From the IMG/VR virus record IMGVR_UViG_3300044684_000081, positions 1 through 48,283 of that record: a DNA stretch of 48,283 nucleotides. One strand, given 5' to 3'. Below the pieces are notes generated by a model. The model saw only the letters and a list, made by a program, of their open reading frames with translations. It was not told the origin of the DNA and searched no databases. The translations under genes were made by a program, and so were the position numbers. Source of the stretch: a virus. Every line of letters begins with the position of its first letter. Position 1 is the first letter of the stretch. Below, one piece after another: positions 1 through 48,283 of this stretch.

Positions 1-127
1 TGATGATATCGGGTGGTTGCGACGGGACTGCGCTAACAATATCACCTTCATATCTGAGAAATAGCCCCGTGCTTATGCGCCCGGCCCATATTTGAACCGA
101 CTTGCGTTTCTGGTTATAGTCAAACGG
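1..127. repeat. Terminal direct repeat (circular overlap, copy 1)
   Basis: These 127 bases are identical to the last 127 bases of the window. The length is that of a common assembly k-mer, and the reading frame of a baseplate gene runs straight through the repeat. Both points suggest the overlap of a circularly assembled molecule rather than a biological terminal repeat. Confidence 0.95.
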
Positions 128-334
128 TGTCAAATTCGTAGCAAGCGCGTTGCGCAAATCACGAGAAAGATTCGCGACCTGAATATCACATTCGTTTTGC
201 GTTACATCGACAAATTTGCTACCAGTTGCAACTATGAATGGCGGCGATTTCGGATCGCCCATAGACGTGTCGATAGTCGCGGTTTGATTATCACCATACG
301 TGAATACAAGCTTTACGATGCGATCGTCAAACAT
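1..334 (-). CDS. Baseplate hub protein, N-terminal part (gene continues at 48157-47615)
   Basis: This is the 5' end of a gene cut by the linearisation. The ATG at 334 follows directly on the TAA of the plug gene (TAA-ATG, no gap). The frame stays open for 111 codons to position 2 and then continues without a break as the 180-codon frame starting at 48157, giving 291 aa. The protein begins MFDDRIVKLVFTYGDNQ. Its place between the plug/Dit-like genes and the spike gene, and its length, fit a gp27/gpD-type hub that carries the spike. The hub role is inferred mainly from position; I see no decisive motif. Confidence 0.85.
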   Translation of the reverse strand, partial: MFDDRIVKLVFTYGDNQTATIDTSMGDPKSPPFIVATGSKFVDVTQNECDIQVANLSRDLRNALATNLTPFDYNQKRKSVQIWAGRISTGLFLRYEGDIVSAVPSQPPDII

Positions 335-703
335 TTAGGCCGCCTGATTCGGTGCGAGAGTTATCGCAATTGCGTTTACTGCATTGATTGCCCTAGCTTG
401 GGCCATTTCTGCGGCGCTAACGTATAGCAACACATCAGAACCACCAAAGTTCTCATAGTTCGGATTGGCATTACTAATCGTAGACCATATGAAATTTCCG
501 CCAGAACCTTCCAGGTAGGAGTATGGCAATACCATTTGACCGGCGATACAAGGACACGCCGATGCGATAAGAACGTTATTGACAGTTATGTCCATATACA
601 TCATGTCCTGACCGTCAAATTCGATTCTAATGTCATATTGCAATCCATCGCCAATGAATTGCGTTCGCTGCAATGGTATCGCTTGTAACGTAATCGGCAT
701 CAT
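335..703 (-). CDS. Baseplate plug-like protein
   Basis: A 122-aa protein, mostly beta-strand, with the sequence FDGQDMMYMDITVNNVLIA near residue 30 and an alanine-rich C-terminus. It resembles the short plug proteins that lie between the Dit-like protein and the hub in similar myoviruses (baseplate plug / DUF6983 type, from memory). Its ATG overlaps the stop of the Dit-like gene (ATGA) and its TAA abuts the start of the hub gene, so the three are translated as a coupled series. The structural role is supported by order; the family name is less certain. Confidence 0.7.
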   Translation of the reverse strand: MMPITLQAIPLQRTQFIGDGLQYDIRIEFDGQDMMYMDITVNNVLIASACPCIAGQMVLPYSYLEGSGGNFIWSTISNANPNYENFGGSDVLLYVSAAEMAQARAINAVNAIAITLAPNQAA

Positions 704-1305
704 TTAAAAATACCCCCAATGAAATTGGTAATCTGATATAGCGCCGATTCCTTCGGTTGCTGCGTACCAGTATTTACGGTACTTTGATCTACTGGTTGCG
801 CTACTTGCGTTTCGGTAAGCGCTTGATATTGCACAAGTACTTGTTGAATCTGACGCAATTTAACGGCTAACGGAATCGCATCGAACATTTCGGGCGATTC
901 CTCATGCGGCATTGCCTCGATCAACATATTCGGGAATACGTCAGCTTTAGTCTGAATCGATACGAGAGTACCTGTCAAATGATATTGCTTTATGGCTTGA
1001 TATACAGCCTGATATTCACCATCACTAGCAAGCACCATTGAAAGTTCGATTTCGACCGGTTGCAAAATCATGAAATCTTGCACGAGTGAGCCAGTTTCGA
1101 TTGGATGTTGCATTACCTTAACATCGCGTTTGATGTTAGCTCGAACGGGGCGTGCAGTATCAAATAACTGATCGAATGTATCGTTATCGTAGATGCCGAC
1201 AATATCGACGCCGAATAACGATACGACACTTTGTGTGAAATTTATGGCCGAACCAATGATTCCTTGGACATTTCCGGCTTGTCGTACGATGTCAGTAAAA
1301 GACAT
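700..1305 (-). CDS. Dit-like baseplate / tail protein
   Basis: A 201-aa protein that starts two bases after the tape-measure stop. The core IKRDVKVMQHPIETGSLVQD followed by a hydrophobic strand and KADVFPNMLIEAMPHEES matches the N-terminal domain of Dit-like tail proteins in contractile phages. In that family the domain forms a ring between tail tube and hub. The C-terminal 50 residues are glutamine- and threonine-rich and probably flexible. Gene order (tape measure, Dit-like, plug, hub, spike) supports the call. Confidence 0.78.
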   Translation of the reverse strand: MSFTDIVRQAGNVQGIIGSAINFTQSVVSLFGVDIVGIYDNDTFDQLFDTARPVRANIKRDVKVMQHPIETGSLVQDFMILQPVEIELSMVLASDGEYQAVYQAIKQYHLTGTLVSIQTKADVFPNMLIEAMPHEESPEMFDAIPLAVKLRQIQQVLVQYQALTETQVAQPVDQSTVNTGTQQPKESALYQITNFIGGIFK

Positions 1306-1307
1306 GA

Positions 1308-3302
1308 TTACCCCGCAATTCCGTCGTCGTGTTGATCGATGGCATTATTGATATGCATACGAAGCTCGTCCCGCACCGCTTGTGCTGTAGCTTTCGGATC
1401 ATGCGCACCGGTAACATGAATGTCGCCAACCGTGACTTGCGTCGTGCGCGGTCCTATGGTCGATATGGTGCTAGTTGCGCCTGGTTGCGCGAGCGGCGTA
1501 GAGCTTGCCGCTTTAAACTGGCTTCGAGCGTCGAAAATTTGATTTGCAAACATCTCGCGACGTGCCAAATTTGCCTCAAATGATCCGGGACGCTCGTAAT
1601 ATTTGGAATGTGCGTCAGCGGCTTCGGCGGCAGTTGTGGCGGCACGTAGTCGGCGTCCGGCCGCTTGCTCTTTGCCGTTTGTCACTTCGTACTGGAAAAA
1701 TCGCAATTGTTCGTCCAACGTCGAACCTTCGAGCGGATGACCGGACCACGCTTCGAAATCCTTACGGCGCGATCCGAGCCATTGACCAAGCCCATACGCG
1801 CCGGACGATGGATTTTGAGCATCGGCACGCCCCCGGCTTTCTTGCATGAACGATCCTGCAATACCTGCGGCTTGCTGTTCAGTCCATCCCATCGATACGA
1901 GCTTATCTGCAATTTGGACGCCGGTTGCAGAAGACGTTCCAAGCTTTGCGATATCTTCCGGCGCCGGAGATTGTTGCGGTTGACCTTTCGTTTGATGGTC
2001 CCAAGCATCGGCCAACCCATGCCAAATTTCTTTGGCGCCATTGAATACTCCTTTAAATGCGTTCGACAGTCGATCGGCAATCGCTGCTACTTTTTGATGC
2101 AACGTATCAAGTGCCGCACTCGGCCCTTTCGTAATGACGGTCGAAAAGAATTCGAGCATCGCCGCAAGGTAATCCCAAACAGCTTGAACAGCGTTCAGGA
2201 ATAGGAATAGATCAGCTTTCAACTCATCAAAAACGCCCTTGATAATTTCACCTGCGGCGGGCCACTTCGTAAAGATTTCACCGATCAATGATCGTTGCCC
2301 GTGACGAAATTTTTCGATATCGTCAACGACGAGTCCGATTGCCAAGCCAAGTGCAATGAACGGCGCCGCCGCGATAAGCACGGGTGCGATGAGCGCCCAC
2401 ATAGCCGTTGCGGCGGTAATAAGCGGCGGCACTAATGCGATCGCTATGACCGATCCTATCGCAGCAAATACACCAATCGCAACCGACTTGTGTTCACGCA
2501 ACCACGTGAACATCTTATCTAGGTGTTGAACAACCCATGTGAATGCCGGTAACAGGTCTTGAGCGATTTCGCGCTTGACAGCATCGAACGTCATGCCAAG
2601 TTCTTTTTGAGCAAGCGAATATTTCAACGACGCTTCGGCTTGCTCTTTCGTGATCGCATGGAGTTCACGCTCCTTTGCTATCAGCGCATCGAAACCGGCT
2701 TTACCTTGGGCGAGCAATGCAATCGTGCCTTGGTCCAACCCAAGTTTTTGACCAAGAAAAATCTGCTGCGTACGATCGAATTTTGCAAAGTTATCAGCGA
2801 TTGCCGACAGAGCAATTGTTGGGTCTTTAATCGCATCATGCATCGTTTGCGCCGACGCACCGAGCGACTGAAACGCCATCGTCATTGGGCTAACGCCGAC
2901 AGTTCCAAACCGTGACACTTCGATAAATCCATCACGAAGTTTTCGCAATGTCTCGGTCGCCTGTTCGGCGGTACCGCCCATTGAAACGACCGATGCTCGG
3001 TATGCCGACATTGCTTCAACAGATACGCCTAACGCGCGCGCTTCGAGAGTCACGGCGGCCGTATGCGCGGCGGTATCGTTAACTAGCGCTTTGACGGCGC
3101 CAAGCGCTAGAACTCCTGCCAATGCTCCGGCCGCGTTCTTTGCCATGTTTACGAAATTTGCGGCGAGTCGATCGGCCGATAGATCGATGCTGTCGATCGA
3201 CTTCTTTAACTGACTCGCCGCCTTATCGCCGCTCTTCATGCCTTTTTCGACACCGCTTATGTCGGCGGTGAACATAAAGAAAAACGTATCTAAGATATTC
3301 AC
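1308..3302 (-). CDS. Tape measure protein with C-terminal tail-lysozyme domain
   Basis: A 664-aa protein that sets tail length and is ejected at infection. The start is GTG at 3302, ten bases after a GGGAG. The N-terminal ~100 residues are helical with hydrophobic patches. Residues ~275-335 hold a strongly hydrophobic stretch (IGVFAAIGSVIAIALVPPLI) that could insert in the host membrane. Residues ~460-600 look like the phage tail lysozyme family: GIAGSFMQESRGRADAQN with a likely catalytic Glu, then GAYGLGQW. At 664 aa it predicts a fairly short tail. The lysozyme would open peptidoglycan locally during injection. Confidence 0.9.
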   Translation of the reverse strand: MNILDTFFFMFTADISGVEKGMKSGDKAASQLKKSIDSIDLSADRLAANFVNMAKNAAGALAGVLALGAVKALVNDTAAHTAAVTLEARALGVSVEAMSAYRASVVSMGGTAEQATETLRKLRDGFIEVSRFGTVGVSPMTMAFQSLGASAQTMHDAIKDPTIALSAIADNFAKFDRTQQIFLGQKLGLDQGTIALLAQGKAGFDALIAKERELHAITKEQAEASLKYSLAQKELGMTFDAVKREIAQDLLPAFTWVVQHLDKMFTWLREHKSVAIGVFAAIGSVIAIALVPPLITAATAMWALIAPVLIAAAPFIALGLAIGLVVDDIEKFRHGQRSLIGEIFTKWPAAGEIIKGVFDELKADLFLFLNAVQAVWDYLAAMLEFFSTVITKGPSAALDTLHQKVAAIADRLSNAFKGVFNGAKEIWHGLADAWDHQTKGQPQQSPAPEDIAKLGTSSATGVQIADKLVSMGWTEQQAAGIAGSFMQESRGRADAQNPSSGAYGLGQWLGSRRKDFEAWSGHPLEGSTLDEQLRFFQYEVTNGKEQAAGRRLRAATTAAEAADAHSKYYERPGSFEANLARREMFANQIFDARSQFKAASSTPLAQPGATSTISTIGPRTTQVTVGDIHVTGAHDPKATAQAVRDELRMHINNAIDQHDDGIAG

Positions 3303-3316
3303 GGTTGGGAAACTCC

Positions 3317-3879
3317 CTAACGCTGTTGCGCTTTGCGTTCTGCGTCTCGTTGGGCAAGATATTCGTTAGATCTACGTACCATGATTACCTCGAACATATT
3401 CATTGCGTCTTCGAGGGTGTACACAGTACGCAGTTCGTTCAGGGACGCGCCGCCCCGTCCTTGTTCGCTTGTGAGACAGGCAATAAGTCCGTCAACGTTT
3501 TTTGCATCAAGTTGACTACCTGTTTCGCTACCAAATCGAGGATACCGGATAGCTTGCCGTTGCCGAAAAAATCATAGTTATAGTTCATCATCGCCCATTC
3601 CAACCGCATCAAGTCCTCAGTCGTCTTGACGTGATTGTCTACAAGCTCACGTGTCGTCAGCATGAGCGGTGTATCGCGACCTTCGATCATCACGCCGACG
3701 TGGCGCATGATCTTTAGCATGATCGCTTCGTTCGTCGCATAGTCGCCGACTTTCGGCAATGCACTCGTAGGGTATTGCATGAGAATTTCCCGGCCAATTG
3801 TCGCCGGGAATTTCGATAGTACGAACGGCGCACCACTTCGTGACACCGGACCGTCTTCGAGTTGTTTGGGTTCTAGCAT
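3317..3879 (-). CDS. Tail assembly chaperone, frameshifted long product (G-T type)
   Basis: If ribosomes slip back one base on the six-A run at 3503-3498, the chaperone frame joins an otherwise startless frame and ends at TAG 3317-3319, giving 187 aa instead of 146. The shifted segment reads NVDGLIACLTSEQGRGGASL and then NELRTVYTLEDAMNMFEVI, which looks like real protein. This matches the conserved programmed frameshift of tail chaperone genes just upstream of the tape-measure gene. Its stop codon overlaps the GGGAG that serves the tape-measure GTG. The exact slip point is inferred: Lys-tRNA on AAA can re-pair fully with AAA one base back. Confidence 0.8.
3439..3879 (-). CDS. Tail assembly chaperone, short product (G type)
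   Basis: A 146-aa soluble protein between tail tube and tape measure, the usual site of the chaperone that coats the tape measure during tail assembly. I chose ATG 3879 (MLEPKQLEDG) because an in-frame start at 3912 would lie inside the terminator hairpin at 3904-3922, and a GGA lies 11 bases upstream of 3879. The region around residues 95-115 (LVDNHVKTTEDLMRLEWAMM) is helical. The stop TGA lies 59 bases after the A run that probably directs frameshifting. Confidence 0.8.
   Translation of the reverse strand: MLEPKQLEDGPVSRSGAPFVLSKFPATIGREILMQYPTSALPKVGDYATNEAIMLKIMRHVGVMIEGRDTPLMLTTRELVDNHVKTTEDLMRLEWAMMNYNYDFFGNGKLSGILDLVAKQVVNLMQKTLTDLLPVSQANKDGAARP
3498..3503 (-). other. Candidate -1 frameshift slippery run (six A)
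   Basis: On the minus strand the codons read ATG CAA AAA ACG. A one-base slip of Lys-tRNA from AAA to AAA gives the frame AAA AAC GTT, which stays open to 3317. The canonical X-XXY-YYZ pattern is not met exactly, so slippage would rely on the P-site tRNA alone. Confidence 0.6.
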
Positions 3880-3895
3880 GATGGTTAGGTTCCGT

Positions 3896-3922
3896 AAAGA
3901 AAAGGGCCGCACGTGGCGGCCC
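3896..3922 (-). terminator. Rho-independent terminator after the tail tube gene
   Basis: On the minus strand GGGCCGC, a five-base loop and GCGGCCC are followed by TTTTCTTT. It separates the highly needed tube and sheath genes from the chaperone and tape-measure genes. Confidence 0.8.
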
Positions 3923-3949
3923 CATCATTATCGCACTTCGCCCGATCGA

Positions 3950-4411
3950 TCAGCCAAGCCCCACGCGGGAAATGGTGATATTTTCAAACGCGAACTTGTA
4001 CGTCTTAGACTTCATACGACCTTCCGAGCTAATGCTGTTACTGATCGAGCCGGTCAACATCTTACCTTTGCCCAAAGTAACGATTGCTCCAGACGGATAA
4101 CGACCAACCATCGTAATCACATCGCGTGCCGATTGTTTCGACTTTCCAACTCGGTTCGCTGCAAGCACCACAGAAAGATTTGTGTCGTCGTTACTTTCAG
4201 GGATGACCGAAACATTGACAAGTAGCGGTTTGGCTTTCGACCAAGACACCATATCGCCGTTTAGGCCCATTGCTACCTCGGCAATGTCGATATCCGGAAA
4301 ATCGAACGGGTCCGCGTTATCTGCGAATTGTTCGATAGTCAGTCCGGCCGGAAACGTATTGCTGGCCCGAATCAGCACTTCTAGGCCAAACCCGCCGATT
4401 TCACCGTTCAT
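3950..4411 (-). CDS. Tail tube protein
   Basis: A 153-aa beta-rich protein directly after the sheath gene, the normal place of the tube subunit. The sequence runs from MNGEIGGFGLEVLIRASNTF to a C-terminal strand (YKFAFENITISRVGLG). It resembles tube proteins found next to DUF3383 sheaths. A terminator follows it, consistent with a high transcript level for sheath and tube. There is no enzymatic motif. Confidence 0.82.
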   Translation of the reverse strand: MNGEIGGFGLEVLIRASNTFPAGLTIEQFADNADPFDFPDIDIAEVAMGLNGDMVSWSKAKPLLVNVSVIPESNDDTNLSVVLAANRVGKSKQSARDVITMVGRYPSGAIVTLGKGKMLTGSISNSISSEGRMKSKTYKFAFENITISRVGLG

Positions 4412-4425
4412 AATTTGCTACTCCA

Positions 4426-6009
4426 TTAAATGAGTTGATGCGAACCGACGATCTTGTTGATTACATCATCCTTGCGATAGATGATGATGTAATTCAAAGT
4501 GTATTCGGTAACGCCGTTATTCACCGCTTGGGTGATATTCGTCGTCTTCCAGTAGCCGATCGATTGCACCTGTTGCCACGCCGTCGTATCGTTAGTTTGC
4601 TGGGTTATATAAATTTGCTGCGTGAGCGTCAACGACGAATTCGTGCTAATGGTCCCGTTACGGATCGCAAGCTCGATACCGGACGCTGGCGCTTGTGCCG
4701 TTGCGGGTTGACCTTGAATTACCGCCTCGCACATGATTTGTCCGCGTTGGTTGGCCGGAATCTGACCGACCGACAATTGCAGATTCATCAGTTGCGATGC
4801 CAAGTGATCCTTGAACCATTGCTCGTTCGAATACACCGTGGACGACACGGGGGCGGTTGCACTACCACACAGATAACCGCGTTGGTAAAAACTGATCTTC
4901 TGCCCGGCCGATTGCGTTACGCCGTAGTAATTGACACGAGCAGCATCGAGCGTATCGGATTGAACCGTACCAGGGTTGTCATTGATGCTTGGGTTGTAGA
5001 CACCGTTCTGTTTGAACATAAAGTTCACGGCACCGTTCGCTGCGTTGTAGTTGATCGCGGCGTGAATCGACATCGGCAACATTTCTATATACTGGCGCGC
5101 CCCGCTAACGCTCGGGTCTTCATATTCCAACCCGACGCCAGCAATCCCGATAAGTGCCGCCGACCACGTGCTGTAATTCGTCGGTCCGACGAGCACGCGA
5201 AAGATGAACACGACATTCAACGCGGCGTTAGCTTGTGCAACTGCGGTAGCGTCCGGTAGCGTCAGCGCGCTAACGTCGTCATAGCAGAACTCGCCGCAAT
5301 TGTTGTTCAGGTTCGTAACGCGATTGAACCCGGCAACACGCGTTTCGAGCAACGACGCATCGTTGATGAGCGCGCCTTGCGATGCATACCATCCGAGCGC
5401 GGCGGCAACATCGTTTGCCGAAGTGGCACCACTCGGCGTAACGACCCGAAATGTTTCGGTTGCCGTAACCGTAGCGTTCGCCGTGAAATCGAACGCTTGC
5501 GCCGTCGAATTCCACACCACCGAGCATGATGTCAGTTCAGCGTTCGGTGCGCCGGTTGCCGCTTGCAATGCAGTTTGCAAGATCGTAGCAACGTTCGTGA
5601 GCGTCGTAGCAGCCGAAAAATTAATCCCGGTTACGTTCACAACCGTAGCGCCAAATTGCAACGATAGCTCGCCCGCCGTGATCGTTTGCAACGTTGCCAG
5701 AACCGCCACATTCGCTTCGCCGTAGATCGTAGCTGGTTGATTGGCATTGACCCATCGAGCGAACTGCAACGCCTGCGGCGCGGTACCAAGAACCGACTGG
5801 TACGTGAAATAGTTCACGGCGCGCTGATACGCCTCGGACGTAGTTCCGAAAAACGTACCGACATCGGTAGCGTTGTTGAATTGCAAGATCGCATTCGGGC
5901 CGATCAGGGGGTTGGTGGTGAAAATACGCCCGCACCATTGCCGCGCTGGCACTTGTGCAGCGGCACCAACAACCGAATTAATGTTGATGTACTTCGAAAA
6001 TCGGATCAT
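4426..6009 (-). CDS. Contractile tail sheath protein (DUF3383-like)
   Basis: A 527-aa protein beginning MIRFSKYININSVVGAAAQ. A central section (YSTWSAALIGIAGVGLEYED) and a C-terminal section (GVTEYTLNYIIIYRKDDVI) are typical of DUF3383 sheath subunits. Sheath subunits stack around the tube and contract on host contact. A GGAG lies eight bases before the ATG. It is the main evidence that this phage is a myovirus, supported by baseplate J and tube genes. Confidence 0.9.
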   Translation of the reverse strand: MIRFSKYININSVVGAAAQVPARQWCGRIFTTNPLIGPNAILQFNNATDVGTFFGTTSEAYQRAVNYFTYQSVLGTAPQALQFARWVNANQPATIYGEANVAVLATLQTITAGELSLQFGATVVNVTGINFSAATTLTNVATILQTALQAATGAPNAELTSCSVVWNSTAQAFDFTANATVTATETFRVVTPSGATSANDVAAALGWYASQGALINDASLLETRVAGFNRVTNLNNNCGEFCYDDVSALTLPDATAVAQANAALNVVFIFRVLVGPTNYSTWSAALIGIAGVGLEYEDPSVSGARQYIEMLPMSIHAAINYNAANGAVNFMFKQNGVYNPSINDNPGTVQSDTLDAARVNYYGVTQSAGQKISFYQRGYLCGSATAPVSSTVYSNEQWFKDHLASQLMNLQLSVGQIPANQRGQIMCEAVIQGQPATAQAPASGIELAIRNGTISTNSSLTLTQQIYITQQTNDTTAWQQVQSIGYWKTTNITQAVNNGVTEYTLNYIIIYRKDDVINKIVGSHQLI

Positions 6010-6029
6010 GTCTAAACGCTCCGTGTTGA

Positions 6030-6569
6030 TTAAATGCGATCGATTGTCGGGTCGAACACAGTGATTGCGCCCGTAGACGTTACGAATACGTCTTTGTGCG
6101 TGAATATGATATCAAACGGTGCCCATGCGACATTTTGACCGTTCGAATCGTTAAACCAAATTAACGGTAAATCGATAACACGAAAACAGTTGAATCCCGC
6201 TGCGACGAATGTCGCAATGTTGCGTTCGTCAGTTATGATGCTTTGCGCGGCGGTCGCTAAATCACCCGAAGTCAAAGCGTAGGGGGTTGCGGGACTTGCG
6301 TTGGGTGCACAACCGGCAATCTGAAACCGTGTATGCATCACTTGCGTTTTTGTCGTATCAAAAGCGCCTTTCGTACTGTTCCATACGTCTTTATATGCGG
6401 GCCATCCAAACGGCTTGCGCGGCCCCAGCGTGTGGAATACAGTCGGTGTTGACGGTGCTTCGAACTGGCGTGGTTGATTGTTTTGCATGACATTTGCCGT
6501 TATGCCGCGCGTGGCTAGCCCGGCCACAAGTGTCGATTGCACGATAGCTTGAATTGCCGAGTCAAGCAT
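6030..6569 (-). CDS. Neck / tail terminator protein
   Basis: A 179-aa protein. I use the ATG at 6569 (MLDSAIQAIVQ), which has GGGAG nine bases upstream and overlaps the preceding gene by ATGCTTGA; an upstream start at 6596 lacks this. The C-terminal half holds FRVIDLPLIWFNDSNGQ and WAPFDIIFTHKDVFV, typical of neck terminator proteins that cap the tube and sheath before head joining. The neighbours (head completion genes above, sheath below) agree. Confidence 0.72.
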   Translation of the reverse strand: MLDSAIQAIVQSTLVAGLATRGITANVMQNNQPRQFEAPSTPTVFHTLGPRKPFGWPAYKDVWNSTKGAFDTTKTQVMHTRFQIAGCAPNASPATPYALTSGDLATAAQSIITDERNIATFVAAGFNCFRVIDLPLIWFNDSNGQNVAWAPFDIIFTHKDVFVTSTGAITVFDPTIDRI

Positions 6570-6996
6570 TTGTCGTTGCTCCCGTTGCAGGACCAATATC
6601 GATACCGATGACGTATGTCCAGCTATCGATATTGGTCCATGGTGTATCCCCTACAAGCTGATAACGACGCGACTTACCCGCGATAAGCGATCCATCGTTA
6701 TTGACGGGCCATTCGATAACATCACCAGAACCGTCCGGATTACGTTTAATTGGCTGAGCATCGACATTTGGCACGAACCAAGTAACGTATGATTTTTGCC
6801 AATCTAGTCCGTACGCTTCATACCGCGAACGCGGCACAGGTTGAACACTACCCAACGTAATCGTAACGGACGCCGCGTATGTAGCAGTTTGCAATCCTGT
6901 CGGGCCTGGGGCTGTCGATTGAAACTTAAACCAGTTGACTGTTTGCGAACCGATGACGCTAAGCGCCGTCTTCAAAATATTTGATCCAGGAATCAC
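6562..6996 (-). CDS. Collar / head-closure-like protein
   Basis: A 144-aa protein starting with GTG at 6996, six bases after AGGGGG and overlapping the upstream stop (GTGA). It contains a beta-rich core with YGLDWQKSYVTWFVPNVDAQ, then RNPDGSGDVIEWP and RRYQLVGDTPW. This pattern is familiar from collar or neck proteins of myoviruses, but I cannot name the family securely. The position between the gp10-like and terminator genes suggests a role in joining head and tail. Confidence 0.62.
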   Translation of the reverse strand: MIPGSNILKTALSVIGSQTVNWFKFQSTAPGPTGLQTATYAASVTITLGSVQPVPRSRYEAYGLDWQKSYVTWFVPNVDAQPIKRNPDGSGDVIEWPVNNDGSLIAGKSRRYQLVGDTPWTNIDSWTYVIGIDIGPATGATTNA

Positions 6997-7583
6997 GGAT
7001 TGCCCCCTGTTGGGTCTACTTGCACCGGTTGAGCCATATCGACACTGAACGATATCGTTGCGCGCATATAGCCTGTGTCATTGAGCGGGGCATCAGCAAT
7101 GCCTGCGGCTTCGTCTTGTGCCTTTGTCGGATCGGCCTTGATGAGCGCGGCAATCTCGCCGATCGTCTTACCCGTGACGCTCTTACCGTCGCGGCGATAC
7201 GCACGTGCGATCAACGTAATCAACGATAGGCCGCCCGCGCGCGAAATTTCAGCGATCTTCTTTTGGATATCCGCGCCGACTTGCAAGCCAACTGCCGTCA
7301 ACGCGTCCTCGACATTCATCTTTCCGGACACGACGCGTTTTGATAGTTGGAACATCATCGCAGACCATTCTTTATCGCGTTCGTCCGCCGTAGGCTGCAT
7401 AAACGGCCGCTTGTGTGGTCCTAGTTCATTGATCGCGGCAACATACGCGACGGGCGTTGAGTTCTTATCCGGATATTTCGATGATTCGAACCAACCAACA
7501 CGTACGTTAGCGTCCTGCAACTGCGCTAACGTACGCTTTAAAGTACCGGACGCCGGACCGGGCACGCGACGCATCGTAGCCAT
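6993..7583 (-). CDS. Gp10-like neck / tail completion protein
   Basis: A 196-aa protein. The stretch NVRVGWFESSKYPDKNSTPV, then VAYVAAINELGPHKRPFMQP, is characteristic of the HK97 gp10 / tail-completion group, in which this region forms a beta sheet. The start ATG overlaps the stop of the upstream adaptor by one base (TGATG). The C-terminal third is rich in D and A and ends VDPTGGNP. It probably forms part of the connector that closes the head. Confidence 0.72.
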   Translation of the reverse strand: MATMRRVPGPASGTLKRTLAQLQDANVRVGWFESSKYPDKNSTPVAYVAAINELGPHKRPFMQPTADERDKEWSAMMFQLSKRVVSGKMNVEDALTAVGLQVGADIQKKIAEISRAGGLSLITLIARAYRRDGKSVTGKTIGEIAALIKADPTKAQDEAAGIADAPLNDTGYMRATISFSVDMAQPVQVDPTGGNP

Positions 7584-8026
7584 CAGCAGAACCGTCCGCC
7601 GACTTTACGAAAGCCTTGGCGCTCAGGCAAGCCAACCGATGTATAGAAACCCCCTGCAAATTGCGCGCGGGCCAATGCAAGCACTTGCTTACCGTACGGC
7701 GTGGTCGCGAGCCAGTACTGAAACATATTTTTTACAGGCGGCGCGCCCAACGAAACTGATACTTTATCAATCGTGCTCGCATTGACGATGACAACATCTT
7801 GACCGCTCGCGATCATCTCTTGCTGTTTAGCGATATGTGCCGTCAAATAATTCAACACAAGATCGAGAGCATCGCCGTTGAATCCGCCGCAAAAATTATC
7901 GTTACCTTGATTCGCAAATTGCAACGCCATGTCGAAATACACTTGCAACGTCGCTTGCGATGGCGACGTTGCAAACTCCGGACACTGCTGCTGAAACAGT
8001 GAATAATTAAAAGTATGCGTCGCCAT
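7583..8026 (-). CDS. Head-tail adaptor protein (DUF4054-like)
   Basis: A 147-aa mostly helical protein. It begins MATHTFNYSLFQQQCPEFA and contains a helix (ALDLVLNYLTAHIAKQQEM) and a C-terminal motif (WLATTPYGKQVLALARAQF), all typical of DUF4054 adaptors that sit under the portal. It lies directly upstream of the neck proteins in the same operon. The C-terminus (FRKVGGRFC) is basic. Confidence 0.8.
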   Translation of the reverse strand: MATHTFNYSLFQQQCPEFATSPSQATLQVYFDMALQFANQGNDNFCGGFNGDALDLVLNYLTAHIAKQQEMIASGQDVVIVNASTIDKVSVSLGAPPVKNMFQYWLATTPYGKQVLALARAQFAGGFYTSVGLPERQGFRKVGGRFC

Positions 8027-8041
8027 CGTTTCGTCTCGCTA

Positions 8042-8494
8042 TTACCGATTCGTGAGTTGTTTCGAAACCCATCCGGTGCCTATTTCATCCCGATCCACGG
8101 GGATCGGTGCGCTACCATCCTTCGCCGTTTTCTCGAAATCTGCCGGGGTCAACGGACCGCCAGCATCGCGCGGGTTCATATCGCTAACGATCTTGTCGAG
8201 ATCGTATTCTTTGCGCTCCACACGAAAGTGGCCGCTTTCGACAAAATTTTTGAAATGCGGTACTTCCGCAATTGCGTCGTATTCCTCCTGCGTGATCGCC
8301 GTATGCACCCCTTGCGGCGTGATAAGATTCTTAGACGCAATCCCGGCGCCGCCTCGGATCAGAACTTCACATTCCATCTCGGGGAGCATGCCTAGATCTG
8401 TCGGTTTGGACCAAACGACAATCTTTTGCGGGTTTGCCAAGGTGCTGTAAATATGAACCATGCCCGAAGATTTTTGCGCTGCTTCACGTGCCAT
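8042..8494 (-). CDS. Unknown structural-module protein
   Basis: A 150-aa protein between capsid and adaptor genes, behind the terminator that follows the major capsid gene. CGGAGC lies 10 bases before the ATG. It contains VHIYSTLANPQKIVVWSKP and later VLIRGGAGIASKNLITPQGV, suggesting a small beta domain followed by a charged tail. Proteins of this size at this place are common in related myoviruses, but I recognise no defined function. It could be a minor head or decoration protein. Confidence 0.6.
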   Translation of the reverse strand: MAREAAQKSSGMVHIYSTLANPQKIVVWSKPTDLGMLPEMECEVLIRGGAGIASKNLITPQGVHTAITQEEYDAIAEVPHFKNFVESGHFRVERKEYDLDKIVSDMNPRDAGGPLTPADFEKTAKDGSAPIPVDRDEIGTGWVSKQLTNR

Positions 8495-8510
8495 GATGTT
8501 AGCTCCGTAT

Positions 8511-8541
8511 AAATAAAATGGGGTGCCCCAAAGGACACCCC
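8511..8541 (-). terminator. Terminator after the major capsid gene
   Basis: On the minus strand GGGGTGTCC-TTTG-GGGCACCCC (one T-G wobble) is followed by ATTTTATTTAT. It would uncouple capsid mRNA from the neck and tail genes. Confidence 0.72.
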
Positions 8542-8568
8542 TAATTCTACAGGACTGCTAGCTGTAGA

Positions 8569-9732
8569 TTACAGGCCGGTGTAGCGCACCACAGCATACG
8601 GCCGTTTGCACATGACGCCCGCCGTTGCGTTCGCATAGTCTTCGACATACGCCTTGGCACGCTTCTCCACGCCGAGAGCTTGAAACTTCGACGGAACGAC
8701 TTGGATGAAAACCTTGCCGTCGTCGCTCGAACCGTCGTCGATCCGTTCGGCAAAGAAATACATCGCCGATTGACCACCGTTCGCATCCGTCAGTTCAGGA
8801 GCCGTCACGATGCGCAGATTCGGATAGTTCTCGCGAATCCACTCACGAACCGAAATGCCGCCGACCGATTGCGTAACCGTCAGGAACTGACGCTTACCCA
8901 TCGGAATCGCCATCGTGATCGGCGATTTTTCGACATCGAGTGTATCCATACTCTGAACTTCGAGCGTGTACATCCCGAGGCGAATATCCGCCGTGATATC
9001 GTTGAATGTCTTCGTGTTCCACGACGGCGTGCCACTTGTAGCGCCGTTCGGAAGCGTCACATACGCGGGTAACGACGGATCGTTGAGGAACCCGTACGTA
9101 CGACCGGCGCCATCGTTATAACCGTAGAAGCCGACGCGGTTACGTTGGATGTCAAGCGCACGACCGGCTTGGCCGCGTTTCTCACCCGACGAAGACACGC
9201 GCATACGAGCGGCGCGTGCTTCTTCGAGCAGACCGACCAGAATGCCCATTTCGAAGCGGACGACGGTGCGCCATTCGAAATTAACGTTCCACGACGTAAA
9301 CGGGATATCCGCATAATCGCCGTACGGAATTGCGTTACCTTCCGGTTCGAGCATCCCTTGAACGATTTGTTCGTCTTCCCACGAACCGATAGTAGCCATC
9401 CCGATCAGTTCATCAATCTTGCGGGCCGCCGTAATGAAATTGACGAAACCGGGCATCCACGCTTGCAAGAATTGTACGAGCGCCGGGATTGCGGCCGTCG
9501 TTTGAATCGCGCCGGGCACAGGCAACACGCCGACATCATTACCGTCCATCGCGGCGGCCATTTGCACCGCTTGCGCGAGTTCGGCAATGTACGCTTCGTC
9601 GAAGCCGATACCGATTTGTTTCAGCGCGTTGTATTCGACGATATCCTCTTTCGTCACTTCGAACGGCTTCCAATCTCGCCCCGACAACGACGAATGAATC
9701 GGAGATTCGTCTTTCTTGGTGAACTTCAACAT
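8569..9732 (-). CDS. Major capsid protein (DUF2184-like)
   Basis: A 387-aa protein preceded by GGAG. It contains the region ILVGLLEEARAARMRVSSSG, then DIQRNRVGFYGYNDGAGRTY, and a C-terminal QVVPSKFQALGVEKRAKAYV, which I recognise from the DUF2184 major-capsid group (HK97 fold). It follows the cement protein and the DUF2213-type protease/scaffold gene, the normal order. The N-terminal ~70 residues may be a delta domain or be processed; no cleavage site is evident. Confidence 0.87.
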   Translation of the reverse strand: MLKFTKKDESPIHSSLSGRDWKPFEVTKEDIVEYNALKQIGIGFDEAYIAELAQAVQMAAAMDGNDVGVLPVPGAIQTTAAIPALVQFLQAWMPGFVNFITAARKIDELIGMATIGSWEDEQIVQGMLEPEGNAIPYGDYADIPFTSWNVNFEWRTVVRFEMGILVGLLEEARAARMRVSSSGEKRGQAGRALDIQRNRVGFYGYNDGAGRTYGFLNDPSLPAYVTLPNGATSGTPSWNTKTFNDITADIRLGMYTLEVQSMDTLDVEKSPITMAIPMGKRQFLTVTQSVGGISVREWIRENYPNLRIVTAPELTDANGGQSAMYFFAERIDDGSSDDGKVFIQVVPSKFQALGVEKRAKAYVEDYANATAGVMCKRPYAVVRYTGL

Positions 9733-9748
9733 TGTCTATGCTCCGTTA

Positions 9749-10252
9749 TTACAGATTGATCTTGAGCAGCAACAGCGCGCCGCCTTCCGACGTTTGGCCG
9801 TAGTCTTCGACATAAGCATCGAGCAACGTATTGCCCGAATCCGCCGTACCCGCCGTAGCGGGAATCGAGATTTGACCGTTCGTTTGGCTGAATTGCACTT
9901 GCAAACCGGCCGTTGCCGCCTTCGTACCATACAGCGGCACGATAATCTTGCCGAACTCGATGAAATCCGCCGTAATGTTGTTCGGCAATGTGAACACCGG
10001 AACGAGCGGACCGGATGCGGTACCCATCGAAACGTGTTGTTTCGGGTTGGCCAGAATGCCCCATACCGGACCCGTGCCGCCCGCCTGTACCGTGTTGTTG
10101 TCACCCTTCAAGGTGAACACCGAACCGAACGCGTTGTTAGCGGCGCTAGCGCTGTTGAGATAACCAATGTGCGAACGCTTCGGACCGTCACGTACGATTT
10201 CGCCGGGAGTACCGAAACCGAAGTCATAATTGATGCTTGCTTGAAAAACCAT
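9749..10252 (-). CDS. Capsid cement / decoration protein (Gp24-like)
   Basis: A 167-aa beta-rich protein just upstream of the capsid gene, with AGGAG nine bases before its ATG. It begins MVFQASINYDFGFGTPGEIV and contains RSHIGYLNSASAANNAFGSV, the pattern of the structural cement protein family (Gp24/DUF2190-type). These proteins stabilise the mature capsid lattice. The C-terminus ends in a hydrophobic strand (GGALLLLKINL). Confidence 0.78.
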   Translation of the reverse strand: MVFQASINYDFGFGTPGEIVRDGPKRSHIGYLNSASAANNAFGSVFTLKGDNNTVQAGGTGPVWGILANPKQHVSMGTASGPLVPVFTLPNNITADFIEFGKIIVPLYGTKAATAGLQVQFSQTNGQISIPATAGTADSGNTLLDAYVEDYGQTSEGGALLLLKINL

Positions 10253-10279
10253 GGTTGATTGCTCCTAAGACGCGATTGA

Positions 10280-12061
10280 TTACGAACGTTCCGAAATTTG
10301 CTTCGAGATGAACGACGGCTTGCGTTCCGTGTCGGCGGCATCGCCAGCATGCGCGACTTGTTGCTGATGTGCCGGTTTGCGACCATGCAACCATGCAGTA
10401 AGCGCTACGACTTCAACGCCCTTATCAGCCGGAATTTCCAGCTTCTTAACGGCATATTCGGCGACTTCTTGCGCATCCATCGCATGTGCGACATGCTCGA
10501 AATCAGCGATGAACGGAGAAACCTTCTTCACGAGCGCGTCGCGTTCGGCGACGGTACGTACGACATCGCGCGAGTCCATACCGCGACCGAGTTTTGCGAT
10601 AGCGGTTGCTACGGTCGATTCAACCAACTTGGCGACTTCCTTGGCGTCCATACCCTTTCCTTCTGGTTTGTCCTTTTTCTCGTCTTCATCGAGGCCATTT
10701 GCGCCGGTCGTACGCTTGTCGCCGGGCATTTGTTCCGTATCACCAACCGGTGTCGTCGGCGTGCCGGTTTCTTCGTCAAGTCCGACTTCTTCCGAAGCGC
10801 CGACCGCTTTGATTTCTTCGATCGCTTCGAGCAACGGGGCCGTCTTTTTGATCGTTTCAACGGCTTGTTGCAACTCGCCGGTTTCGTCTTTGCCGTCTTT
10901 GATCGCTTCCTCGGCGTCCATTGCAAACGCCAACAAACGATTTCGAACGGTCCCGGCGAGAGTGCGCGACTTCGCCTTAATCAATTGCTCTTTCGCTGCT
11001 TTGGTTGTCATCTTTCGATGCTCCGTTTCAGTTGTTGAAAATCCATCCATAACCGCAACTTCCGGCCCCATGCGTCCATCATCGACGGTTGCTAGATGGT
11101 TAAAACGAATGCGCCGTTGCACGTAAGTATAAGGCACTCCGTTAAACACCCCCGGCGCGTACTCATAAATGCACCGGTACCCAAGTGATAATTCCGCTTT
11201 ACCTGCTGCAATTGCCGACGCGAGAAATTCAGACCAACACATGATGTTGGTCTTTAACGTTCCGAGCCCATCTTCCGGATCGAACCAACCGCGTTCACCC
11301 GTTACGCCACGAGCTTGTTTTTGTTCGATTTGAACAGTACCTTCGGTACCGTCCCCGATCATCGTGTGATCGATGATCCACGGTTTCAAACGCAACGACG
11401 CAATACATGCGGGGTCGCTTAATTCCTCGGCCGGACGATATACCGCAAACATCTTGCCGCCGTTACCTTTAGCTACCTCCTGCGGAATGCTACGTCCTAA
11501 GTAATTGAACACCCCAACTTTTGAAACAGGGTTGTCCATTACTTCGAAGAAACCGTTAATATCGTATTGTTTCGCGCTATCCGATTTGTCGCCAGCAATT
11601 GCATTGAATACACATGCGAGCACATTGCCCGAACAACCATGCAACGGGGTCGGTAACGCGTCGAGTGCGAACCAACCCGAACCGATATGTTCGTCATTGA
11701 GCTTCACATCGAACGCGTCGCAGTCAGCAAAGAACGCATGAAAGAACCCATCGAATATACCGATCGACGTCAAGTCACCTTGATATGCATATCCTGTTTC
11801 TTCAATTGTCTCTCGCCGCGCCGCCTGTTCGGCAATTTCACCTTCTTCAAGCGATCCGGCCGGAAATCCCCACGTACCATCAGGACGCTGCATTAACAGG
11901 ATCGCCCCATGATCGTGAAAAACGATACCTGCGGCAGTTGCCGAATCGTTAGCAACAGAATATGCAATTGCGACCGCTTGTTTTTCCGGCTTGCCTGCTG
12001 CGATTTCGGTCTTAACGTTCTGTTCGAACGCTTCTTTCGTACCGCTATGGTTGAGTGGCAT
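10280..12061 (-). CDS. Nudix hydrolase fused to a DUF2213-like prohead protease/scaffold
   Basis: A 593-aa protein with three parts. Residues ~5-37 hold a short motif frequent in phage head proteins (NVKTEIAAGKPEKQAVAIAY). Residues ~42-155 are a Nudix domain; residues 69-91 fit G-x5-E-x7-RE-x2-EE-x-G, with R83, E84, E87 and E88 as metal-binding candidates. From ~170 it is DUF2213-like: FFEVMDNPVSKVGVFNYLGR, then IMCWSEFLASAIAAGKAELS. The C-terminal ~200 residues are charged and helical, like a scaffold. The position between MuF-like and cement genes agrees with protease plus scaffold. The Nudix substrate is unknown. Confidence 0.82.
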   Translation of the reverse strand: MPLNHSGTKEAFEQNVKTEIAAGKPEKQAVAIAYSVANDSATAAGIVFHDHGAILLMQRPDGTWGFPAGSLEEGEIAEQAARRETIEETGYAYQGDLTSIGIFDGFFHAFFADCDAFDVKLNDEHIGSGWFALDALPTPLHGCSGNVLACVFNAIAGDKSDSAKQYDINGFFEVMDNPVSKVGVFNYLGRSIPQEVAKGNGGKMFAVYRPAEELSDPACIASLRLKPWIIDHTMIGDGTEGTVQIEQKQARGVTGERGWFDPEDGLGTLKTNIMCWSEFLASAIAAGKAELSLGYRCIYEYAPGVFNGVPYTYVQRRIRFNHLATVDDGRMGPEVAVMDGFSTTETEHRKMTTKAAKEQLIKAKSRTLAGTVRNRLLAFAMDAEEAIKDGKDETGELQQAVETIKKTAPLLEAIEEIKAVGASEEVGLDEETGTPTTPVGDTEQMPGDKRTTGANGLDEDEKKDKPEGKGMDAKEVAKLVESTVATAIAKLGRGMDSRDVVRTVAERDALVKKVSPFIADFEHVAHAMDAQEVAEYAVKKLEIPADKGVEVVALTAWLHGRKPAHQQQVAHAGDAADTERKPSFISKQISERS

Positions 12062-12066
12062 ATTCG

Positions 12067-12957
12067 TTACTCATCATCAAATTTGAAGATAGGACGCATC
12101 GTGCATCGACAATACGGCGCCTGCCCCGGTATTCCGCGCTCGCCCTTGTTCGGTCCGTCAAGATGCGGTAGATAGTTTTCGGCTTCGGGATCGAATGAGA
12201 ATATTTTACCGTCTAGTACGTCACGATGATATTCGCGAGGATGATTCGAACCGCCGCTATGTACCCATTCGAATTCTTTGACGCCCAACGCTTGCATCCG
12301 TGTCGCATTGATGCTGTTGTATGCTTTGCGCGTCTGATCGAGACTAACGTTTTTAGCCCAATTTTTTACCGTCACTCCATACTTATCGAGTTGCGGTTTT
12401 AAATCAGCAAGGCCGTTGCCGCCCGACTGGATCGAGCGCATCACGGCGCCTTGTACATCGTCGAGATATTTTTCTGGAATGCGTTTGATGAGCGAAACAC
12501 TTTCAGCGACGCTTGCGGTTAGCACGTCGCGCAACCGATCGTTAAATACGTCAGCCTTGAGTGAGAACTGCCCCGACATCTCACGTAGTGATTGACCGAG
12601 CTTTAGACCGCTATCCTTTTCGGCCCGCTTCGTCATCCGCTCGGCTGTCGGTTGCGCCATCGATGCGAACAACTTGGCGAACTTGTCACGCATCGCGTTA
12701 GACAAGATTCGCGCTTGACTTGCAAGGCTTGCGTCCATTGCCCACGACTGCCCATCGCCAGCAAACGTCACGAACAATTTCTCAACTTCACGCAACACCT
12801 CACGCGTCATCATGTCGATGTGACGTTGTATCGTTTCGTTGTATTGCGTTGCGATTGCACCGGCGATTATCAACGGCGTGCCGCGTACAACATCGACCTT
12901 GAACTGATCGGCCCATGCTGCACGCTTGCCGACGACTCGAACTTGTTTATGCGCCAT
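12067..12957 (-). CDS. MuF-like head morphogenesis / minor head protein
   Basis: A 296-aa protein after the portal. I use ATG 12957 (MAHKQVRVVGK), which overlaps the portal stop and has GGGTG upstream. A long helical N-terminal half is followed by a MuF-type C-terminal domain with RKAYNSINATRMQALGVKEF, WVHSGGSNHPREYHRD and a Cys motif (GQAPYCRCTMRPIF). This family is injected or bound near the portal in Mu/SPP1-type heads. A second, short copy of the final Cys motif occurs at 14690-14932. Confidence 0.85.
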   Translation of the reverse strand: MAHKQVRVVGKRAAWADQFKVDVVRGTPLIIAGAIATQYNETIQRHIDMMTREVLREVEKLFVTFAGDGQSWAMDASLASQARILSNAMRDKFAKLFASMAQPTAERMTKRAEKDSGLKLGQSLREMSGQFSLKADVFNDRLRDVLTASVAESVSLIKRIPEKYLDDVQGAVMRSIQSGGNGLADLKPQLDKYGVTVKNWAKNVSLDQTRKAYNSINATRMQALGVKEFEWVHSGGSNHPREYHRDVLDGKIFSFDPEAENYLPHLDGPNKGERGIPGQAPYCRCTMRPIFKFDDE

Positions 12958-14632
12958 GTTTGAACACCCGCGCAGCATTCGGGAGTTGCCGTTGCATGGC
13001 TTCTGAAACTAACCGTTCAATAAACGTATCCAACGAATCGCCGGTTGCAGATTCAGTCTCGCTAACTGTCACCTTGCCCGGCGTTCCCAACTCGGGTTCA
13101 TCGGTAGGTTGATCGCCGCCGACCGGCTCGCGTTCGCCTTCTTCAATCGGCCGGATCGTGCTGTAACCGCTGTTGCGATCGTTACGCAAACGTTCGTTGA
13201 CATCCGCATCGCTAATGCCGCCCGTTTGTACGAGTGCCAAATCGGCACGCGCGTTAAGCTCGTTGATTTCTGCGTACTCTTTCGCGGTCGGCGCATCAAG
13301 CGGATTCCATGAAACGGTTGTCTTGGCCGCGCCGCGCGCGCCGAACTTCGGGATGATGTACGACAGTTTCACCAACAAATGATGACGTTCGACGAACGGT
13401 GTCCCCTCATGCGTTTGTAACGATTCGAGCGTTTCGTGATAGTTTGATTCGTCGTAGGCGCCTTCGTTGGATAAGCCGCCCGCCGCCGTACCCATAATCT
13501 TGTTGACAGGTGCATCGCCTGCGGCACACGCGAGCGCATATTGGTTATCGATGACATCCGATAGGTCCGTCAGCGCTGTATCGAGTTGTGCGATTTCATC
13601 ATCCGAACCCGTGATACGCATCCCATAGTTGTCTTGCGCCCCGAGTTGAAACGACATCGCATTGTCGAATTTGTCTTTGTTGAGCATCAATGATTCGACA
13701 TCGGCAACTTTCATTGTGTACATGCGTTTCGTCATCGCAAGCAATGGCGCCTCGTTGGCGGTACGTTCCGCCGCGTACACCCGCTCCATGATGGCCTGAG
13801 GCACGGGGATGCCACCGTACAGATACGCCGGTTTCAAAATATCGTCCGGTTGCTCGGTACGAAAGATGCACAAATGCGATCGGTGGTATTTCTTGCCGTT
13901 GAGCATCCACCACGTGGGTTCGTAAAAGTCGGGCGACGACGTGTTGCCCGCCGCGTCAGCCGATAGAATAGGCGACATCCAATACGGGTCGCGCATGAAC
14001 CAACCCTTGAACGAGCCAGGTCGAATGCTGTCGGGATTGAACGGCTTCTCGAAGAAATCCGGATCAGGCGAATCGATGATCGGAAACGCAACGCGGATGC
14101 CAAACTTGCGACCGTTATAAAAATAGTCAAGTAGATGCCGCATCAACTTGAATTTCTTATCGTACTTCGCGTACTCGGCAATGATCTCGTCGTCGAGTGC
14201 ATCCTCGCCAACTTCGTTGATGATTTCGAAACCTTGTCGGATCGCGTCACGCGCAGGCACGAGACAAATCTTTTTGACAAGCCAGTGTTGTGCGACGATC
14301 GCGCATGCTTGCGGACCGATGTACGTTTGCGTGCCGAACCATTGGAATATGGCGTCGGGGATGTTCGGTTGCGCGATGTTGTATGCCGACTTGATCGCAT
14401 TCCAACCCTGCGAATCGCCGTCAACGTCATCGCCCGTACCGACCGGCGCGGGTGGTCGTGGCGCCCAAGCGCGATAGTAAGCCGAGATGTTAGCAACAAG
14501 CATCTCAGTCTCTTGAGCGATAGCGCTACGGCGCATCGAATCGTTTTGATGCGTGCTGAATAGCGAGCTTCGGGCGACCGTTTCGTTGGCGCCGGGGGTA
14601 ATAAGCTCTCGTCGTTTGAACCACCCGAACAT
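12947..14632 (-). CDS. Portal protein (DUF1073-like)
   Basis: A 561-aa portal subunit, the ring through which DNA enters and leaves the head. I use ATG 14632 (MFGWFKRRELITPG); the in-frame start at 14662 would lie inside a terminator hairpin. Characteristic regions are HWLVKKICLVPARDAIRQGF, FGIRVAFPIIDSPDPDFFEK and NKIMGTAAGGLSNEGAYDES, all of the DUF1073 group. Databases sometimes label this family 'anti-CBASS Acb1-like' by association; full length and position make portal the sound call. The C-terminus is acidic and proline-rich. Confidence 0.88.
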   Translation of the reverse strand: MFGWFKRRELITPGANETVARSSLFSTHQNDSMRRSAIAQETEMLVANISAYYRAWAPRPPAPVGTGDDVDGDSQGWNAIKSAYNIAQPNIPDAIFQWFGTQTYIGPQACAIVAQHWLVKKICLVPARDAIRQGFEIINEVGEDALDDEIIAEYAKYDKKFKLMRHLLDYFYNGRKFGIRVAFPIIDSPDPDFFEKPFNPDSIRPGSFKGWFMRDPYWMSPILSADAAGNTSSPDFYEPTWWMLNGKKYHRSHLCIFRTEQPDDILKPAYLYGGIPVPQAIMERVYAAERTANEAPLLAMTKRMYTMKVADVESLMLNKDKFDNAMSFQLGAQDNYGMRITGSDDEIAQLDTALTDLSDVIDNQYALACAAGDAPVNKIMGTAAGGLSNEGAYDESNYHETLESLQTHEGTPFVERHHLLVKLSYIIPKFGARGAAKTTVSWNPLDAPTAKEYAEINELNARADLALVQTGGISDADVNERLRNDRNSGYSTIRPIEEGEREPVGGDQPTDEPELGTPGKVTVSETESATGDSLDTFIERLVSEAMQRQLPNAARVFKHGA

Positions 14633-14642
14633 AATGTTGCCC

Positions 14643-14678
14643 CATAAAAGAAAACGCCCCATTTTACAATGGGGCGTT
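14643..14678 (-). terminator. Terminator between the 80-aa gene and the portal gene
   Basis: A perfect 11-bp stem (AACGCCCCATT with AATGGGGCGTT, loop TTAC) is followed on the minus strand by TTTCTTTTATG. It lies 20 bases before the portal ATG, so portal mRNA probably arises by read-through or control at this site; I see no promoter between the two. Confidence 0.8.
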
Positions 14679-14689
14679 CAGGGCATTAC

Positions 14690-14932
14690 TTATTTGTCCG
14701 GTACGATAGGTCTTATGACACAACGACAATATGGTGCTTGTCCCGGCTGTGCCCAAGACGGAGCGTGATTGCGGGGGCGTCCCATTTTCACGCGCCACAT
14801 TAGCAGCCTGAGGTACAGCGTTAGACTTGTTGCTAGTTGTCTCCCATCCCGATCAGTTGGTTCATACGCAACATCTTGGTCATCCTGCACTAACTTATTC
14901 GGCTGCCAACATTCCACGGTTTCCCCCGTCAC
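14690..14932 (-). CDS. Small protein with a MuF-like C-terminal Cys motif
   Basis: An 80-aa frame whose last residues (GQAPYCRCVIRPIVPDK) closely match the end of the MuF-like head protein (GQAPYCRCTMRPIF). The start would be GTG 14932, which has no ribosome binding site but lies only about ten bases after a TATAGA that could act as -10, so a leaderless message is conceivable. A later start such as ATG 14800 is also possible. It may be a recombination remnant of a second MuF gene or a real small protein. Confidence is modest. Confidence 0.4.
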   Translation of the reverse strand: MTGETVECWQPNKLVQDDQDVAYEPTDRDGRQLATSLTLYLRLLMWRVKMGRPRNHAPSWAQPGQAPYCRCVIRPIVPDK

Positions 14933-14941
14933 AGTGAAGTT

Positions 14942-14976
14942 CTATAGTAACACAAAAACCGTTACCGTTAGTAACA
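14942..14976 (-). promoter_or_regulatory. Tandem operator-like sites with a possible -10
   Basis: On the minus strand GTTACTAACGGTAACGG carries two overlapping copies of the phage-wide operator half site, followed by TATAGA. No good -35 is visible, so the promoter call is weak; the operator match is clear. Confidence 0.45.
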
Positions 14977-14991
14977 CTTCGGAAAATGTTG

Positions 14992-15600
14992 CTACTCTGC
15001 GACAGTAAAAGTTACCGGTACGGCATTCACAACTGCCTTGCTATCCGAGTTATGCCGCGCTTCGTTCGGCGTTTCGTAGAGCGAGCCGATATTAAATCGA
15101 CCCGAGGGGTGACGATATATATTCGCGTACATCGTTACTTCGCGCGATTTCATACGGATAGTTTGACCGACAGGCCACGTGGACGGGGTAGTATCGAATT
15201 GAAGGCTATCAAGCACTGGCAAACCACGTGCGACCCCGACAAATGTGGCGTCGATCCAATTGCCATTAAACAAAACTTCGATCGGTTCACCGCGTTTTGC
15301 TGCTTCTAGGTTGAATGATCGATTCGATTGTTCGCATTTCTCACGAAGTAGTCGAATCACGTCATCGCGTTCGCGTTGCATTTGTTCGAACGCTTTCAGG
15401 TTTTGAATCGCTACGTTATTGTGTCCATCGCGTTCGCGCTCAATCTTGTCAAATAAATCAATAATGTTCCGTTCGATGATATTGACCGCTGTGCGTTGGC
15501 GGTGACGCCACGGCGCCCCCGTCGCCGTGGCTGTGGTCAGCGCACCGAGTTCGGTCAGATATGATTTGAGCAGTTCGCGTAACTTTTCATGTTTTGCCAT
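14992..15600 (-). CDS. Unknown protein with coiled-coil N-terminal half
   Basis: A 202-aa protein with AGGAG nine bases before the ATG. Residues ~35-95 are strongly helical and charged (IIERNIIDLFDKIERERDG, then KAFEQMQRERDDVIRLLREK), probably coiled coil. The C-terminal half looks like small beta strands (FNGNWIDATFVGVARGLPVL). It is not a known virion gene to me. Its position between the portal and the SGNH lipoprotein could mean a late accessory role. Confidence 0.6.
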   Translation of the reverse strand: MAKHEKLRELLKSYLTELGALTTATATGAPWRHRQRTAVNIIERNIIDLFDKIERERDGHNNVAIQNLKAFEQMQRERDDVIRLLREKCEQSNRSFNLEAAKRGEPIEVLFNGNWIDATFVGVARGLPVLDSLQFDTTPSTWPVGQTIRMKSREVTMYANIYRHPSGRFNIGSLYETPNEARHNSDSKAVVNAVPVTFTVAE

Positions 15601-15612
15601 GACTGGTTTCTC

Positions 15613-15864
15613 CTATGAGTTGGTGGGGCCGGTCCAACCTGCCCCGGTAGCCGCACGCCCCGCATTTCCGCCGCCCCCACCTCCGCCGATCGTGCAAATG
15701 CTGGGGACGATACCGACCGTCGATGCGAAAACGGTTACTACGTTTCTGGTGTCAACTTGAACTGACATGCCGTCCAAGATTTCGGTGACGAACTTGCAAA
15801 CCGCATCCATATTCACATCGTCGCCGAAATGCTTCTTTGCGACTTCTTCGAGTGTCTTGCTCAT
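15613..15864 (-). CDS. Small unknown protein with glycine-rich tail
   Basis: An 83-aa protein whose ATG overlaps the stop of the SGNH lipoprotein gene (ATGA). The N-terminal half is helical (TLEEVAKKHFGDDVNMDAV); the C-terminal part is hydrophobic and then GGGGGGGNAGRAATGAGW. Translational coupling suggests that it works with the SGNH protein or is made at the same level. A longer upstream extension in this frame merely shadows the SGNH gene. Confidence 0.6.
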   Translation of the reverse strand: MSKTLEEVAKKHFGDDVNMDAVCKFVTEILDGMSVQVDTRNVVTVFASTVGIVPSICTIGGGGGGGNAGRAATGAGWTGPTNS

Positions 15865-16730
15865 GACGCGCCGCCCACGAGCTTTGCGACGATAGGTTTC
15901 AGCGCCGGGAAGTAATTCTTTTCCTTGTCCGCATACCCTGCATCGTTCGGGTGCACTCCGTCGCTCGACAGCCAAATAACGTTCCACGGTGAAGCATTCG
16001 GCGGCGCGGTGTAGTTCTCCCATTGGCTCAGATTGGGCAGCACGTAGCCGCCTGCGTTCGTGAACACGGGTCCGGCTGACTGAACGAGCGCGTTGGTGCC
16101 GTACGTCGGATCGAAATAGTTAGAATCGGACCGCGATGTTGGATTCGGCTCCGCGTACACCGGGATCGCGCCGTATGCCTGCACGGTCTGGATCCATTGC
16201 TGTGCATATGCCGTGTAGGTGCTTACGTTCTCATGCAGAACGTACTGATCGTTGATTTCACTATTCGTAATGACAATATCAGCATGAACAGGCAACGCCG
16301 CCAACCTAGATGCAAGCGGCGCAAGCGATGGCGCCGTCCCATTCAAATCGGACGGGAACGTGCTGCCAGGTATCGAGCCATCGATCACGCCAACGACGCC
16401 TTCGCCGAATGTTGCATTCATATCAGCTTGTAACAACTGCGCGGGTGATTTGTGAGCGCGTCCGACAACGCCGTTATTGACACCTGGCGCTTGCTGCTGA
16501 TTGTCTGTGTAATCAGCATCCACGCCCCACATAGTGGAATCACCGGCCAAATAGATCGTGACGTGACACTTGATACCCCCGGACGTATTAAGTGCAACGC
16601 ATGTTTGCGGCGCGGTCGTTGTGCCGGTTTTTGTTTGAGGTTGTTGTGCTGTTTGAGACGGCGCGACCGGTCCGCCCCCGCCGCAAGCCGCAAGCGCGGC
16701 ACAAATTACGATCGTCAAGATGTGTTTCAT
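15861..16730 (-). CDS. SGNH/GDSL-type hydrolase lipoprotein
   Basis: A 289-aa predicted lipoprotein. MKHILTIVICAALAAC forms a signal peptide with lipobox L-A-A-C16, followed by GGGG. Block I is GDSTMW (S65), a block III-like N160 is in NSEIND, and block V is DGVHPND (D257, H260), so the catalytic triad is present. GGAG lies eight bases before the ATG; an earlier in-frame start lies upstream of that site. Such hydrolases remove acyl groups from polysaccharides or lipids. Being secreted to the outer membrane, it probably alters the host surface rather than the virion. It has its own promoter and terminator, as in a moron. Confidence 0.82.
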   Translation of the reverse strand: MKHILTIVICAALAACGGGGPVAPSQTAQQPQTKTGTTTAPQTCVALNTSGGIKCHVTIYLAGDSTMWGVDADYTDNQQQAPGVNNGVVGRAHKSPAQLLQADMNATFGEGVVGVIDGSIPGSTFPSDLNGTAPSLAPLASRLAALPVHADIVITNSEINDQYVLHENVSTYTAYAQQWIQTVQAYGAIPVYAEPNPTSRSDSNYFDPTYGTNALVQSAGPVFTNAGGYVLPNLSQWENYTAPPNASPWNVIWLSSDGVHPNDAGYADKEKNYFPALKPIVAKLVGGAS

Positions 16731-16762
16731 TTCAAATTCTCCTAAGAGTTGATGGTGTAGCA

Positions 16763-16791
16763 AGTATAGGACCGTTAGTAATGAAATGCAA
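16763..16791 (-). promoter_or_regulatory. Promoter with operator in spacer, upstream of the SGNH lipoprotein gene
   Basis: On the minus strand TTGCAT - 17 bp - TATACT. The spacer carries TTACTAACGGT, one intact arm plus centre of the common palindrome. It lies about 35 bases before the lipoprotein start. Confidence 0.75.
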
Positions 16792-16800
16792 TGCGTGGCA

Positions 16801-16860
16801 CAAAAGAAAGCGCCCCATGTTCGGCGGTCCGGTATCCCGGTGCGTACTGATGGGGCGCTT
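16801..16860 (-). terminator. Large terminator-like hairpin
   Basis: An 11-bp perfect stem (AAGCGCCCCAT with ATGGGGCGCTT) encloses a 31-base loop that holds a second small hairpin (CCGGGATACCGG on the minus strand). On the minus strand it is followed by TCTTTTG. It ends the small-gene operon that starts near 18.0 kb. Confidence 0.65.
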
Positions 16861-16915
16861 AGTCGTTGCAGGGAGCTTGCTACTAGAACTACGTCGTTTC
16901 CGCGTTACCGCCGTC

Positions 16916-16978
16916 TTACGGGCGCACCATGCGTTCCATGAAGTATCGCGCTATGGGCAGATAGAGTGCCGCTCGCAT
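16916..16978 (-). CDS. Putative 20-residue peptide
   Basis: The frame MRAALYLPIARYFMERMVRP overlaps the stop of the preceding gene as TAATG, the same coupling used by other genes of this operon. It is too short to judge by composition; the overlap is the only support. The sequence from here to the hairpin at 16860 shows nothing else. Confidence 0.35.
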   Translation of the reverse strand: MRAALYLPIARYFMERMVRP

Positions 16979-17322
16979 TACTGTGCAATGACTGAATAAC
17001 AGTCTATCACGACTTGGGCATGATGTACGCGCCGCGCCATTTGGTTCGACATTTTCGATCGTTGCGGATCGTGACGCCATTCCGTTTGACCCTTGACCTT
17101 GATGTACAAATGTTCGTTCGGTCGCACATCTTGCGAATCGAGCAACGTCACGTTGATAGTTTGGCCCACAAGTCGCACGCGTTCAATGACGGCCTTCAAA
17201 ACCGGCATATACGTTGCATCTACATGGACGATGACGCAAGGGTTCGGATAGAAGCATTCGATTACTTTGCTACGCGGCACCTTGGCGATCTTAAGCAAGC
17301 GAGAGATGTCAGTGAGTGTCAT
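16978..17322 (-). CDS. Unknown protein
   Basis: A 114-aa protein. I chose ATG 17322, which overlaps the upstream stop (TAATG), over a GTG nine bases earlier. It begins MTLTDISRLLKIAKVPRSK and continues with beta-rich segments (PCVIVHVDATYMPVLKAVIE, then VGQTINVTLLDSQDV). The order of helix followed by strands suggests a small compact domain, possibly nucleic-acid-binding, but no motif is clear. It is part of a five-gene coupled operon. Confidence 0.6.
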   Translation of the reverse strand: MTLTDISRLLKIAKVPRSKVIECFYPNPCVIVHVDATYMPVLKAVIERVRLVGQTINVTLLDSQDVRPNEHLYIKVKGQTEWRHDPQRSKMSNQMARRVHHAQVVIDCYSVIAQ

Positions 17323-17585
17323 TAACTGCACTCCGAATCAAAACGGCGACGGATTTCATCTTCAAATGCTTGCGGCTCACGTTTTTCGCAATGACCGTAT
17401 ATCGTGCACAACGCCGGGCATGTGCAATTGATACACGTTACTCTAAGCGTCCGTTGCGCCATGAGTTCTGGGGTCGGTTCCTCGCTCAAAATCAAACTGA
17501 ATATCGCAAATACCAACACGATGAGGCCTATTGCAGTTGCAACACCGAGACATACGAATATGATTACAAGCGTATGCAAAGTCAT
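17322..17585 (-). CDS. Small membrane protein with cysteine cluster
   Basis: An 87-aa protein with one N-terminal transmembrane helix (residues ~6-33, LVIIFVCLGVATAIGLIVLV). It is followed by a cysteine-rich stretch (C-x2-C-x-C-x3-C-x5-C within CINCTCPALCTIYGHC). Four or more cysteines could bind metal or form disulfides if that part is periplasmic. There is no recognised family. Its stop overlaps the next start by TAATG. Confidence 0.62.
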   Translation of the reverse strand: MTLHTLVIIFVCLGVATAIGLIVLVFAIFSLILSEEPTPELMAQRTLRVTCINCTCPALCTIYGHCEKREPQAFEDEIRRRFDSECS

Positions 17586-17806
17586 CGTCCACCCCGCACG
17601 TGTCCGACCATCCGATAGTTGCCCATCGCGAGCGGTTCGAATGGTTTAAGTTCGACAGTAATAACGAAACCGGCAAGAAATGCATTGTCGAGCAACGTTA
17701 TCAATTGTTCTTGTAGCGATGCCTCGCAACTATGAAAAACGCGAGTGCCGGACTTATCTTCGCTGCGCGACGTGATCGGGCGTCGCGGGTCATTTTTCCA
17801 GGTCAT
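17582..17806 (-). CDS. Unknown small protein
   Basis: A 74-aa protein coupled by ATGA to both neighbours. It begins MTWKNDPRRPITSRSEDK, with a helical middle (ASLQEQLITLLDNAFLAGF) and a C-terminal strand (YRMVGHVRGGR). No function is recognised. The tight coupling and the shared promoter at 18028-18057 suggest an early or middle accessory gene. Confidence 0.6.
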   Translation of the reverse strand: MTWKNDPRRPITSRSEDKSGTRVFHSCEASLQEQLITLLDNAFLAGFVITVELKPFEPLAMGNYRMVGHVRGGR

Positions 17807-17994
17807 GACATCACCTCGCCATGCGCAGCAGAAACTTTGGGCGATTGTTCTTTGACTTCAATTTGCGCTCGATACAAACAGATTGGTCCGTTCGGTGCGA
17901 TCGGCACCACGGGATCGCCGTGCTCATGAATCGTCGCGGCGTATTCACCATCTTTGTACATCAGGCAAATCGTAAAAGTCTTTGTCGTAATCAT
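17803..17994 (-). CDS. Unknown small protein, first gene of its operon
   Basis: A 63-aa protein beginning MITTKTFTICLMYKDGEYA, with a proline-rich middle and no known motif. A GGAG lies seven bases before the ATG. It is the promoter-proximal gene downstream of the operator-bearing promoter at 18028-18057. Confidence 0.62.
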   Translation of the reverse strand: MITTKTFTICLMYKDGEYAATIHEHGDPVVPIAPNGPICLYRAQIEVKEQSPKVSAAHGEVMS

Positions 17995-18027
17995 GCTTGG
18001 AACTCCGGTTGGTTGAAGATGCCCCCA

Positions 18028-18057
18028 AGCATGCCACCGTTAGTAACGGTTCGTCAA
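18028..18057 (-). promoter_or_regulatory. Promoter with perfect 15-bp palindromic operator
   Basis: On the minus strand TTGACG - 18 bp - CATGCT, with the complete palindrome ACCGTTA-C-TAACGGT at 18050-18036 filling the spacer. It lies immediately after the terminase stop codon and drives the small-gene operon 17994-16916. The -10 is weak, which could mean that an activator is needed. Confidence 0.7.
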
Positions 18058-19670
18058 GCGAACAACGAAGATTTCTTCTCGGCCGGTGCGTACAGAATCA
18101 TCACCATGTCGGCATGGTTCGGCGAACGCGTGCCATCCGGCGTTTTGTCAATCAGCAACTTTCCCGAGCTATCGATATCATAGGTTGGTTGTGACAGTTC
18201 CGCCACGAGCCGCGCGCGCATCGTTGGCGGCAGATTTTCGCTGATGCTGATGAGTTCATCGGGCGGGAACAGAACACCGTCATGGATGGCCTGATGCGTC
18301 TTTTCGAATCGCTCGCGCAACGACCACCACGATTGAGCCTTGTAGTTCTTGAAAAAGTCTTCGTTCTTGCGCGCGCCGATACCACGGTCATCGCCCTTGA
18401 ACACGAGTTTTTCCTTGTTGACCACAGCACCAGAGCCGCGAAACTCCGAGAATTTGCGTTGGTTCGCAACGCGATCAGGTCGAGCGTTGATTTGCGCTGC
18501 GTCACCGCGCACCCCGGCGCCTAGACCGTCACCGTCATATCGACAGTTGTCGTAACCGTATTGATCGCAACGTAGGAACGCCTGCTCGGTCGTCCAAAAG
18601 ATCGTCTTGCCGTGGCCGCTCCAACTATCGATATGTTGCAACTCGATACCATGCCGACCGCCCCATGCGTTCAAGTCAAGACCTTCGTCGGCAACGTCGA
18701 GTGCGCTGAATTTACCGCCCGTTATCTCGATACCCAGCTTGCGGGCCGCACCGATTGCAGATTGAACCCATGCGGACGGGATCACGACGCCCTGTTTCGA
18801 TGCTGCGAAATCTAGGTCGATTTCCTGCGCCACAATCAGTGGGTTAAGGTTCGATTTCTGCCGTTCGTACCAGGCGTCATCTTTGCGCGGATCGTCGCGC
18901 CAGTGAAATGTGAAAACGCGATGTTCGGGCCATTCGTGACACTTTTCGGCAAATGGGTTATCCATGCCGTTGACCGAACTAATATCGATGCGGCAATTTG
19001 TGTTCTGCGATAGCGCCGCATCGATCAAGTGCGGCCTCTCCAAGAACGCCGACTCGTCAACAAAGTATTCCGACGTACGGCCGCCACGCCCGATGTTATC
19101 GCCCGCCTCGCCTCGCAAAATCGCACCGGTTTCGGGGATCGTCAAAAGCATGTGCGTCGAGCAAGATTTGTTCGTACCGGCCCATCCGCCGCGAAACTCG
19201 CGCGGAAGGTATTCGAGGAACATCCGAGCTTTATAGAACAAACAATCCGGATCGCCCGCTTTATCGACTAGAATTTCTTTGCGCGAGCCGAACCCGGCGA
19301 CGTACCCCTCGGTCGTGACTGCCTTAGCGCATGCGCGTGCAACGACCATCCACGACAAGCCCATATCGCGCGACTTCTTCGCGACACCGAACTCAGACGA
19401 TTGGTTTAGGCTCTCGATCCATTCTAGGAATTCGCGTTGCTTCGGAAACAGTATCAGCGGCATCAACGCCGGAAGCTTGCGCGAGATGTTACGCGGGTCG
19501 AACGTCACGCCCCAATCTTCTATTAGGTCGATCGGATTGTGACGGTAATGGACTTTGAGCGCGTTGGCGAGTCCGGTATCGCGGCGTATCTTCGCGAGCG
19601 TATCGATTCGCCATTGAAAGATGCGCGAGTAGTCCGGTTGCTTGAAATCGTGCGGATATGGGTACGGCAT
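18054..19670 (-). CDS. terL: Terminase large subunit
   Basis: A 538-aa packaging motor. The ATPase part has an adenine-binding/Walker A region AKKSRDMGLSWMVVARACAK (deviant, with Arg upstream as usual in TerL) and Walker B EYFVDESAF. The C-terminal nuclease begins near SALDVADEGLDLNAWGG, and YDNCRYDGDGLGAGVRGD carries acidic residues of the RNase H fold. The start is unusual: a terminator-like hairpin and T run end directly before the ATG at 19670 and there is no Shine-Dalgarno. The frame has a stop 24 bases upstream, so no other start is available. The small subunit gene lies 5 kb away. Confidence 0.92.
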   Translation of the reverse strand: MPYPYPHDFKQPDYSRIFQWRIDTLAKIRRDTGLANALKVHYRHNPIDLIEDWGVTFDPRNISRKLPALMPLILFPKQREFLEWIESLNQSSEFGVAKKSRDMGLSWMVVARACAKAVTTEGYVAGFGSRKEILVDKAGDPDCLFYKARMFLEYLPREFRGGWAGTNKSCSTHMLLTIPETGAILRGEAGDNIGRGGRTSEYFVDESAFLERPHLIDAALSQNTNCRIDISSVNGMDNPFAEKCHEWPEHRVFTFHWRDDPRKDDAWYERQKSNLNPLIVAQEIDLDFAASKQGVVIPSAWVQSAIGAARKLGIEITGGKFSALDVADEGLDLNAWGGRHGIELQHIDSWSGHGKTIFWTTEQAFLRCDQYGYDNCRYDGDGLGAGVRGDAAQINARPDRVANQRKFSEFRGSGAVVNKEKLVFKGDDRGIGARKNEDFFKNYKAQSWWSLRERFEKTHQAIHDGVLFPPDELISISENLPPTMRARLVAELSQPTYDIDSSGKLLIDKTPDGTRSPNHADMVMILYAPAEKKSSLFA

Positions 19671-19701
19671 GAAAAAGGGCCATGATGTTAGTCATGGCCC
19701 T
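19671..19701 (-). terminator. Terminator-like hairpin touching the terL start codon
   Basis: On the minus strand AAGGGCCATGA-CTAACA-TCATGGCCCTT is followed by TTTC and the ATG of terL. The 11-bp stem is perfect. It can act as terminator or as a translational control element. Confidence 0.65.
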
Positions 19702-19726
19702 TATGGTACGACGGGTAACGGTTAGA
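19692..19726 (-). repeat. 35-bp direct repeat, copy A (before terL)
   Basis: It matches 19822-19856 at 34 of 35 positions. On the minus strand it reads TCTAACCGTTACCC... to GGGCCATGA. It includes an operator-like TAACCGTTAC and an ATG. Confidence 0.85.
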
Positions 19727-19825
19727 TCAATCTTCGGATATGTCGCACGTATCAATCATGACGAACATTAATACGGCAATCACAAGTCCAGCTACTACGC
19801 CAACGACATCTATCAGATAGCTCAT
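19727..19825 (-). CDS. 32-residue single-pass membrane peptide
   Basis: MSYLIDVVGVVAGLVIAVLM followed by FVMIDTCDISED is one hydrophobic helix with a short acidic tail. The start at 19825 lies at the end of 35-bp repeat copy B; a longer upstream extension runs through the preceding gene and is not credible. Its function is unknown; small membrane peptides of phages often modulate lysis or exclude other phages. Confidence 0.5.
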   Translation of the reverse strand: MSYLIDVVGVVAGLVIAVLMFVMIDTCDISED

Positions 19826-19856
19826 GGCTCTTATGGTACGACGGGTAACGGTTAGA
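19822..19856 (-). repeat. 35-bp direct repeat, copy B
   Basis: It is nearly identical to 19692-19726 (one C/T difference), 130 bp apart. On the minus strand it covers the stop of the 52-aa gene, an operator-like TAACCGTTAC and the start of the 32-aa membrane peptide. Confidence 0.85.
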
Positions 19857-20010
19857 AATAATCCTTGATGCCTTGGCGTCGTCCGCGATCGATATACCAA
19901 ATGCGTTCCCAATCCCATCTAGGGTATCCGCGTTGTTGCATGACGACCCATGTAGGCTTAAATCCGAAAGACCCACGCGGGCGCGTGACCGGAATTTTTC
20001 GTACTTTCAT
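19852..20010 (-). CDS. 52-residue basic, aromatic small protein
   Basis: The frame starts MKVRKIPVTRPRGSFGFKPT and ends with YPRWDWERIWYIDRGRRQGI-KDYF. It is strongly basic and rich in Trp/Tyr. The ATG overlaps the stop of the upstream gene (ATGA). The regular composition and coupling make it a convincing gene. Its function is unknown; the charge suggests contact with nucleic acid or membrane. Confidence 0.65.
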   Translation of the reverse strand: MKVRKIPVTRPRGSFGFKPTWVVMQQRGYPRWDWERIWYIDRGRRQGIKDYF

Positions 20011-20192
20011 ACCGGCTCCCACGCGCCAACCAAAACACCTGGAGTTTGCGCCAACTTGACAAGTTCGTCAGCCGTCATTACTTCGTCGCGCGGCTCCCAT
20101 ACCCAATCGGTGAAGATTTCCGGCGCGCAAAACAACGGCCCGACTTTAACCAACTTCGGAACCTTGACCGAGTAGCGGACGCGGTAGCTCAC
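20007..20192 (-). CDS. Unknown small protein
   Basis: A 61-aa protein starting at GTG 20192, five bases after a strong GGGAGG, and overlapping the upstream stop (GTGA). It begins MSYRVRYSVKVPKLVKVGPL and ends with an acidic helix (DEVMTADELVKLAQTPGVLV). A beta strand followed by a helix suggests a compact fold. It is fourth in a five-gene coupled chain. Confidence 0.62.
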   Translation of the reverse strand: MSYRVRYSVKVPKLVKVGPLFCAPEIFTDWVWEPRDEVMTADELVKLAQTPGVLVGAWEPV

Positions 20193-20320
20193 AGTCCCTC
20201 CCGTACATCTGCTACACCCGGCGCGATTAGGTTGAGGGCCAGCAACGCGAGCACCAGGCGCGACTGTTGTGTGCGCGGCTCGCGGGCCAGGTCGATCAGG
20301 TCTTTCGCTAGTAGGCTCAT
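20189..20320 (-). CDS. 43-residue leucine-rich small protein
   Basis: MSLLAKDLIDLAREPRTQQS leads to a hydrophobic helix (RLVLALLALNLIAPGVA). It overlaps the upstream gene by ATGA and the downstream gene by GTGA. GGA lies ten bases before its ATG. It may be amphipathic or membrane-associated; no family is recognised. Confidence 0.55.
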   Translation of the reverse strand: MSLLAKDLIDLAREPRTQQSRLVLALLALNLIAPGVADVREGL

Positions 20321-20385
20321 TTGGTTAATTCCGTTTTCACAAATGCGATTACCTTTCGTTCGACCTTAACAACAATGAATTTCAT
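20317..20385 (-). CDS. 22-residue peptide in a coupled chain
   Basis: MKFIVVKVERKVIAFVKTEL-TK is coupled by ATGA at both ends. On its own such a short frame would not be credible, but its place as an exact link between two genes suggests translation. It could act mainly to pass ribosomes down the message. Confidence 0.45.
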   Translation of the reverse strand: MKFIVVKVERKVIAFVKTELTK

Positions 20386-20567
20386 TCTGTTCTCCGCTTT
20401 TCATCACCACGTACCGTATCGCCAGACTTGACACGCTGGATACGGGCCATTTCTGCCTGCACCATCAATTTTGCTCCGACGATTGCGATGATAGCTTGGG
20501 CACGATCACCGGTATCAAGTTTCACTTGCGCCTTGAGCAACAGCGCTTCCAATGCATAAAGGTCCAT
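20382..20567 (-). CDS. Unknown small helical protein, first of the chain
   Basis: A 61-aa protein (MDLYALEALLLKAQVKLDTG, then RAQAIIAIVGAKLMVQAEMA) that is almost wholly helical with a basic tail. It is the first gene behind the promoter at 20603-20631 and starts the ATGA/GTGA chain 20567-19852. No family is recognised. Confidence 0.6.
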   Translation of the reverse strand: MDLYALEALLLKAQVKLDTGDRAQAIIAIVGAKLMVQAEMARIQRVKSGDTVRGDEKRRTE

Positions 20568-20602
20568 TTCGCTAACTCTCGGTTGGTTTGAACATGCGAC
20601 GA

Positions 20603-20631
20603 ATGTTAGCCGAGAAAGTAACGGTTTGCAA
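20603..20631 (-). promoter_or_regulatory. Promoter with operator half site in spacer
   Basis: On the minus strand TTGCAA - 17 bp - TAACAT. The spacer begins ACCGTTACT, one arm of the common palindrome. It lies between the terminator at 20635-20672 and the five-gene chain. Confidence 0.72.
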
Positions 20632-20634
20632 GCA

Positions 20635-20672
20635 TAAAAACAAAACGCCCCGCATGATTAGTGCGGGGCGTT
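20635..20672 (-). terminator. Rho-independent terminator
   Basis: An 11-bp perfect stem (AACGCCCCGCA with TGCGGGGCGTT) is followed on the minus strand by TTGTTTTTA. It ends the operon 21816-20768. The 95 bases between it and the gene end at 20768 hold further small inverted repeats (GCCGGT/ACCGGC; CCCGTA/TACGGG) but no gene that I can support. Confidence 0.8.
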
Positions 20673-20767
20673 AGGGCCGGTATTGACCGGCAGCACCCGT
20701 AACGATCTACGGGACGCGAACGCATCTACTCACCGGCGTTCCTGGTACGGGTAACTAACCCCGTTCG

Positions 20768-20980
20768 TTACGACTGCTGACCTTCTTCCGAATTGTCGCG
20801 CGCTTGGGCGAGATTTTCGAAATGGATGATACCGGCGTGGATGTTGTCGATGATGTCTTGCTCGCCACGCTCCAACAGCGTCAGGATGCGCTTGAACAGG
20901 GATTCGTGTGCGGCCGGAACGGTGATACTGATCGGGGCGGTGCCAGTGTCGCTATATTGTGTTGCTTGTTCGTCGGGCAT
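20768..20980 (-). CDS. Unknown acidic small protein
   Basis: A 70-aa protein. I chose ATG 20980 (MPDEQATQYSDTGTAPISIT), with GGAG nine bases upstream; a longer frame would cross the promoter. The C-terminal half is helical and acidic (ESLFKRILTLLERGEQDIID). It is rich in D/E/Q and soluble. The role is unknown. Confidence 0.62.
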   Translation of the reverse strand: MPDEQATQYSDTGTAPISITVPAAHESLFKRILTLLERGEQDIIDNIHAGIIHFENLAQARDNSEEGQQS

Positions 20981-21005
20981 GTCTGTTTCTCCAATGATGG
21001 GTTGT

Positions 21006-21056
21006 ATTACTAACGGTACGACGGCGACACTATAGCATGCCGCACTGGTCATGCAA
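21006..21056 (-). promoter_or_regulatory. Promoter with operator just downstream of the -10
   Basis: On the minus strand TTGCAT - 16 bp - TATAGT, then ACCGTTAGTAA about 12 bases further on. Here the operator arm lies near +10, not in the spacer. The -35 lies inside the end of the preceding gene. Confidence 0.6.
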
Positions 21057-21227
21057 CAACTTCCGATGCAACGTATCGAGCGCGACATCGAGCGTTTCCG
21101 CAATCACGAACGGCGGGGCGTAACCGCGCTCTAACATGCGGTCGCACGTATCGGCCGGAACGCTAACGATCCAATGTCCCGAATGCAACGATTGTCGCGC
21201 ATATGGCTTGACGGTCTGTAGGTTCAT
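21030..21227 (-). CDS. Unknown small protein
   Basis: A 65-aa protein coupled to the upstream gene by ATGA at 21227. It contains YARQSLHSGHWIVSVPADTC and a C-terminal helix (AETLDVALDTLHRKLLHDQC). Its compact beta-then-helix look is shared by many phage early proteins. No family is recognised. Confidence 0.6.
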   Translation of the reverse strand: MNLQTVKPYARQSLHSGHWIVSVPADTCDRMLERGYAPPFVIAETLDVALDTLHRKLLHDQCGML

Positions 21228-21577
21228 TTGCGCGCCTCGCAAGCCGCAAGCAACATGCGATCGACCAATTCGTTGATTAGCTCTGGCGTCGGTACTTCGT
21301 CTGTATGTTGTGCAACGAACGCATTGACGTGCGATTCGATCGCATCGAGCATCCGGTCTTTAAGTGACGCATCCGGTTCACACATCAACATCCGCAAACC
21401 GTTGAACCGTTGCGCGTCGGCGGCGAGTTGATCGAGCGCTGCAACAACGCGAGATAAGTGTTCACGATCGGCATCGCTGTACACGTGTTCATCTGCGATA
21501 TAACCAAGACCTTCGCGAAGCGTCGTAACAAGCTCACCACTCAATGCTTCAACCGGGCCGGAGATTTCATTTGCCAT
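21224..21577 (-). CDS. Unknown helical protein
   Basis: A 117-aa acidic, mostly helical protein (MANEISGPVEALSGELVTTL, later DREHLSRVVAALDQLAADAQ) with GGAG ten bases before the ATG. There is no membrane segment and no motif. It is second in the minus-strand operon that diverges from the early plus-strand cluster. Confidence 0.62.
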   Translation of the reverse strand: MANEISGPVEALSGELVTTLREGLGYIADEHVYSDADREHLSRVVAALDQLAADAQRFNGLRMLMCEPDASLKDRMLDAIESHVNAFVAQHTDEVPTPELINELVDRMLLAACEARK

Positions 21578-21591
21578 GATGGTGCGCTCCG

Positions 21592-21816
21592 TTACTCGGT
21601 CGGTGCCGACGTTGCAGCGGCGAGAGCCGCTTGCGTCTTCGCGTGCGCTTCGCGCTCGGCTTGCAATGCTGCATCGAGTGAAGCGTTAGCAGCGGTCAGT
21701 TCATCGAGCTTCGCTTGCAATTCAGCCGAAACGTCAACGGTGACGGTCCCGACCAAACCGGCCATTTCTGCCTGTTGAGCGTGCGACGTGCTTGCAATAT
21801 TTACGGGTTTTCCCAT
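21592..21816 (-). CDS. Small coiled-coil protein
   Basis: A 74-aa protein with AGGAG ten bases before the ATG. Residues ~30-68 form an Ala/Leu/Glu heptad-like helix (SAELQAKLDELTAANASLDA, then ALQAEREAHAKTQAALAAA), so it probably makes a coiled coil. It is the first gene of the operon. I see no convincing minus-strand promoter in the 160 bp that separate it from the divergent gene. Confidence 0.62.
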   Translation of the reverse strand: MGKPVNIASTSHAQQAEMAGLVGTVTVDVSAELQAKLDELTAANASLDAALQAEREAHAKTQAALAAATSAPTE

Positions 21817-21899
21817 GTCAGATTACTCCTATACGTGGTTGTCTGTGTGCCCTACGCAACACAACGATGATTTTACAGTGAATTTGGCGAAAAGTGCCG

Positions 21900-21928
21900 T
21901 TGTAAAACCGTTACTAACGATCTAACAT
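21900..21928 (+). promoter_or_regulatory. Early promoter with operator in spacer
   Basis: TTGTAA - 17 bp - TAACAT. The spacer carries ACCGTTACTAACG (13 of 15 palindrome positions). A second pair of half sites, AACGGT and ACCGTTAC, lies downstream at 21936-21958 in the leader. It reads into the plus-strand cluster. Confidence 0.75.
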
Positions 21929-21985
21929 ACGCCTCAACGGTCCTAGTGAAACCGTTACATATCAACCTACCATATGAGGTACATC

Positions 21986-22582
21986 ATGAACAAGACGCAA
22001 ATTCGTGCATACACCAAAGCACTCGTAGAATCCGCCGCACATCGTGCTATCGCGCTAGAGATCGAACTGGCCGTAGGGCTCGCCGTCATGCACGAGTGCG
22101 CGCCGTCCAAGCGGCTCGGTCGCGAAACGTTGCTGACGATCTATCATGCGGCGGGATGGCAGTGCGAGAAGCCCGGTACGATCGACTGGCGCGCGGTCAA
22201 TCGGCGCATTACCGCCAGCATCGCACTGTACGACTTCATGCCGGACGACGTGGCGCAATTGGCCGAGTCATCCAAAGGCGTCGATCTGGTTGATGCGCTT
22301 CGACCGATGATTAAGGCGCTCAAGGTGAAGTCGATCAACGAAGTGTTGCTTGCGACGGACCGTGTGCGACCGCCGAAGAAATCTCCCGGTCAGCACGTCG
22401 AGGGACAACGGATCGACGTGGGTCACTTGCATCTAGTCGTGCCGCCGAGCGCGACACGCGACGAGTTGATTGCACTTGCGACGCAACTCATGACGATGGC
22501 AGCATCCGACGCGTTCGTTAAGCCCGCCGTTGCGGCGCCTGAGTCGGTCGCGGCGGAATCGGGTGAACAGGTCGCGGCATGA
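21986..22582 (+). CDS. Unknown early protein
   Basis: A 198-aa protein, the first gene of the plus-strand cluster. I use ATG 21986, which has GAGGT six bases upstream. The N-terminal helix (QIRAYTKALVESAAHRAIAL) is followed by a mixed domain (GRETLLTIYHAAGWQCEKPG). The C-terminal ~40 residues are alanine-rich and probably flexible. There is no recognised domain; the early position would fit a host-takeover or regulatory role. Confidence 0.65.
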   Translation: MNKTQIRAYTKALVESAAHRAIALEIELAVGLAVMHECAPSKRLGRETLLTIYHAAGWQCEKPGTIDWRAVNRRITASIALYDFMPDDVAQLAESSKGVDLVDALRPMIKALKVKSINEVLLATDRVRPPKKSPGQHVEGQRIDVGHLHLVVPPSATRDELIALATQLMTMAASDAFVKPAVAAPESVAAESGEQVAA

Positions 22583-22755
22583 TGTACGTAGCGGACTTAC
22601 AACCCGTTATCGACCTGTTCCTACAGAACGCTCGAACCGAGGAATTTTTCGCGGCCAAGGCAACGTCACTGTTGGAACGGGTCGAACGACGAGTACGGGC
22701 GGCAACTTGGCGCGCTGCTGCTCGAATGCTCGAAGACGTACGCATTATTCCCTAG
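22579..22755 (+). CDS. 58-residue helical protein
   Basis: The frame MMYVADLQPVIDLFLQNART, then EFFAAKATSLLERVERRVRA, ends at TAG 22753-22755. Its ATG overlaps the upstream stop (ATGA). It is amphipathic, helical and basic in the second half. The shape and coupling make it credible; the function is unknown. Confidence 0.6.
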   Translation: MMYVADLQPVIDLFLQNARTEEFFAAKATSLLERVERRVRAATWRAAARMLEDVRIIP

Positions 22756-22762
22756 CAAATAT

Positions 22763-22820
22763 TTGTCGATGGAAGAGTTGCAAAACCGTTAGTAACGGTA
22801 TATGATTCTTCCATCGACAA
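22763..22820 (+). promoter_or_regulatory. Promoter with perfect operator, enclosed by a 14-bp inverted repeat
   Basis: TTGCAA (22778-22783) - 17 bp - TATGAT (22801-22806). The perfect palindrome ACCGTTA-G-TAACGGT fills the spacer at 22785-22799. The whole promoter is bracketed by TTGTCGATGGAAGA (22763-22776) and its exact complement at 22807-22820. The right arm would lie in the first transcribed bases and the left arm is upstream of -35, so the repeat is more likely a protein site or cruciform than an RNA hairpin. Confidence 0.82.
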
Positions 22821-22842
22821 CGCAATCACGAAGGGGGTGACG

Positions 22843-23088
22843 ATGAACACGCCGAGCAATCTTTTCGAGCAGACGAACGAGCTTGAACGCAGCGCTATCG
22901 CAATAATGCTTGGATTCTCTAACTACGCCGACAGCCGCAGCGAGTTTTCAGGGTTCCGTATCGCGCTTCGGGGTATCCCCGCCGTACAAGGCGCGCCGAC
23001 CATCGGCGATTTGACGCAGGCTTATCTCATGGGTCTGTCGAAATATCTCGAAGCAGTTATGCAGCCTAACCACCGCGCCCGCTTCTAG
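22843..23088 (+). CDS. Unknown small protein
   Basis: An 81-aa protein. I use ATG 22843 rather than GTG 22837 because AAGGGGG then has the better spacing. It begins MNTPSNLFEQTNELERSAIA and has a C-terminal helix (LTQAYLMGLSKYLEAVMQP). It is the first gene behind the boxed promoter, so it is probably strongly regulated. No family is recognised. Confidence 0.62.
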   Translation: MNTPSNLFEQTNELERSAIAIMLGFSNYADSRSEFSGFRIALRGIPAVQGAPTIGDLTQAYLMGLSKYLEAVMQPNHRARF

Positions 23089-23098
23089 GAGAACGAAG

Positions 23099-23305
23099 AT
23101 GAAGGCCAGCAACGTACAAGCGAAGATTGACGCCGAAGTCGATACGTACTTCCAACTTATCGTTAGCGGCGAATGGTCCTTAGCATTCGCACATTTGGTT
23201 CTCTGCAACCCCGACGAAAACAAGCTCGATATTTTCAAGATCGCCGCGCTAGCTAAGGCAATAGCTATATGTCAATGCGCCGAAGATGAAGGCATCGACT
23301 ACTAA
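23099..23305 (+). CDS. Unknown small helical protein
   Basis: A 68-aa protein (MKASNVQAKIDAEVDTYFQL) preceded by TTCTAGGAGAACGAAG, a leader also used with minor change for the next gene. It is mainly helical, acidic at the C-terminus, with two Cys near the end. It is part of the operon from the boxed promoter. Confidence 0.6.
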   Translation: MKASNVQAKIDAEVDTYFQLIVSGEWSLAFAHLVLCNPDENKLDIFKIAALAKAIAICQCAEDEGIDY

Positions 23306-23331
23306 CCGCCTCACGGTTCTAGGAGAACGAC

Positions 23332-23718
23332 ATGGAAAGCACCCCTGATCCGCGCGGGCCACTCGTCAACGTGTCCCATGTCGAGCGCGACGAAAAAGGC
23401 GTGTATGTCTTTGGAGCTTGCGGACACATGAGCACATGGGCACCGCACGTTTCTATGCCTCAGAAAGGCGCGCAGTACCGTTGCTACCACTGCAAGCAGC
23501 CGCCTAACCGCGCCCGCTTCGGCGGGCGTCAACCGGAACAAATCATGAACATCAAACGTTACATCTTTGAAATTCAACGTGACCGCGCACTCGGAGTACA
23601 ACGTGAAACAATAGCTGTACATACCTGTCTAGGCCGCATCGTCGCATGGAAGCAACTGATGACCATGATCGAAAACGTCGTCGATGTCAAAAAGATCGAA
23701 CTGATTGCTGTTGAATAA
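23332..23718 (+). CDS. Zinc-ribbon-like small protein, possibly a fusion
   Basis: A 128-aa protein behind TTCTAGGAGAACGAC. The N-terminal half has Cys/His pairs (GACGHMSTWAPHV and YRCYHCKQPP) that could bind zinc. The C-terminal half (NIKRYIFEIQRDRALGVQRE onward) looks like a separate small domain beginning with an internal ATG. Between them the DNA forms GCCCGC-TTCG-GCGGGC and repeats the text that ends the 22843 gene, so two former genes may have been joined. The function is unknown. Confidence 0.58.
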   Translation: MESTPDPRGPLVNVSHVERDEKGVYVFGACGHMSTWAPHVSMPQKGAQYRCYHCKQPPNRARFGGRQPEQIMNIKRYIFEIQRDRALGVQRETIAVHTCLGRIVAWKQLMTMIENVVDVKKIELIAVE

Positions 23719-23749
23719 AAAATGCCCCGGTCCGTCCTGGCACCGGGGC
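23715..23749 (-). terminator. Terminator between convergent operons
   Basis: GCCCCGGT and ACCGGGGC pair across a ten-base loop. On the minus strand a run of six T follows, so it is best for minus-strand messages; it may stop plus-strand ones too. Confidence 0.75.
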
Positions 23750-23777
23750 TAACCCTCGCTCTCCCATCATGGCGCGT

Positions 23778-23978
23778 CTATTGTCTCATGGTCCATCGGC
23801 GCCGCCCGATGCGCACCATCCGCGCTAACACCACCGTCGTTTCCTGAGCCGCTACGATTTCCTGAATCATCAGATTGTCGATGTCATCTTTCGTATCGAG
23901 TGCGCCGCCGTGGTGCCCGATGAAGGCCCACGGAACATATTTGCGCCGCTCGATACCGTGTTCGTCATAGCGTGTCAT
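23778..23978 (-). CDS. Unknown small protein
   Basis: A 66-aa protein with GGGGAG seven bases before ATG 23978. It begins MTRYDEHGIERRKYVPWAFI and has a helix (DDIDNLMIQEIVAAQETTVV) and a basic end. It is cotranscribed with the two HTH regulators directly upstream. No family is recognised. Confidence 0.58.
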   Translation of the reverse strand: MTRYDEHGIERRKYVPWAFIGHHGGALDTKDDIDNLMIQEIVAAQETTVVLARMVRIGRRRWTMRQ

Positions 23979-23982
23979 GTCG

Positions 23983-24234
23983 TCACTCCCCAAATGATCC
24001 GTAACCTTCGCGCTCACCCAACAGATAGTAAAGCGACACATCGAGCACGCGAGCGATTTTGACGATGTTCGTCCAATTGCCCGATCCGCGCCGTTCGATC
24101 ATGGCTACCGTCGATTCGCCGATATCAGCCGCTAACGCAACATCGAATTGACTCATGTTCATCTCAACGCGAGCACGCTGCATACGTCCACCCATTGTGT
24201 CTGGATCGGCGACGTTATGTTTCCCTTGGTTCAT
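23983..24234 (-). CDS. Cro/C1-type (XRE) transcriptional regulator, paralogue 2
   Basis: An 83-aa helix-turn-helix protein: GRMQRARVEMNMSQFDVALA, then GESTVAMIERRG and KIARVLDVSLYYLLGE, all five helices of the XRE fold. It is clearly a tandem duplicate of the next gene (shared GKHN-ADP start and GR-QRAR) and overlaps it by ATGA. With no C-terminal protease or multimer domain, it is likely a simple dimeric repressor. It is a candidate for the factor that binds the phage-wide palindrome. Confidence 0.85.
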   Translation of the reverse strand: MNQGKHNVADPDTMGGRMQRARVEMNMSQFDVALAADIGESTVAMIERRGSGNWTNIVKIARVLDVSLYYLLGEREGYGSFGE

Positions 24235-24479
24235 TGTCCGAATGTTCCTAAATTGTCTTGCCGACCGGCTAGATAGTAAATCGACACGTCGAGCGCTTCC
24301 GCAATTTTTATCATAGTGTCGAATCGACCAAACTTGTTTCTTTCTTCCGATGCCTTAACAGCTTCGACGGATAGTCCCGCTTCTAATGCCAGTTTCCATT
24401 GCGACCATCCCATCAGCAAGCGTGCGCGTTGGATACGTCCGCATAGCTTCGTCGGGTCCGCCGTATTGTGTTTTCCCAT
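24231..24479 (-). CDS. Cro/C1-type (XRE) transcriptional regulator, paralogue 1
   Basis: An 82-aa helix-turn-helix protein (GRIQRARLLMGWSQWKLALE, EAVKASEERN, KIAEALDVSIYYLAGR). GGGGTG lies four bases before the ATG, three bases after the terminase small subunit stop. The pair of slightly different XRE proteins could form heterodimers or a Cro/CI-like opposition, though no classical divergent switch region lies between them. Confidence 0.85.
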   Translation of the reverse strand: MGKHNTADPTKLCGRIQRARLLMGWSQWKLALEAGLSVEAVKASEERNKFGRFDTMIKIAEALDVSIYYLAGRQDNLGTFGQ

Positions 24480-24482
24480 ACA

Positions 24483-25298
24483 TCACCCCTTCATTAGTTC
24501 CATGTACTGTCGCGCCGCGTCCTGTGGATCGGCTGCAACAACCGTTACATTCTGCGCGCCCTGGGCGTTTATGCCAACCCCTACGTTGACGGTTGGCATA
24601 ACGTCTTGGCCGATCTTGAACTCTTTCGCAAGGATCGCGCGAGCTTGTGCCTGGTCCTGAATCTTGATTTCGATACCATCCTTCGTTTGCTTGAACCCGG
24701 CATACAGGCGTTTGGCCGCACCCTTGAGCTTGCGAGTGTCCTTGACGATCGGCATCACATGCCCCTCGCCAAGACAGCGCGGGCATTCCGGGTTCGGGCT
24801 CGCGTAGACATCGAAGCCGTAGCCGCCCGCGTCGATCGGCAACGGCTCAGGTTCCGGCTCGGGACGTTTCGAACCGAGTGCGACATCTTTCTCCCATTGG
24901 CGATGTTCTGCGGCGATCCGGTCCATCGTCTCGGCAACCTTGTAATCGAACTCGGCCCGGTTCTTCCATTGGTATGCGAACGCCACGCCCCAGCAATGAC
25001 GACAACAACGGACCTGAATTTGCATCAGTTCGTTCGGATCGGCTGTTGCAATTTCTGTAAGAAGGGACAGAACACCAGCACGATCGATCACAGCTTTGTT
25101 GAAAGATTCGTTGCGGGCTTCTTCGAGTCGAGCCGTTATCAGACTGTTTTTCAACAACTCTCGACCACGCGTTGCAATAGTCAACGGCAACATATTACCC
25201 ACGTCATAAGCACGTCGATATGCTTCGGATGCATTTCCTGTCTCAAGATACGCCAACACGAACGCATCTTGTTTTGGTGTCAATTTTCGTTCTTTCAT
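24483..25298 (-). CDS. terS: Terminase small subunit, with cysteine-rich insert
   Basis: A 271-aa protein. Residues ~1-60 have the terminase small subunit HTH (LTPKQDAFVLAYLETGNASE, then AYRRAYDVGN), which recognises the packaging site. Residues ~97-102 (CCRHCW) and CPRCLGEG near 175 could jointly bind zinc, unusual for the family. The C-terminal part is helical with hydrophobic patches. It is transcribed with replication genes and separated from terL by about 5 kb that includes an inverted gene block. Confidence 0.85.
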   Translation of the reverse strand: MKERKLTPKQDAFVLAYLETGNASEAYRRAYDVGNMLPLTIATRGRELLKNSLITARLEEARNESFNKAVIDRAGVLSLLTEIATADPNELMQIQVRCCRHCWGVAFAYQWKNRAEFDYKVAETMDRIAAEHRQWEKDVALGSKRPEPEPEPLPIDAGGYGFDVYASPNPECPRCLGEGHVMPIVKDTRKLKGAAKRLYAGFKQTKDGIEIKIQDQAQARAILAKEFKIGQDVMPTVNVGVGINAQGAQNVTVVAADPQDAARQYMELMKG

Positions 25299-25315
25299 GG
25301 CTCAAATGGCACGCG

Positions 25316-25450
25316 CCAGAACACAGAACAGACTAGAACCGTTTTTGGTAAAAGTCCCCATAGAATACATACCCCTATCTAATACCACTATATAACCACT
25401 TTTTCATAGACGTTTTATACAGGAGCGTTCTGGATTGTTCTGTGTTCTGG
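25316..25450. repeat. Inverted repeat of AGAAC motifs around an AT-rich core (origin or operator candidate)
   Basis: CCAGAACACAGAACA (25316-25330) is exactly complementary to 25436-25450. After a four-base mismatch the match resumes with AGAAC (25335-25339) against GTTCT (25427-25431). Each arm thus holds three AGAAC units. The 87-bp centre is AT-rich (for example CTATATAACCACTTTTTCAT). The element fills the gap between the primase-helicase stop and terS. It could be a replication origin with iterons, a packaging site or a looped operator for terS. Confidence 0.75.
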
Positions 25451-25459
25451 AGCTTTCGG

Positions 25460-28123
25460 TTAGCTTACGGACATCAACGTTGCAAAACCGCCTAATTTTG
25501 CGTACGGACGATATGTTGCGAACGCTTTCGCGGTGTTGTCTTTGCATAAAACCCCCGGCGCCAACCATTGGTCAACGTTGCGAATGATCCAGATACGTTG
25601 TTTGTTGCCGTTCTCGTCATACACAGCACTATCGACCGGATACATTCCAACGTCGTCAAGCGCATGGCGTTGCGCCGCGTTCAATCGCTTCGCTCCGATG
25701 TCGCCCTCATGCATGATGTTCACAACGTCACTAACGGATATCAGATCGCACGGCCAGCTAGAAACGATCTGTTGCGCCAGCTTTTGATGGCTCGTCTTGC
25801 TCGCTTCGATCGCCTTGCGTTTCGCGGCATTCATCGGCGGCCGGGCACCGGGGTTGAACCGTGACAGGTCGCGCATGCGCAACCATGCGCCGATACTGTC
25901 GATGAAGCCGGGATGATCGAGCAGCGCATACAGGTGCGCATAGACGGCTTCGTCGCGGGGCTCGCCGGTCAGGTGTACGACGTACCAACGTCGATCGTTG
26001 TCCGACATCGGTATAGCGTTCTTGTGATTGCTGAACAACAACCACCGACACGAGTTGTGCTCAACGTATTCTTTGCCGTACTTCGGTTTGATGTAACGCG
26101 TTTCCTCGGTGAGCATGTTGCGAATCTTGCCTTCCATCATGTAGGCATCTTCGCGCGCACCGGTACGGATTTCATCAACGATGGCTATCACTCGTCCGGC
26201 GAGTGCACCGTTAAATGACCCGTTAATTAGAGCATCCATATCGACTGATGGTGCAACGTAACCACGCCACAACCGCGAGATAACACTACTAAGCCAGTTC
26301 CGACCTGTCCCAGTACGATCGGCAATGTGTAACCAACCGTGGTGCGGTAACACGCCGGGTTGCTGCTCAATGTGGGCGAGCCAGTCGAGAAAGCGTTCGG
26401 CTTCGTCAGCGAAGAGATATTTAATGTGCTCATAGAACGGATTGATGTCGATAGTGTAGTTACGCGGCGGGAGCGCGCGCCACATATTGAGCGCAGTGCG
26501 CCCGTTCGGGTCATAGGTGAGAACATTAGCTCCGGCCCGAAACGTACGCGTCGCAACGGATGTGCGCCCAGCGTGCGTAAGCCAATCTTCGGTATGGACT
26601 CGAGTGCCGTCTTGCGTCACGGTGCGGCTCGCGGCCATCAGGTTTTTGAAATCTGACAACGAGAAACATACGGCGCGATCGTACTTACTACCGACTTGTG
26701 AGCCGTCACCAATGAATACGAATTCGTCGAGCATTTGCGCCGTTGACATGACCGGTGTTAGCGTCGGCATGTCTTCCGGCAGATTCATTGCGATGTTTTG
26801 CTGACGTTGCAACGCTTGGCGATCGGGTGCCGGGTGACTCGCACGCACGTCAACCATGCGCCGACAATCGGAGATCGGAAGCTTGGCGCCTTCAACGCGT
26901 TCGATGGATTTCTGAACGTGTTGCGCGAGCAGTTCGCGGTACGTCCGATCGATCGACAGGTCATAACCGGCTTCATCGCAGATAGCGCGAATCGTTGCAA
27001 CGTTGGGCGCGGCGGCGATGCGATCGTAGAAGCCTTGATAACCCTGCTCGCCAGCTTGGCGTACGTCATCGTTGGCGTCCGCTGCGTTCCACTTGCGAAC
27101 ATTGGTAACTGTGACACACGCACGCATGATATCGAAACGCATATACGTCTGGCCGCGCACACGATCCATGTCGGCCTTGGTGCGCTGGAATGCGGCGCGA
27201 TACATCAGCCGTTCCATACGATCGCAGTCTTTGCCAGTCCACACTGCCAGACGGCACGCAAGCGCGAACGCAGCTTGTGATTTGTCGAATGCATCGTTAT
27301 CGGCGGGCCACGCTTGCGACAATACTGCAACGTTAGCGTTGAACAGGTCGGCGTTACTTACTGCGATACGTTCGACGTTGACCGACTCGCGACCGGTTAG
27401 ATGCGCGAACGCCTGATAAGCATCGGGGCGCGGTTGCGACGGCGGTGCCGACAAGAACGCTCGGAGCAAGTCATCATCGTTCGTTGGTACGTTCCCAGCT
27501 TCGGCGACAGGCCCGGTATGCCATACGAGTTCGCCATCGATACGACGGCTCGCTGGGAAACGTTGAGCGATGAATTGAGCGAGTGTGGGTCCAGCATTAT
27601 GCGCGGCATTGCCGTTGCAGTTGCCAGTGAGCGCGACGAATCGCCACGTGTGATAGCACTCAACTCCACCGATGCCGCCGTTGCGGCCGGAGAAATCGGC
27701 GGGCACGTCACCGCAAGTGAAGATATGCAACCCCTCGCCCGACTGCGATACCTCGATCGCGGCGCCTGCGAACTGAGCACAGATAGCCAGGGCATCGGCG
27801 GACCATCCGTCGCCTTCGCGGCAATGATCGATATCGATGAACGTGAACGGATCATTACGAGTGAACGCGAACGCAACGCCCATTTGCCAGGCATGCGCGT
27901 ACGTCAACGCTTCTTCGGCGGTACACCACAACGACGGATCGGTACTACTCCCACGAACGCCGGTAATGCTATACGGCATCTTGCGCGGCTTACCTTCTTC
28001 GTCCGACTCAAGACGCCACAGCATGAACTGTTTGTACTGAGCCAATGGGGCGAGCGGCCCCGCCAGTGCTGCGCGTAGTTTATTTATGTCGTGCATGTCG
28101 TTGATAGGCGCGGTCGATTTCAA
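25460..28123 (-). CDS. Primase-polymerase / SF3-like helicase (NrS-1/DUF5906 type)
   Basis: An 887-aa protein if it starts at TTG 28123, or 878 aa from ATG 28096; neither has a clear Shine-Dalgarno. The N-terminal archaeo-eukaryotic primase domain has FTFIDIDH (D97, D99) and SQSGEGLHIF (H133), its metal and nucleotide motifs. The C-terminal helicase has IADRTGTGRNWL as Walker A with Arg for the usual Lys, RVIAIVDEIRTG as Walker B, and LLFSNHKNAIPMSDNDRRWY as sensor and arginine region. It should prime and unwind DNA at the phage fork. The Walker A change is odd for an ATPase. Confidence 0.85.
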   Translation of the reverse strand: MKSTAPINDMHDINKLRAALAGPLAPLAQYKQFMLWRLESDEEGKPRKMPYSITGVRGSSTDPSLWCTAEEALTYAHAWQMGVAFAFTRNDPFTFIDIDHCREGDGWSADALAICAQFAGAAIEVSQSGEGLHIFTCGDVPADFSGRNGGIGGVECYHTWRFVALTGNCNGNAAHNAGPTLAQFIAQRFPASRRIDGELVWHTGPVAEAGNVPTNDDDLLRAFLSAPPSQPRPDAYQAFAHLTGRESVNVERIAVSNADLFNANVAVLSQAWPADNDAFDKSQAAFALACRLAVWTGKDCDRMERLMYRAAFQRTKADMDRVRGQTYMRFDIMRACVTVTNVRKWNAADANDDVRQAGEQGYQGFYDRIAAAPNVATIRAICDEAGYDLSIDRTYRELLAQHVQKSIERVEGAKLPISDCRRMVDVRASHPAPDRQALQRQQNIAMNLPEDMPTLTPVMSTAQMLDEFVFIGDGSQVGSKYDRAVCFSLSDFKNLMAASRTVTQDGTRVHTEDWLTHAGRTSVATRTFRAGANVLTYDPNGRTALNMWRALPPRNYTIDINPFYEHIKYLFADEAERFLDWLAHIEQQPGVLPHHGWLHIADRTGTGRNWLSSVISRLWRGYVAPSVDMDALINGSFNGALAGRVIAIVDEIRTGAREDAYMMEGKIRNMLTEETRYIKPKYGKEYVEHNSCRWLLFSNHKNAIPMSDNDRRWYVVHLTGEPRDEAVYAHLYALLDHPGFIDSIGAWLRMRDLSRFNPGARPPMNAAKRKAIEASKTSHQKLAQQIVSSWPCDLISVSDVVNIMHEGDIGAKRLNAAQRHALDDVGMYPVDSAVYDENGNKQRIWIIRNVDQWLAPGVLCKDNTAKAFATYRPYAKLGGFATLMSVS

Positions 28124-28247
28124 TCAAGTAATACGTCATCGATACGAGTGCTGCGCGACGTTGCGATCGGTGTTGGGCATTCGCATATGATCGCCGGAAC
28201 GCATCGACAATGCGCGCGCAACCGTGAACGTACGGAATAAGAAGCAT
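28080..28247 (-). CDS. 55-residue basic small protein
   Basis: The frame MLLIPYVHGCARIVDAFRRS, then YANAQHRSQRRAALVSMTYY, ends TAA 28080-28082, overlapping the start of the primase gene. AGGGG lies nine bases before the ATG, which overlaps the stop of the upstream gene (TGATG). It is very basic. Coupled translation into the primase gene could make up for that gene's poor start signals. Confidence 0.58.
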   Translation of the reverse strand: MLLIPYVHGCARIVDAFRRSYANAQHRSQRRAALVSMTYYLIEIDRAYQRHARHK

Positions 28248-28426
28248 CACCGCACCCCTTTGATGTTGTGTTGTTGTGCGAGCGCGCGGATCGCAGCACG
28301 ATAGAGCGCCGCCGTGCTTACGTCGATGCCAGCTTTACGTTGCAAGTGTTCGACGATCGTGACGAAGTTTTGTTTATCTTGCTCATCAAGGCGAACGTTG
28401 ACGAAGTTTGGAGCAATGGTGTTCAT
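28247..28426 (-). CDS. Predicted ribbon-helix-helix DNA-binding protein
   Basis: A 59-aa frame: an N-terminal strand (NFVNVRLDEQDKQNFV), then helices (TIVEHLQRKAG and IDVSTAALYRAAIRALAQQH). The strand-helix-helix order and spacing resemble CopG/Arc-type repressors. It is the first gene after a terminator and leads into the primase gene, so it may control replication genes. The fold assignment is by eye only. It is another candidate for binding the phage palindrome. Confidence 0.6.
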   Translation of the reverse strand: MNTIAPNFVNVRLDEQDKQNFVTIVEHLQRKAGIDVSTAALYRAAIRALAQQHNIKGVR

Positions 28427-28467
28427 GTGGGTTTTGTCTCACAAGTGGGAAGAGTAGACAGGATAGC

Positions 28468-28500
28468 ACAAACGAAACGGGCCGCGCGTGGCGGCCCGTT
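28468..28500 (-). terminator. Terminator (GGGCCGC family)
   Basis: AACGGGCCGC and GCGGCCCGTT form a ten-base-pair stem with loop GCGTG. On the minus strand it is followed by TCGTTTGTG. It separates the 28.5-31.2 kb operon from the primase operon. Confidence 0.75.
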
Positions 28501-28520
28501 CGGTAGAATCGATACATACG

Positions 28521-28616
28521 TCATATATCGAATAAGATGGCGAGAAACAAGAACAGCAGCGCGAGGTCGAAATCGCCCCATATGGCTGCAATCAGCGCGG
28601 CTAGGATCATGGTCAT
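28521..28616 (-). CDS. 31-residue membrane peptide
   Basis: MTMILAALIAAIWGDFDLAL followed by LFLFLAILFDI is almost entirely hydrophobic with three acidic residues. The ATG overlaps the upstream stop (ATGA). It is last in the operon before the terminator. It probably sits in the inner membrane; the function is unknown. Confidence 0.5.
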   Translation of the reverse strand: MTMILAALIAAIWGDFDLALLFLFLAILFDI

Positions 28617-28786
28617 TCGAGCACGGCGACGAGTTGCGCAATGCCGGTTACGCCAGTTCCGCACGGATGCAACATCCAGTTTCTATCATGCGGGTTGTCT
28701 AGCGAAGTAACGATTTCGTCAGCGGTTCGCAACGTCGATACTTCACGCACCATATTGCAATTTAGACACTTGTAGATCAGTATCAT
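28613..28786 (-). CDS. 57-residue protein with CxxC
   Basis: It begins MILIYKCLNCNMVREVSTLR and has one more Cys near the C-terminus (WMLHPCGTG). It may be a small zinc ribbon lacking one ligand. I use ATG 28786, which overlaps the upstream stop (ATGA); a longer frame would run over the previous gene. Confidence 0.58.
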   Translation of the reverse strand: MILIYKCLNCNMVREVSTLRTADEIVTSLDNPHDRNWMLHPCGTGVTGIAQLVAVLE

Positions 28787-29244
28787 ATCGACACCCCGTC
28801 CGAACGTATCGCAGTGTCGTACGCGTCGTCTTCGGCTACCGGCAACGGCGCGACCAGATCGTATGGCATACGCTTCAAATGCTCCATATCGCCCGCGAGC
28901 CCCTGCCATGAAATGATCGAGCCAGTCGCGAACACGATCGGCCCGTTGTGCCAGTGTTCTCCATTCCATACGATCAGCACCTTAGACCAATTGCCGGTCG
29001 AATAGCGCACGCGATACGCGCCGACGCGATACGGTGCGTATTCAGGGAATGCGTATTCCTGCGATAGCTTGGCCATTGGTGTACCCGGCACGAGCAACGA
29101 AATCTTGTTGTGCTCCGCAACCTCATGAATTGCACCGCATGCGTAACACTTCTGACGCTGCGAACCGTGCAAGCGAACGTATGATTGAAACAGTAACGTT
29201 ACTTTCATCGGCTCTTGGCAAGTATGACAGTTGTAGTTATGCAT
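28783..29244 (-). CDS. Zinc-ribbon-like unknown protein
   Basis: A 153-aa protein with two CxxC pairs (CHTC at residues 6-9 and CYAC near 33-36) forming a probable zinc ribbon at the N-terminus. A WS-containing beta region follows (YRVRYSTGNWSKVLIVWNGE, then HWHNGPIVFATG). It overlaps the upstream gene by eight bases. The function is unknown; zinc-ribbon plus small beta domain is common among phage early proteins. Confidence 0.6.
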   Translation of the reverse strand: MHNYNCHTCQEPMKVTLLFQSYVRLHGSQRQKCYACGAIHEVAEHNKISLLVPGTPMAKLSQEYAFPEYAPYRVGAYRVRYSTGNWSKVLIVWNGEHWHNGPIVFATGSIISWQGLAGDMEHLKRMPYDLVAPLPVAEDDAYDTAIRSDGVSI

Positions 29245-29458
29245 GTTTAAGCGCCTCTCTCAATTTGTCATATTCAATCGGTTCGTCGTCAATAAACCAT
29301 TGACCATATGAATAACCAGCAACGACCGAGCCGATGAAATGTTTTTCACATTTAACCACGTGTTCCTTGATTTTCATTGAACATGCATATTCCGAAGTTG
29401 TCGGTGATTTAGCGACGCGATCCTCTATGAGAGTTAAGCATCTATCGATATCTGTCAT
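29237..29458 (-). CDS. Unknown small protein
   Basis: A 73-aa protein (MTDIDRCLTLIEDRVAKSPT) with a central aromatic stretch (VAGYSYGQWFIDDEPIEYDK). It is coupled by ATGA to the upstream gene. No family is recognised. Confidence 0.58.
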   Translation of the reverse strand: MTDIDRCLTLIEDRVAKSPTTSEYACSMKIKEHVVKCEKHFIGSVVAGYSYGQWFIDDEPIEYDKLREALKHA

Positions 29459-29667
29459 TTGTATTTACTCCTAGTCAAGTCGGCGATGATGTCGCCAATG
29501 TTGGGGATGTTTGCCGCACGTAATAACTGAACCGCATGTTCGATACCGGCCGCGCGGCCCAGCATGAACCCACGCTCGTATGTTTCATCGAGTGCCCGAG
29601 TCACATGATCCGGTCGGGACGATGGCAAGAAATCACGCGGCGGTATATGGGGCGATTGCTTCGTCAT
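29455..29667 (-). CDS. Unknown small protein
   Basis: A 70-aa protein from ATG 29667 (MTKQSPHIPPRDFLPSSRPD); starts at 29685 or 29688 are possible and none has a ribosome binding site, so translation is probably coupled to the overlapping upstream gene. A helix, RALDETYERGFMLGRAAGIE, fills the middle. The function is unknown. Confidence 0.52.
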   Translation of the reverse strand: MTKQSPHIPPRDFLPSSRPDHVTRALDETYERGFMLGRAAGIEHAVQLLRAANIPNIGDIIADLTRSKYK

Positions 29668-30067
29668 AGTAGGCACAGAACGCATCAACTAGAGCGCGGC
29701 GAGTTGCTGACGCGGTATTCTTGAGACAAGACGTGACGAACCATTTCGATGCGCCGATTTGGACGCGAACGTCGTTGGTGCTATAAACGACTCGAACGAC
29801 GTATGGCAAGTACGTGACACCGTTGCCGATCGCTGTATGCGTTACGAATCCATTCGACCGGGCAACACCGAGCAATTCGAGCGCGTGCATGGTGTTGTAC
29901 TCTGGATCGAAGCGCGCACGATCGTTATCGGGAAATTTGACATAGATAGCCGATTCATCGCGCACTGCATATACATATACGTCTGCGCCGACAGCGAACG
30001 CGCATTTCGCGGCGCGTTGCAGTGTTACATCTTTGATTTCGTCAACGTTAGCGATATGTTCCATCAT
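29633..30067 (-). CDS. Unknown protein
   Basis: A 144-aa protein from ATG 30067, coupled by ATGA to the XRE regulator upstream. It is beta-rich in the middle (DVYVYAVRDESAIYVKFPDN) with a C-terminal helix (SATRRALVDAFCAYYDEAI). The position directly behind a regulator suggests it shares that regulator's control. No family is recognised. Confidence 0.6.
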   Translation of the reverse strand: MMEHIANVDEIKDVTLQRAAKCAFAVGADVYVYAVRDESAIYVKFPDNDRARFDPEYNTMHALELLGVARSNGFVTHTAIGNGVTYLPYVVRVVYSTNDVRVQIGASKWFVTSCLKNTASATRRALVDAFCAYYDEAIAPYTAA

Positions 30068-30300
30068 CTTTCCCCATACGCAATATAGTCGAGTTCGCAA
30101 TCGAGCACTTTGGCGATTTCGACAATAGTGAAAAACATCGGATTCGCGACTTGATTGGTTTCGATATGCAGCAGTTGTGCATAGTGAATACCGACCCGTT
30201 TAGCTAAATCTTTAGCGGTCATTTCACGCTCAACGCGCAATCGGCGAATCCGTGTGCCCATCGCTTCGCGGAAGCCTGGCACGGCCGAGGTTTGGGTCAT
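30064..30300 (-). CDS. Cro/C1-type (XRE) transcriptional regulator
   Basis: A 78-aa helix-turn-helix protein. I use ATG 30300 (MTQTSAVPGFREAMG), with GGAG five bases upstream. The HTH is clear: RIRRLRVEREMTAKDLAKRV, YAQLLHIETNQVAN and VEIAKVLDCELDYIAYGE. It overlaps the end of the preceding frame by 71 bases. It is the third XRE protein of the phage and less like the tandem pair at 24 kb. Confidence 0.82.
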   Translation of the reverse strand: MTQTSAVPGFREAMGTRIRRLRVEREMTAKDLAKRVGIHYAQLLHIETNQVANPMFFTIVEIAKVLDCELDYIAYGER

Positions 30301-30457
30301 ACCAACTCCATGTAGGTCTAGTAATAAACGGTGCGGGCTCCCATCGACTCCAACCCGGTACACCGATCCGTTTGTATCGAATGAACCATTGCCCATCTTC
30401 GCGCATGGCGCACTGTTTTGTGCCTGCGTTGTTGCGGAATATGGGTGACGAGTTCAT
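30230..30457 (-). CDS. Unknown small protein overlapping the regulator gene
   Basis: A 75-aa frame whose ATG lies two bases after the upstream TAA. It has an aromatic core (DGQWFIRYKRIGVPGWSRWE) that looks like true protein. The last 71 bases overlap the XRE gene in another frame, an unusually long overlap here. It has no clear ribosome binding site; translation by reinitiation is likely. Confidence 0.5.
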   Translation of the reverse strand: MNSSPIFRNNAGTKQCAMREDGQWFIRYKRIGVPGWSRWEPAPFITRPTWSWYDPNLGRARLPRSDGHTDSPIAR

Positions 30458-30459
30458 GG

Positions 30460-30651
30460 TTAAACGCCAGTGACGTTAACTATTGCGTATGGATTCGGTC
30501 GTATTACGATAGGACCGCCATAAAACAAATCGATGAAACCGAGCGTCGTCGAAATACCCGAATCCTGAGCCTTGCGCCGATTCATAACATACGCTGTTGA
30601 CGGAAAACCAAATTCGCGTATCCGATGCTTGATGATTCGACGCACTTTCAT
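30460..30651 (-). CDS. Unknown small protein
   Basis: A 63-aa protein (MKVRRIIKHRIREFGFPSTA) with a basic N-terminus and a hydrophobic C-terminal half (LGFIDLFYGGPIVIRPNPYA). GGAG lies eight bases before the ATG, and it overlaps the upstream gene by ATGA. The function is unknown. Confidence 0.58.
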   Translation of the reverse strand: MKVRRIIKHRIREFGFPSTAYVMNRRKAQDSGISTTLGFIDLFYGGPIVIRPNPYAIVNVTGV

Positions 30652-30818
30652 CGCTCGCGCTCCAACGCTTCGAACTCACGCGCCCGGCTCAACAGTTCTA
30701 TGCTATCCGATACTTCCGTTTGGAACCGTGCTGCACGAATGCGATTGAACGATGCGAGTCGTTGCAGATTTTCGCGCTGTTGGAGTAAGAACCGTTGTTC
30801 GTCTTCGGTCAATAGCAT
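30648..30818 (-). CDS. Unknown small helical protein
   Basis: A 56-aa protein from ATG 30818, with GGAG six bases upstream and the previous stop one base before. MLLTEDEQRFLLQQRENLQR and the rest form one or two long charged helices ending EFEALERER. It probably forms a coiled coil. Confidence 0.58.
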   Translation of the reverse strand: MLLTEDEQRFLLQQRENLQRLASFNRIRAARFQTEVSDSIELLSRAREFEALERER

Positions 30819-30819
30819 G

Positions 30820-31233
30820 TCAAGCTCCGATACGAACGATTGCGATATTCGGCACGCCTGCAAAACGCTGACGAACGGTTTTGAGTGCATCGGCGCGTGT
30901 AGCATATGCCATTGGTTGAATCGTTCCACGGTCATAACAAAGGCGCCAGGGGCGTTGTGCGTACCATTCTTCGCTACCGATTAAGGGGCGCGCTGCTTTG
31001 CGAATCATGTGCGTTTCGGCGTCGGCTATGCTTTTGCGCCCGAGCAGCGCGCTAGACAATTCCGACATATATCGTTTCATCGCGTTGAGCGCGGCCGGAT
31101 ATCCACTAACGATCGCGATCTCGATTTCATTGCTGTCGAGTGCGATGTATCCGATACGATACTTGCGACCGTCCGATGTGATCGTAAAGCCGTTGTCTGC
31201 GGCAAACTGTTTTGCTACTTGTGCGGGTGTCAT
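30820..31233 (-). CDS. Unknown protein
   Basis: A 137-aa protein from ATG 31233 behind TAGGAG. It starts with a helix (MTPAQVAKQFAADNGFTITS) and a strand (RKYRIGYIALDSNEIEIAIV), then helices and a C-terminal WRLCYDRGTIQPMAYATRAD. The first 60 residues resemble small phage domains seen in several accessory proteins. No named family. Confidence 0.6.
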   Translation of the reverse strand: MTPAQVAKQFAADNGFTITSDGRKYRIGYIALDSNEIEIAIVSGYPAALNAMKRYMSELSSALLGRKSIADAETHMIRKAARPLIGSEEWYAQRPWRLCYDRGTIQPMAYATRADALKTVRQRFAGVPNIAIVRIGA

Positions 31234-31241
31234 GATTGCTC

Positions 31242-31331
31242 CTAGTGAACGAAGGGATAGAGAGTGCCGGTTTGCACCATGCTCGTCCAAATCCAGACGA
31301 GCATGGCTGCGACGAACAGTAACGATTTCAT
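31242..31331 (-). CDS. 29-residue membrane leader peptide
   Basis: MKSLLFVAAMLVWIWTSMVQ-TGTLYPFVH has a single hydrophobic segment. GAGGT lies nine bases before the ATG, and its stop TAG is part of the TAGGAG that serves the next gene. It is the first reading frame behind the promoter at 31360-31389. Confidence 0.5.
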   Translation of the reverse strand: MKSLLFVAAMLVWIWTSMVQTGTLYPFVH

Positions 31332-31359
31332 GTATGGACCTCGGGTTGCGTTGGTGTCA

Positions 31360-31389
31360 AGTATAGAACCGTTACTTGTGTAAGTGCAA
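31360..31389 (-). promoter_or_regulatory. Promoter with operator half site in spacer
   Basis: On the minus strand TTGCAC - 18 bp - TATACT. The spacer contains AAGTAACGGTT, one arm of the common palindrome. It drives the long small-gene operon 31331-28521. Confidence 0.75.
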
Positions 31390-31390
31390 G

Positions 31391-31424
31391 CACAAAATGC
31401 AACGGGCCGCATATGCGGCCCGTT
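31391..31424 (-). terminator. Terminator (GGGCCGC family)
   Basis: AACGGGCCGC and GCGGCCCGTT pair across ATAT. On the minus strand GCATTTTG follows. It ends the TetR-like gene message just before the next promoter. Confidence 0.72.
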
Positions 31425-31446
31425 TGGTGCGATCGACGAATGTTCG

Positions 31447-31746
31447 TCACTGTGTCAAGCGTTTGACTTCGGCGGCAAGATTGCGCGGCATGTTCGGCAG
31501 TTCGTAATACTCGGACGCCTCGGCAAGCGTCTTGGCGTCTTTCTCCGCAACAGCCAGTTCGAGCACGGCCCCGCGTAGACCTTCACGCGATCCGAAGTAG
31601 CGATTGAGCAGACCATCGCTTACACCGACTTCGCGAGCGATCGCGGCGCGCGTCACCTTGCGAATGCCATGTTTGCGGGCGATCAATAAACCAACTTGGG
31701 TCAGTTGAGCGGTGCGGTCGTCAGCGGTCATACGTTCGTTTGCCAT
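31447..31746 (-). CDS. TetR-like helix-turn-helix protein without ligand domain
   Basis: A 99-aa protein that looks like only the DNA-binding part of a TetR regulator: VGLLIARKHGIRKVTRAAIA, then REVGVSDGLLNRYFGSREGL, i.e. helix-turn-helix with the Y-F-G-S-R-E-G motif. The rest is one helix (LELAVAEKDAKTLAEASEYY). Full TetR proteins are about 200 aa, so ligand sensing is absent. GGAA precedes the ATG. An operator-like CTAACCGTAAC lies upstream at 31764-31774, which suggests autoregulation and makes it a good candidate for the palindrome-binding factor. Confidence 0.72.
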   Translation of the reverse strand: MANERMTADDRTAQLTQVGLLIARKHGIRKVTRAAIAREVGVSDGLLNRYFGSREGLRGAVLELAVAEKDAKTLAEASEYYELPNMPRNLAAEVKRLTQ

Positions 31747-31788
31747 GATTCAGGGTTCCTCATTAGTTACGGTTAGGTGCTGCGAATG

Positions 31789-32274
31789 TTACAACGTTCC
31801 GGGGCCAGTTGCAAATGCTGCATCACAGCCGTCCGCAATAGCCAGTTTCAAAAAATTAAATTGTGCCGCTTCGTGCTTGTCGTTTGGGTTGAACGTCCAA
31901 CCTTCGTATTTCATCTCGCGCATACATGCTTGTCCGATCGTCGTACCGATCATCTCCGGCGTGATAATGACACGACGCCAACCAATAAGATCGGGCGATG
32001 CGAACTGTTCATTCCACGCCTTCGATACATTACCGAGCCCGAACCGGATCAAGCGCCCATTGTCATCCTTGAACGCACCGGAGTTGTTACGGAACAACCG
32101 AATACCCATGCGCGCCGCTTCAAGCGATACCAGGTCTTGCTGACGCGCCTCGGAACCGAGCTTAGCGTTAATATCGCCGTGAAGCTCGCCGGTTTCGACA
32201 CCGAGCATAAGTTTTAATGCGCGCAACGGTTCAGCGCCGACGCCATAGATACATGCCCACATATCGAGTGTCAT
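31789..32274 (-). CDS. VRR-NUC-type nuclease
   Basis: A 161-aa protein. RLFRNNSGAFKDDNGRLIRF, SPDLIGW and REMKYEGW give the Asp and Glu-x-Lys of the PD-(D/E)XK fold as arranged in VRR-NUC proteins, and QFNFLKLAIADGCDAAFA the final helix and strand. VRR-NUC nucleases often resolve branched DNA and accompany DUF2800/DUF2815 replication modules. It overlaps the upstream gene by ATGA. An N-terminal ~45-residue extension is present. Confidence 0.78.
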   Translation of the reverse strand: MTLDMWACIYGVGAEPLRALKLMLGVETGELHGDINAKLGSEARQQDLVSLEAARMGIRLFRNNSGAFKDDNGRLIRFGLGNVSKAWNEQFASPDLIGWRRVIITPEMIGTTIGQACMREMKYEGWTFNPNDKHEAAQFNFLKLAIADGCDAAFATGPGTL

Positions 32275-32492
32275 TTATCGCTCCCCTTCGCCGCGTCGCG
32301 CTCGACGCGCAAACAGTTAGGATGCCCTTCCGGGTAAGCACACGGAATATCGCCGTCGTTTCCGTTGCAGGCGCGGCAGCGTTGCTCGGTTCCGCGCTCC
32401 GTCCAATGTGGCCAGCGATTGAACAGCGGTGCATATTTCTCGCGAAAGCGGGCTACCGCACGACGCTCGATTCTTCGTTGATGGGCGTTCAT
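32271..32492 (-). CDS. Small zinc-finger-like protein
   Basis: A 73-aa protein from ATG 32492 (MNAHQRRIERRAVARFREKY), coupled by ATGA. After a basic helix it carries C-x2-C-x8-C-x6-H-x2-C (RCRACNGNDGDIPC and YPEGHPNC), a likely zinc site. The function is unknown; a DNA-binding helper of the neighbouring helicase and nuclease is possible. Confidence 0.6.
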   Translation of the reverse strand: MNAHQRRIERRAVARFREKYAPLFNRWPHWTERGTEQRCRACNGNDGDIPCAYPEGHPNCLRVERDAAKGSDK

Positions 32493-33190
32493 CCTTTCTC
32501 TCCCGCGCGGTCGATGCGCTCGATTTCGGCAAGTCCGCGAAACTCGAAATCGTCGCGTCCTCTCTTGTGCTTTACCAGAAGCTCCGTGCAGTTCGCCCAA
32601 TCGATCCACTTCACCCCGTCGAAGAAACGGTATTGCCACTGCACTACTGCCGCCCCGCTAACCAGCGATGCTGCCGCGCGGGCCGCTTTCCATATCTCGA
32701 AACCGCTATCAGGATCGTCCACAAAATCCCAATTGCCGTCTTTGCAGCGCCACTCGTCGTATGCTCCGCGCTCGTCCTGCGCTCCGCTTCCCTTATATTG
32801 AACCGAACGAATACCTTCGCGGCGAACCTGTGCGACAACATCACAGAGTGACGCTTGTTTGGCTGCGCCTTCTTCGCCGTTCAGCAACACATCAAGCTCA
32901 CGCACAAGGCGCTTTTGATCGTCCTGCGGTGCTGCGGGCGTCGGGGCGGCGCACTCACTGCGTCGATATGGCTTGTACCATTTGCGCACTTCCGGCGGAA
33001 ACTTTTGGTACCTCGAATCCGTGACGTAGCGCGTATATCCAGCAGTAGTTGATTCCCATGCAATCGGCTCCGGCTGCCCCGCGCTGGCGAGGATGGCACG
33101 AGCGAAGGCAATGCAACGATCAGGCGACCAATATTCATGATCTATGGCATGGTGTCGCACTAATTCAAGTATTCGTTCGTCAGTCAGCAT
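32489..33190 (-). CDS. Unknown mosaic protein
   Basis: A 233-aa protein built of short modules. The start (LTDERILELVRHHAIDHEYW, then CIAFARAILASAGQPEPIAW) is a motif often seen at the N-terminus of proteins in Burkholderia phages. It is followed by a middle helix and a C-terminal WQYRFFDGVKWIDWANCTEL segment. Such modules recombine among small phage proteins. It lies between helicase and nuclease; the function is unknown. Confidence 0.62.
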   Translation of the reverse strand: MLTDERILELVRHHAIDHEYWSPDRCIAFARAILASAGQPEPIAWESTTAGYTRYVTDSRYQKFPPEVRKWYKPYRRSECAAPTPAAPQDDQKRLVRELDVLLNGEEGAAKQASLCDVVAQVRREGIRSVQYKGSGAQDERGAYDEWRCKDGNWDFVDDPDSGFEIWKAARAAASLVSGAAVVQWQYRFFDGVKWIDWANCTELLVKHKRGRDDFEFRGLAEIERIDRAGEKG

Positions 33191-33497
33191 TCTTGCCCCC
33201 GTTGAGGGTAGTATCGCGGAAATGATCCTGAACGCGCTGTTCGTACGATCGATACTTATTAGCTCGATGTCGTTGCCGACGTTGAGCGCGGGACAAGTTC
33301 GGGCGATAGCTCGGATTCATCTGCGGCGTCGGTTCAAGATCAACACCGAGCGCGCGTAGTTGTTGATCTAGCGGCAACAGTTGCTCGCGCACTTCGTTGA
33401 AGCGTTTTGCACCGATGTTAGGCTGCTTCAACGCGTGCGCTAGCGTAGCGCGCAGTTGCATTAAGTGGTCGATGACTTTTTCACGATCGACATTCAT
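33180..33497 (-). CDS. Unknown basic helical protein
   Basis: A 105-aa protein that overlaps the helicase stop by ATGA. The N-terminal two thirds form two helices (REKVIDHLMQLRATLAHALK, then FNEVREQLLPLDQQLRALGV). The C-terminus is very basic (RAQRRQRHRANKYRSYEQRV). It may bind nucleic acid as a helicase partner; that is inference from charge and position. Confidence 0.6.
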   Translation of the reverse strand: MNVDREKVIDHLMQLRATLAHALKQPNIGAKRFNEVREQLLPLDQQLRALGVDLEPTPQMNPSYRPNLSRAQRRQRHRANKYRSYEQRVQDHFRDTTLNGGKNAD

Positions 33498-35275
33498 ACG
33501 TGCTCCGGTTCGTTAATAACGGTCAGGTCGTCAGGCGTAACGATACCACGATTTGCAAGATCAGCAACGATCCGTCGATGTAACATTTCGGCTTCGGGTC
33601 GACCGAGCGTCATCGCTTGTAGGCCGTCCATGTTGAATGTGAACCAAAAACGGCGCCAGTTGACGCTAGTGTCATCGCCAGGTTGCGCGGTAGCCGTGTA
33701 CCAAAACGCCATGAGTGCGCGTAGTCGATGCTGTGCTGCCTGCCGTTCCATATGTCGCTTGACTGCCGCGATATGTGCCGGTCCTGACAGGTTCGGCGGT
33801 GCGCCGTCGATACGCGCGATTTCGCCGCGATACTGAGCAAGGATCGCCGGATCAATTTCAGCTAGATCGCCATCGACTTGCGCCGGTCCACCGCGTTCGG
33901 CTGGGGGCGGCGCAGCGGTGCCGCAATATGGGCATACGTTGTAGATGCGTTCATATGGCTTGGCACACCATATGTTTTCGCGGGTGTCCCATCCGAGGCA
34001 TACTCGCATCGGTATTCCATCGTTGACGGATGGTCCGCGCTTGCTTCCAGCATCGAGCGTCCAAATGCGCGGCTTGTCGGGCGGCCCTTTGTGAAAGTAG
34101 AAGTTGCCGACGTGATCGAAGATGAACGCAAACGGCTTGCCAGACGTGCGGATGAATTCAAGCCGTTGCGCGACAGTGTATGTATCCCATGCGTTTGCAA
34201 GCATTGGTGAAACCATCAAGCGCAACGCACGACCCCACATTTGCGAGTACAGCGCAAACGATGCGGTGAGCCGCCCGAACGACACACACTCGATAGCTGG
34301 AAGGTCGAAGCCTTCGCCGAATAGATCGACGTTGATTAGCTGCCATAACTCACGGTTTTTGAATCGACGAATCGTCGTGCGTCGAACGGTTTCGTCATCT
34401 TCGCCGGTGAGTACGGCGGCCGGAATACCCTTACGATTGAACTCGACACATATCTCATACGCATGTTCGATATCTTGCGCGAACGTTACGCCGAGCTTGC
34501 CGCGCGCATGTTCGATGTATGTATCGACGATGCTACCGACGAGTTTTTTCGACTTGTGCACGGCGTCGCGTGCCTGATCCTGATTGAACTCACCCGATGC
34601 TCCGACATCGATACCTTCCGTCGTGAGATCGTCAGGTTTGAGTGTGATTACTTTGTAGTCGGTCAGATACGCGTTATCGATCAGCCAACGCATCGGCGGC
34701 CCTTCCACAAGCGCGTCAGCGATGCCATGTGCATGCGATCCCAAACCCTTGCGATCGGCGCGAACCGGGGTAGCGGTCGGTAACAGATATCGAGCATTGC
34801 GGAAAAGATCAGCGGCCTTACCCCATTTGTTCTCACGCAAGACATGGTGCGCTTCATCGATATGTACCATCCCGACGTTATCGGGCCAAGCGCCAAGTTC
34901 GCGTCGAGTGATCGTATCGACGGACGCAACTTTCCACGGGGACCGGGCGTTGTAGAATGTGCGTCCGAACTCTTCCACATGCGCCGCTACGATCGTGCGT
35001 ATTACCTTATCTGACGCTATCAAACCGTGCGGAACTTCTTCGCGCGCCAGTTGCATCGACATTTGGCCGAGCAGTTCGCCCCGGTGCGCGATACTGCAAC
35101 CGGCTGGAAATCGATGATCCCACGGATTTGCAATGTGATCTTTTGCGAACGAGCCCATAATGACGGTCTTGCCGCCCCCGGTCGATAGTTGCATCATGAC
35201 CGCTCGCGCGCCCCTAAGATACGCGCCGTTTGCGTCATCTTTCAACTCTTGTTGAAACCTGCGAAGATTTGACAA
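33494..35275 (-). CDS. SF2 DEAH-type helicase
   Basis: A 593-aa helicase. Motif I is LSTGGGKTVIMGSF near residue 31; motif II is MVHIDEAHH; motif III is LLPTATPVRADRKG. The second RecA domain ends with SQMWGRALRL (motif VI). Near residue 450 a zinc ribbon starts with CPYCG. The start is TTG 35275, five bases after GGAG, with a divergent promoter upstream. It belongs to the phage recombination/replication helicases that accompany DUF2800/DUF2815 genes. It is first in its operon. Confidence 0.88.
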   Translation of the reverse strand: MSNLRRFQQELKDDANGAYLRGARAVMMQLSTGGGKTVIMGSFAKDHIANPWDHRFPAGCSIAHRGELLGQMSMQLAREEVPHGLIASDKVIRTIVAAHVEEFGRTFYNARSPWKVASVDTITRRELGAWPDNVGMVHIDEAHHVLRENKWGKAADLFRNARYLLPTATPVRADRKGLGSHAHGIADALVEGPPMRWLIDNAYLTDYKVITLKPDDLTTEGIDVGASGEFNQDQARDAVHKSKKLVGSIVDTYIEHARGKLGVTFAQDIEHAYEICVEFNRKGIPAAVLTGEDDETVRRTTIRRFKNRELWQLINVDLFGEGFDLPAIECVSFGRLTASFALYSQMWGRALRLMVSPMLANAWDTYTVAQRLEFIRTSGKPFAFIFDHVGNFYFHKGPPDKPRIWTLDAGSKRGPSVNDGIPMRVCLGWDTRENIWCAKPYERIYNVCPYCGTAAPPPAERGGPAQVDGDLAEIDPAILAQYRGEIARIDGAPPNLSGPAHIAAVKRHMERQAAQHRLRALMAFWYTATAQPGDDTSVNWRRFWFTFNMDGLQAMTLGRPEAEMLHRRIVADLANRGIVTPDDLTVINEPEHV

Positions 35276-35293
35276 AATTTCTCCAATAGATGC

Positions 35294-35343
35294 TTGACTG
35301 TTAGTAACGATCGCATCATACTTCGTTCCGTCTTACCCATCAA
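35294..35343. promoter_or_regulatory. Overlapping divergent promoters sharing one operator
   Basis: Plus strand: TTGACT (35294) - 17 bp - CATACT (35317-35322), towards the 457-aa gene. Minus strand: TTGATG (35343-35338) - 17 bp - TATGAT (35320-35315), towards the helicase. The -10 elements overlap. The operator core GTTAGTAAC (35300-35308) lies in the plus spacer and just downstream of the minus -10, so one bound protein would affect both directions. Confidence 0.75.
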
Positions 35344-35361
35344 CCATGACAAGGATGCACC

Positions 35362-36735
35362 ATGCAACCTACTCTCACATTCGCTTTTCCTTGGACCATC
35401 AGCGCGTCCGACGCTATCAACGCCGTTGCGGCGCACTTCGGCGCAACGGTCAGTATCAACGGCGGTGCGCCGCAAGTACCGGATCATATCAAAGCTGCTG
35501 TCGAACGTATCGGTGCCGACAACCCCGAGAACGGTACGGAAATGAGCGCGGCCGTTGCGTTCGGCGGTCTGGTCAATGGTTCGGCGGGAAACGTCCCGGC
35601 GACATCGGCAACTGCCCCGTCTTCTGCGGATGTCGCAGCATCAACGATTGCCCACGCGGCGCAGACGGGTATTTCTCAAACATCGGCGCCCGCATCGTCG
35701 TCCAATGTGCAAATCGCCGCCCCCGCTTCGGCTGCAACGAATGCGGCCCCGGCCCCTGCAAGCGGCGTTGAGTTCGATTCGACCGGCTTGGCATGGGATG
35801 CACGTATTCATAGCGGCAAGAAATCGCAAACCGCATCTGGTGAATGGCGCGCGCTCAAGGGTGTCGACAAGTCGCTCGTCAAAAACGTTGAACTCGAACT
35901 GCGTGCGAAATACCCAAACGGGGCAAATGGCACGAATGGTGCGGCGTCTGCGAACAATTCGGCATCTTCTGTAACTGCCGAACCAACCGCCGCCGAATTC
36001 GCTGACCAGCAAGCGAAGAAGCGCGCCGCACTCGAATTCGCGAATAACGAAGCGATGCGCGTTGCCGGTCCACAACGAATCGACGACAGTACACTTGCTA
36101 AGTTGTTGTCCGGCACGCCGGGTCAAGTGACGCTATCGCCCGAACAGAACGAATGGTACGCGATCTATTTTGCAAAGCGTAACGCGGCCTATGCGGAATT
36201 CATGGCGCGCCCTACCGCCACACCGGCGAATACCGCGCCGCCGGTCGCAACTGCTACGTCTGCGGCAAACCCCGTAACCGCTGTCGGTGCTGAACTCGAC
36301 GCGACCGGCTTGCCGCACGATACGCGCATTCACGTTCCCGCGAAACTGAAAGATAGTGCGGGTGTATGGCTCCAACGTCACGATGTGTCAGGTGAAGAAA
36401 AACTTGCCGTCATGGCAGAGTTGCGGGGAAACGTTGCGGCGCGGCAGTCATGCGCCCCGAGTGGCGAACAGCCGTCTACACCTGCTGTTCCGACGCCGCC
36501 CGCTGTCCCCGTCGTAATCACGGCTGAACAAGCATCGACAGATTTCGGCAAGTTGTTGCAATGGATCGCTGGCAACAACGTCGCGAAAAACATCGCCGTT
36601 ACGGATGCTGCTGACGTTGCGCGTGATCTCGGGTTCGCCGGTCCGGATGGCAATGGTCAACTCGTGTTGATGCGCGAGCGTTCGGAATTCTGGCCGTACG
36701 TGGTTCAAATGCTCCAAGCGAAAGGGGCGAAGTAA
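35362..36735 (+). CDS. Unknown protein with two GL-x2-D-x-RIH repeats
   Basis: A 457-aa protein preceded by AAGGA. Two copies of a ~47-residue unit occur: residues ~135-184 (FDSTGLAWDARIHSGKKSQT) and ~309-355 (LDATGLPHDTRIHVPAKLKD), each ending in a helix with ELR. Between and around them are Ala/Pro-rich linkers. Similar units occur in proteins of other phage replication modules, but I know no function. The C-terminal ~75 residues form another helical domain. It is first in the operon with the nuclease and ssDNA-binding genes. Confidence 0.72.
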   Translation: MQPTLTFAFPWTISASDAINAVAAHFGATVSINGGAPQVPDHIKAAVERIGADNPENGTEMSAAVAFGGLVNGSAGNVPATSATAPSSADVAASTIAHAAQTGISQTSAPASSSNVQIAAPASAATNAAPAPASGVEFDSTGLAWDARIHSGKKSQTASGEWRALKGVDKSLVKNVELELRAKYPNGANGTNGAASANNSASSVTAEPTAAEFADQQAKKRAALEFANNEAMRVAGPQRIDDSTLAKLLSGTPGQVTLSPEQNEWYAIYFAKRNAAYAEFMARPTATPANTAPPVATATSAANPVTAVGAELDATGLPHDTRIHVPAKLKDSAGVWLQRHDVSGEEKLAVMAELRGNVAARQSCAPSGEQPSTPAVPTPPAVPVVITAEQASTDFGKLLQWIAGNNVAKNIAVTDAADVARDLGFAGPDGNGQLVLMRERSEFWPYVVQMLQAKGAK

Positions 36736-37913
36736 TGGCCGATAGCCCGTTCGAATTGCGGTTGTCTCACGCGGCTGAATGGGTTAAATGCGCCGCGTTC
36801 GTTCGGATGAATCGCACGCCACAAGCGGCGGTTATCGACGGCGCGGCGGATCATACGGTGCGTGAAGAAGGGACGGCGATGCATTGGGTAGCGCAAATGC
36901 ATCATTTGCCCGATCGTTTGTTGTTTGGCATCGAAGGTGATTCTATCGTCCGACCCGGCGTCGGTGATGTTGCGCCGAACGGCGTGACGATTACCGACGA
37001 GCTTTACGACGGCGCAATGTTTTATCTCGATGTACTCGATTCGTATAATACGAAATGGGTTATCGAACGTCAGCTTGCCGCGCCGTCGATCCACCCAAAA
37101 TGCGGCGGTACGCCGGATGCGTATTGCATCGGTGCGACACAGTATTACAACGTTCTTGTCGTTGTTGATTTGAAAGGGGGCTATCAACCGGTCAACGTTT
37201 GGCCCAACTGGCAATTGATCGGGTATGCCGCCGCGATCGCGGACGCCGAACCGGGTTGCATCGACGATACGACGCGAGTCGATTTCGTCATCGTTCAACC
37301 GCGCGCATATCATCGTGACGGGCCGGTACGAGAACAAACTGTAACGTTTCGCGATTTGCGTCCGTACATCGATGCGCTACGTATGGCGGCGGCGATTGCG
37401 CTTGGCGAACATGCTCCGGCCGTCGCTGGGCCACAATGTGACGATTGCGCGGCGCGTGCGTCCTGTTCTGTTTGCCACTCGGCCGGCATGCGAGCACTCG
37501 AAATCGCGGGTGAGCCGGATGTTCATGATTTGCCGGTTGCTGCCATCGATTACGAAATGCAGCGTCTCGAAGACGCCGCACGATTGATCGAAGCGCGATT
37601 GACCGGATTGCAAGCACAAGCGGTTCATTTGATTCGACGCGGAGAGATGTTCCCGAATTATTCGCTCGAATCGGGCATGGGTCGCTTGAATTGGATCGAT
37701 GACGAATCGGAACAGGCGGCAATTGCGATTGCGGATCTGCTAGGCGCTAATATCCGCAAACCGGCAAAAGCAATCACGCCGTTACAGGCAATGAAACAGT
37801 TGCCGAAAGAGTACGTTGAGCAATACGCGCGCCGTAATCGCGGCGAGCAAAAGCTAGTCCGTTTTGACCGCAACGTAGCAGTCAAAGCATTTTCACACTT
37901 GAAGAAGGATTGA
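36735..37913 (+). CDS. DUF2800-like RecB/Cas4-type nuclease
   Basis: A 392-aa protein that starts on the A of the upstream stop (TAATG). It has an N-terminal LSHAAEWVKCAAFVRM with one Cys, EEGTAMHWVAQ, then the PD-(D/E)XK core: GGTPDAYCI and VLVVVDLKGGYQPV. A C-terminal cluster (CDDCAARASCSVC) completes the four cysteines of a Cas4/AddB-like iron-sulfur site. The family works in phage recombination, probably as a 5'-3' exonuclease paired with the next gene's ssDNA-binding protein. Confidence 0.85.
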   Translation: MADSPFELRLSHAAEWVKCAAFVRMNRTPQAAVIDGAADHTVREEGTAMHWVAQMHHLPDRLLFGIEGDSIVRPGVGDVAPNGVTITDELYDGAMFYLDVLDSYNTKWVIERQLAAPSIHPKCGGTPDAYCIGATQYYNVLVVVDLKGGYQPVNVWPNWQLIGYAAAIADAEPGCIDDTTRVDFVIVQPRAYHRDGPVREQTVTFRDLRPYIDALRMAAAIALGEHAPAVAGPQCDDCAARASCSVCHSAGMRALEIAGEPDVHDLPVAAIDYEMQRLEDAARLIEARLTGLQAQAVHLIRRGEMFPNYSLESGMGRLNWIDDESEQAAIAIADLLGANIRKPAKAITPLQAMKQLPKEYVEQYARRNRGEQKLVRFDRNVAVKAFSHLKKD

Positions 37914-37918
37914 CGAAC

Positions 37919-39031
37919 ATGCAATTTACAACACCTGTTGGACGCTTGGTATATGGTTCCGTTTGGGAAGGTTCCGATACGGACAGTAAAGGGCAAAAAC
38001 GCGTCATTAAGACTGGTCCGAATGCCGGAAAGCCAGCTATCAGTTTTTCGTTCGGCGTTGCGTTTCCAAAGTTACTCCCTGACGGGCGCCCCAACGAAGA
38101 ATTCAATAAGTTTTATCGCGAAGTCATCGAAACGTGCCGAGCGGGTTATCCCCAATTCTATGCGGGCCCTATCGATCCGTTCACGGGTAAGCCAGGTTGC
38201 ATTCGTCCTGGAGGTATGGCGCTCAAGATCAAAGACGGCGACGGCATCGACGCGAACGGCAAGCAAAACAACACAAAGGAAGGTTGGGCCGGTCATTGGG
38301 TCGTCGCATTCAGTGGACAGTTTCAACCCCGCGTATTCGACATCAACATCGGCTTGGACCCGATGAACCAATTGCAAGATAAATCGTCGGTACTTCCAGG
38401 CGATTACGTCGCAGTAAGCGGCACGTGCGAGCCGAACACGGGATCGGATACGCCTGGCGTGTACATGAATGGCAACATGGTTTGCAAGATCGGCGGTGGC
38501 CCGCGTATCGTGTCCGGCCCGAAGGCGTCCGATGCGTTCGCGAACGTCATGGGCGGCACGTTGCCGCCCGGTTGTGTACCTGGCGCGGCACCGTCGATGC
38601 CTACGCCGCTCCCTCCTGGTGGCGCCGTTCCGCCCGCACCGGGCGCCCCATCTGTTCATGCGGGCGCGGTTACGGTTCCGAACACGACGGGTATTGTTGC
38701 GCCTGTCGCCCACGATCCGCGCGCCAAAGCTATCGCTGACGGTTGGATTCCGCATCCCCAAGCGGCGGGCTATATGTACAAAGGCAACGACGTAAAGACC
38801 GATGCCGAAGTGCTCGCGATGTACCCGGCACCCGTACCTACTGTTCCGACGCCGCCCGCTGTTCCGATGCCCCCGGTACCGCCTGCACCGCCCGCTGTTC
38901 CGACGCCCCCGGTTGTAACTGGTCCGACGTTGACGCCTGCTGCGATGGCGGCTGGGTTTACGACGTATCAAGCGGCGATCGCAGCAGGATGGAATGACGA
39001 AATGTTGCGCGGTTCTGGATATCTCGCGTAA
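37919..39031 (+). CDS. DUF2815-like ssDNA-binding protein with long Pro-rich tail
   Basis: A 370-aa protein. I use ATG 37919, nine bases after AGGA, rather than TTG 37910. The first ~200 residues look like the OB-fold DUF2815 group (KPAISFSFGVAFPKLLPDG, then GPIDPFTGKPGCIRPGGMAL, HWVVAFSGQFQPRVFD). The rest is a proline/alanine linker and two short modules that end GWIPHPQAAGYMYKG and AAGWNDEMLRGSGYLA, unlike the usual acidic tip. The long tail may recruit other replication proteins. Confidence 0.8.
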   Translation: MQFTTPVGRLVYGSVWEGSDTDSKGQKRVIKTGPNAGKPAISFSFGVAFPKLLPDGRPNEEFNKFYREVIETCRAGYPQFYAGPIDPFTGKPGCIRPGGMALKIKDGDGIDANGKQNNTKEGWAGHWVVAFSGQFQPRVFDINIGLDPMNQLQDKSSVLPGDYVAVSGTCEPNTGSDTPGVYMNGNMVCKIGGGPRIVSGPKASDAFANVMGGTLPPGCVPGAAPSMPTPLPPGGAVPPAPGAPSVHAGAVTVPNTTGIVAPVAHDPRAKAIADGWIPHPQAAGYMYKGNDVKTDAEVLAMYPAPVPTVPTPPAVPMPPVPPAPPAVPTPPVVTGPTLTPAAMAAGFTTYQAAIAAGWNDEMLRGSGYLA

Positions 39032-39034
39032 TAT
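39005..39034 (+). promoter_or_regulatory. Possible promoter for the DNA polymerase gene
   Basis: TTGCGC - 18 bp - TAATAT overlaps the end of the ssDNA-binding gene. An operator-like ATCGTTACTCACGG follows at 39041-39054. A message from here would meet the hairpin at 39055-39079 about 15 bases after its start, as in an attenuator. The call is tentative. Confidence 0.4.
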
Positions 39035-39054
39035 CGTTTAATCGTTACTCACGG

Positions 39055-39079
39055 AACGCCCGCCACGAGCGGGCGTTTT
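39055..39079 (+). terminator. Terminator / attenuator before the DNA polymerase gene
   Basis: AACGCCCGC (39055-39063) pairs with GCGGGCGTT (39069-39077), followed by TT. A third copy, AACGCCCGC at 39091-39099, lies inside the polymerase gene and can pair with the same arm instead, which would place the ATG (39084) in the loop. Confidence 0.75.
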
Positions 39080-39083
39080 CACT

Positions 39084-40982
39084 ATGACAAAACGCCCGCT
39101 CGCATTTTTCGATCTAGAAACATACCGTAACTATTTTTTGTGCAAATTTTTGTTACCGGATCAAACATTTGTCGATTTCGTCATGTTTCCGGGGCAACCG
39201 TTAAATCGCATCGGCATTTTGCTAATATTGGCAAAATATACGATCGTCGGTTTCAATAGCAATAATTATGATTGCCCAATTCTCGCGCTCGCGCTGACCG
39301 GCGCGGATAATCAAACGCTTAAAGACGCGAACGATATCATCATTACACGCGGTATGAAACCGTGGGATTTCTACCGTACTTACAATGTACGCATGCCGGA
39401 ATACACTGACCATATCGACATCATGGAAGTATTGCCCGGTGTTCGCATCAGTCTCAAGGCATATGCAGGTATCGCGCATTGCCCGACGATTCGAGATTTG
39501 CCCTACGATCCGTCACACGACGTTTCGTTAATGGATCGCGTGCATCTATCTACGTATTGCGGCAACGATTTGTTAGTTACCAAACGTTTGTACGAAATCG
39601 CATGCGAGAAAGAATGGATACCACTGCGTGAGCATATCAGCGACGAAATCGGTATTGACGTTCGCAGCAAGTCGGATGCGCAAATCGCCGAAGCGTTGAC
39701 ACGGGCTAAGCTCGGGTTTCGTCCCGAACCAATCCAGCGTCCAAGCGGGTATCAGTTCACATACAAGACGCCTAGTAATATTTTGTTTCAAACAGAACAA
39801 TTGCGCGAAGTGCTGCGAATCGTCGAATCGTCACCGTTCACAGTCTTGCATGCCGAAGAAGAAACAGACGAACTTGATGAAGACGGTAAGAAAATCAAGT
39901 CCGGCATAAAAATGCATAAGGACGTTAAAGCGATCCGCGTTCGTATTGGTTCAAGCGTCTATAAATTCGGGGCAGGCGGTCTGCATTCGCAAGAATCGGC
40001 AGTATGGTATGAAACAACTCCAACGCATATAATCTGCGACAGTGACGTTGGTTCGTACTATCCTCGCATAAAAATTACGCAAAAGCTATTCGCTGAACAA
40101 TGCGGACCGCAAGAACTTGTGATATATACGGCGACGTTTGAAGATCGTATGAAAGACAAGCGCGCCGGAAATAAAAAGGGTGCCAATTCAAAAAAGATTA
40201 TTTTAAATGGCGGTTTCGGCAAGGCCGGAAGCAAATACAGTATGTTTTATTGCCCCGAAGATTTGATACAAATAACAATCAGCGGTCAGTTAATGCTGTT
40301 GATGCTTATCGAAGATTTGGAACTTGCTGGTATCAGCGTTATATCGGCGAATACGGACGGCATCGTCACGCGGTGCCCCGTGCCGTTATTGCCGATGCGC
40401 GATCGAATCATGCGCGAATGGGAACAGCAAACCCAAATGGAGCTTGAGCACCAAATCTATACCGGTATCTACTTTCGCGATGTCAACAATTACTTTGCAC
40501 TAGCATGGAATTTAAAAACCAATACATTTGATATAAAACGCAAGGGGATTTTCACGCCTGCCGAAGTCGGTAGCGGGCCGTCATCGTCGAAAGCGCCGCA
40601 CCGCGAGATATGCGCCGATGCGGTGATCGCGTATATCAAAGACGGCACGCCACTCGATGAAACGATCTATCGATGTCGCGACATCCGAAAGTTCGTCACA
40701 GTCCGCACGGTCAAGGGCGGCGCGGTTTATGACCCACACCACGGAACCGAAATCGAACAGTTCGAGCCGACGCAAGAAATACTAGGCAAAGTTGTTCGTT
40801 GGGCTTATCGGCGCGACTATACCGGCGCGATTTATTACAAGAATAACGGCAACAAGGTAGCCGATAGCGAGGGCGCTTGGCCGTTGATGACGTTGCCCGA
40901 CTCCGTACCCGACTGGATTGATTACGAGTATTATGTAACACATGCGCGCAAACTGTTAGCGACAATGGGGTATAAGAAATGA
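39084..40982 (+). CDS. Family B-type DNA polymerase with 3'-5' exonuclease
   Basis: A 632-aa polymerase, short for family B. Exo I is FFDLETY (D10, E12), Exo II FNSNNYDCPIL and Exo III YCGNDLLVTKRLYE. Polymerase motif A is DSDVGSYYPRI (about residue 321), motif B KKIILNGGFGKAGSKYS (about 370) and motif C SANTDGI (about 424), where the usual DTD reads NTD. The first Asp of DTD is the less essential one in known family B enzymes, so activity is likely. The DNA is visibly richer in A/T than its neighbours, hinting at separate origin. The ATG has no Shine-Dalgarno and lies four bases after a terminator hairpin. Confidence 0.87.
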   Translation: MTKRPLAFFDLETYRNYFLCKFLLPDQTFVDFVMFPGQPLNRIGILLILAKYTIVGFNSNNYDCPILALALTGADNQTLKDANDIIITRGMKPWDFYRTYNVRMPEYTDHIDIMEVLPGVRISLKAYAGIAHCPTIRDLPYDPSHDVSLMDRVHLSTYCGNDLLVTKRLYEIACEKEWIPLREHISDEIGIDVRSKSDAQIAEALTRAKLGFRPEPIQRPSGYQFTYKTPSNILFQTEQLREVLRIVESSPFTVLHAEEETDELDEDGKKIKSGIKMHKDVKAIRVRIGSSVYKFGAGGLHSQESAVWYETTPTHIICDSDVGSYYPRIKITQKLFAEQCGPQELVIYTATFEDRMKDKRAGNKKGANSKKIILNGGFGKAGSKYSMFYCPEDLIQITISGQLMLLMLIEDLELAGISVISANTDGIVTRCPVPLLPMRDRIMREWEQQTQMELEHQIYTGIYFRDVNNYFALAWNLKTNTFDIKRKGIFTPAEVGSGPSSSKAPHREICADAVIAYIKDGTPLDETIYRCRDIRKFVTVRTVKGGAVYDPHHGTEIEQFEPTQEILGKVVRWAYRRDYTGAIYYKNNGNKVADSEGAWPLMTLPDSVPDWIDYEYYVTHARKLLATMGYKK

Positions 40983-41164
40983 CTTATTACACTATGTTCT
41001 GGTATTGTCACGCGAAGGATGACTACAATTATCATCTCGCTACCGAAACGATATTGGTTAAGAATGGAACGCCAGAAGAAGCCATGTCACGTTTATTCAG
41101 TACGATGCAATCGCCGCCAGGCGACATGCAACCAGCAATTGTCATAACGAATTATGTTCACTAA
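40979..41164 (+). CDS. Unknown small protein
   Basis: A 61-aa protein coupled to the polymerase by ATGA. MTYYTMFWYCHAKDDYNYHL is followed by a short helix (GTPEEAMSRLFSTMQS). It is the last plus-strand gene before a bidirectional terminator. It may be a polymerase accessory, only by position. Confidence 0.58.
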   Translation: MTYYTMFWYCHAKDDYNYHLATETILVKNGTPEEAMSRLFSTMQSPPGDMQPAIVITNYVH

Positions 41165-41167
41165 ATG

Positions 41168-41193
41168 AAACGGGCCGCACGTGCGGCCCGTTT
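41168..41193. terminator. Bidirectional terminator between convergent operons
   Basis: A perfect 26-bp palindrome: AAACGGGCCGCAC followed by GTGCGGCCCGTTT. Both strands end in T runs. It lies between the replication operon (plus) and the lysis/tail operon (minus). Confidence 0.85.
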
Positions 41194-41194
41194 G

Positions 41195-41443
41195 TTATGT
41201 ACGTTCGACTTGTAATCGTTGCGACTTCCAGAAATCGTCGATTCGTTTGTACAGTAACGCCATTGCAGCGAGTTCATCGTTACCACGATCTACCGCCGCA
41301 CCGCCCGGAATCTTGTATGTGTCCGGATAAAACACAACGAAACGACTCGGCGTAACTGCGAACGACTGACACAATGGATGCGCTTCAACGGCGGCTTGCG
41401 CATCGGCAAGTGTCGCAAAATCATTTGTTGATGTATCCGGCAT
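41195..41443 (-). CDS. Unknown small protein after the lysis genes
   Basis: An 82-aa protein from ATG 41443 (MPDTSTNDFATLADAQAAVE), with AGGA about ten bases upstream; it overlaps the end of the Rz gene by 23 bases. The middle is a strand-rich SFAVTPSRFVVFYPDTYKIP and the end is helical and basic. It is the last gene of the late operon. No family is recognised. Confidence 0.58.
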   Translation of the reverse strand: MPDTSTNDFATLADAQAAVEAHPLCQSFAVTPSRFVVFYPDTYKIPGGAAVDRGNDELAAMALLYKRIDDFWKSQRLQVERT

Positions 41444-41948
41444 CTTGCATTTTCCTAACGTAATCTTGCAATGCAACGAGTCGGGCTGCCGTCGCGTCGG
41501 CGTCGTCGGCTACTGCGACAGCGCTTGCAGCAGTTGAAGGTGATAGCTCTGCGACGGCGGGGGTGTCATTAGTTCCGGGGGTGGCGATGGCGCCTTGGCT
41601 TGCGGTACCGGGGATACTACAACCGGCGACATGGACGCGCACCCGCTCAGTGCCAGCAAGTAGCTTGCGCTGATAATCAAGATTGTCTTTTGCATGTTGA
41701 GCGATTTCCGTTTGATATTGCTGTTGAAGAGTTGTTACTTGACCTTCGACGACTTGACGTTTAGCCAATGCATCAGCGAGTTGCTGCGCGGCCGTTGCGT
41801 TGATGCGTTCGATATCGTCAGCATGCGCCTTCTGCTCGCGCGCGAGCGCAGCACCGTCAATTTTATGCACGACAGTAGCGGTAGTAATACCACTTACCAA
41901 TACGCCTATGACGGCCGATACGACACATAACTCTAATTCAGTTGGCAT
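41421..41948 (-). CDS. Rz: Rz-like inner-membrane spanin subunit
   Basis: A 175-aa protein with one N-terminal transmembrane helix (residues ~8-28), then a long periplasmic coiled coil (AREQKAHADDIERINATAAQ to QYQTEIAQHAKDNLDYQRKL). This is the i-spanin layout. It overlaps the endolysin end by 16 bases. The o-spanin Rz1 is wholly embedded in another frame. Together they would fuse inner and outer membranes at the last stage of lysis, as is known for lambda. Confidence 0.85.
   Translation of the reverse strand: MPTELELCVVSAVIGVLVSGITTATVVHKIDGAALAREQKAHADDIERINATAAQQLADALAKRQVVEGQVTTLQQQYQTEIAQHAKDNLDYQRKLLAGTERVRVHVAGCSIPGTASQGAIATPGTNDTPAVAELSPSTAASAVAVADDADATAARLVALQDYVRKMQDAGYINK
41510..41695 (-). 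CDS. Rz1: Rz1-like outer-membrane spanin lipoprotein (embedded gene)
   Basis: A 61-aa frame fully inside Rz. MQKTILIISASYLLALSGCA has a signal peptide and lipobox LALSGC, with Cys19 as the lipidation site, and the mature part is proline-rich (VSPVPQAKAPSPPPELMTPP). Both are hallmarks of Rz1. The full embedding, as in lambda, is one of the rarer overlap types. Confidence 0.85.
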   Translation of the reverse strand: MQKTILIISASYLLALSGCASMSPVVVSPVPQAKAPSPPPELMTPPPSQSYHLQLLQALSQ

Positions 41949-42433
41949 AGTTCGGTTTCCTGTTGGCGGCGGATGACTTGACCGTAGCAGTTATTTTTTC
42001 TAACTCTGCAATCACGATCGCCGTCGCGAATCCATTGATTGATTTGCTGACATGCTGCTGCACGGTTACCGGCGTTTAAATCGCGTAGAAAAGTACTAGA
42101 TGCGCATTTGCCGGGACCGATGTTGTACGCACAAAACGATATGACGGCGGCTCGTTCCGGTTCCGACATTGGCACGTGGACCATCCGGTCAACTTCATTG
42201 GCGGCTTCGGTTACTGCCGCCGCATCCATCTTAGCGCATTGCTCCGGCGTGAATACATCGCCCGCATGCACGTTTGCGGTGACACCCATACATGCGGTCC
42301 AAATGCCTCGGCCGTCCTGATATGCGGTTAATCGGTCGCCCTCTTTCTCGTGCAAAAATTGGGTGGCGATAGTAACGGCCGATGCTCCGGCCGCGACCAA
42401 TGCCAACACTTTACGACTTAGTGTTGTCGGCAT
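41933..42433 (-). CDS. SAR endolysin (GH24 lysozyme)
   Basis: A 166-aa lysozyme. I use ATG 42433 because of the strong AAGGAGG nine bases before it. Residues ~9-25 (VLALVAAGASAVTIATQ) form a weakly hydrophobic signal-anchor-release helix rich in Ala, Gly and Thr. The catalytic triad is exact: E31, D40 and T46 (E-x8-D-x5-T). SAR endolysins are exported by the host Sec system and activated when the membrane collapses. Several cysteines (e.g. WTACMG) could take part in disulfide control. Confidence 0.88.
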   Translation of the reverse strand: MPTTLSRKVLALVAAGASAVTIATQFLHEKEGDRLTAYQDGRGIWTACMGVTANVHAGDVFTPEQCAKMDAAAVTEAANEVDRMVHVPMSEPERAAVISFCAYNIGPGKCASSTFLRDLNAGNRAAACQQINQWIRDGDRDCRVRKNNCYGQVIRRQQETELCQLN

Positions 42434-42689
42434 CACCAGTTTCCTCCTTTCGCGCAATGCGCCGCCAATGCGACCAATCGTGACGAAAAAAACCGTCGCG
42501 CATCGCGCAAATATAATCGGTAATCCATGGCAATGCTTTAAAAAGTTGCACTGCCGAATACGTTGCAGCAAGCGTTCCCGCTACCGCACTGATAGAGCCG
42601 GAACCGGTATTTGTCATCGTGCTTACTACCGCCCCCGCGTTCACAGCAGTTACTTTTACTGCGCTGGCAATGAAATTTTCGTTTTGCAT
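42411..42689 (-). CDS. Holin candidate
   Basis: A 92-aa protein from ATG 42689, two bases after the tail fibre stop. Two moderately hydrophobic stretches (KVTAVNAGAVVSTM and SISAVAGTLAATYSAVQLFK) are followed by ALPWITDYICAMRDGFF and a basic, charged tail. Place and size fit a holin or pinholin, which would suit a SAR endolysin. The helices are less hydrophobic than usual, so the call is tentative. Confidence 0.58.
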   Translation of the reverse strand: MQNENFIASAVKVTAVNAGAVVSTMTNTGSGSISAVAGTLAATYSAVQLFKALPWITDYICAMRDGFFRHDWSHWRRIARKEETGDADNTKS

Positions 42690-42691
42690 GT

Positions 42692-44587
42692 TTATGCACC
42701 GTATTCCCAAACTTCAACATAACCACGAAAACCGGCGAGTCCTGGCTGTGCCGACGCGGAAAATCCATTAGTTAATCCGCCAGCACCACAACCCGCCGAC
42801 GTAGCCGCATTGCCCGGCGATGTGCCACCACCGCCATAGCCAGGAATACCGATCCCGGCCGCGCCAAGTGCAAATGCTTGCGAAAAACCGCATCCATTAC
42901 CATTTTGGTTTTTGATGTTACCACCCGATGCCGCCGCAATACCATTAGGACCTGCAACAACCGATGTTGTTGACGCACCGGTTATACCACCTCCATAACC
43001 ACCCCCCGCTGAAAGTGTCATAAACGTTGATGCGCCACCATTACCACCGCTACCGCTACCCGCCGCCCCGGCAGTTCCACCCGCACCAACAACTATTGTT
43101 TGCCCAGCGAAACCGCTTGTGATAATTGCCTCAACATATGCGCCGTCCGTTCCGGGACCGCTTGCAGACACGGTGTTAGAACTGGTTGCAACAGGACCAC
43201 CCGAACCACCACCACCACCCTTAAGTTTTACGACAATAAACGCGGTTCCAACAGAAGGGGTATATGTAAAGCTACCAGCATTTGTAAATGCTTGAACACC
43301 AAGCAATCGTCCCGTTCGAATTGCTGAACCAAACATCGCATGATATAAGTTGGCAGCACCAGACGGCGTAATTACAAGTGTCGAACCCTGCGGTACGGCA
43401 ATCGAAGTAGCAACCGAAGACGTGGGTGTAGCGAATTTATCGGACCCTTGGGTTGCAACTGTCAATGTCGCAGTACCTTCGTTTATAAATGTTACTTCTT
43501 GAAAGTTTGTCATACTACTGACCAAAGGCGCAGTAAATGTAGCAGCACTACTGCCACTAAATATTACTAACCCGCCTTGAACAGCGTTGGTCAGAGTTTG
43601 AGACGTGGTATATCCAGTCGAAGTCAAATAACCACGTACTAACGATTGCACTTGCGATAGAGTCGTTGCTTGATTCGATTGCGTCGCCGCGCCGACTTGT
43701 TCCGCACCACCAGTAGCCCATAGCAAAATAGCTTCGCTGTAGTTTGTACTGTATGCAAAACACGCAAATCCACCAGCTACAAGCTCACCACCTTGTAGCA
43801 ATGAATGCGCTGCACCAATGACGGGCTTAACACCCAACCCGTTGACATTGATTGAAGTACTACCCGTGTTGTTAAATGCTACGCGTACAACAACCGTCAA
43901 ATAATCGGTGTACGATGTTGGTGCAGGAACCAATGTAGCGGTTAGCGCATTTGCAGTACCGCCAGCAAGACCAGCATAGTTAAATGCGTTTTGTTGAATT
44001 TGCGTTGCTTCTGCGGCATGAGTGGCAGCAGTCGCCGGACCGACATTGAATACTTGCGTTGCAGAACCGGCGAGCAGAGCACGCAGTGCGGTCTGCTGGG
44101 CTACAAGCAGCGGCGTCATGATCGATGCGTTATCGGTTCCTGCCGCTGCTTGTGCGCTAGTTGAAATCGGATCAACGTCGATTTGCCAACCCGTCGTCGT
44201 GCCAAGTGGGTCGGATGTTGACGGAGTATTAGTGTTTCCTGCCGTCAATGACACGAATTTCGTGAATGGTGCGCTACCGCTCGCGGACCAAAGCACGCGA
44301 GAGCCTTTCCCATACGAGAACGCCGTGCCGCCGTTTTGCGCCGCTGTAATGAATTCGGGACAACCGGTTTGTTGGATCGCTTGGATAGCCTGCGTAATCT
44401 GCAAGAATAGCCAATTCATCGTCGATCGATCGATCGGCAACGCGGCCGGATCGGTCGAAAGATTACGCTGATAGTTGTAGTTCCATCCCTCGGTGAATGA
44501 AACCGTACCGCCCGTTTGTAGCGGATCGGGGATTGCCGTAACATCGCCGCTGAATGCGAATGGTACATCGAAATAATGTTGGTTCAT
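42692..44587 (-). CDS. Tail fibre protein with glycine-rich tip
   Basis: A 631-aa protein whose ATG overlaps the upstream stop (TAATG). The N-terminal ~80 residues are baseplate-binding (FAFSGDVTAIPDPLQTGGTV, then SMNWLFLQITQAI-like helix). The middle is a Thr/Ala/Gln-rich shaft. The last ~160 residues are glycine-rich (VKLKGGGGGSGGP, GGNGGASTFMTLSAGGGYGG), like the receptor-binding polyglycine tips of some adhesins. It should decide host range. No separate fibre chaperone gene is visible. Confidence 0.82.
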   Translation of the reverse strand: MNQHYFDVPFAFSGDVTAIPDPLQTGGTVSFTEGWNYNYQRNLSTDPAALPIDRSTMNWLFLQITQAIQAIQQTGCPEFITAAQNGGTAFSYGKGSRVLWSASGSAPFTKFVSLTAGNTNTPSTSDPLGTTTGWQIDVDPISTSAQAAAGTDNASIMTPLLVAQQTALRALLAGSATQVFNVGPATAATHAAEATQIQQNAFNYAGLAGGTANALTATLVPAPTSYTDYLTVVVRVAFNNTGSTSINVNGLGVKPVIGAAHSLLQGGELVAGGFACFAYSTNYSEAILLWATGGAEQVGAATQSNQATTLSQVQSLVRGYLTSTGYTTSQTLTNAVQGGLVIFSGSSAATFTAPLVSSMTNFQEVTFINEGTATLTVATQGSDKFATPTSSVATSIAVPQGSTLVITPSGAANLYHAMFGSAIRTGRLLGVQAFTNAGSFTYTPSVGTAFIVVKLKGGGGGSGGPVATSSNTVSASGPGTDGAYVEAIITSGFAGQTIVVGAGGTAGAAGSGSGGNGGASTFMTLSAGGGYGGGITGASTTSVVAGPNGIAAASGGNIKNQNGNGCGFSQAFALGAAGIGIPGYGGGGTSPGNAATSAGCGAGGLTNGFSASAQPGLAGFRGYVEVWEYGA

Positions 44588-45273
44588 TAGTTTTCCGCCC
44601 AAAAAGTACCATGATTAAAGTTTTGGTTAAACGAACCAAAACCAAACGCCGGTCGGGTTGAGACGATGTATCTCACGCCGACCGCGGCCGGACGTGGCAA
44701 TACGTCGAAATTCTCAAGTATGAATTGTAAGGCACTGTTCGGAGTGAATCCAAACACATACGTTACATACGACATATTGTTACCGTCGAGAACGTAGATA
44801 CTTCCATACTTACCAAGTATCGCTTTTAGGCGCTCGTTGATCTCCGGCACTGTGCATCGGCTAATGAGCTTGTAGTATTGAAGCTTTAGCAGAATACGTT
44901 TTTGGTCTAGCGTCAGTCCGACACCGGCCTGCGACACGCCGAAATTGCCATTGTCAAAATTGAACCGACCGTTATTTGTCCACGTGCCGCCCGATTTAAC
45001 TCCAAAGCCGAACTGCGGTCCAGCGTTGGGCGGTACGATCAACGTCAACGGTATGCCGAGAATTTGTGCCCATACAGACAAACCGAATTCGTTGGCGGTG
45101 TCGAGATTGAAAACGTTAGTAATCCAATCGGTCCAGAACTGTTGATGGTTCTGTTTGTACCAATCTTGTTTAGACTGTAACAGCGATTGCAATGTAGTCG
45201 CTTCATTATGGCGCCATAGCAATGCTGACAGGACATCAACGCTAAAGTCAAATTCTTCGATAGATGTGCTCAT
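44587..45273 (-). CDS. Baseplate / tail protein (DUF2612-like)
   Basis: A 228-aa protein from ATG 45273, overlapping the baseplate J stop (TGATG); the longer frame only shadows baseplate J. It contains FWTDWITNVFNLDTANEFGL and SVWAQILGIPL, then FGFGVKSGGTW and RILLKLQYYKLISRCTVPEI, the pattern of DUF2612 proteins between baseplate J and tail fibre. It corresponds in place to gpI-like proteins that link fibres to the baseplate. Confidence 0.82.
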   Translation of the reverse strand: MSTSIEEFDFSVDVLSALLWRHNEATTLQSLLQSKQDWYKQNHQQFWTDWITNVFNLDTANEFGLSVWAQILGIPLTLIVPPNAGPQFGFGVKSGGTWTNNGRFNFDNGNFGVSQAGVGLTLDQKRILLKLQYYKLISRCTVPEINERLKAILGKYGSIYVLDGNNMSYVTYVFGFTPNSALQFILENFDVLPRPAAVGVRYIVSTRPAFGFGSFNQNFNHGTFWAEN

Positions 45274-46526
45274 CACGACACCGCAATAGTGAACGCCGTA
45301 TTGTTGGTCTGTGCTCGTTGATTTTGTGCAATCGTTACATCGGTCGGTGTCAATGAACCCGGCACGGTTCCGATGTTGCAGCCCATGATGATGCATCCGG
45401 GACAACGTGCAACGATAGCCGCCGAGATTTCGAACGGACTAACATTTTGACCTATTCCGACCGCCGAGAAGCCATCAATTTTTCCGACGAAGTAATCGGC
45501 TACGGCTTGTGCTGCGTCGGCCTGCAAATTCCCGATATAGGTGCCTTGCTTTGCCGTAACCGCACCATAAATAAAAACGTAAGTTGGCACATCGTATAAG
45601 ACGGTGTACACCTGACCGCTCGCTGGATCAGTAACCGCTACCGATTGCGCACCATTCCAATCGGCGCCATCAGTCTTATTTTGTAGCAATGACAAGCCAA
45701 TCTGCTGTCCCGTCGCCGTTCCATCCACGCACGCCCAAACGCTATGAGCTTTGAGCACGATACCGTTTATAGTCTGCGTCGAACTAGTAACGTTTTCGAG
45801 GAATGCAACAGACGTAACAACTAGGTTGTTGTTCGAATCGCGCAAGTCATACAAATCGGATATTTGAGCTTGTCGCGTACTGATACCTTGCTTTGCCAAA
45901 GTGTTGTTTCGACGCGAGCGTAATTGAGCATCGGTTTCTTGATTTGTACCGATTGTCGTTACTGACGCCGGACTACCCGACTGATTGTTAGTTACCGTTT
46001 CCCATCCAAGGATGGAATCGACAGGCGTATTGAGCGCACCATTTGCGCATGCAATCGGTCCGGCAGTCGTGCAGACAAACGTCCCGTAACCAATACCGCC
46101 GCCCGAACCATTGTCTGCTAAAACAACGCCGGTTTGCAGCGTAAAAATCTGACCACCTTGGCCGATCGATGCTCGCGTTCCGGCCGGAATGTTCGTATTG
46201 ATGATACCGGTGAGCGTGACGTTTGTTACAGTCGTCACGGTTGCCGGGGCACGTGTCAAACCTAACAGTGCGCATAACGCATCAAGAAACAGGCCGCCCG
46301 CTAGATTCGGATTGATTTGATTTGCAACTTTGGCATTGGCACGCACAACCGATGTACGTGCCGTTACTTCACCTGTAATCTGCGCACCAGTAAAGGACGT
46401 GCTCGGGTCGATGCTTACGGATTCGCCGTAAGCAGTCTTTGCTTCGTTCTGAACGTCTGTCAAAACGTTCGATGTGTCCGGCACGATTACGCCAGTTTCG
46501 GCAATATAGTCGTATGCGTATGTCAT
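45273..46526 (-). CDS. Baseplate J-like wedge protein
   Basis: A 417-aa protein. The N-terminal GVIVPDTSNVLTDVQNEAKT, the NPNLAGGLFLDALCALLGLT region and the central ETDAQLRSRRNNTLAKQGIS are diagnostic of the baseplate J/gp47 family (gpJ of P2, gp6-like in T4). It forms the inner wedge of the baseplate. Its ATG overlaps the upstream stop (ATGA). Confidence 0.9.
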   Translation of the reverse strand: MTYAYDYIAETGVIVPDTSNVLTDVQNEAKTAYGESVSIDPSTSFTGAQITGEVTARTSVVRANAKVANQINPNLAGGLFLDALCALLGLTRAPATVTTVTNVTLTGIINTNIPAGTRASIGQGGQIFTLQTGVVLADNGSGGGIGYGTFVCTTAGPIACANGALNTPVDSILGWETVTNNQSGSPASVTTIGTNQETDAQLRSRRNNTLAKQGISTRQAQISDLYDLRDSNNNLVVTSVAFLENVTSSTQTINGIVLKAHSVWACVDGTATGQQIGLSLLQNKTDGADWNGAQSVAVTDPASGQVYTVLYDVPTYVFIYGAVTAKQGTYIGNLQADAAQAVADYFVGKIDGFSAVGIGQNVSPFEISAAIVARCPGCIIMGCNIGTVPGSLTPTDVTIAQNQRAQTNNTAFTIAVS

Positions 46527-46894
46527 TGCGTTGCAACTCCGTTAATTTTCGCGCTCCCGAAAGTCGTATCGATCGTCGCTGAATAGCGCAACGTATTACC
46601 GTCCTGGTACATATTAAACGACGAGACGGCGGTAACATTCGGCGTATTCATTAGTATCGTTCTAGCAGCCGCCTCGAATTGATGAGGATTGAACGTATTA
46701 AACGCGGTGTCCATCATCGGCATACCTTGATCCATCGCATACTTCATTTCTTTGCGTTGCGCTTCGATCCGCGATTTGCATAACTGTGCAGTCGCTGCTG
46801 GATTGCCAGGGGCATCCGTCAAGACCGCTAGATCGCCCGTTGTTGGATCGATGTATGGATCGTTATTTGCGTTTTCTGCGAATATGATAGTCAT
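46523..46894 (-). CDS. gp25/gp46-like baseplate wedge protein
   Basis: A 123-aa protein: DPYIDPTTGDLAVLTDAPGN, then CKSRIEAQRKEMKYAMDQGM and a C-terminal beta segment. The region around 'gDlavltd' and the helix that follows are typical of the small wedge proteins (gp46/gpW type) found between spike and baseplate J. It probably joins sheath and inner baseplate. Confidence 0.78.
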   Translation of the reverse strand: MTIIFAENANNDPYIDPTTGDLAVLTDAPGNPAATAQLCKSRIEAQRKEMKYAMDQGMPMMDTAFNTFNPHQFEAAARTILMNTPNVTAVSSFNMYQDGNTLRYSATIDTTFGSAKINGVATQ

Positions 46895-46895
46895 T

Positions 46896-47618
46896 TTAGT
46901 TCACCCCTCCGGTGTTACCGCCTTGCGGATCGCTATGCGTATGACCCATGAACGAGCGCCCATTGATTACCGTATTTGTCGGCAGATTAACATTACCTGT
47001 AGTTGTCGAACCGGAACCACTTGTCGTATTTTGATTATACGTCGCAGTATTCACAGTCATAACACCCGCGTTATTCACGGTGAACGTGGTTGAATTGAAA
47101 TCAATTTCACTGGCAAAAAATTGAATCTTGCCGGGCTTCATCACGATTCGAGTTGATCCGTCGAGCGTACTTATGACCATCGCTCCCGCGTCGAGTGTGA
47201 ATGTGTAATTGTCATATACATCTGGAATGAAACGCCCATGTTCAAACGAATGAATGCGACCATCGTTCGGTGACGATACTTGAGCGCTTTGAAGGTATAA
47301 CGATATATCGCGGTCGCTCGCTTCAATCCAACCGATATCGCCGGGGCCAAGTGGAAAGTTTATGAACATACTACCGCCGCCTAGCGCCAGAACCGGCACG
47401 GCAGCTATCGGTGCACGCCCAACGCGTTGCCCACTCGTGCTGATGATGCTAATGAGTGGTTGAACCATAGCGCGGTTCGTGGTGCGATTGTAACTAATGA
47501 TTTTCGCCGGTAATTGACCATCCACCTTTTGCATCATCTTTTGAAAAATGAATGCAAGAGCGGCACCTAGATCGCCATCAATTGCTGGCGGTTTTGATGG
47601 AATTTGCGGAGTACTCAT
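46896..47618 (-). CDS. Membrane-piercing spike (Gp138-like)
   Basis: A 240-aa protein. I use ATG 47618 (MSTPQIPSKPPAIDG), which overlaps the hub stop (ATGA). The N-terminal OB-fold region (KIISYNRTTNRAMVQPLISI, then FINFPLGPGDIGWIEASDRD) matches the Gp138 N-terminal domain. The end is a beta-helix tip with GHTHSDPQGGNTGG; the HxH pair is known to bind iron at the spike point in related spikes. It punctures the outer membrane when the sheath contracts. Confidence 0.87.
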   Translation of the reverse strand: MSTPQIPSKPPAIDGDLGAALAFIFQKMMQKVDGQLPAKIISYNRTTNRAMVQPLISIISTSGQRVGRAPIAAVPVLALGGGSMFINFPLGPGDIGWIEASDRDISLYLQSAQVSSPNDGRIHSFEHGRFIPDVYDNYTFTLDAGAMVISTLDGSTRIVMKPGKIQFFASEIDFNSTTFTVNNAGVMTVNTATYNQNTTSGSGSTTTGNVNLPTNTVINGRSFMGHTHSDPQGGNTGGVN

Positions 47619-48283
47619 TGCGGTAAGCTCGCGGTCCAAAACATTTGTGGATACTTCGTTGCTTCGATAACGTCATAGAACTGAACATCACGTGTTGCAA
47701 TATCGAAACCAGTACGATAGATAGTGTAATCGCCATTCAATGATGGATTCTGTACACTATCTAGTCGCAAGATTCCGCCAAGCTTAACATCCGGTGAAAG
47801 TAGCGATTTAACACGTACGCCATATTCCGTCAATTCGACTTGCCCGATCATGCCGCACGCTTGTGACAGTTCGTAGACGGTATTTTGTAATGCGACACCC
47901 TTGTCTTTACATACGAGAGTGTTATCATCCACATACGCGTCAATCGCTCCTAACTTTTGCAAGCGCTGTATCTGACCTGCCGAACTACCAGTGTATGCAT
48001 AGTTAGCAATGTTTCGTTCTGTCGCTTCGAATCGTAGATTGACACCAAGGCGTTTAGCTACATCCGCCGCAATTTGCGACAATGGCGCCGTAACCGCATA
48101 CGATTGGGCTACAAGATCGTTTTTAAAAAACTGCATTGTGCGCGAGCGAATCGACATGATGATATCGGGTGGTTGCGACGGGACTGCGCTAACAATATCA
48201 CCTTCATATCTGAGAAATAGCCCCGTGCTTATGCGCCCGGCCCATATTTGAACCGACTTGCGTTTCTGGTTATAGTCAAACGG
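47615..48283 (-). CDS. Baseplate hub protein, C-terminal part (open at the window end)
   Basis: The frame runs from the stop at 47615 through an internal Met at 48157 and stays open to the window end, where the terminal repeat begins again. Its true start is ATG at position 334. The C-terminal part contains APLSQIAADVAKRLGVNLRF, a helical segment common in hub/gpD proteins, and ends MFWTASLPQ. Read together with 1-334 it is 291 aa; see that entry for context. Confidence 0.85.
   Translation of the reverse strand, partial: PFDYNQKRKSVQIWAGRISTGLFLRYEGDIVSAVPSQPPDIIMSIRSRTMQFFKNDLVAQSYAVTAPLSQIAADVAKRLGVNLRFEATERNIANYAYTGSSAGQIQRLQKLGAIDAYVDDNTLVCKDKGVALQNTVYELSQACGMIGQVELTEYGVRVKSLLSPDVKLGGILRLDSVQNPSLNGDYTIYRTGFDIATRDVQFYDVIEATKYPQMFWTASLPQ
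48157..48283. repeat. Terminal direct repeat (circular overlap, copy 2)
   Basis: This is an exact copy of bases 1-127. Removing one copy joins the hub gene into a single uninterrupted frame. Confidence 0.95.

Follow-up and report, generated by a model that had tools for sequence, protein, structure and literature searches.

A 15-letter palindromic operator, ACCGTTA-S-TAACGGT, recurs within the promoters of the phage genome analysed here, and the reading to which a probability of roughly 0.7 is given is that a phage-encoded protein of 99 aa, referred to as mini-TetR, binds it as a symmetric dimer, represses most phage promoters and, weakly, represses its own. The window (the whole stretch of DNA that was analysed, 48,283 bases) is an entire IMG/VR virus record and carries a direct terminal repeat of 127 bases, so that the genome is probably complete; it encodes a terminase, portal, family A DNA polymerase, helicase, primase, lysozyme and Rz. 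Terminase and polymerase searches returned eight other long records of 38–48 kb (G001–G006, G021 and G022), together with many fragments. In all of the genomes compared, the gene calls and promoters are mechanical predictions, and the relatives are not independent samples.

The palindrome is real and lies far above chance, and it looks like a conserved phage-wide operator. The original prediction had placed perfect copies at 18036–18050 and 22785–22799, both of which were confirmed, and seven partial copies, all of which are present where described or one to three bases away; two further copies had been missed, namely a degenerate one in the tetR leader (31759–31773) and one at the 3′ end of the helicase gene (33509–33523). 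With up to three mismatches allowed on both strands, the window holds 16 matches, against 1.1 expected from dinucleotide shuffles, none of which reaches 16. Similarly, each of the eight other long relatives contains 10 to 18 copies (up to three mismatches, centre base free), where about 1–2 are expected; no copy was found in two fragments with terminases at 46–51% identity. The centre base is A/T, not G/C, in G004, G010 and G009.

A matrix scan had been suggested as a check on whether the motif is equally common within genes, and it is not: across 12 related sequences of the clade (463 kb, 93% coding and 6.8% non-coding), 64 sites score above 20 and 51 of these fall between genes; about 0 sites remain when the columns of the matrix are permuted. 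These sites also served to train the matrix, but the intergenic/coding split does not depend on that training; a threshold of >7 is too low, because coding matches then swamp the signal. Moreover, a scan for the operator together with a -10 element in all IMG/VR contigs (2.9 million viral contigs) returned 23 stretches, 22 of them in this clade: of the thirteen compared with the proteins of the window, twelve code for close homologues and one matches by chance; the remaining 10 lie in contigs already known as clade members. One conserved operator at many phage promoters, the arrangement that defines a phage-wide operator regulon, is what is found, and no report of this operator was found in the literature searched (open-licence papers only).

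Within promoters, the operator has a favoured position. Of 71 intergenic sites, 38 have a -10 hexamer 9–10 bp downstream of the operator centre, compared with 79 of 3000 random intergenic points (nominal p ~1e-40, in which related sites are not independent and to which every genome contributes); in these 38 sites, the operator makes up the 17–18 bp spacer, as in TTGCAA-AACCGTTASTAACGGTT-TATACT or, in G023, TTGCAA AACCGTTACTAACGGTT TATACT. The seven sites that had been assigned to a -35/-10 spacer do lie in or against one, as listed below.
22785–22799: perfect operator filling the spacer of the plus-strand promoter TTGCAA-17-TATGAT of gene 22843–23088.
18036–18050: perfect operator in the spacer of the minus-strand promoter TTGACG-18-CATGCT of the operon of small genes that starts at 17994.
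21907–21921: operator with one mismatch in the spacer of the plus-strand promoter TTGTAA-17-TAACAT of gene 21986–22582.
16771–16785: operator with three mismatches in the spacer of the minus-strand promoter TTGCAT-17-TATACT of the GDSL-like lipoprotein gene 15861–16730.
35297–35311: operator with two mismatches common to two divergent promoters, the plus-strand promoter TTGACT-17-CATACT of gene 35362–36735 and the minus-strand promoter of the helicase operon, where it lies directly downstream of the -10 TATGAT.
20618–20625, minus strand: half-site in the spacer of the minus-strand promoter TTGCAA-17-TAACAT of gene 20382–20567.
31368–31375: half-site in the spacer of the minus-strand promoter TTGCAC-18-TATACT of gene 30820–31233.

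Two further classes of placement were recognised, in which the operator stands either at the -35 of the virion-operon promoter or at or past the start site (the helicase operon, tetR and 20768–20980). The position at the helicase promoter recurs in G001, G003, G005, G006 and G022. In all, the predicted genome-wide operator within sigma70-type promoters, on both strands and marking a phage regulon, is supported. The sites outside the spacers of the window, with the virion -10, are as follows.
14964–14978: operator with two mismatches and an overlapping extra half-site from 14958, outside any spacer, at the -35 of the promoter of the virion (portal) operon, which is on the minus strand.
14944–14949: -10 of the virion promoter, TACTAT, with TGT in front.
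21003–21017: degenerate operator downstream of its -10, TATAGT, in the leader of the minus-strand gene 20768–20980.
31759–31773, minus strand: degenerate operator in the tetR leader, reading ACCGTAACTAATGAG on that strand; proposed autoregulation site.
33509–33523: operator-like site with an A/T centre within the helicase gene, at its 3′ end and 12 bp upstream of 33180–33497.
The position of the last of these is common to relatives, and coding constraint may account for its conservation. Copies of ACCGTTAATAACGGA lie just ahead of a virion gene in several relatives; these may represent a stop codon plus a ribosome-binding site, and no operator role is given to them.

The virion operon had been thought to escape this control, and that view is overturned: an operator stands at the portal/virion promoter in the window and in all seven other relatives with an S-type centre, so that the regulon includes the virion operon. 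In these eight genomes, it lies 255–332 bp upstream of portal, and the promoter has a reasonable -10 and lacks a consensus -35 hexamer (TTACCG/TGACCG-like); the copies in the window and in G001 are composite. In most of these genomes, some 15 bp separate the operator centre from the -10, that is, around half a helical turn off the spacer position (15 versus 9–10 bp), and a different, even activating, role at this promoter is therefore possible.

The proposed binder is encoded on the minus strand.
31447–31746, minus strand: mini-TetR gene, 99 aa, phrog_8723, a family of unknown function.
The protein comprises a TetR_N helix-turn-helix followed by about 40 residues, with no ligand-binding domain. 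It matches Pfam TetR_N (PF00440) at 3.6e-9, above the gathering score, and the phrog_8723 profile at 3e-16, and its profile matches in the PDB are of TetR type. The AF2 model (pLDDT 89) is all-helical, ends after two short helices and matches the helix-turn-helix end of TetR-family regulators, of which LuxR/HapR/SmcR are the nearest PDB folds in Foldseek (prob 1.0, best E about 0.009). The protein thus has the DNA-binding domain of the TetR family; at 99 aa, with relatives of 92–111 aa, it is not a full-length TetR, as the C-terminal helical dimerisation/ligand domain is missing. It was found in all nine long clade genomes at 50–79% identity, and it is the only helix-turn-helix gene conserved in all nine; the recognition helix reads V[ST]DGL[LI]NRYF with hardly any variation across the clade. 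No report on the function of a phage mini-TetR was found in the open-licence papers searched.

The site in the leader of this gene lies between a TTGCAA-N17-TAACAT promoter (score 10.7) and the ribosome-binding site, which it immediately precedes. A recognisable degenerate operator precedes tetR in all ten genes compared; it is weak, and poorest in G001 and G006, so that autoregulation could be over-read. In G004, the leader site is ACTGTTATTAACTAT, with an A/T-type centre like that of the other operators in that genome. At the same time, the lineages with an A/T centre for which tetR is known (G004 and G025) carry VTDGL in the recognition helix, and those with a G/C centre carry VSDGL; an association of this residue with the centre base is suggestive at best, as it involves two lineages only.

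Three XRE proteins, a truncated TetR-like protein and an RHH-like protein had been put forward as candidate binders; the TetR-like protein meets every expectation, and the XRE and RHH proteins fail. It is very improbable that one of the latter binds the operator, although the window does encode HTH_3 proteins and spacer operators are used by RHH repressors, P22 Arc among them. The XRE genes at 23983 and 24231 are present only in the closest relatives, G001/G002 or G001 alone, and the RHH gene at 28247 is missing from G004, although G004 has operators. As for the XRE protein at 30064, its recognition helices differ throughout in G000, G001 and G022, which have the same operators, and no orthologue was found in G021, where the operator is unchanged. 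An equally slim chance is given to a host-encoded regulator to which the phage promoters are tuned. The promoters do resemble host sigma70 promoters, which would suit such a regulator; against it, the operator is nearly exclusive to one phage clade, its centre base differs by phage lineage, with the G004 tetR leader following suit, and different palindromes occur in other phages encoding this type of protein. Elimination and co-occurrence together point to mini-TetR as the probable binder. In G025, in which mini-TetR is 43% identical, the spacer of TTGACG-17-TAGTAT holds ACCGTTAATAACGAC, and a weaker copy also lies in a promoter spacer there; this counts in favour of the proposed binder, as do the distinct promoter palindromes of further phrog_8723 phages.

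If mini-TetR is the binder, its dimer, which would lack the C-terminal bundle, would cover either the spacer between -35 and -10, the -35 itself or the region of the start site and would most likely occlude host sigma70 RNA polymerase, a mainly repressive effect that is read from position. Its targets would be the early operons, small accessory genes, the divergent helicase/recombination promoters, the virion operon and, weakly, tetR. Strong operators would close early and the weak site in the tetR leader only at the end, so that the level of the regulator would limit itself. Remodelling of the polymerase, as at MerR-type sites, had also been considered; MerR promoters have long spacers of 19–20 bp, and the spacers found here are of normal length (17–18 bp), so that the MerR-type comparison falls away and simple occlusion is more likely.

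Two other roles for mini-TetR deserve weighing. It might be an immunity repressor of a lysogenic or carrier (plasmid-like) state instead of a lytic timer, which is unlikely but would agree with the coverage of nearly every operon, the virion operon included. Temperate immunity is accompanied by integrase or partition genes, and no tyrosine integrase, serine recombinase or ParA (PF00589, PF00239 and PF13614) was detected in the eight genomes searched, which makes lytic or carrier-cycle timing more probable than integrated lysogeny; moreover, phrog_8723 is carried by the Jedunavirus phages, and these are called lytic in two reports (PMC11672853, PMC6763647). Slightly more doubtful still is a dual regulator acting as an early-to-late switch, with repression of early promoters when bound in the spacer and activation of the virion operon when bound at the -35. 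The absence of a consensus -35 where the operator stands at the virion promoter, and the spacing of its centre from the -10, would fit such a switch; nevertheless, a position overlapping the -35 is also usual in the promoters of Jedunavirus and Scuro, where the half-site makes a good -35, and an activation surface cannot be argued from sequence. Repression by mini-TetR at most promoters remains the preferred reading.

Known systems resemble this arrangement in part. The proposed protein shares the helix-turn-helix fold of TetR, BetI and HapR/LuxR/SmcR, and tetO, too, is a palindrome of odd length centred on one base pair, autoregulation being typical of the TetR family; unlike those regulators, mini-TetR has no C-terminal dimerisation/ligand domain and no inducer pocket, and its regulon would be the whole phage genome. 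P22 Arc at Pant also uses an operator between -35 and -10, but Arc has an RHH fold and acts at a single promoter region of a temperate phage. In the Streptomyces phage phiC31, which is temperate and has an integrase, palindromic operators are repeated through the genome and overlap early promoters, much as here, but the phiC31 repressor is unrelated and much larger. A parallel in layout is offered by the L5-type (cluster A) mycobacteriophages, in which one small phage helix-turn-helix protein acts at many genome-wide sites in promoters and short intergenic gaps, with more than 20 asymmetric 13-mers bound by a monomer (PMC9283540). Those sites are oriented with transcription and also stop elongation, whereas the operator described here is a symmetric 15-mer whose best copies are perfect palindromes, mostly inside promoters and on both strands, with a TetR-type protein proposed and no integrase seen; it is thus not a cluster A stoperator. 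The literature searched contained no example of phage-wide control of TetR type that works through palindromes embedded in promoters.

The family extends well beyond this clade, and there is about an even chance that phrog_8723 is a widespread, minimal, ligand-free TetR family of master transcription timers in apparently lytic phages, each clade having its own mini-TetR and its own promoter palindrome (in the spacer, -35 or -10), including the tetR promoter or leader and, here, the virion operon, so that one small protein would set the whole early-to-late programme. If so, phrog_8723 would gain a function in Klebsiella Jedunavirus, marine, Acinetobacter and uncultured phages, and it would follow that the programme of phages with no sign of lysogeny can be run by a single small repressor acting at a repeated operator. 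Protein–operator pairs of differing specificity would be open to direct testing and could serve as compact orthogonal repressors.

Members of the family occur in Klebsiella Jedunavirus, Vibrio VP16T/VP16C, 1.009.O and CKB-S1, Acinetobacter Scuro, Pseudomonas Psp6 and others, with matches of 1e-14 to 1e-41 in JD001, Scuro, VP16C, Psp6 and others. About a dozen phrog_8723 phages were searched for promoter palindromes; a loose blind ranking (intergenic enrichment, three mismatches over 12 positions) was too permissive, and exact gapped-palindrome counts were used. By these counts, no convincing recurring palindrome was found in Psp6, SppYZU01, PD0307, PLPE or Vibrio 367.14, which counts against the preferred reading. 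In Vibrio VP16C and 1.009.O, GCTAATCTAACG-like sites lie at the tetR, helicase and polymerase promoters; the counts are small and the motif is not a clean palindrome. The Jedunavirus palindrome is TTGACGN4CGTCAA, for which no report was found in the open-licence papers searched. Exact copies of TGACGN4CGTCA number 10 in JD001, 11 in LAPP1 and 11 in cmc20193, compared with a second-order Markov maximum of 3; the left half of the palindrome is usually the -35 TTGACG, and a variant copy lies in the tetR promoter. Similarly, Scuro has five copies of TGACAN4TGTCA, the tetR and helicase promoters among them, and PY6 has 5–6 copies of GTAGCGCN4GCGCTAC within promoter-like sequence (e.g., TTGACA-17-TACACT).

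Palindromes of the TTGACGNNNNCGTCAA type occur in 10–11 copies in the promoters of the Jedunavirus phages JD001, LAPP1 and cmc20193, where the left half of the palindrome plays the role of the -35 element; a variant is present in the promoter of their mini-TetR gene (tetR), and this promoter palindrome was not found described in the papers searched. In phage PY6, copies of a further palindrome, GTAGCGCNNNNGCGCTAC, are surrounded by promoter-like sequence of the TTGACA-N17-TACACT type, and in two Vibrio phages (L093 and L109) GCTAATCTAACG-like repeats are located at the promoters of tetR, the helicase and the DNA polymerase.

PY6 (L116), 7107, 8014, 12382, 19992, 28188: GTAGCGCNNNNGCGCTAC
L093, 26144, 31668-31690, 35576: GCTAATCTAACG-like repeats
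L109, 30707-30729, 36759, 39674: GCTAATCTAACG-like repeats

A GGGGCG...TTTTCTTTTGTG-like sequence stands in front of a number of operator promoters, both in the window and in its relatives, and may be a terminator of the preceding gene. One operator promoter stands before a lipoprotein gene. A homologue of this gene was detected in none of the eight long relatives, which suggests a variable accessory gene that shares the common operator.

16785-16805 and 31376-31400: examples of the GGGGCG...TTTTCTTTTGTG-like sequence
15861-16730: lipoprotein gene, weak GDSL-esterase match
19700-19850, minus strand: common leader of two consecutive gene starts, TAACCGTTACCCGTCGTACCATAAG(A/G)GCCATGA

These leaders, immediately upstream of the terminase large-subunit gene, are non-palindromic and contain the half-site ACCGTTAC. 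Finally, the window carries a 127-base direct terminal repeat (1-127 = 48157-48283), and the record, though classed as linear, is therefore probably a complete phage genome.
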